46,277 nt of DNA from the NCBI GenBank assembly GCA_903861125.1, contig CAIOTF010000002.1:1-46277 (forward strand), written 5' to 3'. The notes beneath the pieces were generated by a model, which was not told the DNA's origin, did not search any database, and saw only the letters and a program-made list of their open reading frames with translations. The DNA is from an uncultured Ignavibacteriota bacterium (GTDB lineage Bacteria; Bacteroidota; Ignavibacteria; UBA10030; UBA8401). This document shows, piece by piece, positions 1-46,277 of this stretch (within the stretch, counting starts at the first letter, position 1; each line of letters begins with the position of its first letter). The translations under genes were made by a program, and so were the position numbers.

Positions 1-39
1 CACAGTGAATACAATATCGTCGTCGCTTTTTTTATTCAT
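1..39 (-). CDS. N-terminus of an unknown protein, cut by the window edge
   Basis: An ATG at 39-37 on the minus strand opens a frame that reads MNKKSDDDIVFTV and runs off the left edge. An AAGG ribosome-binding site lies about 6 bases upstream of the ATG, which supports a real start. Thirteen codons are too few to name a family. Confidence 0.4.
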   Translation of the reverse strand, partial: MNKKSDDDIVFTV

Positions 40-481
40 TGTATGCCTTACGTTTTGTACAATTTCTTCTTTTTTCTAACTCAAGTAAAGACATACATTT
101 ACTAGAATTTTAGCAACCGTATTCAGACACGCTTATGTAAATGCGTAGTTTTTGATTACCATAATCTGCGTTTTTAGCGATTTTTCGGTGATGGGCTGTT
201 TCCGGCGATTCAAATAGAGCATTATATTGTCTTACCGAAGGTTTCTACACTTCAAGTGTAATATATCAACAGATGTTCAACATTCTGTTTGCGGTGTGAA
301 TAACATGGAAATACCGTTTACCGCATTCCCCAAATCAATAACAACACGATGATCAGAGATATGGCAGGCAGGATGTATTTTCCGGAGTAATGTTTTTAAG
401 AAACAATTGTTCTCAAACTTCCACCGGGAAGACAAACAGGTTGCTTCCCAAAAAATTTTGAGAATATCCTCGGCAGCGATC
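40..481. other. Intergenic stretch with one short palindrome
   Basis: I see no convincing gene between the left-edge start and the end of the PAS gene. The only structure noted is an odd-length palindrome at 246-260 (TACACTT-C-AAGTGTA), about 210 bases upstream of the left-edge gene. It could be an operator for that gene, but nothing else supports this. Confidence 0.3.
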
Positions 482-1396
482 TTACCCTATCAATCGGTTC
501 CGGATTTTTTCGGCCTGGGTAGGATAGATTTTATCAACGCAGTCGGGACAAATGCCGTGGGAAAATTGCGCCTGGGAATGCTTCTCTACGTAGGTTTCTA
601 CCTGATCCCAAAATCCTTTGTCATCCCTCACCTTTTTACAGTTTGCGCAGATCGGCACGATCCCCTTTAATATTTTAATATCAAGAAGGGCTTTATTGAG
701 TGTGATAATCATTTGTTCGCGCTCTGCTTCATGTTTTTTCCGCTCGGTAATATCAGTATGGGTGACGAACATCATCAACGGTTCCCCTTCGGTGGACCTC
801 GTAATAATGCTGCCGCGGTCCAGAACCCAAACCCAATGTCCCTGCTTATGTTTTATCCGGCATTCACAAACGTAGTCCGTCAGTTCACCAGCTATATGGC
901 GCCCCAGCAATTCTGCAGATCTTTTCAGGTCATCGGGATGTACCAGTTTTTGCCACGTTGTAATGCTGCTGGGAGAAAGCTCACCAAGCTGATAACCGAT
1001 GATTTCACCCCAACGGTCGTTGTAGATCGTTTCCCCCGTGCGGATATTCCATGCCCACGTACCAATGTTGGCAGCTTTAATGATGTTTTCCATCCGCACA
1101 TATGAATCCCGCAATTCTTCCTCCAAAAATTTATGTCTGGCTTCATCAAGAACAATGCCCTGCGCATTCTGTTTGTTTTCTATTTTCGGCTGTATGGCAG
1201 TCTGTGCCGGCTGTTCATTCAGCATCTCCATTTCTATCTGGAACACTTCCAGTTCGCGGATCAGTTTCAGCATTTCGCTTTCCGAAAAATGAGCGTCCCC
1301 GTTAACCACTCTTTTTTCCATCAGCCATTCAATCATATTACGGATCAGCACAGCCGCTTCCGAATTATTTCCATTGGTCGAACTTTGTTTCCCCAT
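482..1396 (-). CDS. PAS-domain sensor protein without a kinase domain, Cys-rich C-terminus
   Basis: 304 aa. Residues about 40-60 resemble the helical ELEVFQIEMEML segment that precedes PAS domains in many sensor kinases. A PAS/PAC domain follows at about 95-220, ending in the usual THTDITERK. The C-terminus (about 240-300) has paired CxxC motifs, PICANCKK and GICPDC, spaced like a module often seen after PAS or receiver domains and probably a metal site. There is no histidine kinase, GGDEF or other output domain, so it may signal by protein contact. It lies close to a NarL-type response regulator gene on the same strand, which suggests a shared signalling role. The ATG at 1396 is the first in frame. 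Ligand and partner are unknown. Confidence 0.8.
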   Translation of the reverse strand: MGKQSSTNGNNSEAAVLIRNMIEWLMEKRVVNGDAHFSESEMLKLIRELEVFQIEMEMLNEQPAQTAIQPKIENKQNAQGIVLDEARHKFLEEELRDSYVRMENIIKAANIGTWAWNIRTGETIYNDRWGEIIGYQLGELSPSSITTWQKLVHPDDLKRSAELLGRHIAGELTDYVCECRIKHKQGHWVWVLDRGSIITRSTEGEPLMMFVTHTDITERKKHEAEREQMIITLNKALLDIKILKGIVPICANCKKVRDDKGFWDQVETYVEKHSQAQFSHGICPDCVDKIYPTQAEKIRNRLIG

Positions 1397-1440
1397 TTAT
1401 TTTCCATTAATTGTTATTTGGTGTTTATCTCTCAGGATGA

Positions 1441-1474
1441 AAGCCACATTCAAACATAAATATCAATGTGGCTT
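1441..1474 (-). terminator. Probable terminator of the response-regulator/membrane-protein operon
   Basis: A perfect 10-bp stem (AAGCCACATT, 1441-1450, with AATGTGGCTT, 1465-1474) encloses a 14-base loop. It sits 83 bases after the stop of the gene at 1557-1913. On the minus strand it is followed by CTTTCATC, a weak U-tract. Confidence 0.5.
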
Positions 1475-1556
1475 ATTATAGAGTTAGAACATTTGTCCTT
1501 TATCGTTGTTCAAATTCGGAACGGCATTAACTCTGCTTGGTAATAGTGCGGCTGTT

Positions 1557-1913
1557 TTAGAGTGAATATTTTTTCCAGGCCAGTTTCCAGTAATTTCTTG
1601 GGTAAAAACCGCCGTTATCCTGTGTGATATTTTTATCAATTGCGTAGATGACCGATTTCTGGTAAAGCTGTAAAGAAGAATGTTCGTCGGAACTAAGCGT
1701 TAAATGAAGTTTCGGGCCAATGAAAGGAAGTATCTTCGCTGTCGTTAGATCTGCGGCGGCATGCTGTTTTCGCCGCTCCTCTTTTTCAACGGCATTTAGG
1801 AAGAATAACAGGATCACTCCCACCGGAAGAAAGTAGAGGTAATCCAGAAGGAACAACGAGAACATGAATATGACAAAGATTAATGCAATTTTCAGATACA
1901 CCATACGTTCCAT
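1557..1913 (-). CDS. Small two-helix membrane protein of unknown function
   Basis: 118 aa. Two adjacent hydrophobic segments occupy about residues 6-24 and 27-41. They are followed by a charged stretch (EKEERRKQ) and a soluble C-terminal region of about 70 residues with no motif I recognise. Its ATG overlaps the stop of the upstream response regulator by one base (TGATG), so the two are almost certainly cotranscribed and translationally coupled. The protein could be an anchor or accessory factor for the regulator, but this is inferred only from the coupling. Confidence 0.65.
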   Translation of the reverse strand: MERMVYLKIALIFVIFMFSLFLLDYLYFLPVGVILLFFLNAVEKEERRKQHAAADLTTAKILPFIGPKLHLTLSSDEHSSLQLYQKSVIYAIDKNITQDNGGFYPRNYWKLAWKKYSL

Positions 1914-2575
1914 CAGATAATGTTGTTCTTTATTGCAATCGCAATGGCGGCCGGCTGCGAATGGACATCAAATTTTTTGAATACCGATCTTATGTGGAAA
2001 TCGATGGTATGAACGCTTATACCCAGCCTTTCGGATATATCCCGCCGCGGCATCCCTTTTGAAATAGATCTGAGGATCTCCTTTTCGTCAACATTCAAAG
2101 GTTCGTGTTCAGTGTGGTTTTCGCTGCGCGACAACATATCAATCATTGCCGATGTAACAAAGGCATCAAGCGGCCGTCCCCCATGCATGCATTGATCAAT
2201 CGCCAGTTCAATGGCTTCGGCCGTTGATACCTTCAGCATGTATCCATCCGCTCCATGCTGCAGCGTTTCGAGCACCGTTGTGTCGTTCTCGGATCCGGTA
2301 AGAATCAGAATTTTTACCTGAGGCGTTTCCCTTTTTATCTGTTCGGTCGCTTTTACTCCGTTCATTCCGGGTAGATGAATATCCATTAAGATGATATCGG
2401 GTATAACGCCGGAGTGCATACATTTTAGTGCATCTTCCGCGCAGGAAAAGCTTTCTATCTTGGCATAATCTCTCCAAAACACACGCTTAACCGTTTCGGA
2501 ATAATCAACGTTATCTTCAACAAGCCATACTACGATATTCTTTAACGAGGTTCCGGTTGTCATCATAGTGTTCAT
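1913..2575 (-). CDS. NarL/FixJ-type response regulator
   Basis: 220 aa. The receiver domain (about 12-130) shows the acidic pocket (WLVEDN), the phospho-acceptor Asp in ILMDIHLPG, and the conserved Lys in YMLK. A LuxR-type helix-turn-helix follows (about 155-215: ILRSISKGMPRRDISERLGIS, then VHTIDFHIRSVFKKF). It is therefore a phosphorylation-controlled DNA-binding protein. No histidine kinase is adjacent; the PAS protein downstream lacks a kinase domain. GAGG lies about 6 bases before the ATG at 2575. It overlaps the following small membrane gene by one base and is divergent from the regulator at 3107. Confidence 0.93.
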   Translation of the reverse strand: MNTMMTTGTSLKNIVVWLVEDNVDYSETVKRVFWRDYAKIESFSCAEDALKCMHSGVIPDIILMDIHLPGMNGVKATEQIKRETPQVKILILTGSENDTTVLETLQHGADGYMLKVSTAEAIELAIDQCMHGGRPLDAFVTSAMIDMLSRSENHTEHEPLNVDEKEILRSISKGMPRRDISERLGISVHTIDFHIRSVFKKFDVHSQPAAIAIAIKNNII

Positions 2576-3105
2576 AGTGCCTCAGTGGATAGGTTGGTAT
2601 ATGTGTTTTGCATACTAAACAATATAAACCGCACCGCTTACCAAACGCTTACTCACCTCTTAAAAGTGATTATTTTTTTTACTTGATGTTTTTTTTGTAA
2701 ATAATCGTTTACGCTTTATCCAAAATTATTTACTGTTCCTTTGTCATTAAGTAGAGACAAGTCCCACCTTCATCATAATTTTATATCACTGTAAACAGAA
2801 GTTACAGGTTTTTTTTGCCAGCGGCGGGATAAATATGTAATTTTACCTTAAAAACATGCTGTTTTTACATTCTTCTAAAAATGGTTAAAACAGACTATTG
2901 ACATTTTCATTATTTATTATTAACAAATGGTACAATGCTCTTAATAAAATTATTTGGGCTGAACAGGAGCATTTTATCTTAATAAAGAAATACGTAAACA
3001 CGTTATTGACTTTTCGGTAAGATTTAGTCTATTATATAAATAGAACAATCCCCTTAGGAAAAAATGATGACCGGAAAATAACAAAGGTCATTATTGATAT
3101 TGTAA
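2576..3105. other. Divergent AT-rich intergenic region between two regulators
   Basis: About 530 bases separate the minus-strand response regulator from the plus-strand SARP-like regulator. The region is very AT-rich and carries several TTGAC-like hexamers. I see no coding frame or RNA gene. It probably holds the promoters of both regulators. Confidence 0.5.
3006..3035 (+). promoter_or_regulatory. Candidate sigma70-like promoter for the SARP-like regulator
   Basis: TTGACT at 3006-3011 and TATTAT at 3030-3035 are 18 bases apart and lie about 70 bases before the ATG at 3107. A second TTGACA occurs at 2898-2903 with a poorer -10. The match is by consensus only; housekeeping promoters in Bacteroidota can differ from it. 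Confidence 0.35.
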
Positions 3106-3106
3106 T

Positions 3107-5659
3107 ATGATACGTCGGATATTTATTGGTTTTATTCTCTTCTTTTTCTGCTTTATAATAGACTTGAGCGCAGCAGAACAATCCGGCATCGGCGGCGGCG
3201 CTTTTTCAGGCGATCGAAGACTCTCTCCCAACGAATACATCGATCTGACGAATACCACTTCTCTTTCCCTGCCGGAACATTTTCGGCTGGAATTTGACCT
3301 CTGCATCGACGATCCGGACGGCATCAGTTATTTGTTTGAATTTAAATTGAACGACAGCACCCTGCTTCATTGCACCTATTATCACGGCATGCATTCCGAC
3401 CCCGCTACGTTCTCACTCAGCTATAATAAGAATACGACGAAAGCGGTCATCACCTACCCGAATGGTTTGCCAAATCTTGAATTGTGGAAACATGTCGCTG
3501 TGGAGTATAACGGAGCAGACGAAACAGTAACGCTCACCGTTGACTCACAACAGGTGCAATGCACCATAAAAAATATAACACGATCAATACCTTCGGCAAA
3601 ACTGATGTTCTGTTATAACGAGGAGCGAAGAATGCGCCTGCGGGATATATCAATCAGCAGCCTCTCCGGAAAAGAATCTCCTTCGCTGCTCCACCGCTGG
3701 CCGCTTGATGAATGCGAAGGTGATATTGTACACGATGTTGTCGGGAATGTTGATGGCATACAAAGCGGAATTCAATGGCTGCTGCCGACACACTACCATT
3801 GGACGTACGAGGAGACGCTGTATTCCAATCCGGTACAGAAATCGAACCGCATCAATTCGTACCATTATCCCCTTCGCTCAGAAGAAGGGATCGTGATCTT
3901 CGATTCCACGCACAGCACGTTGTACAATCTGCAGTCAAAAAAGAGAACAGTGTTGTTCCGGTATCCCGCTACCTCGATGTTAGTTCTCTATTATCACCCG
4001 CTGAACGGACATTTTTATCAATGCCAGGCCGGCGACGCACCGATGTCGGAATACGATCCGAAAAGCGGGAAGTGGAAAAAAATTACAATTGTCCCGAATG
4101 ATTCGCTGGAATATTATCATGCACTTTTGTTCTATGACCCTCTCCACAAATCGGTGCTGCGCTTCGGCGGTTATGGTCATTTTACCTCAAAGAATTCTTT
4201 GTGGCGCTACGATTTTTCGCGGCAGAAATGGGAACGGTTGGCCACAAAGGGTGAGCGAATTACACCGCGCATGGTTTCTCGAACCAGCTATGCGTATAGC
4301 GCCGATTCAACAAAGGTCTATTTTATGGCCGGCTCGGGATTTAACAGCGGCCGCCAAGAGGATGGAAGGGCGGTCTTTTCTGACCTTTGGGAACTTGATC
4401 TTGCCGAATATTCGTTTAAAAAAGTGTACTCATTTGAACGGCAAGAATTAGGTTATCAAGGTTACGGCATACGTCTGCCGGGAGATCAGTATCTCTATTC
4501 ATTTTTTGCCGATGATTTGGAGCAGCATCATGTTCCGAACTCTCGCTATTTTTTGGTCGATCCGAAGAAGAATTCTATTACGCAGGTTTGCGACACCATT
4601 GTTATAGGGAATAAAAAAGAGCCGTGGGTTATTGCCATGTTTTCCGCAGGCAAGTCAGACCGCCTCTATTCTATCATCAGTGATACAACAACCGATTACC
4701 TGTACAGCATCACCACCCCGCTGCTGACCACTCAGGAATACGAAACATACCGCAATAAATACCGATACGACCATCTGCCGTATAACGCTTCACTGATTGT
4801 TGGCGGACTGTTCCTGGCGGCCGCGTCGGTGTTTGTCTTTGTGTTTAATTACAAAAAACGCCGTAAGGATAATTCGCCGGACGAAACTGTTGAAAGCGTT
4901 CAGCAGCCTCTCTCCGTTCCAGCCGAACCGGCCGCGGCAGTACCGGAAGAGAACAAGGTGAATACTATCACACTTTTCGGCACGTTTGCTATATATGATG
5001 CCGACGGCATCGATAGATCATTATCGCTGGCCGAGAAACCATTGGAATTATTCTTATACCTGCTGGTAAATGGTCCTGTGGTGAATGTAGAAAAACTCAG
5101 CGAAGATCTCTGGCCGGACATGCCGGAAGAGAATCAGAGGAACACCCGCAATGTAACGTTCACGCGGCTGCGTCATCACTTGAAAAGTATTTCTAAGATA
5201 TCGGTTTCCATACGGTCGCATTCCGCCATCCTGAATCTTCCCGAAATGTGGCACTGTGATTATTATACGGTACGGACGCTCCTCGAGAAAAAGGATTTCT
5301 CCCTTATAGAACACAAAAAGTTCAGTTCAATTGTGCTGATGGGTCCGTTTCTGGCATCGTTCCATTATGTATGGATGGATGACAAACGATACAGCGTCGC
5401 CAAAGAAGTAACAAAGATTATGCTTGAGTGCATGAAGCGTTCCCACACGGAAAAACATTGGGAGGAAGTAATTGAGTGCGGAGAATGCCTTCTTGCCGTT
5501 GACGGATTGAATGAATTGGCGATGCAGATGAAGATAGACGCGTTGATACACATCGGCCGGTATGAACACGCAAAGATCGTGTATGACAGGTTTACCGCCG
5601 AATTTTTAACGATCACCGGAAAAGCATACCTAAAGCCGTTCACCGATTTTTTCCATTGA
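3107..5659 (+). CDS. Membrane-anchored LamG/Kelch-like sensor fused to SARP-type DNA-binding and BTAD domains
   Basis: 850 aa. An N-terminal signal peptide (1-23) leads to a LamG/concanavalin-like domain (about 40-215, ending in SPSLLHRWPLDE). A Kelch/beta-propeller-like region follows (about 220-545; repeats such as SEYDPKSGKWKKI, RYDFSRQKWERL, LWELDLAEYSFKK). One membrane helix sits at about 561-582, followed by the basic KKRRK. The cytoplasmic part has a winged-helix DNA-binding domain (about 617-710, LFGTFAIYDADG, KPLELFLYLLVNG, LSEDLWPD) and a helical BTAD-like segment (about 740-850). It looks like a one-component receptor that senses an extracytoplasmic ligand, perhaps a glycan or peptide, and regulates genes directly. 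Targets are unknown; the divergent response regulator and the scavenging locus are candidates. Confidence 0.8.
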   Translation: MIRRIFIGFILFFFCFIIDLSAAEQSGIGGGAFSGDRRLSPNEYIDLTNTTSLSLPEHFRLEFDLCIDDPDGISYLFEFKLNDSTLLHCTYYHGMHSDPATFSLSYNKNTTKAVITYPNGLPNLELWKHVAVEYNGADETVTLTVDSQQVQCTIKNITRSIPSAKLMFCYNEERRMRLRDISISSLSGKESPSLLHRWPLDECEGDIVHDVVGNVDGIQSGIQWLLPTHYHWTYEETLYSNPVQKSNRINSYHYPLRSEEGIVIFDSTHSTLYNLQSKKRTVLFRYPATSMLVLYYHPLNGHFYQCQAGDAPMSEYDPKSGKWKKITIVPNDSLEYYHALLFYDPLHKSVLRFGGYGHFTSKNSLWRYDFSRQKWERLATKGERITPRMVSRTSYAYSADSTKVYFMAGSGFNSGRQEDGRAVFSDLWELDLAEYSFKKVYSFERQELGYQGYGIRLPGDQYLYSFFADDLEQHHVPNSRYFLVDPKKNSITQVCDTIVIGNKKEPWVIAMFSAGKSDRLYSIISDTTTDYLYSITTPLLTTQEYETYRNKYRYDHLPYNASLIVGGLFLAAASVFVFVFNYKKRRKDNSPDETVESVQQPLSVPAEPAAAVPEENKVNTITLFGTFAIYDADGIDRSLSLAEKPLELFLYLLVNGPVVNVEKLSEDLWPDMPEENQRNTRNVTFTRLRHHLKSISKISVSIRSHSAILNLPEMWHCDYYTVRTLLEKKDFSLIEHKKFSSIVLMGPFLASFHYVWMDDKRYSVAKEVTKIMLECMKRSHTEKHWEEVIECGECLLAVDGLNELAMQMKIDALIHIGRYEHAKIVYDRFTAEFLTITGKAYLKPFTDFFH

Positions 5660-5878
5660 ACGCACGCTGTTTGCGCCACTCCTGTTCATTCACAATCGCA
5701 GAAAATATTTCGAGACGGAATACCGTATTGATATTGATCTGAGGGACCGGGCGAGGCGGCTGATGCGTTAATCGTTACGAAGATATTCACCGATCTTTAC
5801 AGTGAGCATTGCCAAAGGGATCGGCTTTGAATAATATTCATTGGCACCGGCATATTTTTGAAACAACGATTGACAACA

Positions 5879-7498
5879 CTAAAAATCGCCGATTGCGGAA
5901 ATCACACGTCTCCAGAAATCGCTACCGTTCAATCCGTTTGTCATGATAACGATTGCAGTCTGTCCGGAATAATTAAATTGTGCATAACACCTGAATCCCG
6001 ATTGATTTGCGCCGCTGTGATACACGATATTTTCTGTTATCGTAGAATCAATCGCCCAGCCGAGTCCCCAGTAAACGCCGATTCCTTTTGCACGTCCCGG
6101 GCGGGGTATCGGTTCACGGATAAGCACTTGAATCTGATGGCGCATCATTTCGGTTCGTGATGCTTCGGACAAGGATGCACTTCCCTTCGCGCTGCGATCA
6201 AGGATATGACCAATGATGGAGGCAAAATCCTCCGCACTGGTGTAGAGTGAGTAGGCGGCGTTCGGCTGTACGTATTTTGTTTTCTGCAAAAAAGCACCGG
6301 ACGTATCGTGTCCAGAGGCGATTAGTGTATCGAGATCCTTCGTCCACGCATAGCTGATATGCTTCAATCCGAGAGGAGCAAAGAGAGTTTGCTGTGCATA
6401 AACATCCAGCTGTTTGCCGGTAATTTTCTCAACGACTCTTTGTAAATAAAAATATCCTTCTCCCGAATATCCGAATTGTGTTCCCGGTTTAAAATATACC
6501 GGAAGAGGTCCGTTAGTTTCTTCATATCCTTTGCGCCAATTCGGGAACCCGGATGTATGGCAGAGAATCATCCGCGCGGTAACGCTTTTTCCGTAATCGC
6601 CAAGAGCGATAAATTGTTCGTCAAGATATGCAGTCAGTGGTTTGTCCAGGTCCAGTTTTTTTTCTTCCGCCAATTTCATCACCAGATATGCAAACACCGG
6701 TTTTGACATGGAGCATGCTTCGAACATTGTTTGGCTGGTAACGGGCTCAAGGTTCCGCGCATCCTTCACGCCGAAATTTGCCGACCAAAACATTTTCCCT
6801 TTTTTCAACAGACAGACGGAGACCCCAGGAATATGCAGTTCCTTCATGAAACGCGGAACAAGCATGCCGATAGCCGTAATAATAGAATCGTCGTTGGGCG
6901 GATTTTTAAGCTTTGTGCGTTGTATTCTGCTGAGTGCATACGCTGCTCCCCATTTGATATCTTCGTTCGGATCATGAAGATATTTTGATATTTCGGATGC
7001 GGCAGGGGTGGCAGGTTTACCAATATTTCCCAGAGCGATGAGTGAACACCACCTAACATTTTCGTTCGGATCGGCGAGAGCCTTCGTCAAAAACGGAACT
7101 GCCTCTTGTACATCCCCACCGATTCTGCCTAACGAGATGGCAGCACCCCAGCGTACATTATCATTCGTATCCTGAAGCGCCTTCAGTAAATATGGAACCG
7201 CTCTCTTGCCGATGCGGCCGAGCGATAGCGCTGCTTCACCGAGCAGATAAAGATTCCCGTCCGACAGAGAAACGATCAGAAACGAAACAGCGGCAGTATC
7301 AAATTTTTTTCGATTACCGAGTGTCCGCACGGCATCCAAACGCACGTTGTCCGGATTGTTTTTATCCGCCGCTAGCGAAATAAGAGAGTCGATCGTTGAA
7401 GGATGATGCTGTGCCGGCATACTTGAAACGGCGGCAAGCAGGAGTACTATTATAAACGCAAATGTTCGCTGAGTATGATCGTTGCGGTTGTTCATCAT
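5879..7498 (-). CDS. Secreted HEAT-repeat / beta-lactamase-fold serine hydrolase fusion
   Basis: 539 aa. A signal peptide (about 11-30) is followed by four or five HEAT-like repeats (about 50-193; ALSLGRIGKRAVPYLLKAL, AISLGRIG, ALGNIG, AYALSRI). A class C beta-lactamase/esterase-type domain occupies about 205-539. Catalytic motifs are S263-x-x-K266 (SMSK), Y344-S-G, and HSG near the C-terminus (YHSGANQSG). Such enzymes include D-aminopeptidases, esterases and peptidoglycan-acting hydrolases; the substrate cannot be told here. The HEAT array may bind a partner or a polymer. The TAA of the upstream PLP-enzyme gene lies two bases before the ATG, so the two are probably cotranscribed. Confidence 0.85.
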   Translation of the reverse strand: MMNNRNDHTQRTFAFIIVLLLAAVSSMPAQHHPSTIDSLISLAADKNNPDNVRLDAVRTLGNRKKFDTAAVSFLIVSLSDGNLYLLGEAALSLGRIGKRAVPYLLKALQDTNDNVRWGAAISLGRIGGDVQEAVPFLTKALADPNENVRWCSLIALGNIGKPATPAASEISKYLHDPNEDIKWGAAYALSRIQRTKLKNPPNDDSIITAIGMLVPRFMKELHIPGVSVCLLKKGKMFWSANFGVKDARNLEPVTSQTMFEACSMSKPVFAYLVMKLAEEKKLDLDKPLTAYLDEQFIALGDYGKSVTARMILCHTSGFPNWRKGYEETNGPLPVYFKPGTQFGYSGEGYFYLQRVVEKITGKQLDVYAQQTLFAPLGLKHISYAWTKDLDTLIASGHDTSGAFLQKTKYVQPNAAYSLYTSAEDFASIIGHILDRSAKGSASLSEASRTEMMRHQIQVLIREPIPRPGRAKGIGVYWGLGWAIDSTITENIVYHSGANQSGFRCYAQFNYSGQTAIVIMTNGLNGSDFWRRVISAIGDF

Positions 7499-7500
7499 GG

Positions 7501-8505
7501 TTATCTTTTCACGGTTACATTGGCAAGCGGACGAAATTCCGGTTCATACGAAAATAAGACCGGCAATCCCCCGGTGTGTATGAATACGGTCGGCAGGTCT
7601 GGATCCAGTATTTTCTTCACAACAAGATCAATCAATCCCGCCATAGCTTTTCCGGTATAGACCGGATCGAGCAGCACTCCTTCCGTGCGCGCACATTGGA
7701 TCACCGCGTTTTGTCCTTCGGCTGTCGGTGAGCCATACTCGGTAAAATAGCGGTCGTATGTTTCTATGTCCCTCTCCTGAACATCAAGCGGCATGTTCAG
7801 CAGCGTGCGGCATTCGCTGATAATTTCAAGTGTTCGTTTCGTGATGGCAGCGGAAGTGCGTGAGACACTGATCCCGACGATTCGGGAGTTGGGCATAAAC
7901 ATTCTTGCGCCGAGTATAATTCCGGCAAGCGTGCCGCACGAACCGACGGGCAGAACGATCTGCACTTTTTTATCGGTGTTCAGTTGAGCAGAGATTTCCT
8001 TCACCGCGGTGATACAGCCGAGCGAACCGAGCGCCGTGCTTCCGCCGATGGGAAGCATATAAGGACGTGATCCACTCCGCTTCAATTCCTCCGCCCAATC
8101 CGTCATCGCCGCTGTAAGATGATCGTTGGCGTCATCGTTCGGAAGGAATCTGATCTCTGCGCCGAACAGAATATCCAGCAGAAGATTTCCGTCGTATGAA
8201 GTGAATTCGGGTCCGCCAAGCACCATCTTCGCTTTCAGATTGAACATCGCTGCGGCAGCGGCAACAATTCTTACAAGATTCGATTGAACTCCGCCCGCCG
8301 CCATAACAACATCGTGGTTATTTTCGAGGATCTCTGCGAAGTCATATTCAAGTTTCCTCACTTTGGTTCCGCCGCCGGCAAACCCTGTAAGATCATCCCG
8401 TTTGATGAACAGTGAGGCGAGGCCAAGTTCTTTTGCCAGGCGCGGTGCCGCTTGGAGAGGCGTGGGATACATGCCGAGGTGAATGCGGGGAAAATCTTCT
8501 ATCAT
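7501..8505 (-). CDS. D-cysteine desulfhydrase / ACC deaminase-family PLP enzyme
   Basis: 334 aa from the ATG at 8505; a GTG start at 8586 would add 27 residues that do not look like the family. The enzyme begins FPRIHLGMYPTPL, with the PLP lysine motif GGGTKVRKLEY near residue 50, the AAGGVQSN segment, and the phosphate-binding loop LPVGSCGTLAG. Family members degrade D-cysteine to pyruvate, H2S and ammonia, or deaminate 1-aminocyclopropane-1-carboxylate; sequence reading alone does not separate these. Its neighbours handle peptides and amino-acid stereochemistry, which favours a D-amino-acid role. The length matches the family (about 330). Confidence 0.88.
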   Translation of the reverse strand: MIEDFPRIHLGMYPTPLQAAPRLAKELGLASLFIKRDDLTGFAGGGTKVRKLEYDFAEILENNHDVVMAAGGVQSNLVRIVAAAAAMFNLKAKMVLGGPEFTSYDGNLLLDILFGAEIRFLPNDDANDHLTAAMTDWAEELKRSGSRPYMLPIGGSTALGSLGCITAVKEISAQLNTDKKVQIVLPVGSCGTLAGIILGARMFMPNSRIVGISVSRTSAAITKRTLEIISECRTLLNMPLDVQERDIETYDRYFTEYGSPTAEGQNAVIQCARTEGVLLDPVYTGKAMAGLIDLVVKKILDPDLPTVFIHTGGLPVLFSYEPEFRPLANVTVKR

Positions 8506-8592
8506 ACGGATTGTCCGTTCAAAATAGTAACTGATGCTACGCGTAAATGAATTTATTTGGTAAAATGGTTCTGCCAAAGGTATCACTTCGTG

Positions 8593-8635
8593 AGGCGCGT
8601 CCCGATAAAAAGAATCGGGACTTGCTCACCATGAC
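8593..8635. repeat. Dispersed palindromic repeat, copy 1
   Basis: Shares GGCGCGTCCCGAT, a variable 7-8-base loop, then ATCGGGACTTGCTCA and CATGAC with a second copy at 11398-11440. The stem GTCCCGAT/ATCGGGAC (8599-8606 with 8614-8621) is perfect. A run of seven T follows on the plus strand, but no plus-strand gene ends here, so it looks like a REP-type intergenic element. Confidence 0.7.
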
Positions 8636-8669
8636 CGTTTTTTTGTTCTGCGTAACATCAGATAGTAAT

Positions 8670-8692
8670 ACGCTGAACATGTAATTCAGCGT
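8670..8692 (-). terminator. Hairpin after the C45-family gene, possible terminator
   Basis: A perfect 8-bp stem, ACGCTGAA (8670-8677) with TTCAGCGT (8685-8692), has a 7-base loop and lies 11 bases after the stop at 8703. There is no clear U-tract on the minus strand, so termination is uncertain. Confidence 0.35.
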
Positions 8693-8702
8693 GAGAGCTG
8701 TT

Positions 8703-10115
8703 CTATTTTCCGCTCACAGTGAATTCCGTCCAGGGCTGCGAAGGGCGGTCTTGCAGCAGACCTTCCATCCAGTCGAACTGAGGATGTTCATCAAGATATT
8801 TTTTTGCCGAAAACGGTATTCCGCACGACGATCCCCACCGTGCGGCGAATGTCATTTTTTTGGCCATAGCTGCATCAACCAATTTTCCGTCGTATGCACC
8901 AAGAGGATAATACGGCTCATCAATTCCCGAGAACTGCGGATCGAGCTCAAAGTGACCGCACAGCGAACGGGCGTCGGGCTGCGTGACCTTTAAGTATGAA
9001 TCGTAATGGTCTGCAAGAAATTCTTTCCCTTTTTGCAGATCAATTTTTCCTTTGTTCTCTTTCATCAGTTGTTTCCAGCGCACACGGCGGGCAATGTCCG
9101 GATTTTTGATGTTCAGTTCTTTCGCCTTCGTTTCGAAACGGAGAATGCGCAGATCTTCGGCAATGTTCGATCCTGTAAAGTAGCCATCCTTCTTCTTTTC
9201 AAAGCCGACATATTTCAATCCAAGTTCCAGCCATGCGATCTCATTTGTTTTAATATCCCCCAGCAGCCAGGCATTGGCGTAACCGCCGTTGTTCCCTTTT
9301 TTCATTATCTCGCACCATTCATCAATGGATGAGGCATATTGTGTTGCGCGGCGCATACGGACAAATTCCGGCACACCGTTTGGATCAAACGGAAAAAAAC
9401 TGCCGATGGTCGTTTCCGAACCGACAATGCCGAATCCGGTAATAAAGAAATCTGTTCCGCTGTGAATCAAACCGGCGCTGGTCTGCCAGAGAATGCGGGT
9501 ACCTTTTTCCGGAACAATATCCATAATGATATTGGCAAAAGGGTAATAGTAACTGCTCCATGTGTTATGCCCCAGAACAATGGTGCCGTTCTTTGTCATC
9601 GATCCGGTGGCGATGAAGGAGCTGCACGATTCCTTTTTCGGATCGGGCGCATTCGGCGAGATAGTATCCTTCACGGACGGCCACCAATATCCCATAAACT
9701 CGGTGGAACCGTTAAGAGCGATCATCTCGCCCCTGTCCGTTGCATACCCTGCTTTTTGAGCACCTTCGACAATGCCGTCGATTTCAGCAAGGTTTTCCGA
9801 ATCGATCTGCGGACCGAACATCGCCGTGCTTTTGGTAACAAGCCACTGCCAGTCGAGAGCGCTTTGATATTCCCATACTTTTTTCGTCATCCGCACGGCA
9901 TCCTTGATCTCCTGCGCAAGCAGATATCCGTGCTGAAATCCGCGTTCTCTCGGACCCCCTTCACAGTGAACATAGATCCATCCGTTCTTTTCATTCCGGT
10001 GTGCGGCTGAAAGCCATTGCTTCTGTTCGGATGTCAGGGTGATTTTGTTCTGTCCGTTTTCTTGTCCGAAGAGTGCGGCGGTGAGACAAAGAAAAATACA
10101 TATACGAAGAGTCAT
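8703..10115 (-). CDS. Secreted C45-family (phospholipase B-like / acyltransferase) Ntn hydrolase
   Basis: 470 aa from the ATG at 10115, which has GAGGG about 7 bases upstream; a TTG at 10127 is less likely. A signal peptide (1-18) precedes the family hallmark GPRERGFQHGYLLA (about 54-67) and the likely autocatalytic nucleophile Cys164 in ESCSSF, followed by GHNTW. In C45 proteins a peptide bond breaks before this Cys to give an N-terminal nucleophile amidohydrolase. Substrates in the family are N-acyl amino acids, beta-lactam side chains or phospholipids; which applies here is unknown. The surrounding genes suggest deacylation of N-acyl amino acids or peptides outside the cytoplasm. Confidence 0.75.
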   Translation of the reverse strand: MTLRICIFLCLTAALFGQENGQNKITLTSEQKQWLSAAHRNEKNGWIYVHCEGGPRERGFQHGYLLAQEIKDAVRMTKKVWEYQSALDWQWLVTKSTAMFGPQIDSENLAEIDGIVEGAQKAGYATDRGEMIALNGSTEFMGYWWPSVKDTISPNAPDPKKESCSSFIATGSMTKNGTIVLGHNTWSSYYYPFANIIMDIVPEKGTRILWQTSAGLIHSGTDFFITGFGIVGSETTIGSFFPFDPNGVPEFVRMRRATQYASSIDEWCEIMKKGNNGGYANAWLLGDIKTNEIAWLELGLKYVGFEKKKDGYFTGSNIAEDLRILRFETKAKELNIKNPDIARRVRWKQLMKENKGKIDLQKGKEFLADHYDSYLKVTQPDARSLCGHFELDPQFSGIDEPYYPLGAYDGKLVDAAMAKKMTFAARWGSSCGIPFSAKKYLDEHPQFDWMEGLLQDRPSQPWTEFTVSGK

Positions 10116-10183
10116 GCGATCCCTCAAACGGTTGTGGTTTTAAATAAATAGCAGTGTTGCTCCGGCCGGCAATACTTTACCGG

Positions 10184-11314
10184 TCATGTTTTTTTAATGT
10201 AATGAATATTTCGTTCTTTCAAATACTGAATGATGTACTCGTAACACGCCGTTCTCTTCCCTATCATTTCCGGCGGAAAAACTCCCTGTTGTGTGAACAG
10301 ACCGTCCAAGAACATATTGGCAATAGCGGTTGCCGTGTATCCGGTGGTTCGTGCCATGGACGATGTTTGAGTTTCGGAGCTGTATTCGTTATACAAATTG
10401 TACACCACTTCTTCAGTTTGCCCGCTTTTGTTTTTGCCTTTAAGGGTAATGCGCATGACGGTCATTTCCGGCTCGGTTTCGCCCAATTTCCACTCGTCGA
10501 AAAGAATTTTGCTTGTCACCTCAAGCGGCGAAACCGACTGCCCTTGTACATTTACTTTTTTCTTACTGAAGAAACCGCTCTCTTTCAACGCTTTGACAAT
10601 CTCCACGTGACCCGGATATCTAAGCGTTTTTTCTTTCATGTTCTTAATATGAGGCATGGTATAAATAATTGACCGTAAGCCGTCCGTATTGAACGATTCA
10701 AGCGTACCGACATTATCAAATTCAATCAGTTCACAGTCTGAAAGCGCGTCGCGTACAATAATTTTCCCGTTCTCAACATAACGAGCCGGCCGAGTATATT
10801 CCTCGATGACATCGATGGGAGAAAAAGGAGCTTTATAATAGAATGGCCATTTTTTTACTTTCGGCAATCCGCCGACCAGACACTCAAAGTCGGTCAACTC
10901 AAACATTTCATTATAGTGACCTAAAATAATATTATCCATACCCGGCGCAACACCACAATCAACAAAAACAGTGACTCCTTTTGCCTTCGCGCTTTCATCA
11001 AGATCAAGTCCATTTTCAGGGAAAAAAGAGATATCCACCGCATTCTTTCCGGCGTTAATGATCTGTTTTATTGTATGATAGCCAAGAAATCCGGGCACAG
11101 CACACACAACAAGATCAAAAGGTTTCAGCGCAGATTGAAACGAGGCGGCATCAAGTACATCCAATTCCATTGCAGTAATGTCAGGGCATTTTTTCTGTAT
11201 CTGTTTTGTTCGCCGTATATTCACATCTGCTAATGTTACGGAATGTTTTTTTGCGAGATCGATCGCCATTGCACCGCCTACCATGCCGGCGCCTATTACT
11301 ATAATGCTGCTCAT
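10184..11314 (-). CDS. Saccharopine dehydrogenase-family oxidoreductase
   Basis: 376 aa. An N-terminal Rossmann fold starts at once with VIGAGMVGGAMA (about 5-16), and the central saccharopine-reductase-like domain contains DCGVAPGMDN and LVGGLPK. Members use NAD(P) to interconvert glutamate adducts such as saccharopine with amino acids in lysine metabolism. The enzyme is cytoplasmic, with no signal peptide. GAAAGG lies about 8 bases before the ATG at 11314. It lies in a row of amino-acid-processing genes on the same strand, so a role in lysine or related amino-acid breakdown is plausible, but the substrate is not proven. Confidence 0.85.
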   Translation of the reverse strand: MSSIIVIGAGMVGGAMAIDLAKKHSVTLADVNIRRTKQIQKKCPDITAMELDVLDAASFQSALKPFDLVVCAVPGFLGYHTIKQIINAGKNAVDISFFPENGLDLDESAKAKGVTVFVDCGVAPGMDNIILGHYNEMFELTDFECLVGGLPKVKKWPFYYKAPFSPIDVIEEYTRPARYVENGKIIVRDALSDCELIEFDNVGTLESFNTDGLRSIIYTMPHIKNMKEKTLRYPGHVEIVKALKESGFFSKKKVNVQGQSVSPLEVTSKILFDEWKLGETEPEMTVMRITLKGKNKSGQTEEVVYNLYNEYSSETQTSSMARTTGYTATAIANMFLDGLFTQQGVFPPEMIGKRTACYEYIIQYLKERNIHYIKKT

Positions 11315-11397
11315 CTAATTGCCTTTCGTTCCATTAAATGTCTGTTGCTATTACTGTTTTCAATTAATTAATTTTTTTACATACACTGCGATGCTTC

Positions 11398-11440
11398 GGC
11401 GCGTCCCGATTGTAAAGCATCGGGACTTGCTCAGCATGAC
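11398..11440. repeat. Dispersed palindromic repeat, copy 2
   Basis: Second copy of the element at 8593-8635. The stem GTCCCGAT (11403-11410) pairs with ATCGGGAC (11419-11426), flanked by GGCGC and TTGCTCAGCATGAC, and is again followed by seven T on the plus strand. It fills most of the 180-base gap between the saccharopine-dehydrogenase-like and racemase genes. Confidence 0.7.
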
Positions 11441-11494
11441 GTATTTTTTTATTTAACACCATTATTATATTGAAGCGGCACCAGTGTAGATACC

Positions 11495-12604
11495 TCATCG
11501 CTTAAACTCTTCCTTGGATACCGTTACACGCTCCAACCGTTCCATAAGAATTTCCACGCCGATCCCGAGTCCTGTCGGGACAGGCATCATGCTGTCGGAA
11601 TCTATCTCGAATGCTGGATCAACAATATCCTCTTTGTAATACCGTCTGCTGGCAGAGATATCTCCGGGAAGGATAAAATTTGGAAGTGACGCGAGTGCAA
11701 TATTTCCGGCACGGCCTATGCCCGATTCGTCCATACCCCCATGCCATACCGGAATATTTTTCGACATACAGAAATCATGGATCTTTTTGGATTCAGTGTA
11801 TCCGCCGACCCGGCCCGGTTTTATGTTGATGATACTGCAGCTTCCCAATTCAAGTGCTGCACGGGCATCCGAAAGCGTGTAGATGCTTTCGTCAAGGCAA
11901 ATCGGCGTTGTAATTTGCCGCGCCAATATGGAATGATCATAAATATCATCGTATCCCAGCGGCTGTTCGTTAAGCTGCAGACCGAAGTCATCCAATTTTT
12001 TCAGCATCGCTACATCGTTAAGTGTGTATGCCGAGTTCGCATCGACCTGAAGTTGTATATCAGGAAATTCTTTTCTGATGGCTGAAACAAGATCAATGTC
12101 TCTTCCGGGAGCAATCTTGATCTTGATCCGCTGATAACCATCGCGCAGATATTCTTCAACTGTCTTTACCAACTGTGCCGACGATGATTGCAGACCAACA
12201 CTAACACCGACAGGTACACGCTTACGCGTTCCTCCAAGGAAAGCGGAGAGTGATTGACCGTTTGCTTTGGCAAACAAATCGGAAAGTGCGGCCTCCAAAC
12301 CGGCGCGAGCCATTCGATGTCCTCTTACCCATGCATACTGTGCAAGCGCATCATGAATTGTTTCAAAATTTTTTCCGAGAACGCTTGGTACCAAAAAATC
12401 ACGGAGAATATGCCAGGCGGTCTGCAGAGTTTCATACGAATACGACGGCGTCGGTTCAACAACACATTCTCCCCATCCGGACATTCCTTCTCCGTCCACC
12501 CGCACCAAAATATGTTCCTCGTAGAGTTCGACACCAAGCGATGTTTCAAAGGGTGAAACGAGCTCCATTTTTGTGTGCCGCAGTTCAATCCGGTTAACTA
12601 TCAT
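11495..12604 (-). CDS. Enolase-superfamily N-acylamino-acid racemase / o-succinylbenzoate synthase (MenC type 2)
   Basis: 369 aa. The barrel active site is complete: K161-x-K163 (IKIKIAPG), D188-x-N190, E213 (NEQP), D238 (LDES) and K262 (NIKPGRVGG). The GGMDESGIGRAGN stretch is typical of the NSAR/OSBS subgroup. Such enzymes dehydrate a menaquinone precursor or racemise N-succinyl amino acids; many do both. No other menaquinone genes are in the window, while peptidases, an acylase-like enzyme and a D-cysteine-desulfhydrase-like enzyme are, so N-acylamino-acid racemisation is the better guess. It is cytoplasmic. Confidence 0.87.
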   Translation of the reverse strand: MIVNRIELRHTKMELVSPFETSLGVELYEEHILVRVDGEGMSGWGECVVEPTPSYSYETLQTAWHILRDFLVPSVLGKNFETIHDALAQYAWVRGHRMARAGLEAALSDLFAKANGQSLSAFLGGTRKRVPVGVSVGLQSSSAQLVKTVEEYLRDGYQRIKIKIAPGRDIDLVSAIRKEFPDIQLQVDANSAYTLNDVAMLKKLDDFGLQLNEQPLGYDDIYDHSILARQITTPICLDESIYTLSDARAALELGSCSIINIKPGRVGGYTESKKIHDFCMSKNIPVWHGGMDESGIGRAGNIALASLPNFILPGDISASRRYYKEDIVDPAFEIDSDSMMPVPTGLGIGVEILMERLERVTVSKEEFKR

Positions 12605-12652
12605 AACGCAATATTCCTTTCAGCGTGAATACTTTTGTACTATTTCTGCAAA

Positions 12653-14146
12653 TCATGGAACGACCCTGACGATAGAATACGCTCCTGTTTTTTTCAAGAG
12701 AGACTCGAAAACAGAATATCCCATAAGACCCCAGACCGATTCAGGTTCAAGTATGATCGTGATGAGCACCGATTGCAGCTGGCCGGTCCGGACTATCATG
12801 TCCCCCTCGTGAAGCATCGATGTTGCCTTCTTCCAGTGTCCAAATGGCTGCGGTTTTGGATCTTCTTCTACGTATTCTGTTCCGACGCTGTCAATTGTGA
12901 ACACTTCGGTGTGTATGGAATGTCGGGAAGTGATCTTTTCCATCGTGATATGATGACGCCGGAGCAGATCCAGTACCGCTGTCAGTTGCTTTGGCACAAT
13001 GTAGGCGGAAGGAATCTTAACGCTGAGATGCGGTTGAACAACGCTGTGATACGGCGTAACACTCCAGACTGTATCCTTATTCAACCGGAGGTTGAAGACC
13101 GGTATCTTCATTTGTGCCACACTCGAAACATGCTCAAGCCGAAGTACAACATTGGTTCCCGCCAACTTGGGAAGATTCAACCGTTCCGAGGAAACCAATG
13201 CCCGTATTTCGCCGGCATACATCGAACAATAATCAATCAACGCTTCCACCGAAGTCAGTTGTGCCCCGGCCCGCCGCCGCAGCGTGTCATCCAGTCCGTA
13301 CCACTTGCGCCCTTCCTGAATAAACGACAGTGAATTTAAAATGCCGAAACTCTCTCGGCCGTCGTTGATTTCGGTGGTGCTGTGGCGAATTCTTGTATCG
13401 GGCGAACCGACGATATATTCCTGAAACCGGTACCCCTTTTGTTCCATTCTAGCAGCAACAAAGGGAAAAATGTTCTGGTGCTGCAACTGACGGATTCGGT
13501 CCGGAGTACTTGGATGGGTGAGCATGCCTAGCTGAACATCACCCGTCTTTACCATTCCGGAATCATACCACTCTTTTCCCGACGTATATTCATGAATATC
13601 AACTGTCACTTCCGGCATCCACCGGTTGAACAGATTGTGAAGTCCCTTCGTCTCCGGTGACGTGAGCAGAACATGATTCCGGTTGAGATCGATGGAGTCG
13701 CTCGTTCTCCGCTGAAGCAGTTCCGCACCATCGGGATTCATTTGCGGTACGATGAGTATATCCATATTCTCTGTCCATCGGGAATTCTGTCCTGAGGCAA
13801 ACTTTGCTATGAGAAGGGTGAGTGCTTCCTTGCCTGACGGTTCATCGCCGTGCTGCTGTGCAAAAATTAACATGCGCAGTTTAGAAGGATTCGTACCGAA
13901 CGCAGAATCCGCTGAAATTTTAACAGCTGAAATTTTCCTTCCGTGCGGTGAGACTGCAACACGTTCAACCTGTATTCCCTTTGTTGCACCAAGCGTGTTA
14001 AGAAATGCCTGCAGTGAATCGTACGATGTTGCATGCTCATACCCGCTCCGTTCAATCGGCGCAACTATCCGTTGTTGACAGACGGCGATACCGGACCCGA
14101 GTGCGAGTATTAGAAACAGCGGAAACGTACGCCAGATTTGAATCAT
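12653..14146 (-). CDS. Secreted M14 zinc carboxypeptidase
   Basis: 497 aa from the ATG at 14146, chosen because it places a signal peptide (MIQIWRTFPLFLILALG) at the N-terminus; the ATG at 14236 would add 30 polar residues. Zinc ligands are H99 and E102 (QQHGDEP) and H185 (VDIHEY), with the substrate-binding motifs NPDG (137-140) and DLNRNH (153-158). The final ~200 residues form an additional domain. It probably trims C-terminal residues or cell-wall peptides outside the inner membrane and feeds the uptake genes upstream. Confidence 0.88.
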   Translation of the reverse strand: MIQIWRTFPLFLILALGSGIAVCQQRIVAPIERSGYEHATSYDSLQAFLNTLGATKGIQVERVAVSPHGRKISAVKISADSAFGTNPSKLRMLIFAQQHGDEPSGKEALTLLIAKFASGQNSRWTENMDILIVPQMNPDGAELLQRRTSDSIDLNRNHVLLTSPETKGLHNLFNRWMPEVTVDIHEYTSGKEWYDSGMVKTGDVQLGMLTHPSTPDRIRQLQHQNIFPFVAARMEQKGYRFQEYIVGSPDTRIRHSTTEINDGRESFGILNSLSFIQEGRKWYGLDDTLRRRAGAQLTSVEALIDYCSMYAGEIRALVSSERLNLPKLAGTNVVLRLEHVSSVAQMKIPVFNLRLNKDTVWSVTPYHSVVQPHLSVKIPSAYIVPKQLTAVLDLLRRHHITMEKITSRHSIHTEVFTIDSVGTEYVEEDPKPQPFGHWKKATSMLHEGDMIVRTGQLQSVLITIILEPESVWGLMGYSVFESLLKKTGAYSIVRVVP

Positions 14147-14217
14147 AGGTCGTCTTTCATTGTAAGGTAAGTAGGCTGTAAATTGCCGTTCGGTTCGTGA
14201 TCGACAGAATGGGGAAT

Positions 14218-14248
14218 GATACCGGCAGCATTCCATTCTGCCGGTATC
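14218..14248 (-). terminator. Hairpin between the PorV-like and carboxypeptidase genes
   Basis: An 11-bp perfect stem, GATACCGGCAG (14218-14228) with CTGCCGGTATC (14238-14248), has a 9-base loop and lies 21 bases after the PorV-like stop codon. No U-tract follows on the minus strand, so it may be a processing or attenuating structure rather than a full terminator. Confidence 0.4.
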
Positions 14249-14268
14249 GTCCGGAAATTTGAGAGCAT

Positions 14269-15255
14269 CTAAAAATCTATTTCTATGGAATAACGGTGGA
14301 CGTCGGGGAGCAATTCAAAATTTGCATACGCATAATCAAACCGGATGATGCTGTTGCCGAACTGAAAATTAAATCCGGCACCCAGCGTAAGGTTCTCGTC
14401 GTCATAATTTATTCGGTATCCTCCGCGTAGAAAGAGTCTGTCAATAAACGTCAGCTCCGTACCGACGTTGATCCGTTCGTTATAATCGTTCGGATGGGTC
14501 GCATCAATCTCCCCGCGCATTTTTACAAAATCGGCATTAACCAGATCGAACCCAATGCCAACCTGGAAATGCAGCGGCAGCGGATACTGGCTTGTTTCCA
14601 ATCTTCCCGGTGCAAGTCTGCTGATCGGGTAATTGTTATCGCGAAGGTATGTAATATTGAGATCCTCGCCGTCGAATTTAAGATCGCTCCCAAAATTAGT
14701 CATACTCATTGCTATAACAAGATTGTTGAAATTAATCTTGTATTGCGTCCCGATATCAAACGCGACTCCATCGGCAACTTCGTTCCAAATCCGTTGGTTA
14801 ACGTATTTTCCCGTAATTCCGATGCTGAATTCTTCGCTGAGTGCACGCGCATATGTTATTCCGAGAGCGATATCCTGCGCATCGTAGAAGCGTCCTGTTC
14901 CGTCCGGCTTTAGTTCCGTGGTGATCTCTGTCTTCTTCATTGCAAGGGAGACATAGCTTGCGGCAATTACGCCCGCCTCACCGAAATTATGAACAATGGA
15001 CGCCGCACTGGCATCGAATTGCGAATAGAGATTCATTGTGGAAAAATGGACCGAACTTCCTTCTACTCCGGTGATACCGGAAGGGTTCCAAAATACCGAA
15101 GAAGCGTCATTCGTTGATCCGATAACGGCCCCTCCCATTGATGCGGCCCGAGCGCCCATCGGTATGTTCAAGAATTTTGCGCCCGATGCACCCAGATTTG
15201 GATTTTGCGAATAGAGAAGCGTTATGGCGCAATACAGTGTGAGGAATATTTTCAT
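14269..15255 (-). CDS. PorV/PorQ-family outer-membrane beta-barrel protein
   Basis: 328 aa. A signal peptide (1-16) leads to the conserved start of this family, ASGAKFLNIPMGARAASMGG, then SSVFWNPSGI, and a C-terminal run of alternating beta strands ending in a terminal F. PorV carries T9SS cargo at the cell surface; homologues encoded beside a TonB receptor probably assemble with a specific secreted partner. Here it is the last gene of a TonB receptor / T9SS protein / PorV trio with 8-10-base spacings, so these three most likely form one surface complex. Confidence 0.85.
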   Translation of the reverse strand: MKIFLTLYCAITLLYSQNPNLGASGAKFLNIPMGARAASMGGAVIGSTNDASSVFWNPSGITGVEGSSVHFSTMNLYSQFDASAASIVHNFGEAGVIAASYVSLAMKKTEITTELKPDGTGRFYDAQDIALGITYARALSEEFSIGITGKYVNQRIWNEVADGVAFDIGTQYKINFNNLVIAMSMTNFGSDLKFDGEDLNITYLRDNNYPISRLAPGRLETSQYPLPLHFQVGIGFDLVNADFVKMRGEIDATHPNDYNERINVGTELTFIDRLFLRGGYRINYDDENLTLGAGFNFQFGNSIIRFDYAYANFELLPDVHRYSIEIDF

Positions 15256-15265
15256 GACATTCTCG

Positions 15266-18037
15266 TTATTTTATAATTGCAAATCTGTTCAAGTAATCTC
15301 CGCCGATTGATCGCACGAGATACATGTAGGTTCCGGAGGCAACTTCTCTTCCCCCTTCTGCTTTAAGATCCCACGTTGCCGAACCGGTGTTTGAATCATG
15401 GTGGATTGTTTTTACCAGATTGGCATCAACCGTAAAAATAGAGATGGTGCACTGTGCCGGAAGATTTGTGAAATGAATTTGACGCAACGGTTCCCGCCGT
15501 AATTCACCATATTCAAATTCATACAGCGATGAAACAATGTATGGATTAGGAACCACTTTGATATTCGAGAGATTTCGTTTGATTGCTTCCGTGCTTGTCG
15601 TTTGACCGTTTAATGTAAAACGGTACGCATCCGCCAGGGTCGGTTCCACCGGAATAATTGTTGTGATCGTATACGTATTGCCCGGCAGCGGTACATTATT
15701 TTCCGGGAATTGCACTTCTGCATGAATACCGGCAAAATCAATAGACGTTTGCGCATACACGGTGTCATACTTTACAATCCGGATGGTATCGCTCATTCGA
15801 TACACATCAATAGAAATAAAGGGAGCACCCGATGCCGAAACCCCTTTGCCGATGGTCGATACTTTGTATGTATTGTTTTTTATGCTGTCAATTCTTCCAA
15901 CGGAAAAATCAACGGTTACATTATCCAAACGCCCGCTGCGCAAAATGCTTTGGATGTATTCGGGCGGACGAACGGAGAACAAAACGCCGTCATACGTAGC
16001 CTGAATTTTATCCGGCAGGGAAATAAACTGACGCGGTGCAACAACGGTATCCGTGCCGTTTTTCACCACGTTCACGCTAAAATTTGTAGTGACATAATCT
16101 CCGGCGGTTGGATAATTGACCGTACCGGTATCGGTGGGCTCTAACTTTACCCGAAACACAATAGGCACTCCGGCTTGAAGTGAGTATATCGTACCGCTGA
16201 TTGGATTGTAGGTTTTAGGATTTCCGCCAATATCTAATCCCGTGCTCAAATCATAGAGATTCACTCTGTTGTTCGCAATAAATTGAAAGCCGTAATTCTT
16301 TGGAACAACTTTTGCTGAATCACCGACAATGAATGTTGCCTTTATTTTTGGAGCCCCTTTTTCCAATCGGTACGTATACCCGAAATGCACATCATAGGTT
16401 CCCGAAGCAAGAGATGAAATATTTGTTGGTGTAACCACCAGGGAATAGTTTGATTTCCCTTTTCCGATGTGTTGTGCGGCATTGGCACTTACGGGAGTCT
16501 GTCCCAACGGATCTGTTCGCGGAATAACCACTGCCAGATTTTGTACTCCCGGTACTTTTCCCAGCGAACTTTCTAAACTGACAAGTCCGGAATCGCCGCG
16601 GTCAAACGATGTAACGGAATACCAGTATTCAATTCCGTTGGTTACTGTCGAATCGGTATAACTGTACCTGATCCCTTTATCCAAACCGATTTCATTGATG
16701 ATATCGTAATCGGCAAGCTGTGACCATGTGATGCCTTTGTTGACACTGCGATACAGTCTGTATCCTTCAAAGTCGTATTGACCGGAATATGAGTCGCGGG
16801 ATGATTCTGCTTTGTCATCCCAAAAAAGTGTCACCCGTTTGTTACCGGGAACAGAGGTAATTTTCGGTGTCGCCGGCGGTTTTGCCGCTTCAAAATTATT
16901 GAGAAATATTTTTTTTGCTTCGCCGTATGTTCGATAAAGATCGGTGGAATCCGTTCCGGCAAGGATGGCGGTAACAAATGTCAACGTATCGTTGGGGGAA
17001 AGCGTATATGGTCCGGAGGCAACATTTGCTAAAATATCCATTCCGCTTGCCGGAATCGTTGAAGGATCGTCATAATGAAGATTGCTGCTGCTGCCAATAT
17101 GGAAATATCTGTTTTTGTCAGCAGAATTATACAGTGAGGCAGCGCTAGACATGATCCCGTAAAGAACGGTGTCCTGATCCCTGTCATCATCATACAGATT
17201 GTAATGAATATCCGTGGTTCCGAGTTCAACGTTGTTCACCTTGGGTGTTTGAAGCATTGTAAGGCCGATCTGTCCTGTCTTACCACTGGGCCATTCGGTT
17301 GATATACCGTCATCATAAAAATAGACAAGATTTTTGGAACGATCGATATTGATCTTGTCATCGCCCCACTCCGGATCGCCGCCGCTGACATCGCCCACAT
17401 CGATATCGGTGTACATATTGAAATACATTTTCTGTAACGGCACGTTCCCAGTCGTTACAATTTGAAACTTAAAGAAAATAATATTCTGCGCAGATTTTAA
17501 TCCGTACGTATATCCGGTTTGGATGACGCGAACACCGAGTGCGCCCCTCTGATTGTTCGCATCGTCGTACACGCAGTAACTATCTTGATCCGATTTTATC
17601 ACACTGTTGCCGGTTGCATCTTTCACCGGCCAACCTGTTGCAGGCCACGTGGCCGGATTATCGCTGAATGCAATTTTTGCAGAGCCGTCCGCCTGATATC
17701 CTCCAACCGCCTCCCATTCCTCATTCGTTGTAAATCTTCCCTGTATCACATTTGCCGGAAAGCCTACCATTGGATTGATCCGATAGATGTAGTGTTGGCC
17801 GCTGTTGATGGGATATTCTCCGGACGGACCCTGTGCAAGGCGCCGTGGATACAATTTTCCGCGGTTCTCAAAGAATAGACCGATATTGCTGCCGTTGTGG
17901 ATGCCGGCGGCACGATCGATGATACCGGAAGGTTTTTCAAGACCGAATGAACGCTCGATCGATTCGATCGCTTTTGGTTTTACCTGGGCAAAACCTGCAA
18001 CGGAGCATAGCAAAAAGAGGAATATGATTTTTTTCAT
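15266..18037 (-). CDS. Large secreted surface protein with fibronectin-III-like and T9SS C-terminal domains
   Basis: 923 aa. A signal peptide (1-17) is followed by a long N-terminal beta-rich region. A fibronectin III-like segment sits at about 390-490 (PATPKITSVPGNKRVTLFWDD, then GYRLYRS and YWYSVTSFDRG). The C-terminus (about 830-923, VVPNPYIVSSLYE, IHFTNLPAQCTISIF, GTYMYLVRS) is a T9SS sorting domain. It is thus exported through T9SS and held on the surface. It starts 8 bases after the TonB receptor stop and ends 10 bases before the PorV-like start, so it may be the surface ligand-binding or lid partner of the receptor, functionally like SusD but unrelated in sequence. The ligand is unknown. 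Confidence 0.75.
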   Translation of the reverse strand: MKKIIFLFLLCSVAGFAQVKPKAIESIERSFGLEKPSGIIDRAAGIHNGSNIGLFFENRGKLYPRRLAQGPSGEYPINSGQHYIYRINPMVGFPANVIQGRFTTNEEWEAVGGYQADGSAKIAFSDNPATWPATGWPVKDATGNSVIKSDQDSYCVYDDANNQRGALGVRVIQTGYTYGLKSAQNIIFFKFQIVTTGNVPLQKMYFNMYTDIDVGDVSGGDPEWGDDKINIDRSKNLVYFYDDGISTEWPSGKTGQIGLTMLQTPKVNNVELGTTDIHYNLYDDDRDQDTVLYGIMSSAASLYNSADKNRYFHIGSSSNLHYDDPSTIPASGMDILANVASGPYTLSPNDTLTFVTAILAGTDSTDLYRTYGEAKKIFLNNFEAAKPPATPKITSVPGNKRVTLFWDDKAESSRDSYSGQYDFEGYRLYRSVNKGITWSQLADYDIINEIGLDKGIRYSYTDSTVTNGIEYWYSVTSFDRGDSGLVSLESSLGKVPGVQNLAVVIPRTDPLGQTPVSANAAQHIGKGKSNYSLVVTPTNISSLASGTYDVHFGYTYRLEKGAPKIKATFIVGDSAKVVPKNYGFQFIANNRVNLYDLSTGLDIGGNPKTYNPISGTIYSLQAGVPIVFRVKLEPTDTGTVNYPTAGDYVTTNFSVNVVKNGTDTVVAPRQFISLPDKIQATYDGVLFSVRPPEYIQSILRSGRLDNVTVDFSVGRIDSIKNNTYKVSTIGKGVSASGAPFISIDVYRMSDTIRIVKYDTVYAQTSIDFAGIHAEVQFPENNVPLPGNTYTITTIIPVEPTLADAYRFTLNGQTTSTEAIKRNLSNIKVVPNPYIVSSLYEFEYGELRREPLRQIHFTNLPAQCTISIFTVDANLVKTIHHDSNTGSATWDLKAEGGREVASGTYMYLVRSIGGDYLNRFAIIK

Positions 18038-18045
18038 AATGGTTA

Positions 18046-20511
18046 TTAGAATTTAACAGCTGCTCCAATCCTGATATTTCTTGGTGAGCCAAAATTTGAG
18101 GGATCAAGCTGATATGCTTTGGATAGGTTACCGGTCTGTGTAAATTCCGGATCTCCGGTGTCGGAGTATACATACAAGACATTTTTGTGATTTGTCATAT
18201 TCAGGATCTCGGCAAAGATCCGAAGCGTTGCAACACCATTGAACACAATATCTTTTCCGATTTCCGCGTCGATGGAATATGTTGCGGGAAGCCGCAGCGA
18301 ATTACTCACTACATATCCCACATCGCGACCGCCGGGGGTATAGGGATATCCCGAACTGGCTTTGACAAGGAAAGTGAAATCCATGTTTTCAAATATTCCG
18401 AACGATTCGTCTTTGGGCATTGAATACGTCATTGACGCATTGAACACATGGGTCTTGTCGAAATCCAAATATGTCAGTTGCGTCGATTTAACCGGAACAC
18501 CGTAATTTTCCTCCTCGGTTGATGCATTCCCTTTTGCAACTGAATAGGTATAGGTAATACCTCCGGAAAGATTCTGATTCGGTTTTAGATCAAGATTGAC
18601 CTCGAATCCTTTTACGTTTGCATAATCCTCGTTGATATACAAGGTAAAGGCGCTGTATCGTCCCGGCACCTCGTAGGCAGGATAGTAATGCGTGCCGATC
18701 AGACCCGAAATATCTTTATAGTACGCCGTGGTGCTCATAATAATCTGATCCGAAAACTGGTGCGTAACGCCGACCTCGTATGCAACTGTCCGCTGTGCAT
18801 CGAGCGATGGCTGGCCGAAGATCGGTTCACGGACCGAAAGTTTGAAATCTTTATTTTCGAACATGAACCGGAAATTCGGGTTCTGGAAAAAATGTCCGTA
18901 CGCAAAATGTAGTTTCGTTCTGTCGGAGATCGGATGGGCTATACCGATCCTCGGACTGAATTGCCGGCGCGATGTTACCTGAACGACGGAATTCGGGTTG
19001 AGCGGGTCCTGTCTGAATTGTACATTTGCATTCAAATAATCATAGCGCAGCCCCAGATTAATGACGAGGTACGGAAATTCGATCTTATCTTGAACATAAC
19101 CGGACGCTTCGAACGGACTGTCGGTGAAATAATTATCAATATACTGCAGCGCCATCGGCCGCTTGATTCCGGCAATACTCAGCAGCCGGAGCCGATGTGT
19201 TTTGTATTGACCGCCGAATTTTATTTCATTGTTCTTTCCGAATTGCCAAACCGCATCCCCTTTAACATCAATGTTTGATGTTCTGCTGTCGCTGAGTGTT
19301 GTTGGGGTCGCGTATGAATAAAAATCGTAATGCGTAACTCCGTTTTCAACTGTGGCAACATAATCCTGTTCATTTTCAGAGATATAGCGCGACGTATCGG
19401 TATCATAGCCTGAGAACGCCCCTTGATTGAAGTACGATATTTTCAGTTCGTAAAAAATGTTTTCGCTGACGGTATGAGTGATACTGAAGAGGCTTTGATA
19501 ACTATCCGACCGGGAACGGGAAGATAAATTTGGAATGTACCGGTATGCGTGGGAATACTCCTGCCGATTACTCCGGCTTCCCCTGTTGGAGAGCATCACT
19601 TTCACGGAAGAAATACCGGTATAACTGAGTTTGGTGAACACTGTTTGAGTATTGTCATGTCCAAACGGAAGATAGCTGCCACGGCGGTCATTCTCGGCAG
19701 TAAAGAAAAAATTAATATGATCGATCACCGGTCCGCTGAGCGTTGCCGAATACCGCAGTTCGTGAAACTTGCTGAAATCAGAAATGCCGTATTCCGATGT
19801 TCGCGCTTCCACCTTCCCGGTATAGCGTTCTCCCCCTTCGCGCGTAACAATATTCACTACGCCGCTCATTGCATTTCCGTATTCAGCATTGAACGTACCG
19901 CTGAGCAGACTCATCTCTTGTATTGCATCGTTATTAATCTGTGTCGCAAGTCCTCCGAGCAGCGGATCCTCAACATATGCACCGTCCACCAGATACGCAA
20001 CTTCGTTCGAACGGCCACCGCGGACATGCAGATTCGATCCGCTCCCTACTACACCGGCCTGCAAGCCGATCAATTCAGTAAATGAAGCAACCGGCAACGC
20101 CTCTATGTCCCCGGCAGAGATCACCGATATTGAACTGGTAATATCCTTTTGGATGGCAGGTGCCTGAGCAGAAACGATCACTTCGCTCAATTCAACATTG
20201 GTGGGTTTTAAGGTAACGGAAAGCGTTGTTGTTTGATCCGCAACGATCTTCACCTGTTCAATAAGTTTTGCTTCGTACCCAAGCGAACTGACCCGGACAG
20301 AATATGTTCCGGGTGAAACATTCAGGATAATAAATGAACCGTCAACACCCGTTGCGGTACCGAGCGTCGTACCGACAATTTGCACCGTTGCACCAAGCAG
20401 CGGTTCTTTTGTTGATCCGTCTATGGCTGTGCCCGATATCTTACCGGTTGTGCCGCCAAAAAGGAATGACGAAACAGCGAAGATCACAATGGCAATTTTT
20501 TTCATGGTCAT
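18046..20511 (-). CDS. TonB-dependent outer-membrane receptor with carboxypeptidase-regulatory-like N-domain
   Basis: 821 aa. A signal peptide is followed by a CarboxypepD_reg-like domain (about 22-105, KISGTAIDGSTKEPLLGATV). A plug domain follows (about 110-230, LHVRGGRSNEVAYLVDG, GNAMSGVVNIVTREGG), then a 22-strand-type barrel to the C-terminal F. It imports a substrate across the outer membrane using TonB energy. Its ATG lies two bases after the stop of the RpiR regulator gene, so regulator and receptor share a transcript. A second ATG two codons later (20505) is possible. Peptidase and permease genes in the same run suggest peptides as substrate; a sugar or other ligand cannot be excluded. 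Confidence 0.9.
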   Translation of the reverse strand: MTMKKIAIVIFAVSSFLFGGTTGKISGTAIDGSTKEPLLGATVQIVGTTLGTATGVDGSFIILNVSPGTYSVRVSSLGYEAKLIEQVKIVADQTTTLSVTLKPTNVELSEVIVSAQAPAIQKDITSSISVISAGDIEALPVASFTELIGLQAGVVGSGSNLHVRGGRSNEVAYLVDGAYVEDPLLGGLATQINNDAIQEMSLLSGTFNAEYGNAMSGVVNIVTREGGERYTGKVEARTSEYGISDFSKFHELRYSATLSGPVIDHINFFFTAENDRRGSYLPFGHDNTQTVFTKLSYTGISSVKVMLSNRGSRSNRQEYSHAYRYIPNLSSRSRSDSYQSLFSITHTVSENIFYELKISYFNQGAFSGYDTDTSRYISENEQDYVATVENGVTHYDFYSYATPTTLSDSRTSNIDVKGDAVWQFGKNNEIKFGGQYKTHRLRLLSIAGIKRPMALQYIDNYFTDSPFEASGYVQDKIEFPYLVINLGLRYDYLNANVQFRQDPLNPNSVVQVTSRRQFSPRIGIAHPISDRTKLHFAYGHFFQNPNFRFMFENKDFKLSVREPIFGQPSLDAQRTVAYEVGVTHQFSDQIIMSTTAYYKDISGLIGTHYYPAYEVPGRYSAFTLYINEDYANVKGFEVNLDLKPNQNLSGGITYTYSVAKGNASTEEENYGVPVKSTQLTYLDFDKTHVFNASMTYSMPKDESFGIFENMDFTFLVKASSGYPYTPGGRDVGYVVSNSLRLPATYSIDAEIGKDIVFNGVATLRIFAEILNMTNHKNVLYVYSDTGDPEFTQTGNLSKAYQLDPSNFGSPRNIRIGAAVKF

Positions 20512-20513
20512 AT

Positions 20514-21368
20514 CTAATGTTGAACAGTGGTTTTTTTCATGATAACATCCAGTTCGGAAAGCATTTTTTCTGCTCGGGACTTATCTTTAAGCGCACATTG
20601 TGTGGAAAGCGCATTGATCAAAACGGAAATTGCCGCGAAGGAATTGGTATAGAGCATATTTTCGCTCTTTACAAGCAGGCTCCATGCCGCGTAAAATGTT
20701 GTTGGGGCATTTTCTTTATTCGTAATGGAAATCACGGTGATCCCTTTTTCAGACGCGATTCGTGCCGCATCGATGGTCTCTTGCGAATAGGGCTGGAATG
20801 AAAAAACGATGAGAACTTCGTTTTGCGAAAAAAAAAGCACCTGTTCGGCAAAATTGGTGGACCCCTGGCGAAGGGCCGACGATGCAATGCCGACCTGGTT
20901 CAATTGATAGCTGAGAACTTCCGCCAGCAAAAATGAAATGCCAAGACCCGCCGTATAGACATGTTTTGCCTTAAGAATAGCATCTGTTGCGGCATTAAAA
21001 TCATCGCGCTTAATCAGCGCAAGGGTCGTGTTGATGTTCTTAACGTCCTGCCGTGCGACGAGCGTAAGAATATCGTTTTGCAGTACACCGGCAGATGGAA
21101 CGGTGAACACATCGGACTGCTTCAAACGATCCTGAAGCGATTTCCCTATCTCTTCCTGAAGTTCTTTATACCCTTCAAATCCCGTGCGCTGTGCAAACCG
21201 GACAATGGAGGCAACACTCGACGACGTTGATGCTGCCATTTCTTGAACATTTAAGAATGGTATACGGTCAAAATTCTCAACAAAAAAATCGGCGATCTTT
21301 TTGTGATTTTTTGGAAGCGTACTGTAACGCTTTCTGATCTTCTCTTTTATATCGTCGTATTGTGTCAT
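20514..21368 (-). CDS. MurR/RpiR-family transcriptional regulator
   Basis: 284 aa. An RpiR-type helix-turn-helix domain covers about 1-77 (KIADFFVENFDRIPFLNVQE, SSVASIVRFAQRTGFEGYKE). A SIS sugar-isomerase-like ligand domain covers about 125-250 (ILKAKHVYTAGLG, VLIVFSFQPYSQET, KGITVISITNKENAP). RpiR proteins usually sense phosphosugars, for example N-acetylmuramate-6-phosphate, but some respond to other metabolites. It is the first gene of the regulator-TonB-T9SS-PorV unit and lies right after a terminator, so it probably controls this unit. Confidence 0.92.
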   Translation of the reverse strand: MTQYDDIKEKIRKRYSTLPKNHKKIADFFVENFDRIPFLNVQEMAASTSSSVASIVRFAQRTGFEGYKELQEEIGKSLQDRLKQSDVFTVPSAGVLQNDILTLVARQDVKNINTTLALIKRDDFNAATDAILKAKHVYTAGLGISFLLAEVLSYQLNQVGIASSALRQGSTNFAEQVLFFSQNEVLIVFSFQPYSQETIDAARIASEKGITVISITNKENAPTTFYAAWSLLVKSENMLYTNSFAAISVLINALSTQCALKDKSRAEKMLSELDVIMKKTTVQH

Positions 21369-21375
21369 AAAATAG

Positions 21376-21407
21376 AAGCCCGGAACTCTTCACAAAGCTC
21401 CGGGCTT
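21376..21407 (-). terminator. Rho-independent terminator between the T9SS protein and RpiR genes
   Basis: Perfect 9-bp stem AAGCCCGGA (21376-21384) with TCCGGGCTT (21399-21407). On the minus strand CTATTTTATG follows, so the U-rich tail runs into the RpiR start codon at 21368. It lies 12 bases after the stop of the upstream gene and separates it from the RpiR-TonB unit. Confidence 0.75.
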
Positions 21408-21419
21408 GAACACCTGAAC

Positions 21420-22562
21420 TTACTTCATCAACATCATTTTTTTTGTCTCTTTATAATTGCCGGCCTGCATTGTGTAATAGTACATGCCTGAAGAAAGATT
21501 TTCCGCAGAAAGCGGAACGGTATAGGATCCTGTTTCAAGCTGCTGACTGACGAGCGATCGTACTTCTCGGCCGAGCGCATCAAATACTTTCACTGAAACG
21601 TAAGATGATGTTCCAATGCTGAAATTGATCCGTGTGGATGGATTGAAAGGATTCGGGTAATTCTGCTCTAGCAAGAATCCGTTCGGGGATTGAACATTGC
21701 TCTTTTGCACCGATGTCGATATTTTCGGATATTTTGCCGTAGCAGAATCAAGTGCTGAATTCATTTCACTTTCGGTTGTTCCATATCCTATTGCATAGTA
21801 GTATGTTGCCGAATCTCCCAGTTTCGCAAACGATGCTTTCCCCACGTTCACGGTGAAAACACTTCCGTTCGATCCAGCAACAAGTAATGAATCTTTGTAA
21901 CCAGTGGTTGACAGCATTGCATACCGCGTAGAATCTGTTGCCGCATCATTATTCGGATCTGTCGGTGAGAAAATGTCCCAATCGAGCATCGAAACTCCAA
22001 GCGCATTCGGGCTGAGTACTTTTACACCCCAGTAACTTGCTTCTCCGACACGAAAGAATGATGTGGTTTTTTTTGCGCCGCTGTACTTAATACTTTCACC
22101 ACCGTATGCCTGACTCGGTTTCGGAATGATAACGGCACCCATATAAAGTGATCCGAGTGACGCGGTATCTGCAATAACCCTGTAGCGTACAATAATATAT
22201 TTTTGATTTTTCCACGCCATCACGGTCGTTCGTACTTTCACTTTCGGGGGGAGATTGGTGTAACTGTTGTCCGATAATACTTCGGCTGCGCTGTCGACAC
22301 CCGCAAGCGTGATTGCTTGAACACCATCTACCGTACTATTGGCATCGTTATTATAATCGAACACGGCATCCGCCGATTGTCCGACATCAAGCGACATGCG
22401 GTCGACTTCCCTGTTGGCTTTCACATAACTGTTTGTACTGGTACTCACTTTTCCGTACTTGTCCAGACTGTATCCGATCAGACCGGTACCACCGGTAACC
22501 TGTGCAGCCGATATAGCTGCAAATACGAACAATGCCGTGAATACTGTCAACAATTGTTTCAT
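21420..22562 (-). CDS. Secreted T9SS-sorted protein of unknown function
   Basis: 380 aa. A signal peptide (1-20, ending AAISAAQ) leads to a beta-rich domain of about 270 residues that I do not recognise (VTGGTGLIGYSLDKYGKVS at its start). The T9SS type A domain (about 298-380) carries NYPNPFNPSTRINFS and VKVFDALGREV and ends KKMMLMK. AGGAGG lies 6 bases before the ATG, a strong ribosome-binding site. It follows the YfcC permease gene by 48 bases on the same strand. A surface binding or adhesion role is possible, but nothing shows it directly. Confidence 0.75.
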   Translation of the reverse strand: MKQLLTVFTALFVFAAISAAQVTGGTGLIGYSLDKYGKVSTSTNSYVKANREVDRMSLDVGQSADAVFDYNNDANSTVDGVQAITLAGVDSAAEVLSDNSYTNLPPKVKVRTTVMAWKNQKYIIVRYRVIADTASLGSLYMGAVIIPKPSQAYGGESIKYSGAKKTTSFFRVGEASYWGVKVLSPNALGVSMLDWDIFSPTDPNNDAATDSTRYAMLSTTGYKDSLLVAGSNGSVFTVNVGKASFAKLGDSATYYYAIGYGTTESEMNSALDSATAKYPKISTSVQKSNVQSPNGFLLEQNYPNPFNPSTRINFSIGTSSYVSVKVFDALGREVRSLVSQQLETGSYTVPLSAENLSSGMYYYTMQAGNYKETKKMMLMK

Positions 22563-22610
22563 AGTAACCTCCTGAATAAATGAATGATGAATTTGAATTA
22601 AAGAAACAAT

Positions 22611-23999
22611 TTACTGCCAATTAAATATCACAGGCGGAATGAGCAACAGCAACGCCAGTATAAAAAAGAAAATCTCTATCGGCACCATCCATTGAACCCA
22701 TTTGTTCCATGGAATCTGTGCCAATCCCAGCACACCCATCGTCAATCCGGATGTCGGAAGAATAGGATTGATCCATCCCTCGCCGAATTGAAATGCAAGA
22801 ACAGCCGTTTGCCGCGAAATACCGATCACATCCGCAAGAGGAGACATGATGGGCATGGTCAGCGCTGCCTGACCCGAACCGGAGTGGACAAAAAAATTGA
22901 TAATCCCCTGCACAATAAACATCATCTGCGCAGCGAAGACGGGATGAACGGTGGATATGATACCGGAACAAGCAAAGAGCAGAACATCGAGTACTTTTCC
23001 ATCGTTCGCCACCACAAGTATTGCGCGTGCGCAAGCAATGACCAAGGCAACGCCGACCATATCTTTTGCCCCATCTCGAAAACTATCCGTCATTTCTGTT
23101 GCGGTCAATTTTCCCACGATGCCGGAAAATATCCCCAGAGCCAAAAAGAGTGCCGCGAGTTCGCTCAGCCACCATTGATATTCCAGGACTCCGTAAACAA
23201 GCACACCCAATGCGCCGATAAAACTGAACAAAATAATTTTCCGCGAAAGCGTAAAGTGTTCGACCACGCTGTTGGACAAATGCAATGTCTTTTTGCGCTC
23301 GGTATCCTGTTCGAACATGAGACTGATGGAAGGATTATTTTTTACTTTTTTTGCATACCGGCTCACAAAAACGGTCATCGCCGTGGTGCTCAGCACCCAC
23401 ACAAATATCCGGTATTCCATACCCGAATAGAGTGGTATCTGCGCTATACTTTGTGCAATACCAACGGTAAAGGGATTAAACACCGATGCCGCAAATCCTG
23501 CGGCGGCACCGAGAAACGGAATGGACACTCCCACAAACGAATCATATCCTAACGACAATGCCAGCGGAATGAAAAGCGGAATAAACAATAAGACCTCTTC
23601 GGACATTCCGAATGACGATCCGGCGACCGAAAAGATGGTCATGGTGACGGGTATAAAATATTTCTGGAGATGCGGCTTCTCCGCAAAAGTGCGCGCCAAA
23701 TTCTGGATCGATGCAGTGATCGCGCCTGTCTTCAAAATAATCGAAAATGACCCGCCGAGCATGAGTAAAAATCCGATAATCTCCGCCGCCTGAACAAATC
23801 CTTTAAATGGAGAAGCTAATACATCGGCAATACCCTGCGGTTTGTTCTCAATAAATTCGAACGAGTTCGGAATAACAAGCGTTCTACCATTAATAATCTG
23901 ACGCTTATATTCGCCGCTTGGAACGATCCATGTTGTGATCGCAACAAGCACAATCACGGCAAAAATCATCACCAACGTATTGAAATTGAATTTTTTCAT
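22611..23999 (-). CDS. YfcC-family inner-membrane carboxylate/amino-acid permease
   Basis: 462 aa with about 11-12 hydrophobic helices. Family marks include the N-terminal TTWIVPSGEYKR, the SSFGMSEEVLLFIPLFIPL re-entrant segment, a VFNPFTVGIAQ motif and HSGSGQAALTMPIM near the C-terminus. YfcC/AbgT/DcuC-like proteins move dicarboxylates, arginine/ornithine or dipeptide-like solutes; the substrate here is unknown. The ATG at 23999 overlaps the end of the cyanophycinase gene by four bases (ATGA), indicating coupling, so it likely imports products linked to that enzyme or to the M20 peptidase. Confidence 0.87.
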   Translation of the reverse strand: MKKFNFNTLVMIFAVIVLVAITTWIVPSGEYKRQIINGRTLVIPNSFEFIENKPQGIADVLASPFKGFVQAAEIIGFLLMLGGSFSIILKTGAITASIQNLARTFAEKPHLQKYFIPVTMTIFSVAGSSFGMSEEVLLFIPLFIPLALSLGYDSFVGVSIPFLGAAAGFAASVFNPFTVGIAQSIAQIPLYSGMEYRIFVWVLSTTAMTVFVSRYAKKVKNNPSISLMFEQDTERKKTLHLSNSVVEHFTLSRKIILFSFIGALGVLVYGVLEYQWWLSELAALFLALGIFSGIVGKLTATEMTDSFRDGAKDMVGVALVIACARAILVVANDGKVLDVLLFACSGIISTVHPVFAAQMMFIVQGIINFFVHSGSGQAALTMPIMSPLADVIGISRQTAVLAFQFGEGWINPILPTSGLTMGVLGLAQIPWNKWVQWMVPIEIFFFILALLLLIPPVIFNWQ

Positions 24000-24883
24000 C
24001 TCTTGTTAATCGCCACTTTCTTGCTTTTCAGGTTATAGGAATCTCCGGATTGGAGAATATGCATTGACATATTGTAGGCAGAAAGATATTTGTTCTTGTT
24101 GGTCCGCACATGTTTTGAATGTGTCGCATCATACACCACCACTACGCTTTCGCCGAGCACATCGAACGTACGGTCGGGATTCACAATGATGCTGGTTGCT
24201 TCATCAATCCCTACACCGACCAATGCAGGATTCTGCAGTACCACAGAGATCAGCCGGTTATGTCTTCTGCGGACAACAAAATGCTGATCGATGATCGCTT
24301 CCGTTATAAAACCGAAACCTTCTTTTACTTCAATGTTATCCTTTAACAAAGAGAAGAAGGACGCGGTGGAATCTTTGTTTATTAATTCGTTACCCGTCAG
24401 CATAATTTTGCTCATTACCGCGGCTCCTGCGCTTGTTCCCCCCACAACCCCTCCATTCTTGTAGATTTCATTAATACGTTTTTGCACTTTCGTATTCAAT
24501 AATGCGGCGGTTAACAGCACTTGATCGCCGCCGGAATAGAATACACCCGTAACATTTGCCAGCTTTCCAACGGTGGAGTCCTGGTTTGCGGCATCGGCAG
24601 TGATGTTCAGGTAGAATGATTCCTTAACGCCCAGTTTTTTTATCTGCCTTGCTTGGTCCGATCCCACTTCTTCGGCTACGGAACTTGCCATCGGAAAAAC
24701 AACGATCGTTGCATTTTTCCCGCCGGCTAATTCAATAAATTTTTGCATTATCTCATCGGTCCGTTCACCTCCGCCGATGATCACAAGGTGACCCTTGTTC
24801 TGCGCATAGCCGATCCGGCTGAATGCGATAACTGCAAGAAGTACTGCAGCGGCTATGGTTCTAATGTTCCTGAATGAGCGCAA
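23996..24883 (-). CDS. Exported cyanophycinase-like serine peptidase (S51)
   Basis: 295 aa. The start is TTG at 24883, with GGAG about 8 bases upstream; no usable ATG precedes the hydrophobic N-terminus (AAAVLLAVIAFSRIGYAQ), which looks like a signal peptide. The catalytic serine lies in GGTSAGAAVMS (about 145-155), preceded by GVFYSGGDQ; IDQHF and RRRHNRL follow, as in cyanophycinase. The family cleaves beta-Asp-Arg polymer to dipeptides, or isoaspartyl-like bonds. An exported form would attack external cyanophycin-like or isopeptide material. It overlaps the M20 gene by 23 bases and the permease gene by four, so the three are cotranscribed. Confidence 0.85.
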   Translation of the reverse strand: MRSFRNIRTIAAAVLLAVIAFSRIGYAQNKGHLVIIGGGERTDEIMQKFIELAGGKNATIVVFPMASSVAEEVGSDQARQIKKLGVKESFYLNITADAANQDSTVGKLANVTGVFYSGGDQVLLTAALLNTKVQKRINEIYKNGGVVGGTSAGAAVMSKIMLTGNELINKDSTASFFSLLKDNIEVKEGFGFITEAIIDQHFVVRRRHNRLISVVLQNPALVGVGIDEATSIIVNPDRTFDVLGESVVVVYDATHSKHVRTNKNKYLSAYNMSMHILQSGDSYNLKSKKVAINKR

Positions 24884-25976
24884 TGGCGATCTCCGTTGAT
24901 TTAATTAAGTCTTCAATAAGGATAAATTCTTCGAATGAATGCGGCTTTTGAGCTCCCGTTCCGATATTGATTGCAGGAATCCCCCTGCCGTTGTATGAAT
25001 TTGCATCGCTGCCGCCAGTGTATCTGATTCCTTTTGGCGTTAAACCGGCCGTTCGCAGTGCTTTTTCCATTGTTAGCACTATGGCGGAGTTCTCAGCGTG
25101 AATGTACGGATGGAAATCAATGTCGCTCTTAAATTGTACAGAGCCCCCGTTCACAACGCTTCGCTCAAAACTATTTCGGATCAGCTGATATTCGGCGTTG
25201 ATTCTTTCAAGCGTAAATGAACGGACTTCGCCTTCGATGATCACTTCATCAGGTACAACATTTGTCGGACCGCCGCCGCTGATTTTTCCGATGTTGGATG
25301 TTGTTTCCGGATCGATGCGTCCGAAGCCTACCTGTGCCATTGCGTTCGCCGCAAGAGTGATTGCGTTAATCCCTTCTTCCGGCGCAACTCCGGCATGGGC
25401 TGATTTTCCTTTTACCGTTGCGGTAAAGACCAAACATCCGGCGCCATCCTTTATATAGATGCCAGGCCGTTTGGAACAATCGAAGATATACGCTGCGGTA
25501 ACATTGTACGGCTGCAGTTCAACGTGGTTGGCACCATACATGCCCACTTCTTCTCCAACGGTGAAGACGCAGATGAAATTCTTTACCGGGGCAGCTGCAT
25601 CTTTAATTTTTTTTGAAAGATATGTCAGCACCGCAACCCCAAGTCGGTCATCGCCGCCGAGAATAGTTGTACCGTCCGATGTGATTCTATCTTCCGTAAC
25701 ATTCGCAACAAGTTTCTCTGTGGGTTGAACCGTATCTAAATGGGCGCATAATGCGATGCTTGGTTTTGATGCATCGAATGTCGGCGGAAGGCAGATAAGA
25801 TTGCCTGCGCTTCCATGTATTTTTTTTGCCGTATCATCTTCAATAACGGTGAAACCAAGAAGAGAAAACTGACGTTTCACTTCATCCGCAATGGCGCGTT
25901 CATTAAGAGAAGGAGAATTGATTGCGGCAAGGTGTACAAACAAATCGATGAGTTCTTTTTTGTCTATGTAGATCAT
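24861..25976 (-). CDS. M20 metallopeptidase, PepT-like
   Basis: 371 aa, cytoplasmic. Metal and catalytic residues are visible: H and D in ALCAHLDT, D in GGDDRLG, the EE pair in TVGEEVG, D in IFDCSKR, and H in KPHSFEE. The dimerisation domain includes VKGKSAHAGVAPEEGINA. Closest in style to tripeptidase T-like proteins of the M20 family, it would remove N-terminal residues from small peptides, or deacylate N-acyl amino acids as some M20 members do. It heads the M20-cyanophycinase-permease-T9SS-protein row; upstream lies a 270-base gap that probably holds the promoter. Confidence 0.9.
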   Translation of the reverse strand: MIYIDKKELIDLFVHLAAINSPSLNERAIADEVKRQFSLLGFTVIEDDTAKKIHGSAGNLICLPPTFDASKPSIALCAHLDTVQPTEKLVANVTEDRITSDGTTILGGDDRLGVAVLTYLSKKIKDAAAPVKNFICVFTVGEEVGMYGANHVELQPYNVTAAYIFDCSKRPGIYIKDGAGCLVFTATVKGKSAHAGVAPEEGINAITLAANAMAQVGFGRIDPETTSNIGKISGGGPTNVVPDEVIIEGEVRSFTLERINAEYQLIRNSFERSVVNGGSVQFKSDIDFHPYIHAENSAIVLTMEKALRTAGLTPKGIRYTGGSDANSYNGRGIPAINIGTGAQKPHSFEEFILIEDLIKSTEIAIALIQEH

Positions 25977-26186
25977 GATGGTAGATTTTATTACAGTAAA
26001 ATACTATTGGTAACAATAATTACACAAGATTGTACGTATTTTGGAATACTTTGTCAAGACATAACTTTACAATAACGGTTATTGTAGAGCAAATTCAGCC
26101 TCTTCTAAAAACGGGTACTGCTATGACGGATGGTCTCTGCGGGTCGGTTTATGCTTCGTTCTATTTTCCCAACATTAAATAACGAC

Positions 26187-26216
26187 AAAAAAAAAGGCGG
26201 CATCGCTGCCGCCTTT
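26187..26216 (-). terminator. Strong Rho-independent terminator of the M16 protease operon
   Basis: Perfect 10-bp stem AAAGGCGGCA (26193-26202) with TGCCGCCTTT (26207-26216), a 4-base loop, and on the minus strand a run of nine U (26187-26195). It lies 28 bases after the stop at 26245. Confidence 0.92.
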
Positions 26217-26244
26217 GCGTGAAGAGAGATTACGGATGAATGTA

Positions 26245-28380
26245 TTATTGCGGTTTCTTGAAGAGATCATCCTTAACACCGGAGTTTATCTTTACCGATG
26301 ACAGTGTCGTTTCCATTTGTTTCTTCCCTTCGGCCTGCTGCACGGTCTTGAAAGCAAATTTTACACCGTCAACATCGCGGTAGTCGCTGTAGAATATTTC
26401 GGCATCCACCGGACCGCTTTGGCCGGTCTGACGCACAACAGATTTCAGCAGCATGCCGGTCTGTGCATCCAGGAACCACTGTGCGGTTGCATTCGCCGGT
26501 ACATATTTAACAATAATGCCGGCTGCCGGAGTCTCCTGCACCTTTTCATCCTTAAAATAATAGATGACATAATTTTTACTTTTTACATTTTGCATCACCG
26601 TGAGAGGATCGAGCATCTGATTTTTTTGCATCTCCTCTAACTGCGACGAAGGCATGTCGCGGACAGCACCCATCTTCATCCAGCCGCTTTTACCTGCCAT
26701 GGCCATTACCATTTCTCCCATCGGTAATTTCATCTTTTGATATTGTTTATCCGGAAGAAGAGTGGTTGTTTCGATATTCATTTCCATCTCGCCCATTGGT
26801 GTAACAGCTTTCATGGTACCTTCAGCAGTGACATCCTTCACGAGCAGAACGTTCTCTCCTCCCATGGCGGTCAATGCTTTTTGAATAATCTCCATCCCTT
26901 TGCCTATGGTTTCCGGGTTTGGTTCCGGAATTTTTTCCGGAGGAGCAGGGATCGTTATATCAATGGTCTTCACCGGACCGAGCGCGCTCAGTGGTTCGTC
27001 AAAATCCGAATCTTTACCCACCACCAGTATCGCCAGAGCATTTTCGTCCCACCGTTTTTTTATTGCGGTATTAACACTCTGCTTCGTGGCGGACTGAACT
27101 TCGTTCTGCTGTTTCTGGATAAAGTCCTTTGGGTAGCCAAAGAATTCGAGCATGAGCAATTGACTGACGATCTTTCCTTTTGTGTCATAATTAAAAACAA
27201 AAGAGTTAAGATAGCTCTCTTTGGCGAACTTCAGTTCTTCGTCCGTAATGCCGTTCTTGATTACATCGCTGAATTCGGTAAGAATGGAACGGATCATTTT
27301 TACCGTGGAGCCGGATTTTGTTGAACCGCCCAGCCGGAAGATGCCCGGAAAATCCCAATCCTCGCCCCAGCTGCTGTACACGGAATATGCTAATCCCTGA
27401 TCAGACCGTACTTTTTTAAACAACCGTGAAGCAAAAGCGCCGCCAAAGGCAACGTCCGCCAGATTAAGCTGCGAGCTTTCGGTTTCGTTCAGCACGCCGC
27501 CAAGGTGGCCCAGTGCTATCTGCGACTGGTTAACATCATCCTTCTTGATAAAATTGACCGTCTTTTCTTTTGCCATACGGGGCTGCGGCAGCGGCGGAAG
27601 TTTTACATCGCGCTTTTCCCAGCTTCCGAAAATATTCTCCACTTTCTTTTTCATTTCCTGTGTATCGAAATCGCCCCACACCGCCATCATTGTGGTGTTG
27701 GGAGCAAAGTATTTTTTATGGAATTCCACCAGATCGTTCCGGGTGATATTTTCGATATGCGCATACTCTTGAACGCGGCCGTACGGCACAGCCGGTCCAT
27801 AGACCAGCCGTGTAAACTCGCGGGCAGCGATTCCGCCGATATCGTCGTTACGGCGTGATATTCCCGAACGGGCAGTGACTTTAGCCAATTCAAGTTTATC
27901 GTCGCTGAAGACCGGATTACGAAGAACATCGTTCAGTACGCTCAGGCCAAGATCGATATTTTCTTTCAGCACCGACAGCCGTGCGCCGCCGCTTGAAGTG
28001 CTGATATACGTTTCAACGGACGCACCGACCTTTTCCAGCATCTCATCAATCTCATCCCCTTTTTTTGTTGTGGTTCCACCCGTGCGCATTACTTGTCCTG
28101 TCAGTGATGCCAATCCGATCTTATCACTCGGTTCATAACGGGAACCGGATTTTACCATCACGGTAGCGTTAATGGTGGGAAGCGTATGGTCTTCCAGAAG
28201 ATAAACGATCATGCCATTGGGAAGTTCGAATCGCGCCGGATCGGGGATTTGAACTTTTCTGATGACGGGATACTGAAGTTTCTTATACTGCTGCGGTTTT
28301 TCGCTTTTGTTTTGGCCATAGCCGGTAAGAACAATTGCGAACATGATACAAAGTATTGTGAACAAGCGATTTGGTTTCAT
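26245..28380 (-). CDS. M16-family protein without the zinc motif, fused to a lipoprotein-sorting-like domain
   Basis: 711 aa. A signal peptide (1-22) is followed by two M16 peptidase domains (about 45-255 and 255-475). Where active M16 enzymes have HxxEH, this one reads GLASLTGQVM, so it should be catalytically dead, like the non-catalytic partner of two-gene M16B pairs. The last ~200 residues (about 500-711, ALTAMGGENVLLVKDVTAEG, then YFSDYRDVDG-like text) resemble LolA/outer-membrane lipoprotein-sorting folds. Its ATG has AGGAGGTGA upstream and lies 12 bases after the active M16 gene. The two products probably form a periplasmic protease heterodimer. Confidence 0.87.
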   Translation of the reverse strand: MKPNRLFTILCIMFAIVLTGYGQNKSEKPQQYKKLQYPVIRKVQIPDPARFELPNGMIVYLLEDHTLPTINATVMVKSGSRYEPSDKIGLASLTGQVMRTGGTTTKKGDEIDEMLEKVGASVETYISTSSGGARLSVLKENIDLGLSVLNDVLRNPVFSDDKLELAKVTARSGISRRNDDIGGIAAREFTRLVYGPAVPYGRVQEYAHIENITRNDLVEFHKKYFAPNTTMMAVWGDFDTQEMKKKVENIFGSWEKRDVKLPPLPQPRMAKEKTVNFIKKDDVNQSQIALGHLGGVLNETESSQLNLADVAFGGAFASRLFKKVRSDQGLAYSVYSSWGEDWDFPGIFRLGGSTKSGSTVKMIRSILTEFSDVIKNGITDEELKFAKESYLNSFVFNYDTKGKIVSQLLMLEFFGYPKDFIQKQQNEVQSATKQSVNTAIKKRWDENALAILVVGKDSDFDEPLSALGPVKTIDITIPAPPEKIPEPNPETIGKGMEIIQKALTAMGGENVLLVKDVTAEGTMKAVTPMGEMEMNIETTTLLPDKQYQKMKLPMGEMVMAMAGKSGWMKMGAVRDMPSSQLEEMQKNQMLDPLTVMQNVKSKNYVIYYFKDEKVQETPAAGIIVKYVPANATAQWFLDAQTGMLLKSVVRQTGQSGPVDAEIFYSDYRDVDGVKFAFKTVQQAEGKKQMETTLSSVKINSGVKDDLFKKPQ

Positions 28381-28392
28381 ATTCTCACCTCC

Positions 28393-29889
28393 TTATTTCA
28401 CCGGCTCGATAGTGCCGATGGTTCGGTTCGTTTCAACAAATATTTTATTGGCAACACGCTGTACATCGTTTGCAGTCACAGCATTAATCTTATCCAATGC
28501 CTTGAACATTTCGTGCCAGTTTCCCATCAGTACTTCGTTGTAGGTCAGCTGCATCGCCATTCCGGAATTTGAGGAAAGCGAGCGGATCAAATTTGCGCGC
28601 GCGCGGGTTTTCACCGCTTTCAGGTCTTCGTCGCTCACAAGGTCCGTTTTTAATTTTTTTATTTCCGCATCGATGGCGGCCAAACATTCCTCGTTGGTGT
28701 GGCCCTGCGACGGCATGGCATAAAAAAGGAAAAGATTCGGATATTTTGAGCCGGGAAATCCGGAAATACCGGCGGCGTTAATGGCTATCTTGCTGTCGCG
28801 CACCAGCGATTTATATAGCCGGGATGTTCGTCCCGAACTCAGCACATCCGTCGCCACATCGTACACCGCATCATCCGGATCACTTGCGGAACCTTTTTTA
28901 TACCCAACCAAAAGCCAGCGCTGCGACTGTTCGCGGAGTATTACGTTCCGCTCGCTGTTCTGCGGCGGTTCGGTGGTGCGGACGGGTTCCGGTTTTGGTG
29001 ACTGGGGAATTCTGCCAAAATATATTTCCGCAAGCCGCTGTACTTCTTTCGCTTCAACGTCGCCGACAACGGCTATAACCATGTTCGACGGAACGTAATA
29101 TTTTTTGAAAAATGCAGTCGCATCATCTTTGCTGATTGCTTTAAGATCGGACATGTGTCCGACAACAGGATCGCGGTACGGATGCGCCTTAAAGGATGTC
29201 GCAATGAATTCTTCCAGCAATTTGCCGAGCGGATTGCTTTCCGTGCGCATCCGCCGTTCTTCCATAACAACATTTTTTTCCTTGTAAAAGTCACGAAAGA
29301 CCGGATCGTAAAACCGTCCGGACTCGAGCGTGAACCAGAGTTCAAGTTTATTGGAGGGGAGGCTGTAGAAATATTGCGTTATTTCGCTGGACGTACTTGC
29401 ATTCAATCCTACGCCGCCGTTCTCTTCGATCGCTTTGCCGAACTCGTTATTCTCAATCCACTTCGACGCTTCATCCTGCTTCCCGTCGAAATCTTTTCTC
29501 AGTGCCGCAAGTTTTACCGTATCCGCGCCGTTCCCTTTCTGTTCTTCCGCCCGTAATGCTTTCCATGCTTTATCAAGCGCATCGAGTGCCGGTTTTTCTT
29601 TTTTTATGTCCTTCGTTCCTATATCCGACGTTCCTTTGAAAGCCAGATGTTCAAAAATATGTGCCAGTCCGGTAATGCCCCGGTCTTCATTCACCGAGCC
29701 GACATCGACATAGGTATGGAATGAAACAACCGGTGCATCATGACGCGGCAGAACAAGAAACTTCAAACCATTCTTCAGTTTGAACTCGACCACCTGTTTC
29801 TCGATATCTTTGAACCCATCCTGCGGCATCACCGGCAGGCTCAGTATAAGAACCAAAAGCGGCACAAGAACGAATCGTATGCGTTTCAT
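28393..29889 (-). CDS. Active M16B zinc protease
   Basis: 498 aa from the ATG at 29889, chosen for its AAGGAG site 5 bases upstream and the following signal peptide (KRIRFVLVPLLVLILSLPVM); longer frames from upstream starts lack this. The inverted zinc motif is intact: GLAHIFEHLAFKGT (HxxEH at about 71-75), with the distal Glu expected in the following helix region (NEFGKAIEENGG area). It is exported, probably periplasmic, and cleaves unfolded or short peptides together with the inactive partner encoded next to it. Confidence 0.9.
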   Translation of the reverse strand: MKRIRFVLVPLLVLILSLPVMPQDGFKDIEKQVVEFKLKNGLKFLVLPRHDAPVVSFHTYVDVGSVNEDRGITGLAHIFEHLAFKGTSDIGTKDIKKEKPALDALDKAWKALRAEEQKGNGADTVKLAALRKDFDGKQDEASKWIENNEFGKAIEENGGVGLNASTSSEITQYFYSLPSNKLELWFTLESGRFYDPVFRDFYKEKNVVMEERRMRTESNPLGKLLEEFIATSFKAHPYRDPVVGHMSDLKAISKDDATAFFKKYYVPSNMVIAVVGDVEAKEVQRLAEIYFGRIPQSPKPEPVRTTEPPQNSERNVILREQSQRWLLVGYKKGSASDPDDAVYDVATDVLSSGRTSRLYKSLVRDSKIAINAAGISGFPGSKYPNLFLFYAMPSQGHTNEECLAAIDAEIKKLKTDLVSDEDLKAVKTRARANLIRSLSSNSGMAMQLTYNEVLMGNWHEMFKALDKINAVTANDVQRVANKIFVETNRTIGTIEPVK

Positions 29890-30551
29890 TGCGGCTCCTT
29901 TTTTAAATGGATGAATAATTGATTGTGTAATGATGATGTTGATAGCGAACGCGTTGACTTTCTGCGGCAAAAGTATTTCGCAGGAAATTATAAACCCTTA
30001 CGATGATAAGCAATAAGAAACAATTTGCAAACCGGAATAATTTTGTTCTGTTGGTATTTTGTCGATTTTATTACGTTTTTCACCATTTATATAGAAAAGA
30101 GTCGCAGTTACCGTTTATTTTTATAACGCTTTATTGGTCAACAACTTACGGTGATTTTAGCAACACTTTGTGACCCTTAAACCCGGGATAATTTTGTGAA
30201 AGGTTTTTTATATGTTTGGCCTTATATAATAGAGCGTAGGAAATTTACAAAACAAGACCTATGCCTGCAGGAAACACGGGTAAAACTCTCGCCAGGATAC
30301 CTGAGGTTACGAATAATGATTGCCTGAAACCGGAGAACGATATTATATTTCCCGTTGAGCGTTTTATGTTGATCAATAGAATACACGAATCATCAGGGAG
30401 CTAAAACAAAATTCTTTGAACTAATACTCATCTTGATTATGTTAATCCTCAACGAGAGCAATGGAAATAAAACAACATTCACGTCATCAATTCACGGATG
30501 ATGGCTGGCAACGATAACCGTAATTAATTATAAGGGGAAAGGATTCGCTTT
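29890..30551. other. Long AT-rich divergent intergenic region
   Basis: About 660 bases between the divergent M16 operon and the 246-aa membrane gene. For the minus strand, TATAAT (29992-29987) with TTGCTT (30013-30008) 15 bases away may be the M16 promoter. For the plus strand, TATAAT occurs at 30225-30230 without a clear -35. I see no coding frame, tRNA or repeat in it. Confidence 0.35.
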
Positions 30552-31292
30552 ATGGTCGATGAAGAAAAAGAGTGGGACGGACACGACGAAGTATTAAAAT
30601 TGATAAACGCAAAACCGGAATTGAAAGATATCTCGAAACAATTACGGAAAAACGAAGAAAAGAAAATATTTGAAGATATTTTATGGAGTCTGATATTTTA
30701 CAGGATTGAACTTCAAAAACATTTTGCAGACCAGTCGACAGCCGGAACGCTTGATAAACACAGCATGTATCAATATTGTAAAGAGTATATCGATTCCGAT
30801 TTTGCACACTGTCCTTTTCTTACAAATTCCATTCTTGAACAGATGATCGATGTTGAACTTCTGCAGATAGAACACGAGTCGGATAATACCGTATTTTCCG
30901 CTCACACACATTCGGGAGCAACATCCCTCGGCACAATCATTACAGATCCATTCAACAATATATTTTCATTCGCGGTCTCCTCCCTGTTTCTGGTGTTCGG
31001 TTTGACCGCGATTTATTTTCTTTTTTCCGCGGGACTGATTTTGGCCGCGTATGCTACAGCATTGATATTACCATGGCTGTTTGCCGGAAGTATTATCCGA
31101 TACTTCAATTCGAAGAGAGAAAATAAATTACACACCGGTATTACGGTAAACCTCCGAAAAATACGGGAAGAGATATCACGTCACTCTTTTGATCCTGGAA
31201 CAATTTCCGGAAGAATAAAAAATCTGGAACACGAAGGATTGTATATAAGCAGTTTAGTGTACCCGCTGCTGAATATTGAAGAGCGAAAATAG
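30552..31292 (+). CDS. Two-helix membrane protein of unknown function
   Basis: 246 aa. A charged N-terminal half (about 1-130: DGHDEVLKLINAKPELKDIS, then KKIFEDILW) precedes two membrane helices (about 138-160 and 163-185). A basic C-terminal region follows (about 186-246, IIRYFNSKRENKLHTG, EEISRHSFDPGTISGRIKNL). No family is recognised. The ATG at 30552 has AAGG about 9 bases upstream. The gene stands alone between a long divergent intergenic region and the cytochrome genes. Confidence 0.65.
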   Translation: MVDEEKEWDGHDEVLKLINAKPELKDISKQLRKNEEKKIFEDILWSLIFYRIELQKHFADQSTAGTLDKHSMYQYCKEYIDSDFAHCPFLTNSILEQMIDVELLQIEHESDNTVFSAHTHSGATSLGTIITDPFNNIFSFAVSSLFLVFGLTAIYFLFSAGLILAAYATALILPWLFAGSIIRYFNSKRENKLHTGITVNLRKIREEISRHSFDPGTISGRIKNLEHEGLYISSLVYPLLNIEERK

Positions 31293-31404
31293 CGTGGTTT
31301 TCTCTCTTCTGTCTGGGATCATAATTTAAGCGCTTGACATTAACTATGGATTTCATTACTGTGGTGGGATATTAAATCAGACAAAAAGGTCTGTTAAAAT
31401 ACTT

Positions 31405-32490
31405 ATGGTTTCCCGCTTGTTTCTTCGCATAAGCGTTCTGGGAATGTTCATACTGACACCGGCTGTCATTATAACCGGCGGCAATTCGCCTATACTGACC
31501 CCTCCAAAACTTCTGTCGGAAACCGGGCTCTATACCAACATACATTCAAAGACCGTTGCGAAGGGAAATCTTCTGTTTGCTCCTCAATATCCTTTGTGGT
31601 CGGATGGAGCCGCAAAAAAACGGTGGATATACTTACCCCCAAAGCAAACAATAGATGCACGACTGATTGATGACTGGGTCTTTCCGGTCGGCACCAAGTT
31701 GTGGAAAGAATTCACGTTTGGCAAAAGAGTAGAGACACGTTACCTGGAAAAAATCGGCAAGAGTTCCTGGATTTTTGCAGCGTACATTTGGAACGGCACA
31801 GAAACTGATGCAGAACTGGTTTCGGAAAAAGGATTGAAAAATTATGCTGAGATTGCACCCGGTGTACGACACGACATTCCCGGTCTTATCGATTGCAAAG
31901 CATGTCACGATGGTCAGGGAAGAGATGCAGTGCTCGGCTTTAATGCATTGCAGCTTTCATCAGACCGCGATCCCAACGCTCTCCATGCGGAACCGTTCAC
32001 TCACGATATGGTCAATTTCAATGACCTCGTGAAACAAAAATACATAACCCATGCCGCTCAACAGTATCTCGACAAACCAGCGGTGATCGAAGCAGTGTCA
32101 CCGCGTGCACGGGCTGCGCTGGGATATTTGAATGCCAACTGCGGAGGATGCCACAACTCCACCGATCCACTCTCGTCCGTTGGAATGTTCCTGAAATATA
32201 TGCTTGCCGGCCATTCCGGTCAGAGACGATTATCAACTGTTGTCGGGCATCTAAGCAAATATAAAATCCCCGATGTTCCTGCTGACCAGAATTTTAGAAT
32301 CCTCCCCGGCAATGCGGCAAGAAGTGTGATCCCTTATCGAATGGGAACAAGAAATCCATATATCCAGATGCCGCCGCTCGGCACCAAGATTATCGACACG
32401 ATTGCGCTGAATTTGATCACCGCGTGGATCAAAGAAGATATTCAAACAAACGAAACAACACACATTTTTCACAACAAACAAAGGAGGTAA
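31405..32490 (+). CDS. Exported diheme c-type cytochrome-like protein (SO2930-like)
   Basis: 361 aa. An N-terminal signal segment (about 1-25) is followed by an N-terminal domain (PKLLSETGLYTNI, FAPQYPLWSDGAAKKRWIYL) characteristic of SO2930-type proteins. Two heme-binding CxxCH motifs follow: CKACH (164-168) and CGGCH (246-250). It probably carries electrons or acts as a heme enzyme in the periplasm. Its last two codons, AGG AGG, plus the TAA form the ribosome-binding site of the next cytochrome gene three bases downstream, so the pair is translationally linked. Confidence 0.82.
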   Translation: MVSRLFLRISVLGMFILTPAVIITGGNSPILTPPKLLSETGLYTNIHSKTVAKGNLLFAPQYPLWSDGAAKKRWIYLPPKQTIDARLIDDWVFPVGTKLWKEFTFGKRVETRYLEKIGKSSWIFAAYIWNGTETDAELVSEKGLKNYAEIAPGVRHDIPGLIDCKACHDGQGRDAVLGFNALQLSSDRDPNALHAEPFTHDMVNFNDLVKQKYITHAAQQYLDKPAVIEAVSPRARAALGYLNANCGGCHNSTDPLSSVGMFLKYMLAGHSGQRRLSTVVGHLSKYKIPDVPADQNFRILPGNAARSVIPYRMGTRNPYIQMPPLGTKIIDTIALNLITAWIKEDIQTNETTHIFHNKQRR

Positions 32491-32493
32491 GCT

Positions 32494-33084
32494 ATGAGAC
32501 AACAAACAAACATTCTGCTCATCGTCACCGGATTTATTATCTGGCTGACCGCTGCGTCGCCAATTGCGCAGGCAGAACAGAAATCCGATCAGAAGAAAAT
32601 AAAGCGGGGTGAGTATCTGGTGACTGTGATTGGATGCAACGATTGTCACACACCGTCCAAAATGGGACCAAATGGACCCGAAAAAGATATGGCACACATG
32701 CTTTCCGGCCATCCGCAGGAATTGGCAATGCCCCCCGCACCAATCCTTCCGCCGGGACCTTGGATGGCCGCATTGTCGGCTACCATGACCGCTTGGTCCG
32801 GTCCCTGGGGTGTCAGTTTCACGCGCAATTTAACACCGGATAAAGAAACAGGACTTGGTGACTGGACCGAACAGAATTTCATAGAAACACTCCGCACCGG
32901 CCGCCAGCTCGGCAAAGGACGTCAAATCCTGCCGCCAATGCCGTTTGAAGCGTTCCGGAATATGACCGATGATGATTTGAAATCTATCTACGCTTACTTA
33001 CGATCAATTCCGGCACTGAAGAACAAAGTTCCCGATCCGATTGCTCCGTCACAAGGTCAACCCGCAGATGGACATAATAAATAA
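32494..33084 (+). CDS. Exported monoheme cytochrome c
   Basis: 196 aa. A signal peptide (about 1-27, ending PIAQAEQ) precedes a single heme motif CNDCH (48-52). A distal Met ligand is likely in ILPPMPFEAF (around residue 150). The fold resembles cytochrome c subunits of dehydrogenases and of two-gene electron-transfer modules. The strong AAGGAGGTAA site overlaps the end of the preceding diheme gene. The pair probably passes electrons between an unknown donor and the respiratory chain. Confidence 0.85.
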   Translation: MRQQTNILLIVTGFIIWLTAASPIAQAEQKSDQKKIKRGEYLVTVIGCNDCHTPSKMGPNGPEKDMAHMLSGHPQELAMPPAPILPPGPWMAALSATMTAWSGPWGVSFTRNLTPDKETGLGDWTEQNFIETLRTGRQLGKGRQILPPMPFEAFRNMTDDDLKSIYAYLRSIPALKNKVPDPIAPSQGQPADGHNK

Positions 33085-33107
33085 CCGCACAACATGATGA
33101 TACAAAA

Positions 33108-33146
33108 AATCCGGATGGCGATTGTCCGCACGTCCGGGTTTCTTTT
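33108..33146 (+). terminator. Probable terminator of the cytochrome operon
   Basis: AATCCGGA (33108-33115) pairs with TCCGGGTT (33133-33140), one G-T pair, with a smaller GCG/CGC pairing inside the loop. On the plus strand TTCTTTTC follows, 24-60 bases after the cytochrome stop codon. Confidence 0.6.
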
Positions 33147-33749
33147 CTCAGCATACCGTTTTACAACTCGGAAATATTGATCTGCTATTTAACTCCCTTT
33201 TTATCGAAGTACGGCTGTCCTTCCGAAAAGGACAAAAATAAATACGCTAACCCAGTTTCGAGTTATCGTATTGAATGGCTCCGCGGCAAACACAAGAAGT
33301 CTAACTTTATAACGCAGTATCTGCATACGGTCAATCATGATCGATCTACTCGACGATCATACTATTTCTTCCTTTGAGATATGTGTGACCGGACCATAAA
33401 AAAACCGATCCGGAAAAGAGAGAGCATATTTGCCAACGTACGTATATCTCGTATTCAATCCATTGCGGGGAAGAATTTTTGTTTTCTATCATAAATTCTT
33501 TCGGGGATCTATACCCCGGTGCATACCGTGGTCGATGTGTAGTATATTTGTTACAATATTCATCGCTGTCAATCCTTGCCTCCTCCAGTGATACAAACCA
33601 CGGTTGATTGAAATACTCCTACCTCATCCTGCAAATATGACGATTGAAAATATACTGAAACTCTATTCCTTCTTATCATTTATTTCCTTATTCTTTGGAT
33701 GATAATTTCGCTGTTGTGATGGTAATGAACGAGAAAATTCAATAACCCA
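33147..33749. other. Long intergenic stretch upstream of ftcD with a gene remnant
   Basis: No intact gene is seen. It contains the decayed sequence at 33260-33377 described separately. The last 300 bases before ftcD are AT-rich and presumably hold its promoter; I could not pick a convincing one. Confidence 0.4.
33260..33377 (+). pseudogene. Decayed relative of the small HTH-protein genes
   Basis: Bases 33277-33312 match 35682-35717, just before the HTH gene at 35738, at 28 of 36 positions, including a shared AGTCTAACTTT. The frame reads LRGKHKKSNFITQ against LCEKLEESNFLIF, and the preceding SSYRIEW resembles SSEYRFAV upstream of the second HTH gene. No HTH domain follows, so this is a fragment. 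Confidence 0.4.
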
Positions 33750-33761
33750 ATGTGGACCAGT

Positions 33762-35447
33762 ATGAAAAAATTAATCGAATGTGTTCCGAATTTCAGTGAA
33801 GGACGGAACATGGCTATCATAAAACAGATCACTTCTCAGATTGAACGGGTTGACGGCGTCCGGCTGCTTGATGTGGACCCCGGAAAGGCTACCAACAGAA
33901 CAGTGGTAACGTTTGTCGGTGAACCTGAGGCAGTTCTTGAAGCAGCATTTCAGGCGGTAAAGAAAGCTTCTGAAATTATTGACATGAGAAATCATACCGG
34001 TGAACACCCCCGCATGGGCGCCACCGATGTCTGCCCGCTCATTCCGATTTCCGGAATTACAATGGAAGAAACAGTTGTGTACGCACGACGCCTGGCAGAA
34101 CGCATTGGAAAGGAACTTTCCATTCCCGTGTATTGCTATGAGTACGCTGCCTATACCGAGGAGCGAAGAAATCTTGCGAACTGCCGCGCAGGAGAATATG
34201 AAGGGCTTCAAAAGAAATTGTCCGACCCGAAATGGAAACCCGACTTTGGTCCTGCTGCATTTAATGCTACGGCAGGAGCAACTGCTGTCGGCGCCAGGGA
34301 TTTTTTGATCGCCTATAATGTAAACCTGAATACAACATCTGTGCGAAGAGCAAATGCAATTGCGTTTGATATTAGAGAAAAGGGGCGTCCGAAAAGAGAA
34401 GGCAACCAGATCGCAGGCAAGATCCTTAAAAATGAAAAAGGGGAAGATCTGAACATTCCCGGCACGTTGAAAGCGGTGAAGGCTATCGGATGGTACATTG
34501 AAGAATACGGTATTGCTCAAATTTCAATAAATCTTACCAATATCAATATCACTCCTGTTCACATTGCATTTGAAGAGGCATCTAAAAAGGGATTGGAACG
34601 GGGAATACGGGTCACCGGTTCTGAATTGATTGGATTGATACCCTTACAGGCCATGCTCGATGCAGGAAAATATTTTTTGAAAAAACAGCAGCGGTCGGTC
34701 GGCATTGCAGAGGAAGAAATAATAAAAATAGCAATAAAATCGCTTGGCCTTGATGATCTCAAACCGTTCAATCCAAAAGAAAAAATCATAGAATATCTGC
34801 TGGAAGACAATTCAAAAAAGAAATTGATCGACTACACCTGCAAGGGATTCGCAAACGAAACAGCTTCAGAATCACCCGCTCCAGGAGGCGGATCAATATC
34901 TGCATACATCGGCGCACTGGGAGCGTCGCTGGGAACGATGGTGGCAAACTTATCGTCCCACAAAGCCGGCTGGGATGAACGGTGGGAGGAATTTTCCACC
35001 TGGGCAGAAAAGGGTCAGGCGGTCAAGGACAAGCTGTTGTTCCTGGTTGATGAGGACACCAATGCATTCAATGCAATCATGGACTCGTACAAACTTCCGA
35101 GATCAACAGACGCAGAAAAAATATTACGGTCTGAGGCGATTGCTGCAGCAACACGATATGCGATTGAAATCCCCTTCCGGGTCATGGAGACATCGTACGC
35201 ATCAATGGAGCTGATAAAGGCAATGGCGGAAAAAGGAAATCCGAATTCGGTCAGTGATGCGGGGGTCGGTGCGTTGTGCGCGCGGTCCGCCGTGATGGGT
35301 GCATTTTTGAATGTGAAGATCAATGCTGCAGGGATGAAGGAATCTGATTTTGCAAAAGAAAAACTTCACAACGGTGCAGAGTTGGAGAGCAAGGCAATGG
35401 CACTTGAAAAAGAAATTCTCGAGATCGTTAATAGTAAAATTCAATAG
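33762..35447 (+). CDS. ftcD: Bifunctional glutamate formimidoyltransferase / formimidotetrahydrofolate cyclodeaminase
   Basis: 561 aa from the ATG at 33762, where the family begins (KKLIECVPNFSEGR); an ATG four codons earlier is possible. The formiminotransferase domain covers about 1-325 (NRTVVTFVG, RMGATDVCPLIPI). A cyclodeaminase domain covers about 355-561 (DYTCKGFANETASESPAPGG, GSISAYIGALGASLG). The enzyme moves the formimino group of formiminoglutamate to tetrahydrofolate and releases ammonia, giving 5,10-methenyl-THF in histidine degradation. It stands alone: no hut genes are adjacent, so they must lie elsewhere if the pathway is complete. It fits the amino-acid-degrading lifestyle shown by the rest of the window. 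Confidence 0.95.
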   Translation: MKKLIECVPNFSEGRNMAIIKQITSQIERVDGVRLLDVDPGKATNRTVVTFVGEPEAVLEAAFQAVKKASEIIDMRNHTGEHPRMGATDVCPLIPISGITMEETVVYARRLAERIGKELSIPVYCYEYAAYTEERRNLANCRAGEYEGLQKKLSDPKWKPDFGPAAFNATAGATAVGARDFLIAYNVNLNTTSVRRANAIAFDIREKGRPKREGNQIAGKILKNEKGEDLNIPGTLKAVKAIGWYIEEYGIAQISINLTNINITPVHIAFEEASKKGLERGIRVTGSELIGLIPLQAMLDAGKYFLKKQQRSVGIAEEEIIKIAIKSLGLDDLKPFNPKEKIIEYLLEDNSKKKLIDYTCKGFANETASESPAPGGGSISAYIGALGASLGTMVANLSSHKAGWDERWEEFSTWAEKGQAVKDKLLFLVDEDTNAFNAIMDSYKLPRSTDAEKILRSEAIAAATRYAIEIPFRVMETSYASMELIKAMAEKGNPNSVSDAGVGALCARSAVMGAFLNVKINAAGMKESDFAKEKLHNGAELESKAMALEKEILEIVNSKIQ

Positions 35448-35651
35448 AGTACATCGAGATATCCTTCATCGACTCAGATCTGATCTCTACTTCCTCTCGA
35501 TTCACCAAACGCATCGGGTAATACGGCCTTGTTGAGAAGAACTCAAAAGCTGGTGTTCTCCAACTCGTCGCTTTCAACCCTCGGTTTGACCATTATGTAA
35601 TAGATCGTGTTTTAAGAAATATACGACATACACCGTATATGCTATAAAATG

Positions 35652-35685
35652 AAAATCCCAACTTTGGTGGTCGGGATTTTTCGCT
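35652..35685 (+). terminator. Rho-independent terminator downstream of ftcD
   Basis: Perfect 8-bp stem AAAATCCC (35652-35659) with GGGATTTT (35673-35680), loop of 13 bases, then a short U-tract (TTTTTCGC). It lies about 200 bases after the ftcD stop and just before the small HTH gene. Confidence 0.65.
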
Positions 35686-35737
35686 CTGCGAGAAACTCGA
35701 GGAGTCTAACTTTTTAATATTCGAAATCCCTATCGTT

Positions 35738-36028
35738 TTGATCAATAATGACAATGGAGCCAAGCACATTGTCATCGATTCAAACCGTTATTCCTATTTT
35801 CTGGACTTAAAAGAGTCTGACGTTGAAACATTAAAACAAGCCGGACTCATGGAGTCCTCCTTAGCAAAAACCAATGTAAAATCACGGATCAATTATAGCG
35901 CGCTTGCAGCGGAGTATAAATATAAAATTGAAAGTGGTGAATGTTCTAATAGAGCTGAGCTCGCAAGAAGTATAGGAGTAAGCCGGGCTTGGGTTACTAA
36001 AGTTATGAGAAGAGGAACTTCGAAATGA
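35738..36028 (+). CDS. Small helix-turn-helix protein, copy A
   Basis: 96 aa from the TTG at 35738, but the frame is open from 35648 and homology with copy B (39386-39718) begins before the TTG (FEIPIVLINNDNGAKHI against KIRLPFTFMYGPKGKRV). The true start may therefore be a rarer codon upstream. The C-terminal ~46 residues form an HTH (YSALAAEYKYKIESGE, then RAELARSIGVSRAWVTKV) sharing about 20 of 46 residues with copy B. The motif resembles HTH segments that accompany recombinases and ParB-like proteins. It is convergent with the esterase gene, 8 bases apart. Function unknown; it may be part of a small dispersed element. Confidence 0.6.
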   Translation: MINNDNGAKHIVIDSNRYSYFLDLKESDVETLKQAGLMESSLAKTNVKSRINYSALAAEYKYKIESGECSNRAELARSIGVSRAWVTKVMRRGTSK

Positions 36029-36036
36029 TTACTATC

Positions 36037-37236
36037 TTACTTTGTCAATAATAGTTTCTTTGACACAACGATGTTGCCTGCGCGAAGAATGCAAAAATAT
36101 ACTCCGCTTGCTGCATCACGAACATTCCATTGAACTTCCTTTTCACCCGGTGATTGTTGTGCATCGATGAGTGTGGCAATTTCTCTCCCGAGTGCATCAA
36201 CAATGGAGAGCCGTACATCGGTTGGAGTAGAGAGTGAATATCTGATGGTTGTCGACGGATTGAATGGATTGGGAAAATTCTGCAGCAGCGTAAGTGAATA
36301 AGGAGACAGTTCCTTTTCCGCAATAACCGCATTGATACCGGTTGTTTTGTAGTTCTTGAAGAACTCCCACATCAGGAATGTTGCGTTGAATTGCTGACTG
36401 ACAGATGTGCCAGACAGCGAAAGTCCTCCCGGCCAGGAATGCTCGCCGTCATAACTGATATACTGTTCGATAATAGAATTGCCCGAACAGTTTGAATATT
36501 TGAAGTGATCATACTTTACAGAATCGTGGAACAGTGTCTGTTTTCGAACTTGGCAAAGATAATTCGTGGCAATGATTCCTAGGATGCTGTCCTGCGGCGG
36601 GAAGTAGGTGCCAGTTGAACCGATCGTCGCCCCACCATAATATTGAATATTCATATCCTTGTATGAATGGAAGGCAATGATCGGAATTGTCCGTGATGGA
36701 TTCCATGGATAGTACATCAGGTCACCGGCAACAGGAGCAATAGCTGCAAATCGATACGTCAGCTGATTCGCAAGTCGATAACACAATAATGCACCATTGG
36801 AAAATCCAGTCGCATAGACACGAGTAGTATCGATTGACCGAGTGCTGAAAAGATTGTTGAGAAGTGAATTTACGAAACCAATGTCATCAATATTGAAGGA
36901 TACTGCAGGGTTGCAACATCCTCCTGCATTCCAGGTTCTATTTCCGGCAATCTGGACTCCTTCCGGATATCCAACAATGAAACCCGCGCTGTCCGCTTTC
37001 GAAGAAAGCTGAGATTGATATTGTATTGATTGATACCCCAACGGACTTCCTCCATGAAATGCCAATACGAGCGGATATTTTTTTGATGCAACGTACCCTG
37101 AGGGAAGATGCGTCATAAACGTGCGCCATCGTCCGCCATAGTTAAGACTGTCATACACACTGCTTTGGCTGAACGCGAGATATGTTGTAAAAAGAAATAA
37201 TAGTTTAATAATAGATAATGTTCTTAATTTCACCAT
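36037..37236 (-). CDS. T9SS-secreted LpqC/PHB-depolymerase-type esterase
   Basis: 399 aa from the ATG at 37236, which starts a clean signal peptide (MVKLRTLSIIKLLFLFTTYL); the ATG at 37248 adds four residues. The alpha/beta-hydrolase domain (about 25-285) has an oxyanion-type FHGGSPLG, the nucleophile Ser in ATGFSNGALL, and the catalytic His in YDGEHSWPGG. This is as in polyhydroxybutyrate depolymerase-like and feruloyl/acetylxylan esterases. The C-terminal ~80 residues are a T9SS sorting domain (NFPNPFNPSTTIRYS, SIVDALGREIA). It is secreted and acts on an ester-linked polymer or side chain; which one is unknown. Confidence 0.87.
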   Translation of the reverse strand: MVKLRTLSIIKLLFLFTTYLAFSQSSVYDSLNYGGRWRTFMTHLPSGYVASKKYPLVLAFHGGSPLGYQSIQYQSQLSSKADSAGFIVGYPEGVQIAGNRTWNAGGCCNPAVSFNIDDIGFVNSLLNNLFSTRSIDTTRVYATGFSNGALLCYRLANQLTYRFAAIAPVAGDLMYYPWNPSRTIPIIAFHSYKDMNIQYYGGATIGSTGTYFPPQDSILGIIATNYLCQVRKQTLFHDSVKYDHFKYSNCSGNSIIEQYISYDGEHSWPGGLSLSGTSVSQQFNATFLMWEFFKNYKTTGINAVIAEKELSPYSLTLLQNFPNPFNPSTTIRYSLSTPTDVRLSIVDALGREIATLIDAQQSPGEKEVQWNVRDAASGVYFCILRAGNIVVSKKLLLTK

Positions 37237-37407
37237 ATGGTGTATCATATTGTTTCGTGAATGGTTATTGTTGATCTTGATGTTTGATGTCCTGTTTCAA
37301 TAATTAGACAGAAATATTTTACTGAAGTTTAGCCACAATGAAAAATATTACATGTGGGAACATAAAGAGAATACTTCAAAGAACAACATTCTCTTTTTAA
37401 GTCCAAT

Positions 37408-37510
37408 CGCTCCGCATACCGTTGTGCGACACGAACCAAGTACATGATGATACGGTGTTCTGTTCGATTTAATGGCAATAACCCCTTTGGATTGCCGAAA
37501 TCTAGAAAAA
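37408..37510 (+). pseudogene. 5' fragment related to small HTH-protein gene copy B
   Basis: Bases 37408-37447 match 39365-39404 at 30 of 40 positions, and the translated SAYRCATRTKYMMIR aligns with SEYRFAVRTKYMKIR. Three of the differences are silent third-base changes (ACT/ACC, AAA/AAG, TAT/TAC), suggesting both once coded for protein. The frame continues NNPFGLPKSRKTRI but lacks the HTH region and stops soon after, so it is a remnant. Confidence 0.5.
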
Positions 37511-37594
37511 CGAGGATTACATACAATATTGATATATCTTAAACGTTTTATTATAAAGGTACTATTTATTCAACACTAAAAAAGAAAAGATTGT

Positions 37595-38515
37595 ATGGAA
37601 AAGAAAATTGTCACACTGTTCGGCGCAACAGGATCGTTAGGCTTAAAGATTGCACAGGAAGTTATCGCTCAGGGTGCTCATGTCCGTGCGGTGGTAAGAA
37701 CCACAAGCAATAGGAAAAACCTTGAAAATATCGGCGTGACGGAATTTATCACCGGCGACCTGATGGATCCGGCTTCCCTGAAAAACGCATTGAGCGTGAG
37801 TCCTAAAGCAGATGCTGTTATCGCCAGTGCTGCAGGATATACCGGTCATACAAAAGGTGATAGTCCAAAAACGGACACTGAAGGATACCGAAATATCGCG
37901 GACGCTGCGAAGGAAGCGAATATTCCCCGTTTTGTACTGATATCGGTCCTGGAATGTGATAAGGCTGCTGAAGTACCGCATTTTTATCATAAGTATCAAA
38001 CGGAGAGATATTTACAGAAAATCGGGCAGCCGTTCATTGCCCTTCGTCCCGGAACTTTTCTTGATCAGACCGATGATTTTGTCTATCCCAAAGTACAAAA
38101 AGGAATTTTTCCCGCATTCATCCCAGGCGTAACAATGGGAATGATCTATACGGCCGATCTCGCCCGCTATGCAGCGATGGCGGCGCTGAGACTGCCGGAA
38201 AGCGCAGTGAACACAACGATCGATGTCGGCTGGGACCGTCCTGCTTCGGGTGATGATCTTGCCGCTGCGTTTTCCGCTGTGCTCGGAAGACCGATCATCG
38301 CAAAACCTGCCTTTCCTTCATTTGTGGCCAATGTAATCATGCCGATCATCGGATTGTTTAAAGAGAATATCAAAGACCTGGTAGCGATGATACGATGGAT
38401 CAAAAAAGGAATTTATATCAGCAGCGATACACAGCGTCAGAAAGAATTATTTTTAGATCTGCCGACAGTCGAAGAAGCTGTAAGACGATATTGCAAAGAT
38501 CGAAAATTGATTTGA
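37595..38515 (+). CDS. NmrA/SDR-like NAD(P)-binding protein
   Basis: 306 aa. The Rossmann motif GATGSLG sits at 10-16, followed by RAVVRTTSNRKNL and FITGDLMDPASLKNAL. YHKYQTERYL matches the atypical YxxxK region of NmrA-like short-chain dehydrogenases, and RPGTFLDQTDDF is typical of them. These are NAD(P)-dependent sugar-nucleotide- or quinone-type oxidoreductases or redox sensors. Substrate unknown. It is a single gene with its own terminator. Confidence 0.87.
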   Translation: MEKKIVTLFGATGSLGLKIAQEVIAQGAHVRAVVRTTSNRKNLENIGVTEFITGDLMDPASLKNALSVSPKADAVIASAAGYTGHTKGDSPKTDTEGYRNIADAAKEANIPRFVLISVLECDKAAEVPHFYHKYQTERYLQKIGQPFIALRPGTFLDQTDDFVYPKVQKGIFPAFIPGVTMGMIYTADLARYAAMAALRLPESAVNTTIDVGWDRPASGDDLAAAFSAVLGRPIIAKPAFPSFVANVIMPIIGLFKENIKDLVAMIRWIKKGIYISSDTQRQKELFLDLPTVEEAVRRYCKDRKLI

Positions 38516-38546
38516 GTCAATACAATATGTTGGTATGAGAAACAGC

Positions 38547-38580
38547 AACGCCCAAGTTCATCACTTGGGCGTTTGTATTT
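38547..38580 (+). terminator. Rho-independent terminator after the NmrA-like gene
   Basis: Perfect 11-bp stem AACGCCCAAGT (38547-38557) with ACTTGGGCGTT (38563-38573), 5-base loop, followed by TGTATTTT. It lies 31 bases after the stop codon and also between two convergent genes. Confidence 0.88.
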
Positions 38581-38870
38581 TATCGTGCGATGTGTTTCCT
38601 TTTGGATAATTGTTTCAATAACTCATAATCCCCTTTTATTAAAGCTTCTTTCTTGGCGCGGGACCAGCGTTTCACTTGTTGTTCCCGGTGGAATGCTTCT
38701 TTGTAAGACAAATATTCTTCTGTCAACGCAATACTGACCGGTGGGTCCAACGACGTGGTTCGTGAACCATTCCCGCTAAAATGATCTTTCATCCGTGATT
38801 GAAAATCCGACGTTGATCCAATATATAATCCATCGTATTTCAATCGCAAAATATAGAACCATCCAGTCAT
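38580..38870 (-). CDS. GIY-YIG nuclease-domain protein
   Basis: 96 aa. The single domain shows YIL and GLYIGST (about 6-20), the Arg in FQSRMKDH, and the Glu in ALTEEY, with the C-terminal HREQQVKRWSRAKKEALI, as in the UvrC/Slx1-like YhbQ-type family. Such proteins cleave DNA; their exact cellular role is often unknown and they are common near mobile DNA. GGGAGAGGG lies directly before the ATG. Confidence 0.9.
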   Translation of the reverse strand: MTGWFYILRLKYDGLYIGSTSDFQSRMKDHFSGNGSRTTSLDPPVSIALTEEYLSYKEAFHREQQVKRWSRAKKEALIKGDYELLKQLSKRKHIAR

Positions 38871-38951
38871 ACCCTCTCCCGTGATTCATTTTGAAGACCT
38901 TCGATTCCTCCTCGCCTCATCCAAATATATTTAAAATAATGGAATAATAAA

Positions 38952-39072
38952 CGCTCGGAGTCACTCAGGTCCCCTCAACTCATCCCGAAATTTGGGGCCT
39001 GCCCCGAGCGAATCCCGCCATTTAAAATGAAACATCCCGCCCTAACATAATAGGGCGGGATGAGTCGAGGGG
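38952..39072. repeat. Highly structured palindromic region
   Basis: Several nested pairings: CGCTCGG (38952-38958) with CCGAGCG (39004-39010); CAGGTCCCC (38966-38974) with GGGGCCTG (38994-39001, one bulge); and a perfect 12-bp hairpin CATCCCGCCCTA (39033-39044) with TAGGGCGGGATG (39051-39062). In addition, bases 38971-38987 can pair with 39056-39072 over 17 positions with one G-T, an alternative to the others. It could be a MITE-like element or a structured RNA. Confidence 0.6.
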
Positions 39073-39172
39073 CTCCGCGGGTAGGGCTCCCCGCCTGCCT
39101 GACGGCAGTCGGGCAGGGAACCTACAACCCCGTGGTTAACAGTCAAATTGCTCAACAATTGATACGCGGGGA
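39071..39172 (-). pseudogene. tRNA-Asn(GUU)-like relic split by a palindromic insert
   Basis: Read on the minus strand, the sequence contains a D-arm-like TCAATTGTTGAGCA, then GACTGTTAACC with anticodon GTT, and GTTGTAGGTTC as variable loop and T-arm. It ends with GAGCCCTACCCGCGGAG, the expected T-loop, T-stem and acceptor 3' half. Between GGTTC and GAGCCC lies an inserted ~28 bases holding the palindrome CCTGCC...GGCAGG. The 5' acceptor strand (TCCCCGCG) pairs poorly with the 3' strand and the anticodon stem is weak, so this is a dead or disrupted copy. It may mark an integration site. I identified it by eye against remembered tRNA-Asn sequences. Confidence 0.5.
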
Positions 39173-39306
39173 TACAAAACGATACTGAATGAAACAAAGG
39201 GTTCTTTTCACTTGATTCTGAAAAGCCCAAATTCTCTGTAGAATTTTGTAGATTGAATCCTTTCTACAGTTCGCTTTACAGAAGAAAGTCAGAAGATTTT
39301 TGACAG

Positions 39307-39356
39307 GGGCTTTAAAACCAAAAAAGCCCTTGTCTCTATTGGGAGAAAAGGGCTTT
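39307..39356 (-). terminator. Minus-strand terminator with an alternative third arm
   Basis: AAAGCCCTT (39323-39331) pairs with AAGGGCTTT (39348-39356); on the minus strand TTTTTTGG follows. GGGCTTT (39307-39313) can instead pair with AAAGCCC (39323-39329), so two hairpins exclude each other. It may end transcripts from the module at 39725-43905 that run antisense through the small HTH gene. Confidence 0.45.
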
Positions 39357-39385
39357 AATGTATAAGCTCCGAATACCGTTTTGCA

Positions 39386-39718
39386 GTGCGAACTAAATAT
39401 ATGAAAATTAGGCTGCCATTCACCTTCATGTATGGCCCCAAGGGAAAGCGTGTTTTCACACTGGATACGAGTAGAATCAAAGATTTTCTTGATGTTTCCG
39501 ATGCCTGCGTGGTTCGATTGGGAAAGGTTTTTTCACCGCCTGGATACGCTATCCGAACAATTTTACCGAAAGACCGGATTGATTATAGAGTGTTAGCAAC
39601 GGAATATCAAAAACTTTTGTCTGATGGTGTTTGTAGGGATAGAGCAGATATTGCTCGCCATTGTCGAGTTTCAAGAGCATGGATAACTATGGTTTATAAG
39701 AGAGCCAAAGGGATATGA
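39386..39718 (+). CDS. Small helix-turn-helix protein, copy B
   Basis: 110 aa from the GTG at 39386; an ATG at 39401 is also possible. The GTG is preferred because the related remnant at 37408 conserves the encoded peptide upstream of the ATG. The N-terminal half (KIRLPFTFMYGPKGKRVFTL) is unknown. The C-terminal HTH (LATEYQKLLSDGVCRDRADI, ARHCRVSRAWITMV) is related to copy A and to recombinase- or ParB-associated HTH segments. It is convergent with the 232-aa gene, 6 bases apart, at the edge of the radical SAM-MCM module. Confidence 0.65.
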   Translation: MRTKYMKIRLPFTFMYGPKGKRVFTLDTSRIKDFLDVSDACVVRLGKVFSPPGYAIRTILPKDRIDYRVLATEYQKLLSDGVCRDRADIARHCRVSRAWITMVYKRAKGI

Positions 39719-39724
39719 GCTATT

Positions 39725-40423
39725 TTATTTTTCTGGCTTTTTTTTATCGTCATCTTTGGATCCAGCATCACCATCTTTCGGAGGCTTTTTCCCGCCTGTG
39801 GAAGAAGGTTTTTTCCTTAATTTCTTTTTTTCTTTTATCCGTCTTTCATATTCATCTCTGTTCGCATCAAAAAAAAGTTTTGCAAATTCTACTCTTACCT
39901 CTTCCGGCGTCATGCGTGTATATAGAGCATCATAGATCCTTTGAACATTGAAAGATGCTGGTGTTTCTGGCTTTGATTTTGCTGATTTTAATAGATTATC
40001 TATCTGTGTTTGAAGTTTTTTTGCAAAGAAAAGTGATGGTTCCTTGGAATTGGGCTGGTTTTCAAATGTATATATCCTTTCAAGACCATACTTAAGAAAA
40101 ACTAGATCCTCCTTTGAAAACTTGTTACAATAAAGATGAACGAATTGTGATAAACATTCTACGATTTCAGCGAACATTTTGTGGTTCTTAGTATTATACT
40201 TTCGTGCTGCAACAAAGGATATCAATGCTGAGACTGATTCATCCTTCTCCTTTTGGTGATATCCTAGTTCAGTCCAAGTTTTTTGTAGTAACCGGTTCGA
40301 AACACCTTGCGTTTCGGCAAAAGGAAGCAATTCCTCAATTTTTTGCCAGTTTTCTTTCTTCAGATGCTCTTTGAGAGCGAATGAAGTATGTTTTTTCAGA
40401 TCTGCTGTTGATGTGTTTTTCAT
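39725..40423 (-). CDS. Unknown helical protein beside the radical SAM-MCM gene
   Basis: 232 aa. The sequence is almost wholly alpha-helical in appearance (KKHTSFALKEHLKKENWQKI at the start, KEDLVFLKYGLERI in the middle). It ends in a low-complexity charged tail of about 45 residues rich in Lys, Asp and Gly (KEKKKLRKKPSSTGGKKPPK onwards). No family is recognised and no signal peptide is seen. It lies 155 bases downstream of the radical SAM-MCM gene on the same strand, with four tandem 8-bp repeats just before its ATG at 40423. Base use is AT-rich like that of its partner. It may be an accessory DNA-binding or adaptor subunit, but that is a guess from position and charge. Confidence 0.65.
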   Translation of the reverse strand: MKNTSTADLKKHTSFALKEHLKKENWQKIEELLPFAETQGVSNRLLQKTWTELGYHQKEKDESVSALISFVAARKYNTKNHKMFAEIVECLSQFVHLYCNKFSKEDLVFLKYGLERIYTFENQPNSKEPSLFFAKKLQTQIDNLLKSAKSKPETPASFNVQRIYDALYTRMTPEEVRVEFAKLFFDANRDEYERRIKEKKKLRKKPSSTGGKKPPKDGDAGSKDDDKKKPEK

Positions 40424-40448
40424 CTGATTTTATTGGATTTTTGATCAT

Positions 40449-40480
40449 CCGGACATGCGGACATCTGGACATCCGGACAT
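40449..40480. repeat. Four tandem 8-bp iterons
   Basis: Four perfectly phased copies of NNGGACAT (CCGGACAT, GCGGACAT, CTGGACAT, CCGGACAT); on the minus strand ATGTCCNN. They sit 26 bases upstream of the 232-aa gene start and about 100 bases downstream of the radical SAM-MCM stop. They could bind a regulator of the 232-aa gene or a module-encoded DNA-binding protein. Confidence 0.85.
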
Positions 40481-40578
40481 GCCATATTTCAATGTTGCAG
40501 GCACAAAATATACAGAAAATTAGACTTAATGACCCATTTGATTTTATTACTGTCTCGATACATTGATAGATCTGAAAT

Positions 40579-43500
40579 TTAACGTTTTTTGCTCTGAGGG
40601 ATAAAAGACCAAACCCCTTTTTTAATTATTTTTGCCCCCATTTCCGTCAAATCCCGTCTGATGGTACGTTCATCAATTTCTCTTGTCATTTTTGGTTTGA
40701 TGAAACTTAATACTTCTTGTGTGGTAAATTCTTTTTTATTGAATTCTTTTGCTATCATATCTTTTCGCGATGTTGGATCATCTCCACTAACTATTGCTGA
40801 TACATGTTCTTCGTTCGGATCAGGATCAATGCCCGCAATAAATTTTATCTTCTCATCGATAAATTGAAATGCATAATCGACATGTTCTTTGCTCACCTCT
40901 ATTTGCATGTTTGCACATGCAATAGCTTTTACAAATTTATAAACTGAAAAAGAAACCCTGTTTTGCATATCTTCAAAGTTATCAGCAAAATATTGTTTGC
41001 CTTCATACGGTTTAATTGCTGCATCAAGTTTTTGCTTGATATAATTTCCGACCTCTTCTGAAATATTTACATTGTCATACTGTGTTCGAAGAAAAGCTAT
41101 AATCATTTTTAATTCTCTTGCCCAATCCGGTAAGGATTTTTGACTAGATCTATTCCCGAGTTTCTTAGCCCCTGCTATGGCCAACGATATTTCTTTTTGT
41201 CTCTCCGCATCTTTCGGGATTTCCATGATAAAATCGAATCGTGATAAGATATTCATTGGTACGTTTAAATCTTGAAAAGAATTAAACTCTTGGTCTCTGT
41301 AGACTTGGCTATACCGATTTGTATCTAAATGTAAACTAACTATTGCCTCATGAACTGTATTTCCTGAAGTTTTATCCAATACTTCGCCATCTTCCATCAT
41401 CTTAGAAAAAATTGAAAACAATTCTTTTCGTTTATTACCACGCACTTCATGAAAGTCCTGTATTGCAACGGTGCCACCAGATGTATTTGGAAACACTCCA
41501 GGTATTGATTTACCTTTTATTACTTTTGCCACTAGACCAGCAGATGTAAGTTTTGGACTATTTGATGGCAGCTCATCGAATATTGGGTTTAATATTTTTG
41601 CAATACGGGGAATGAATCCTTTTCCAACATTCGGAGGACCAATGATGAGTGAATGTAATTTATAAGAATAATCTTCTCTGTCTTGTGATATGGACTGAAG
41701 GATCGCAAATTCTATTGCCATTCCTAATTGATGAGCGACACCGCCAAGACCTTTTATTTTTAATTCCGTTGCCAGTTTATCTTTTATATGCTGAATAATT
41801 TGGTTTTCATTAATACCTTTATTGAGCGCATCATTTTTAATTTTGCTGATAAGGAGAAATGGCTGATCTATATGAATTTGAACTTTATTTTTACCGACAA
41901 CTTTGTTGGGATGAATTAAAACTGGCATTAATTCTAATTTGTATGGACGGTATGGTATCAAATCATCCGCAGAAACAATATTAGATATCTTTTTTATATA
42001 GAAGCGAAAGACATGTTTGCTTTTATTTTTCGCTGTATTCACTGCAACAATTGTCCCCAGCAAACTAAATAATCGCCGGCTCGTCTTCTTCTGGTCAAGG
42101 TATGGTTGGATATTGTCGTATGGAATACGCAGGCAGTCGATAGTATCGTCATCTAGATCAGTTAATTTTAGATGGACGAGACTGACGTCCACTCCGTTGA
42201 TCTCCAACGGAGCCGGTTGTTCGACCGTCGATAAAAAACCAACCAATTTTATTGGCATCCAAGTTTGTTTGCCATTAAGCGCTTCTGATATACGAATTGA
42301 AAACATTGTTGTCCACTTCAATTCATCAAGACCTTCTTCGCCAAACTCCACAACTGATGTTAAGTATTTTTCCGCTTGATCAAATTTAATATCATCTATT
42401 TCTTCTTCTTCGTTTTGTATGAAGCTATATGCAGATTGATATTCTAAAGAATTTATCATGTCATCCTCATCGGAGTTTTCATTTTCAGGTTGAGCGTTAT
42501 TGGTTTCATTGACAATCTCGGTAGTCGCCATCTCTTCGTCTGAATATTGGTATACGCTTTCTCTAATTGGAGCCATTTTATCAAATCCCACCATATCCCA
42601 CAGGCGGGGGTTTTCAGAATTCAAAACCACATTTTTTATTTTATGTCTGTCCAATTCACCTTTTATTATTTTGAACATTTCTATTCGACGTTCATAAGAA
42701 TAGCGATATCGTGCATCAAAAACAGATTCTGGCTCTTGGAGATTCTGTTCAGGAGCGAACAAGGTTGTGCCGGGGTAATGCATCTTGATGGTGTCTCGCA
42801 ACTGGGCTCTATAGCGAGGGAAACCTATTGTTACCAATTCGATTCTTTCAGCATTAACTTTTGAGAATACCTTTTGAAGCATTTCAATATATTCTTTGTC
42901 CCAATCTTTATAATAGAAAACCGGCTCCAAAATGATTCGTAGAGCTAATCCGTCAACTGTTTGGAGCCTTTGCAATAGCTCAATTCTTTCCTCAAGGGTA
43001 GCAGTCCCCGGCTCATATCTATCAATGATTGTTTGCGGATCAATGTCGATGAGTGCTTGCACTCGATTAAACAATGGGTAGCGAGTCAATACATCGAAGT
43101 TGTTGGACCTTGTCCGTATTTTTATTCTTAGTTCTTTAAACTTCGGCAATAATTTTAACAGATGTTCAATGCTTCCTGTTAAATGCTCAACTGCTGCTGG
43201 ATCTTGGAATTCAGAAGCGTTAAGCCAGAGTGGAAATTTTTTATTCTGCCAGTATAGATACTCCATTCGCTCACGATCGACAATAAATTGATCTTCACTC
43301 ACTCCATACGCTTTCACGTCCAATCTCTTATAAATATTTTTCTGTTTGCCAAATAATGAGCGGATTGCTTTTTCATCTGAATTAATACGTGCATCAACAA
43401 AATGTGCACGCAACCAATCGGATGTCTCCATAAAGTATTCTGGAAGCTTAACAAATTGTCTTCTGGCAGCAAATGACAAGAGACTCCACATTGTTAGATT

Positions 43501-43905
43501 AGCTGTGTCGGAATAGGAAGATGTTTCCAATTCCCTGTCTAACTTATGGAAATTTGTATAGAGGAGATGTTCGGGTGGCCGAGTATTTTGTAGATAGCAG
43601 AATTGACATTCGTATGCACACATCCAAGATGTATTTAATACTGTAACAAAGTGTTCGACAATGTCTCCGGGAGAATCAAACGTTCTTATGAAATCCTCAA
43701 CCCGTTCACCGATAATGACGGTTTCTTTTGAGTAATCAAATTTCCCTTTGGGATCTAGACCGGCAGGATATCTATAATTCCCGTTGAGATAATTTATTTC
43801 GACATTGGGATTATATTTCTTAATGTTTTCGATAATGAGTTTCGTTCGAGGGGCGAGATGACACTCTTTTTTTACGAAAACTCGCTTGGGGATGAAAAGT
43901 GCCAT
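40579..43905 (-). CDS. Radical SAM (spore-photoproduct-lyase-like) / MCM-like AAA+ ATPase fusion
   Basis: 1108 aa. Residues about 1-430 are SPL-like radical SAM: C96-x3-C100-x2-C103 (CAYECQFCYLQ), then YEPGTATLEERIE (297-309), close to EPGTSPLDKRIE of spore photoproduct lyase. An acidic linker (about 455-510) follows, then a beta-rich segment (about 530-690) that may be an OB fold. An MCM-type AAA+ domain covers about 695-900: Walker A GPPNVGKG (756-763), a Walker B-like VAIQDFHEV (813-821), a sensor-1-like N863, and the arginine-finger motif SRFD (888-891). A winged helix closes the protein (about 1045-1100). It suggests an ATP-driven DNA translocase coupled to radical chemistry on DNA, perhaps lesion repair. 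AT-rich codon use suggests transfer. The ATG at 43905 has AAGGAT about 9 bases upstream. Confidence 0.85.
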   Translation of the reverse strand: MALFIPKRVFVKKECHLAPRTKLIIENIKKYNPNVEINYLNGNYRYPAGLDPKGKFDYSKETVIIGERVEDFIRTFDSPGDIVEHFVTVLNTSWMCAYECQFCYLQNTRPPEHLLYTNFHKLDRELETSSYSDTANLTMWSLLSFAARRQFVKLPEYFMETSDWLRAHFVDARINSDEKAIRSLFGKQKNIYKRLDVKAYGVSEDQFIVDRERMEYLYWQNKKFPLWLNASEFQDPAAVEHLTGSIEHLLKLLPKFKELRIKIRTRSNNFDVLTRYPLFNRVQALIDIDPQTIIDRYEPGTATLEERIELLQRLQTVDGLALRIILEPVFYYKDWDKEYIEMLQKVFSKVNAERIELVTIGFPRYRAQLRDTIKMHYPGTTLFAPEQNLQEPESVFDARYRYSYERRIEMFKIIKGELDRHKIKNVVLNSENPRLWDMVGFDKMAPIRESVYQYSDEEMATTEIVNETNNAQPENENSDEDDMINSLEYQSAYSFIQNEEEEIDDIKFDQAEKYLTSVVEFGEEGLDELKWTTMFSIRISEALNGKQTWMPIKLVGFLSTVEQPAPLEINGVDVSLVHLKLTDLDDDTIDCLRIPYDNIQPYLDQKKTSRRLFSLLGTIVAVNTAKNKSKHVFRFYIKKISNIVSADDLIPYRPYKLELMPVLIHPNKVVGKNKVQIHIDQPFLLISKIKNDALNKGINENQIIQHIKDKLATELKIKGLGGVAHQLGMAIEFAILQSISQDREDYSYKLHSLIIGPPNVGKGFIPRIAKILNPIFDELPSNSPKLTSAGLVAKVIKGKSIPGVFPNTSGGTVAIQDFHEVRGNKRKELFSIFSKMMEDGEVLDKTSGNTVHEAIVSLHLDTNRYSQVYRDQEFNSFQDLNVPMNILSRFDFIMEIPKDAERQKEISLAIAGAKKLGNRSSQKSLPDWARELKMIIAFLRTQYDNVNISEEVGNYIKQKLDAAIKPYEGKQYFADNFEDMQNRVSFSVYKFVKAIACANMQIEVSKEHVDYAFQFIDEKIKFIAGIDPDPNEEHVSAIVSGDDPTSRKDMIAKEFNKKEFTTQEVLSFIKPKMTREIDERTIRRDLTEMGAKIIKKGVWSFIPQSKKR

Positions 43906-43925
43906 TGAGATTTATCCTTATAGAA

Positions 43926-43968
43926 TAAAAAATCCGCAGTTCGACACATCTATGCCATCCCTGCGGAT
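43926..43968 (-). terminator. Terminator or attenuator in the leader of the radical SAM-MCM gene
   Basis: ATCCGCAG (43932-43939) pairs with CTGCGGAT (43961-43968) across a 21-base loop. On the minus strand TTTTTATTC follows, about 20 bases before the ATG at 43905. It is either the end of an upstream transcript or a leader attenuator of the fusion gene. Confidence 0.55.
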
Positions 43969-44288
43969 CCAATTCATTTGAAATGTAGTCTATTTTATTC
44001 CTTATATCAAACGGCTTTATGGCATCAAATAATTTCTAAAAATAAAAAACGCCGAAGAGACCAAAAAAATAAAAATATAAAAAATCTGTAGAAACTCGGT
44101 GTCATCCAGGATTCGGTTTCGATGGCGGGCTATATCGATATTGCGGTTACGTGCGATGGCACCACGTATGGCTTAAACGGTTGAGGCTCTTTTACGGGTC
44201 CTCTTTTGGGTCCCATATTTCATCTGCAGTAGTTTTTGTTCCCAGTTGTATTTAGAATTCTCAACACTCAAAACTTTTGCGCGTCGGC
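43969..44288. other. Intergenic stretch between the fusion gene and the cassette-like gene
   Basis: No intact gene. On the minus strand a short frame (about 44267-44180) reads SKYNWEQKLLQMKYGTQKR and stops soon after; it could be the tail of a degraded gene or a tiny ORF. Poly-A runs around 44041-44090 are notable but unexplained. Confidence 0.3.
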
Positions 44289-44326
44289 GGTTGCAACGTC
44301 TGCTTGAGCGACTGGTTAGGTTGCAA
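44289..44326 (-). other. attC-like inverted sequence downstream of the orphan gene
   Basis: On the minus strand, 12 bases after the stop of the 181-aa gene: TTGCAACCTAACCAGTCGCT, then CAAGCAGACGTTGCAACC. ACCTAAC (44321-44315) fits the integron R'' consensus RYYYAAC. It is an imperfect inverted copy of 44892-44930. The matching second half expected of a full attC was not found. Confidence 0.4.
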
Positions 44327-44337
44327 GTAATCAGTTT

Positions 44338-44883
44338 TTATTTAATTTGTTTTACACTGTTGACAATTTTCCAATACATATCTTCAACGAGAGGTAATGA
44401 TTTGTCAAAATGAAAAATGAATAAGGCGTTATTGCCAAGATTATTTGGAAGGTCAATAGCATAAAATGGGCCGATAGTATATTTCGAATTAAACGAATCA
44501 ACATGTCTCATATATATTCTTGCAACTTTTAGCCCATTTTGATTCTTCGTAACAATTACGCTATCAATATCTTCACACCAACTTTCGCTATCTGGACCAA
44601 CTCCTTCGCACTCTCTAATTATTGATTGTTTTGCCGCAGCGATAAGTCCATCCTCAAAGTATTCAATCACCGTTCCTTCGAGGATAAACTTATTATCCAT
44701 TTTCCCTCTAAATGTAAATCTATCACCCTTGTTGTCTTTCTCAATATTATTTATAGTTGAATCATACCCAACATTAAACTGATGCTTAACATTTTTATAT
44801 AGCTTATTAATTTGATATTGAGATAAGCAAATGTTTACAAATAGAAAGACAATTGCATTTAATTGAATGAGTTTAGATATCAT
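44338..44883 (-). CDS. Exported orphan protein in a cassette-like setting
   Basis: 181 aa. A signal peptide (about 1-21, ending FVNICLSQ) precedes a domain I do not recognise (KGDRFTFRGKMDNKFILEGT, then two Cys in IIRECEG and SWCEDI that may pair, and YTIGPFYAIDLPNN). The gene is flanked by inverted attC-like sequences 9 and 12 bases from its ends and has almost no leader or trailer, as expected for an integron-type gene cassette. No promoter is obvious. Function unknown. Confidence 0.6.
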   Translation of the reverse strand: MISKLIQLNAIVFLFVNICLSQYQINKLYKNVKHQFNVGYDSTINNIEKDNKGDRFTFRGKMDNKFILEGTVIEYFEDGLIAAAKQSIIRECEGVGPDSESWCEDIDSVIVTKNQNGLKVARIYMRHVDSFNSKYTIGPFYAIDLPNNLGNNALFIFHFDKSLPLVEDMYWKIVNSVKQIK

Positions 44884-44891
44884 GGTTATTA

Positions 44892-44930
44892 TTGCAACCT
44901 AACGGACTGGAGTAAGCTGCGTTGCAACGT
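44892..44930 (-). other. attC-like inverted sequence upstream of the orphan gene
   Basis: On the minus strand this reads ACGTTGCAACGCAGCTTACT, CCAGTCCGTTAGGTTGCAA and then the start of the 181-aa gene 8 bases on. GTTAGGT (44903-44897) fits the integron R' consensus GTTRRRY. It is an imperfect inverted match to 44289-44326. The IS3-family element begins 33 bases further right and may have cut off the rest of the site. Confidence 0.4.
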
Positions 44931-45032
44931 TCCAGCACGCCGGGAAACTGCTGATTGATGAGCTGTACCCCAAAAACTGGACAGGTATCTTAGGTGGAAA
45001 ATATGTAACCTTTCACCAAAGGAGATCCAGCA

Positions 45033-45305
45033 ATGAAGAGAATCCGTCGAACGCATAGTGCAGCATTTAAGACAAAAATAGCATTGGAATCATTAAAAGA
45101 GGACCGCACTATTGCGGAACTTGCCTCTGAATATAAAGTCCACCCGAATCAAATCACGAAGTGGAAGAAACATTTGCAAGAGCACATGGCCGATATTTTT
45201 ACCAGCGGCTACGGTAAAGATGAAAATGATACTGTTATCTCGAGCCTGTACGAAGAGATCGGCCGATTGAAGGTCGAACTCGATTATCTAAAAAAAAGAG
45301 TCTGA
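45033..45305 (+). CDS. IS3-family transposase, OrfA
   Basis: 90 aa. A helix-turn-helix (RTHSAAFKTKIALESLKEDR, then IAELASEYKVHPNQITKWKK) binds the element ends, followed by a leucine-zipper-like helix (YEEIGRLKVELDYLKKRV). AAAGGAG lies about 7 bases before the ATG. It ends 2 bases before OrfB, and the frame upstream of its stop carries an A-run suited to frameshifting into OrfB. Confidence 0.95.
   Translation: MKRIRRTHSAAFKTKIALESLKEDRTIAELASEYKVHPNQITKWKKHLQEHMADIFTSGYGKDENDTVISSLYEEIGRLKVELDYLKKRV
45290..45297 (+). promoter_or_regulatory. Probable -1 frameshift site
   Basis: Eight A followed by G near the end of orfA. OrfB lies in the -1 frame relative to OrfA, so slippage here would give the OrfAB fusion transposase, as in other IS3 elements. 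Confidence 0.7.
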
Positions 45306-45307
45306 CG

Positions 45308-46159
45308 ATGTCCCTTGATGATCGCCGAGCATGTATCGATGGAAACAATAATCAAATAAGTATCAGACGGCAATGTGAACTTATTGGTCTGTCGCGTTCG
45401 AGCCGGTATTACAAAGCTGTTGCCGTCGATACGGTAACGCTGGCGCTCATGAATGCGATTGATCGGAAATATACCGAGATACCGTTTTATGGTATCCTTA
45501 AAATGACTTTAGCGATGAATAAACAAGGTTTCAGCGTTAACCATAAAAAGATTGCACGACTGATGCGCTTCATGGGTATTCATGCAATCTATGCTGAACC
45601 AAAACTGAGTATTCCAGGCCGTAATCATGAGATTTATCCATATTTGTTGACGAACGTTGCAATTACTTCTGCGAATCATGTTTGGAGCACCGATATCACC
45701 TATATACCGATGATCAAAGGATTTATGTATTGCGTCGCCGTGATCGATTGGTACAGCCGCTATGTGTTGGCGTGGAACATTTCAAATACTCAGGACGCAG
45801 ATTTTTGTGTCAGTGTTCTCAATGAAGCCTTACGTTCTGAAACGCCAAAAATATTCAACACTGATCAAGGTTCACAATTTACGAGTTCAACGTTCATAGA
45901 ACGGCTTCAGGCTTCACACATCAGCATTAGCATGGACGGACGAGGCAGAGCACTGGACAATGTCTTCATCGAACGATTGTGGAGAAGCTTGAAATATGAA
46001 GATTTATATCTCCACGATTATTCGAATGCTACTGCACTACGAAACGGTATGACGAAATACTTTGAGTTTTATAATCACCGGCGGTACCACCAATCTTTGA
46101 ATAACCTAACTCCGGCAGAGGTGTACTTCAACAGACCCTCTGGAACACCAACTTTATGA
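45308..46159 (+). CDS. IS3-family transposase, OrfB (DDE integrase)
   Basis: 283 aa. After an HTH_21-like N-terminal region (YGILKMTLAMNKQGFSVNHK, KIARLMRFMGI), the rve catalytic core shows the DDE triad: D in WSTDITYIPM, D in FNTDQGSQFTS, and E in FIERLWRSLKYE. The C-terminal HRRYHQSLNNLTPAEVYF is typical. The gene is full length and looks intact, so the element may be active. Confidence 0.95.
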   Translation: MSLDDRRACIDGNNNQISIRRQCELIGLSRSSRYYKAVAVDTVTLALMNAIDRKYTEIPFYGILKMTLAMNKQGFSVNHKKIARLMRFMGIHAIYAEPKLSIPGRNHEIYPYLLTNVAITSANHVWSTDITYIPMIKGFMYCVAVIDWYSRYVLAWNISNTQDADFCVSVLNEALRSETPKIFNTDQGSQFTSSTFIERLQASHISISMDGRGRALDNVFIERLWRSLKYEDLYLHDYSNATALRNGMTKYFEFYNHRRYHQSLNNLTPAEVYFNRPSGTPTL

Positions 46160-46277
46160 AAAGAACACTTTTTAAAAAACTATTTTCAAAGAACGACCTT
46201 GACTACAGTATTACTTAACGATACATTGTCCACCTTAACTTTCACCTAAAACTGTCCAGTCAATGGGGTACACCTGA

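Follow-up and report, generated by a model that had tools for sequence, protein, structure and literature searches.

A conserved gene locus of an uncultured Ignavibacteriota bacterium points to scavenging of cyanophycin-type peptides, with an M20 peptidase in the place of the isoaspartyl dipeptidase

Which peptides does a bacterium harvest with a run of genes that combines a surface receptor, exported peptidases, a cyanophycinase, a permease and an amino-acid racemase? Such a run lies in the window, the whole stretch of 46,277 nucleotides analysed here from an uncultured Ignavibacteriota bacterium. An earlier note on this DNA described fourteen minus-strand genes forming one locus for peptides with D-residues, N-acyl groups or beta-Asp links. 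Our ORF survey bore out the gene count, with 14 long minus-strand ORFs spanning 5879-25976 (shorter nested or opposite ORFs were left aside), and nearly all families are as described there; the RpiR regulator and the last gene, a HEAT-repeat S12-type serine hydrolase, are absent from its list. We favour, with moderate confidence and on the basis of sequence, the reading that the operon scavenges cyanophycin (multi-L-arginyl-poly-L-aspartate) or close beta-aspartyl peptides released by other bacteria. In the following list the family assignments are direct observations that exceed curated cut-offs unless marked otherwise, and the cell locations are predictions.

26193..26216, minus strand: terminator-like hairpin (10-pair stem and T tract) between the operon and an upstream M16 pair
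26029..26057, minus strand: promoter-like TTGACA-17-TACAAT 5' of the first operon gene (11/12 consensus positions)
24861..25976, minus strand: M20 PepT-like metallopeptidase (PF01546/PF07687), predicted cytoplasmic, signal peptide absent by eye
23996..24883, minus strand: cyanophycinase, S51 (TIGR02069), predicted exported (signal peptide by eye), overlapping both neighbours
22611..23999, minus strand: YfcC/DcuC-family permease (PF03606), predicted inner-membrane carrier of basic amino acids or dipeptides
21420..22562, minus strand: T9SS type-A surface protein (PF18962), predicted secreted, with super-sandwich N-terminal domain
20514..21368, minus strand: RpiR/MurR-type regulator (HTH_6 and SIS domains)
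18046..20511, minus strand: TonB-dependent outer-membrane receptor with CarboxypepD_reg-like domain (PF07715, PF13715)
15266..18037, minus strand: 923-aa T9SS/Fn3-type surface protein filling the gap from TonB receptor to PorV (weak PorZ C-terminal match)
14269..15255, minus strand: PorV/PorQ-family outer-membrane barrel (NF033709, 198.8 bits vs cut-off 90)
12653..14236, minus strand: M14 metallopeptidase, predicted exported (PF00246, 55.7 bits; weak AstE/AspA match)
11495..12604, minus strand: N-acyl(succinyl)amino-acid racemase/OSBS family enolase (TIGR01928; 1sja)
10184..11314, minus strand: saccharopine-dehydrogenase-fold enzyme (PF16653/PF03435; closest solved structure PH1688, 3abi, 228 bits)
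8703..10127, minus strand: C45-family Ntn acyltransferase/hydrolase, predicted exported by eye (NF040521, 118.4 bits vs cut-off 85; PF04916)
7501..8586, minus strand: D-cysteine desulfhydrase/ACC deaminase family PLP enzyme (PF00291; TIGR01275 slightly under cut-off)
5879..7498, minus strand: HEAT-repeat and S12/beta-lactamase-type serine hydrolase, predicted exported by eye (PF00144, PF13646)

In the stretch upstream of the first gene, promoter-like and terminator-like sites are no more numerous than in shuffled sequence. The start of the M14 gene is probably internal, at the signal peptide seen by eye.

The core order, M20 peptidase - cyanophycinase - YfcC permease - T9SS protein - RpiR regulator - TonB receptor - T9SS/Fn3 protein - PorV, is found again in three families within the order and in three further families of the class, with the regulator gene repeatedly inside the locus. 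Linkage of the core genes is far beyond chance, and the view that they form one linked harvesting locus thus held in the synteny of order and class; the core genes are not scattered in relatives. Distances among the cyanophycinases (CphB) correlate with those among the M20 peptidases (r = 0.79, 37 genomes), a value that shared descent alone could give, and, all calculated without a control gene, with those for YfcC (0.75), RpiR (0.79), the TonB receptor (0.66), the 923-aa protein (0.82), PorV (0.57), M14 (0.73, 10 genomes), the racemase (0.38, 7 genomes) and C45 (0.91, 6 genomes). A plasmid search for the M20 peptidase or the cyanophycinase returned only matches below 60% identity. Outside the order, 65 genomes have a cyanophycinase match; loci were taken in from 40 of them and the other 25 were left out.

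The cyanophycinase scores 189 bits against TIGR02069 (cut-off 126.6) in the profile search, and its closest solved relatives are cyanophycinases (7uqv, 145 bits; 3en0, 111 bits). The residues of the catalytic pocket are reportedly, in the list of Law et al. 2009 with Synechocystis numbering, Ser132, Gln101, Asp172, Gln173, His174, Arg178, Arg180 and Arg183; His174 and Arg178 are also given in PMC12661447. All eight, at residues 121, 151, 199-201, 205, 207 and 210 of the window protein, are kept in 34/34 locus sequences, the window's included, and the pocket is kept in 60 of 65 wider cyanophycinase loci. Cyanophycin synthetase (TIGR02068) did not exceed its cut-off in any of 98 genomes of the order, the window's own among them, where just weak Mur-ligase-like matches were found, nor in the 13 class-level genomes with an M20 locus. 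Because of this result in the order, the locus looks like one for scavenging rather than storage. A second S51-like stretch is present in 11 of 20 loci, counted from the CphB query since the 65-locus table is possibly inflated by matches to T9SS tails; for two relatives within the order (L150 and L153) Pfam confirmed an S51 domain with T9SS tail. The window genome has a single S51 match and hence no T9SS-tailed S51, so that insoluble cyanophycin would need to be solubilised by others.

A cyanophycin utilization locus comprising cyanophycinase, IadA and a transporter is on record for L21-Spi-D4, a scavenger of the Bacteroidetes (Ben Hania et al. 2017, as cited in PMC10206079), which corrects the statement in the earlier note that its author knew of no named locus with this set. 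As far as that citing text describes it, the two loci share a cyanophycinase and a transporter for scavenging, the clustered transporter here being the YfcC/DcuC permease (PF03606, 342 bits; NF008611, 374 bits, under its cut-off of 500), and the window's order likewise lacks cphA1 over the cut-off. They differ in that L21-Spi-D4 has IadA as dipeptidase, whereas the window locus has an M20 peptidase in its place and no IadA over the cut-off, and in that the window adds a TonB-T9SS-PorV triad for uptake and a large accessory module of peptidases and racemase. The M20 peptidase is unexpected where the final enzyme is usually encoded.

Across the 65 cyanophycinase loci, 39 have a nearby M20, eight have IaaA, none has both and 18 have neither, nearby meaning inside the fetched stretch, mostly within 20 kb; the M20 of G314 was counted as nearby since that very protein had served as a query. 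Two Bacteroidia-side loci (L250, L259) read SusC-SusD-IaaA-CphB-YfcC-S51, with IaaA occupying the M20 position. This alternation, together with the catalytic pocket, supports the beta-Asp or cyanophycin part of the substrate claim. Among the 18 loci with neither enzyme are some on truncated contigs and a Bacteroidia-side group of CphB loci that have M28 and a penicillin amidase along with Lrp instead; this group may serve another substrate and was counted against the cyanophycin reading. IadA exceeded its cut-off in 0/30 genomes, and 38 of the 39 M20 loci lie in genomes without cphA1 over the cut-off, the exception being G314. The window M20 scores 268.5 bits against TIGR01883, slightly below the cut-off of 274.25, and among solved structures matches 3gb0 (222 bits) and, distantly, the poly(aspartic acid) hydrolase 7ljh (53 bits); its seven metal and catalytic positions are kept in 31/31 sequences, itself included. 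We therefore propose that it stands in the isoaspartyl-dipeptidase slot as a beta-Asp-X dipeptidase, an activity that is suggested by context. Conversely, IaaA-type genes (PF01112) occur elsewhere in most locus-bearing genomes, including all 13 class-level M20-locus genomes and the window's own, where they lie on contigs C39 and C42 and not in the cluster, so that the M20 need not be an isoaspartyl dipeptidase. Its tight linkage to the cyanophycinase and its alternation with IaaA nevertheless make it a concrete and easily assayed candidate. Cyanophycin dipeptide hydrolases annotated as M14 or AstE/AspA have also been described (Sharon et al. 2023, cited in PMC10206079), and by annotation the window M14, with its weak AstE/AspA match, resembles them. 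It was rejected as such an enzyme: the solved structures closest to it are carboxypeptidases, with weak scores, and it appears to be exported, which does not suit a dipeptidase acting in the cytosol.

Under the cyanophycin reading, proteins displayed via T9SS, together with the triad of TonB receptor and PorV, would capture oligomers and import them through the outer membrane. In the periplasm the exported cyanophycinase would cleave their backbone, yielding beta-Asp-Arg (or beta-Asp-Lys) dipeptides that the YfcC permease would carry inward, and the cytosolic M20 would split the isopeptide bond, as IaaA or IadA would in other loci. The exported M14, C45 and S12-type enzymes may trim other peptides, recycling of D- or unusual residues may fall to the racemase together with the PLP enzyme and the saccharopine-dehydrogenase-like enzyme, and RpiR would regulate the locus.

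Like the SusC/SusD loci of Bacteroidota, the window locus combines a TonB receptor carrying a CarboxypepD_reg domain with surface proteins, exported hydrolases, a permease and a regulator of its own. Unlike these, it has no SusD family match among the 20 window proteins scanned, and the T9SS/Fn3 protein and PorV-family barrel adjoin the receptor instead. The 923-aa protein has zero Pfam matches and its fold search gave low-TM Fn3 and PorZ matches only, on which the Fn3 label rests; its paralogues in the genome sit in the same TonB - T9SS/Fn3 - PorV arrangement, of which the examined parts of the genome hold eleven further copies. If the triad is confirmed as an uptake unit, annotation of nutrient loci would extend to lineages without SusD in their loci. 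The combined proposal, that the M20 PepT-like enzyme is an unrecognised beta-Asp-Arg/Lys dipeptidase replacing IaaA/IadA in scavenging loci of Bacteroidota and that the triad is a SusCD equivalent reused by the lineage, here for a storage polypeptide, is put forward tentatively and is less likely than not. The type-A protein at 21420..22562 is a probable ligand binder; its structure model (pLDDT 86) matched GH94/GH38/GalM super-sandwich domains in Foldseek at TM-scores of at most 0.49 (query length). RpiR regulators usually sense sugar phosphates, and we counted this sugar link, together with the sugar-enzyme-like fold, against the cyanophycin reading. A conserved RpiR operator was not found upstream of the M20 gene, where just a TTGACA-type -35 motif recurs (12/31).

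A less probable alternative, in line with the earlier note, is that the locus scavenges damaged or unusual peptides in general (isoaspartyl, D-residue, N-acyl), the S51 enzyme being one trimming peptidase of several and cyanophycin not the main substrate. A paralogous locus in the same genome has M14, M20, RpiR and the triad without S51, which indicates that much of the gene set is a general peptide-locus chassis. The racemase (TIGR01928, 364.5 bits vs cut-off 200.65; best matched by NAAAR structures, 1sja at 358 bits) and the D-cysteine-desulfhydrase-like enzyme (TIGR01275, 279.7 bits, slightly under 289.4; 1j0a 214 and 4d97 212 bits) track the locus: in order genomes, 13/14 and 11/12 of their carriers, respectively, have a strong cyanophycinase match (co-occurrence was assessed by a hypergeometric test over the 26 cyanophycinase genomes), G003 carrying both genes with an S51 of the second type only. 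Moreover, the D-cysteine-desulfhydrase-like gene adjoins the S12-type serine hydrolase in 12/12 genomes with flanks at hand, and the S12 family includes D-peptidases. Against this, the cyanophycinase retains its full pocket, and of the 26 genomes in the order that have a strong cyanophycinase, 13 lack a close racemase and 15 a close D-cysteine-desulfhydrase-like gene, some of these genomes being incomplete. The genes for D-residue handling (racemase, D-cysteine-desulfhydrase-like enzyme and serine hydrolase) form an accessory module, which accompanies the locus but does not belong to its core. The 65-locus table was not used for accessory absence because many stretches stop short of the accessory zone; in G374 accessory genes are missing in that table yet present in its L222 stretch. 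The N-succinylamino-acid racemase pathway of Geobacillus, which converts D- to L-amino acids, likewise sets an NAAAR/NSAR-family racemase alongside an M20 hydrolase, but the window locus has no N-succinyltransferase and its M20 is PepT-like, not a desuccinylase.

Recycling of peptidoglycan fragments appears improbable: MurR is among the RpiR profile matches, the M14 weakly resembles MpaA and the cyanophycinase adjoins anmK in one relative (L148), but muropeptide amidase, AmpG, NagZ and MurQ families are unmatched among the 14 proteins and, as to an AEE-like racemase, the locus enolase is of the NAAAR/OSBS kind, DgcA/epimerase being the best NCBIfam match, below cut-off, of two enolases elsewhere in the genome. 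Equally improbable is that the racemase gene encodes the o-succinylbenzoate synthase of menaquinone synthesis and merely lies here, for although TIGR01928 bears the name menC and the other two enolases match epimerases best, the same-genus genomes G004 and G005, both given as 100% complete, have no close copy, nearly all carriers have a cyanophycinase and the gene adjoins the locus in several genomes; this context argues for racemase over OSBS as the physiological role.

The D-residue and N-acyl substrates suggested earlier have weaker support than the beta-Asp links: racemase and D-cysteine-desulfhydrase-like genes track the locus, though each in half or fewer of the cyanophycinase genomes (13 and 11 of 26). 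As an anchor, C45 was rejected: it occurs in 23/60 relatives, mostly elsewhere, and beside the locus in 5/23, with further copies by the locus in G088, G089 and G090, outside that count. The saccharopine-dehydrogenase-like gene was rejected likewise, being widespread in Flavobacteria with neither cyanophycinase nor racemase beside it in any of 68 loci, some of them short. Among the loci examined it accompanies the racemase in G000, G002, G006 and G114, and it adjoins the D-cysteine-desulfhydrase-like gene in G007, whose copy of the latter has one in-frame stop; five Lutibacter loci of the saccharopine-dehydrogenase-like gene have a YfcC-like gene (33-35%) within 10 kb.

Fourteen minus-strand genes run from 25976 down to 5879 in the window (contig C2; genome size 4.19 Mb), with families assigned by profile matches and export judged by eye on the N-termini. 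In order of transcription these are:

24861-25976 (-), gene 1: M20 peptidase (PepT-like)
23996-24883 (-), gene 2: exported cyanophycinase (S51)
Gene 3 (-): YfcC/DcuC permease
Gene 4 (-): T9SS-tailed protein
Gene 5 (-): RpiR regulator
Gene 6 (-): TonB receptor
15266-18037 (-), gene 7: 923-aa T9SS/Fn3-type protein
Gene 8 (-): PorV-family barrel
Gene 9 (-): exported M14 peptidase
Gene 10 (-): N-acylamino-acid racemase
Gene 11 (-): saccharopine-dehydrogenase-fold enzyme
Gene 12 (-): C45 hydrolase
Gene 13 (-): D-cysteine-desulfhydrase-family enzyme
Gene 14 (-): HEAT-repeat S12-type serine hydrolase

A recheck of the window confirmed this gene set, which the earlier note had assigned to peptide harvesting. 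The T9SS proteins suggest a member of Bacteroidota, possibly of an Ignavibacteria-like class. Because the first genes overlap, the gaps are mostly short and gene 1 is preceded by a terminator-like hairpin and then a near-consensus promoter-like site, the fourteen genes likely form one operon. A 14-pair hairpin inside it (21376-21407, minus strand), between the T9SS-protein and RpiR genes, is possibly an attenuator or an mRNA end. Two M16 peptidase genes (26245-29970, minus strand) lie directly upstream, with terminator-like and promoter-like sites in between, and convergent to the operon lies the gene of an 850-aa Kelch-repeat protein (3107-5659, plus strand), whose C-terminal part resembles a transcription-activator domain on visual inspection.

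The best reading of this locus is the scavenging of cyanophycin or beta-aspartyl peptides. Cyanophycin-scavenging clusters are already known and, according to PMC10206079, combine a cyanophycinase with IadA or IaaA (isoaspartyl dipeptidases) and a transporter; on this reading the locus would be a variant with an M20 peptidase where IaaA or IadA is usual, and with a triad of TonB receptor, T9SS/Fn3 protein and PorV barrel instead of SusCD. Literature listings that cover few subscription journals gave no description of this M20 or triad arrangement.

The window cyanophycinase reaches 189 bits on TIGR02069, above the cut-off of 126.6, and has cyanophycinases as its best solved relatives. Eight residues which we take to form the pocket of the Synechocystis enzyme, and with which the spacing of the 3en0 chain agrees, are all kept in 34/34 locus cyanophycinases, the window copy included, and in 60 of 65 wider cyanophycinase loci; of the other five, the G090 copy is broken and four are distant. 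Binding of beta-(Asp-Arg)2 needs His174 and Arg178, according to PMC12661447. The window genome has one S51 match only; a second S51-like protein is present in 11/20 related loci, and the three such copies examined have Thr or Ser at the Gln173 position. At two loci (L150, L153) Pfam places a T9SS tail on the second S51, which would therefore act outside the cell.

Cyanophycinase matches occur in 28 of the 98 genomes of the order. In 26 the match is strong (E below 1e-40), and the surroundings were taken for 25 of these 26, all except G075. On contigs of sufficient length, genes 1 to 8 keep the same order in families f1, f5 and f6 of the order; elsewhere in the class the arrangement recurs in f7, f14 and f17. 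YfcC is absent or displaced in G270, G381 and G451, while G471 and G243 lack the T9SS protein at its slot. Two genomes of another class (G111, G102; f22) have the cyanophycinase followed by genes 4 to 8, without M20 or YfcC adjoining. In three f19 genomes and in G014 the core neighbours are missing around the cyanophycinase; one genome of this kind, G355, has IaaA less than 4 kb away. The whole fourteen-gene arrangement was found in G002, of the same genus. The harvesting idea of the earlier note was right in outline.

Counting one locus per genome and presence within the fetched stretch, 39 of 65 cyanophycinase loci have M20 without IaaA, 8 IaaA without M20, none both and 18 neither (Fisher p = 3e-4, uncorrected for relatedness and with the contrast largely between lineages). 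IadA exceeded its cut-off in 0/30 locus genomes. G120 and G264 show SusC-SusD-IaaA-CphB-YfcC-S51 (CphB being the cyanophycinase), the window counterpart being M20-CphB-YfcC; G214 and G117 combine triad, CphB and M20, and G098 has the triad, YfcC and CphB with a 31% IaaA relative on the opposite strand. Seven metal or catalytic positions of M20 are kept in 31/31 sequences, and the distant solved relatives of M20 include a poly(aspartic acid) hydrolase. According to PMC10206079, the isoaspartyl dipeptidase used by Firmicutes and Bacteroidota is still undiscovered. PF01112 genes occur elsewhere in most locus genomes, including the window genome (C39, 327 bits, outside the locus) and 13/13 class-level M20-locus genomes. 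No PF01112 match exceeds 240 bits in five locus genomes of the order with a completeness of 95% or more (G013, G039, G044, G050, G084), and G013 has none whatever. Since such genes occur elsewhere, and a lower-scoring PF01112 group may also cleave isoaspartyl bonds, we propose only tentatively, as somewhat the less probable case, that M20 is the isoaspartyl dipeptidase.

A role in storage was weighed through cyanophycin synthetase, which exceeded its cut-off in 0/98 order genomes (at most eight candidates scored per genome), in none of the 13 class-level M20-locus genomes and in 7/40 genomes of the wider set. G314, of another class, carries a synthetase-cyanophycinase-IaaA group near 3.82 Mb and a separate SusC-SusD-cyanophycinase-M20 group near 3.56 Mb; as these lie apart, they fit two roles, storage and scavenging.

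As to uptake, 17 other ORFs of the window genome resemble the 923-aa protein at least partly, and 11 of the 12 examined sit in triad order (L224-L233), the other being at L205. L224 (G000:C51:48001-66000) encodes a Na+/H+-antiporter-family permease, M14, M20, a T9SS-tailed protein, PorV, T9SS/Fn3, TonB, a T9SS-tailed lamin-tail protein and RpiR, with no S51 and no racemase; it is a paralogous peptide locus, perhaps a sister of the window locus that handles a different peptide. For the 380-aa T9SS protein, the model (pLDDT 86) predicts a super-sandwich as in GH94, GH38 and mutarotases, with TM-scores below 0.5 when normalised to the query, and such a fold could plausibly offer a surface for ligand binding. 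The model of the 923-aa protein is poorer (pLDDT 73).

A close racemase (at least 60% identity) occurs in 14/98 order genomes, 13 of them with strong cyanophycinase, and the D-cysteine-desulfhydrase-like gene (at least 50%) in 12, of which 11 have it (hypergeometric 2e-8 and 7e-7, optimistic values as relatedness is ignored). Linkage of the racemase is not universal, since its copies in G018 and G050 sit on a different, long contig. The racemase, saccharopine-dehydrogenase-like and M14 genes are grouped also in G006 and class member G114, and C45 and the saccharopine-dehydrogenase-like gene are found apart from the locus too. The HEAT/S12 hydrolase adjoins the D-cysteine-desulfhydrase-like gene in 12/12 genomes with flanks (window, G002, G049, G088, G374, G018, G025, G089, G090, G007, G087, G058; G003 and G023 left out). 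From this co-occurrence, the local groupings and the non-universal linkage, the accessory module goes together with the locus, yet is optional.

Family f31 has cyanophycinase loci (L244-L247, L254) with SusCD, penicillin amidase, Lrp and a class-III aminotransferase besides M28 peptidases, and these loci may serve a different substrate; families were scanned on L244 and the others placed by BLAST cluster. Elsewhere in the window, 40579-43905 (minus strand) encodes an 1108-aa protein with an unusual fusion of a spore-photoproduct-lyase-like region (PF20903) and an MCM-type ATPase region (PF00493), and a transposase with an rve integrase core lies close to the window end (45308-46159, plus strand).
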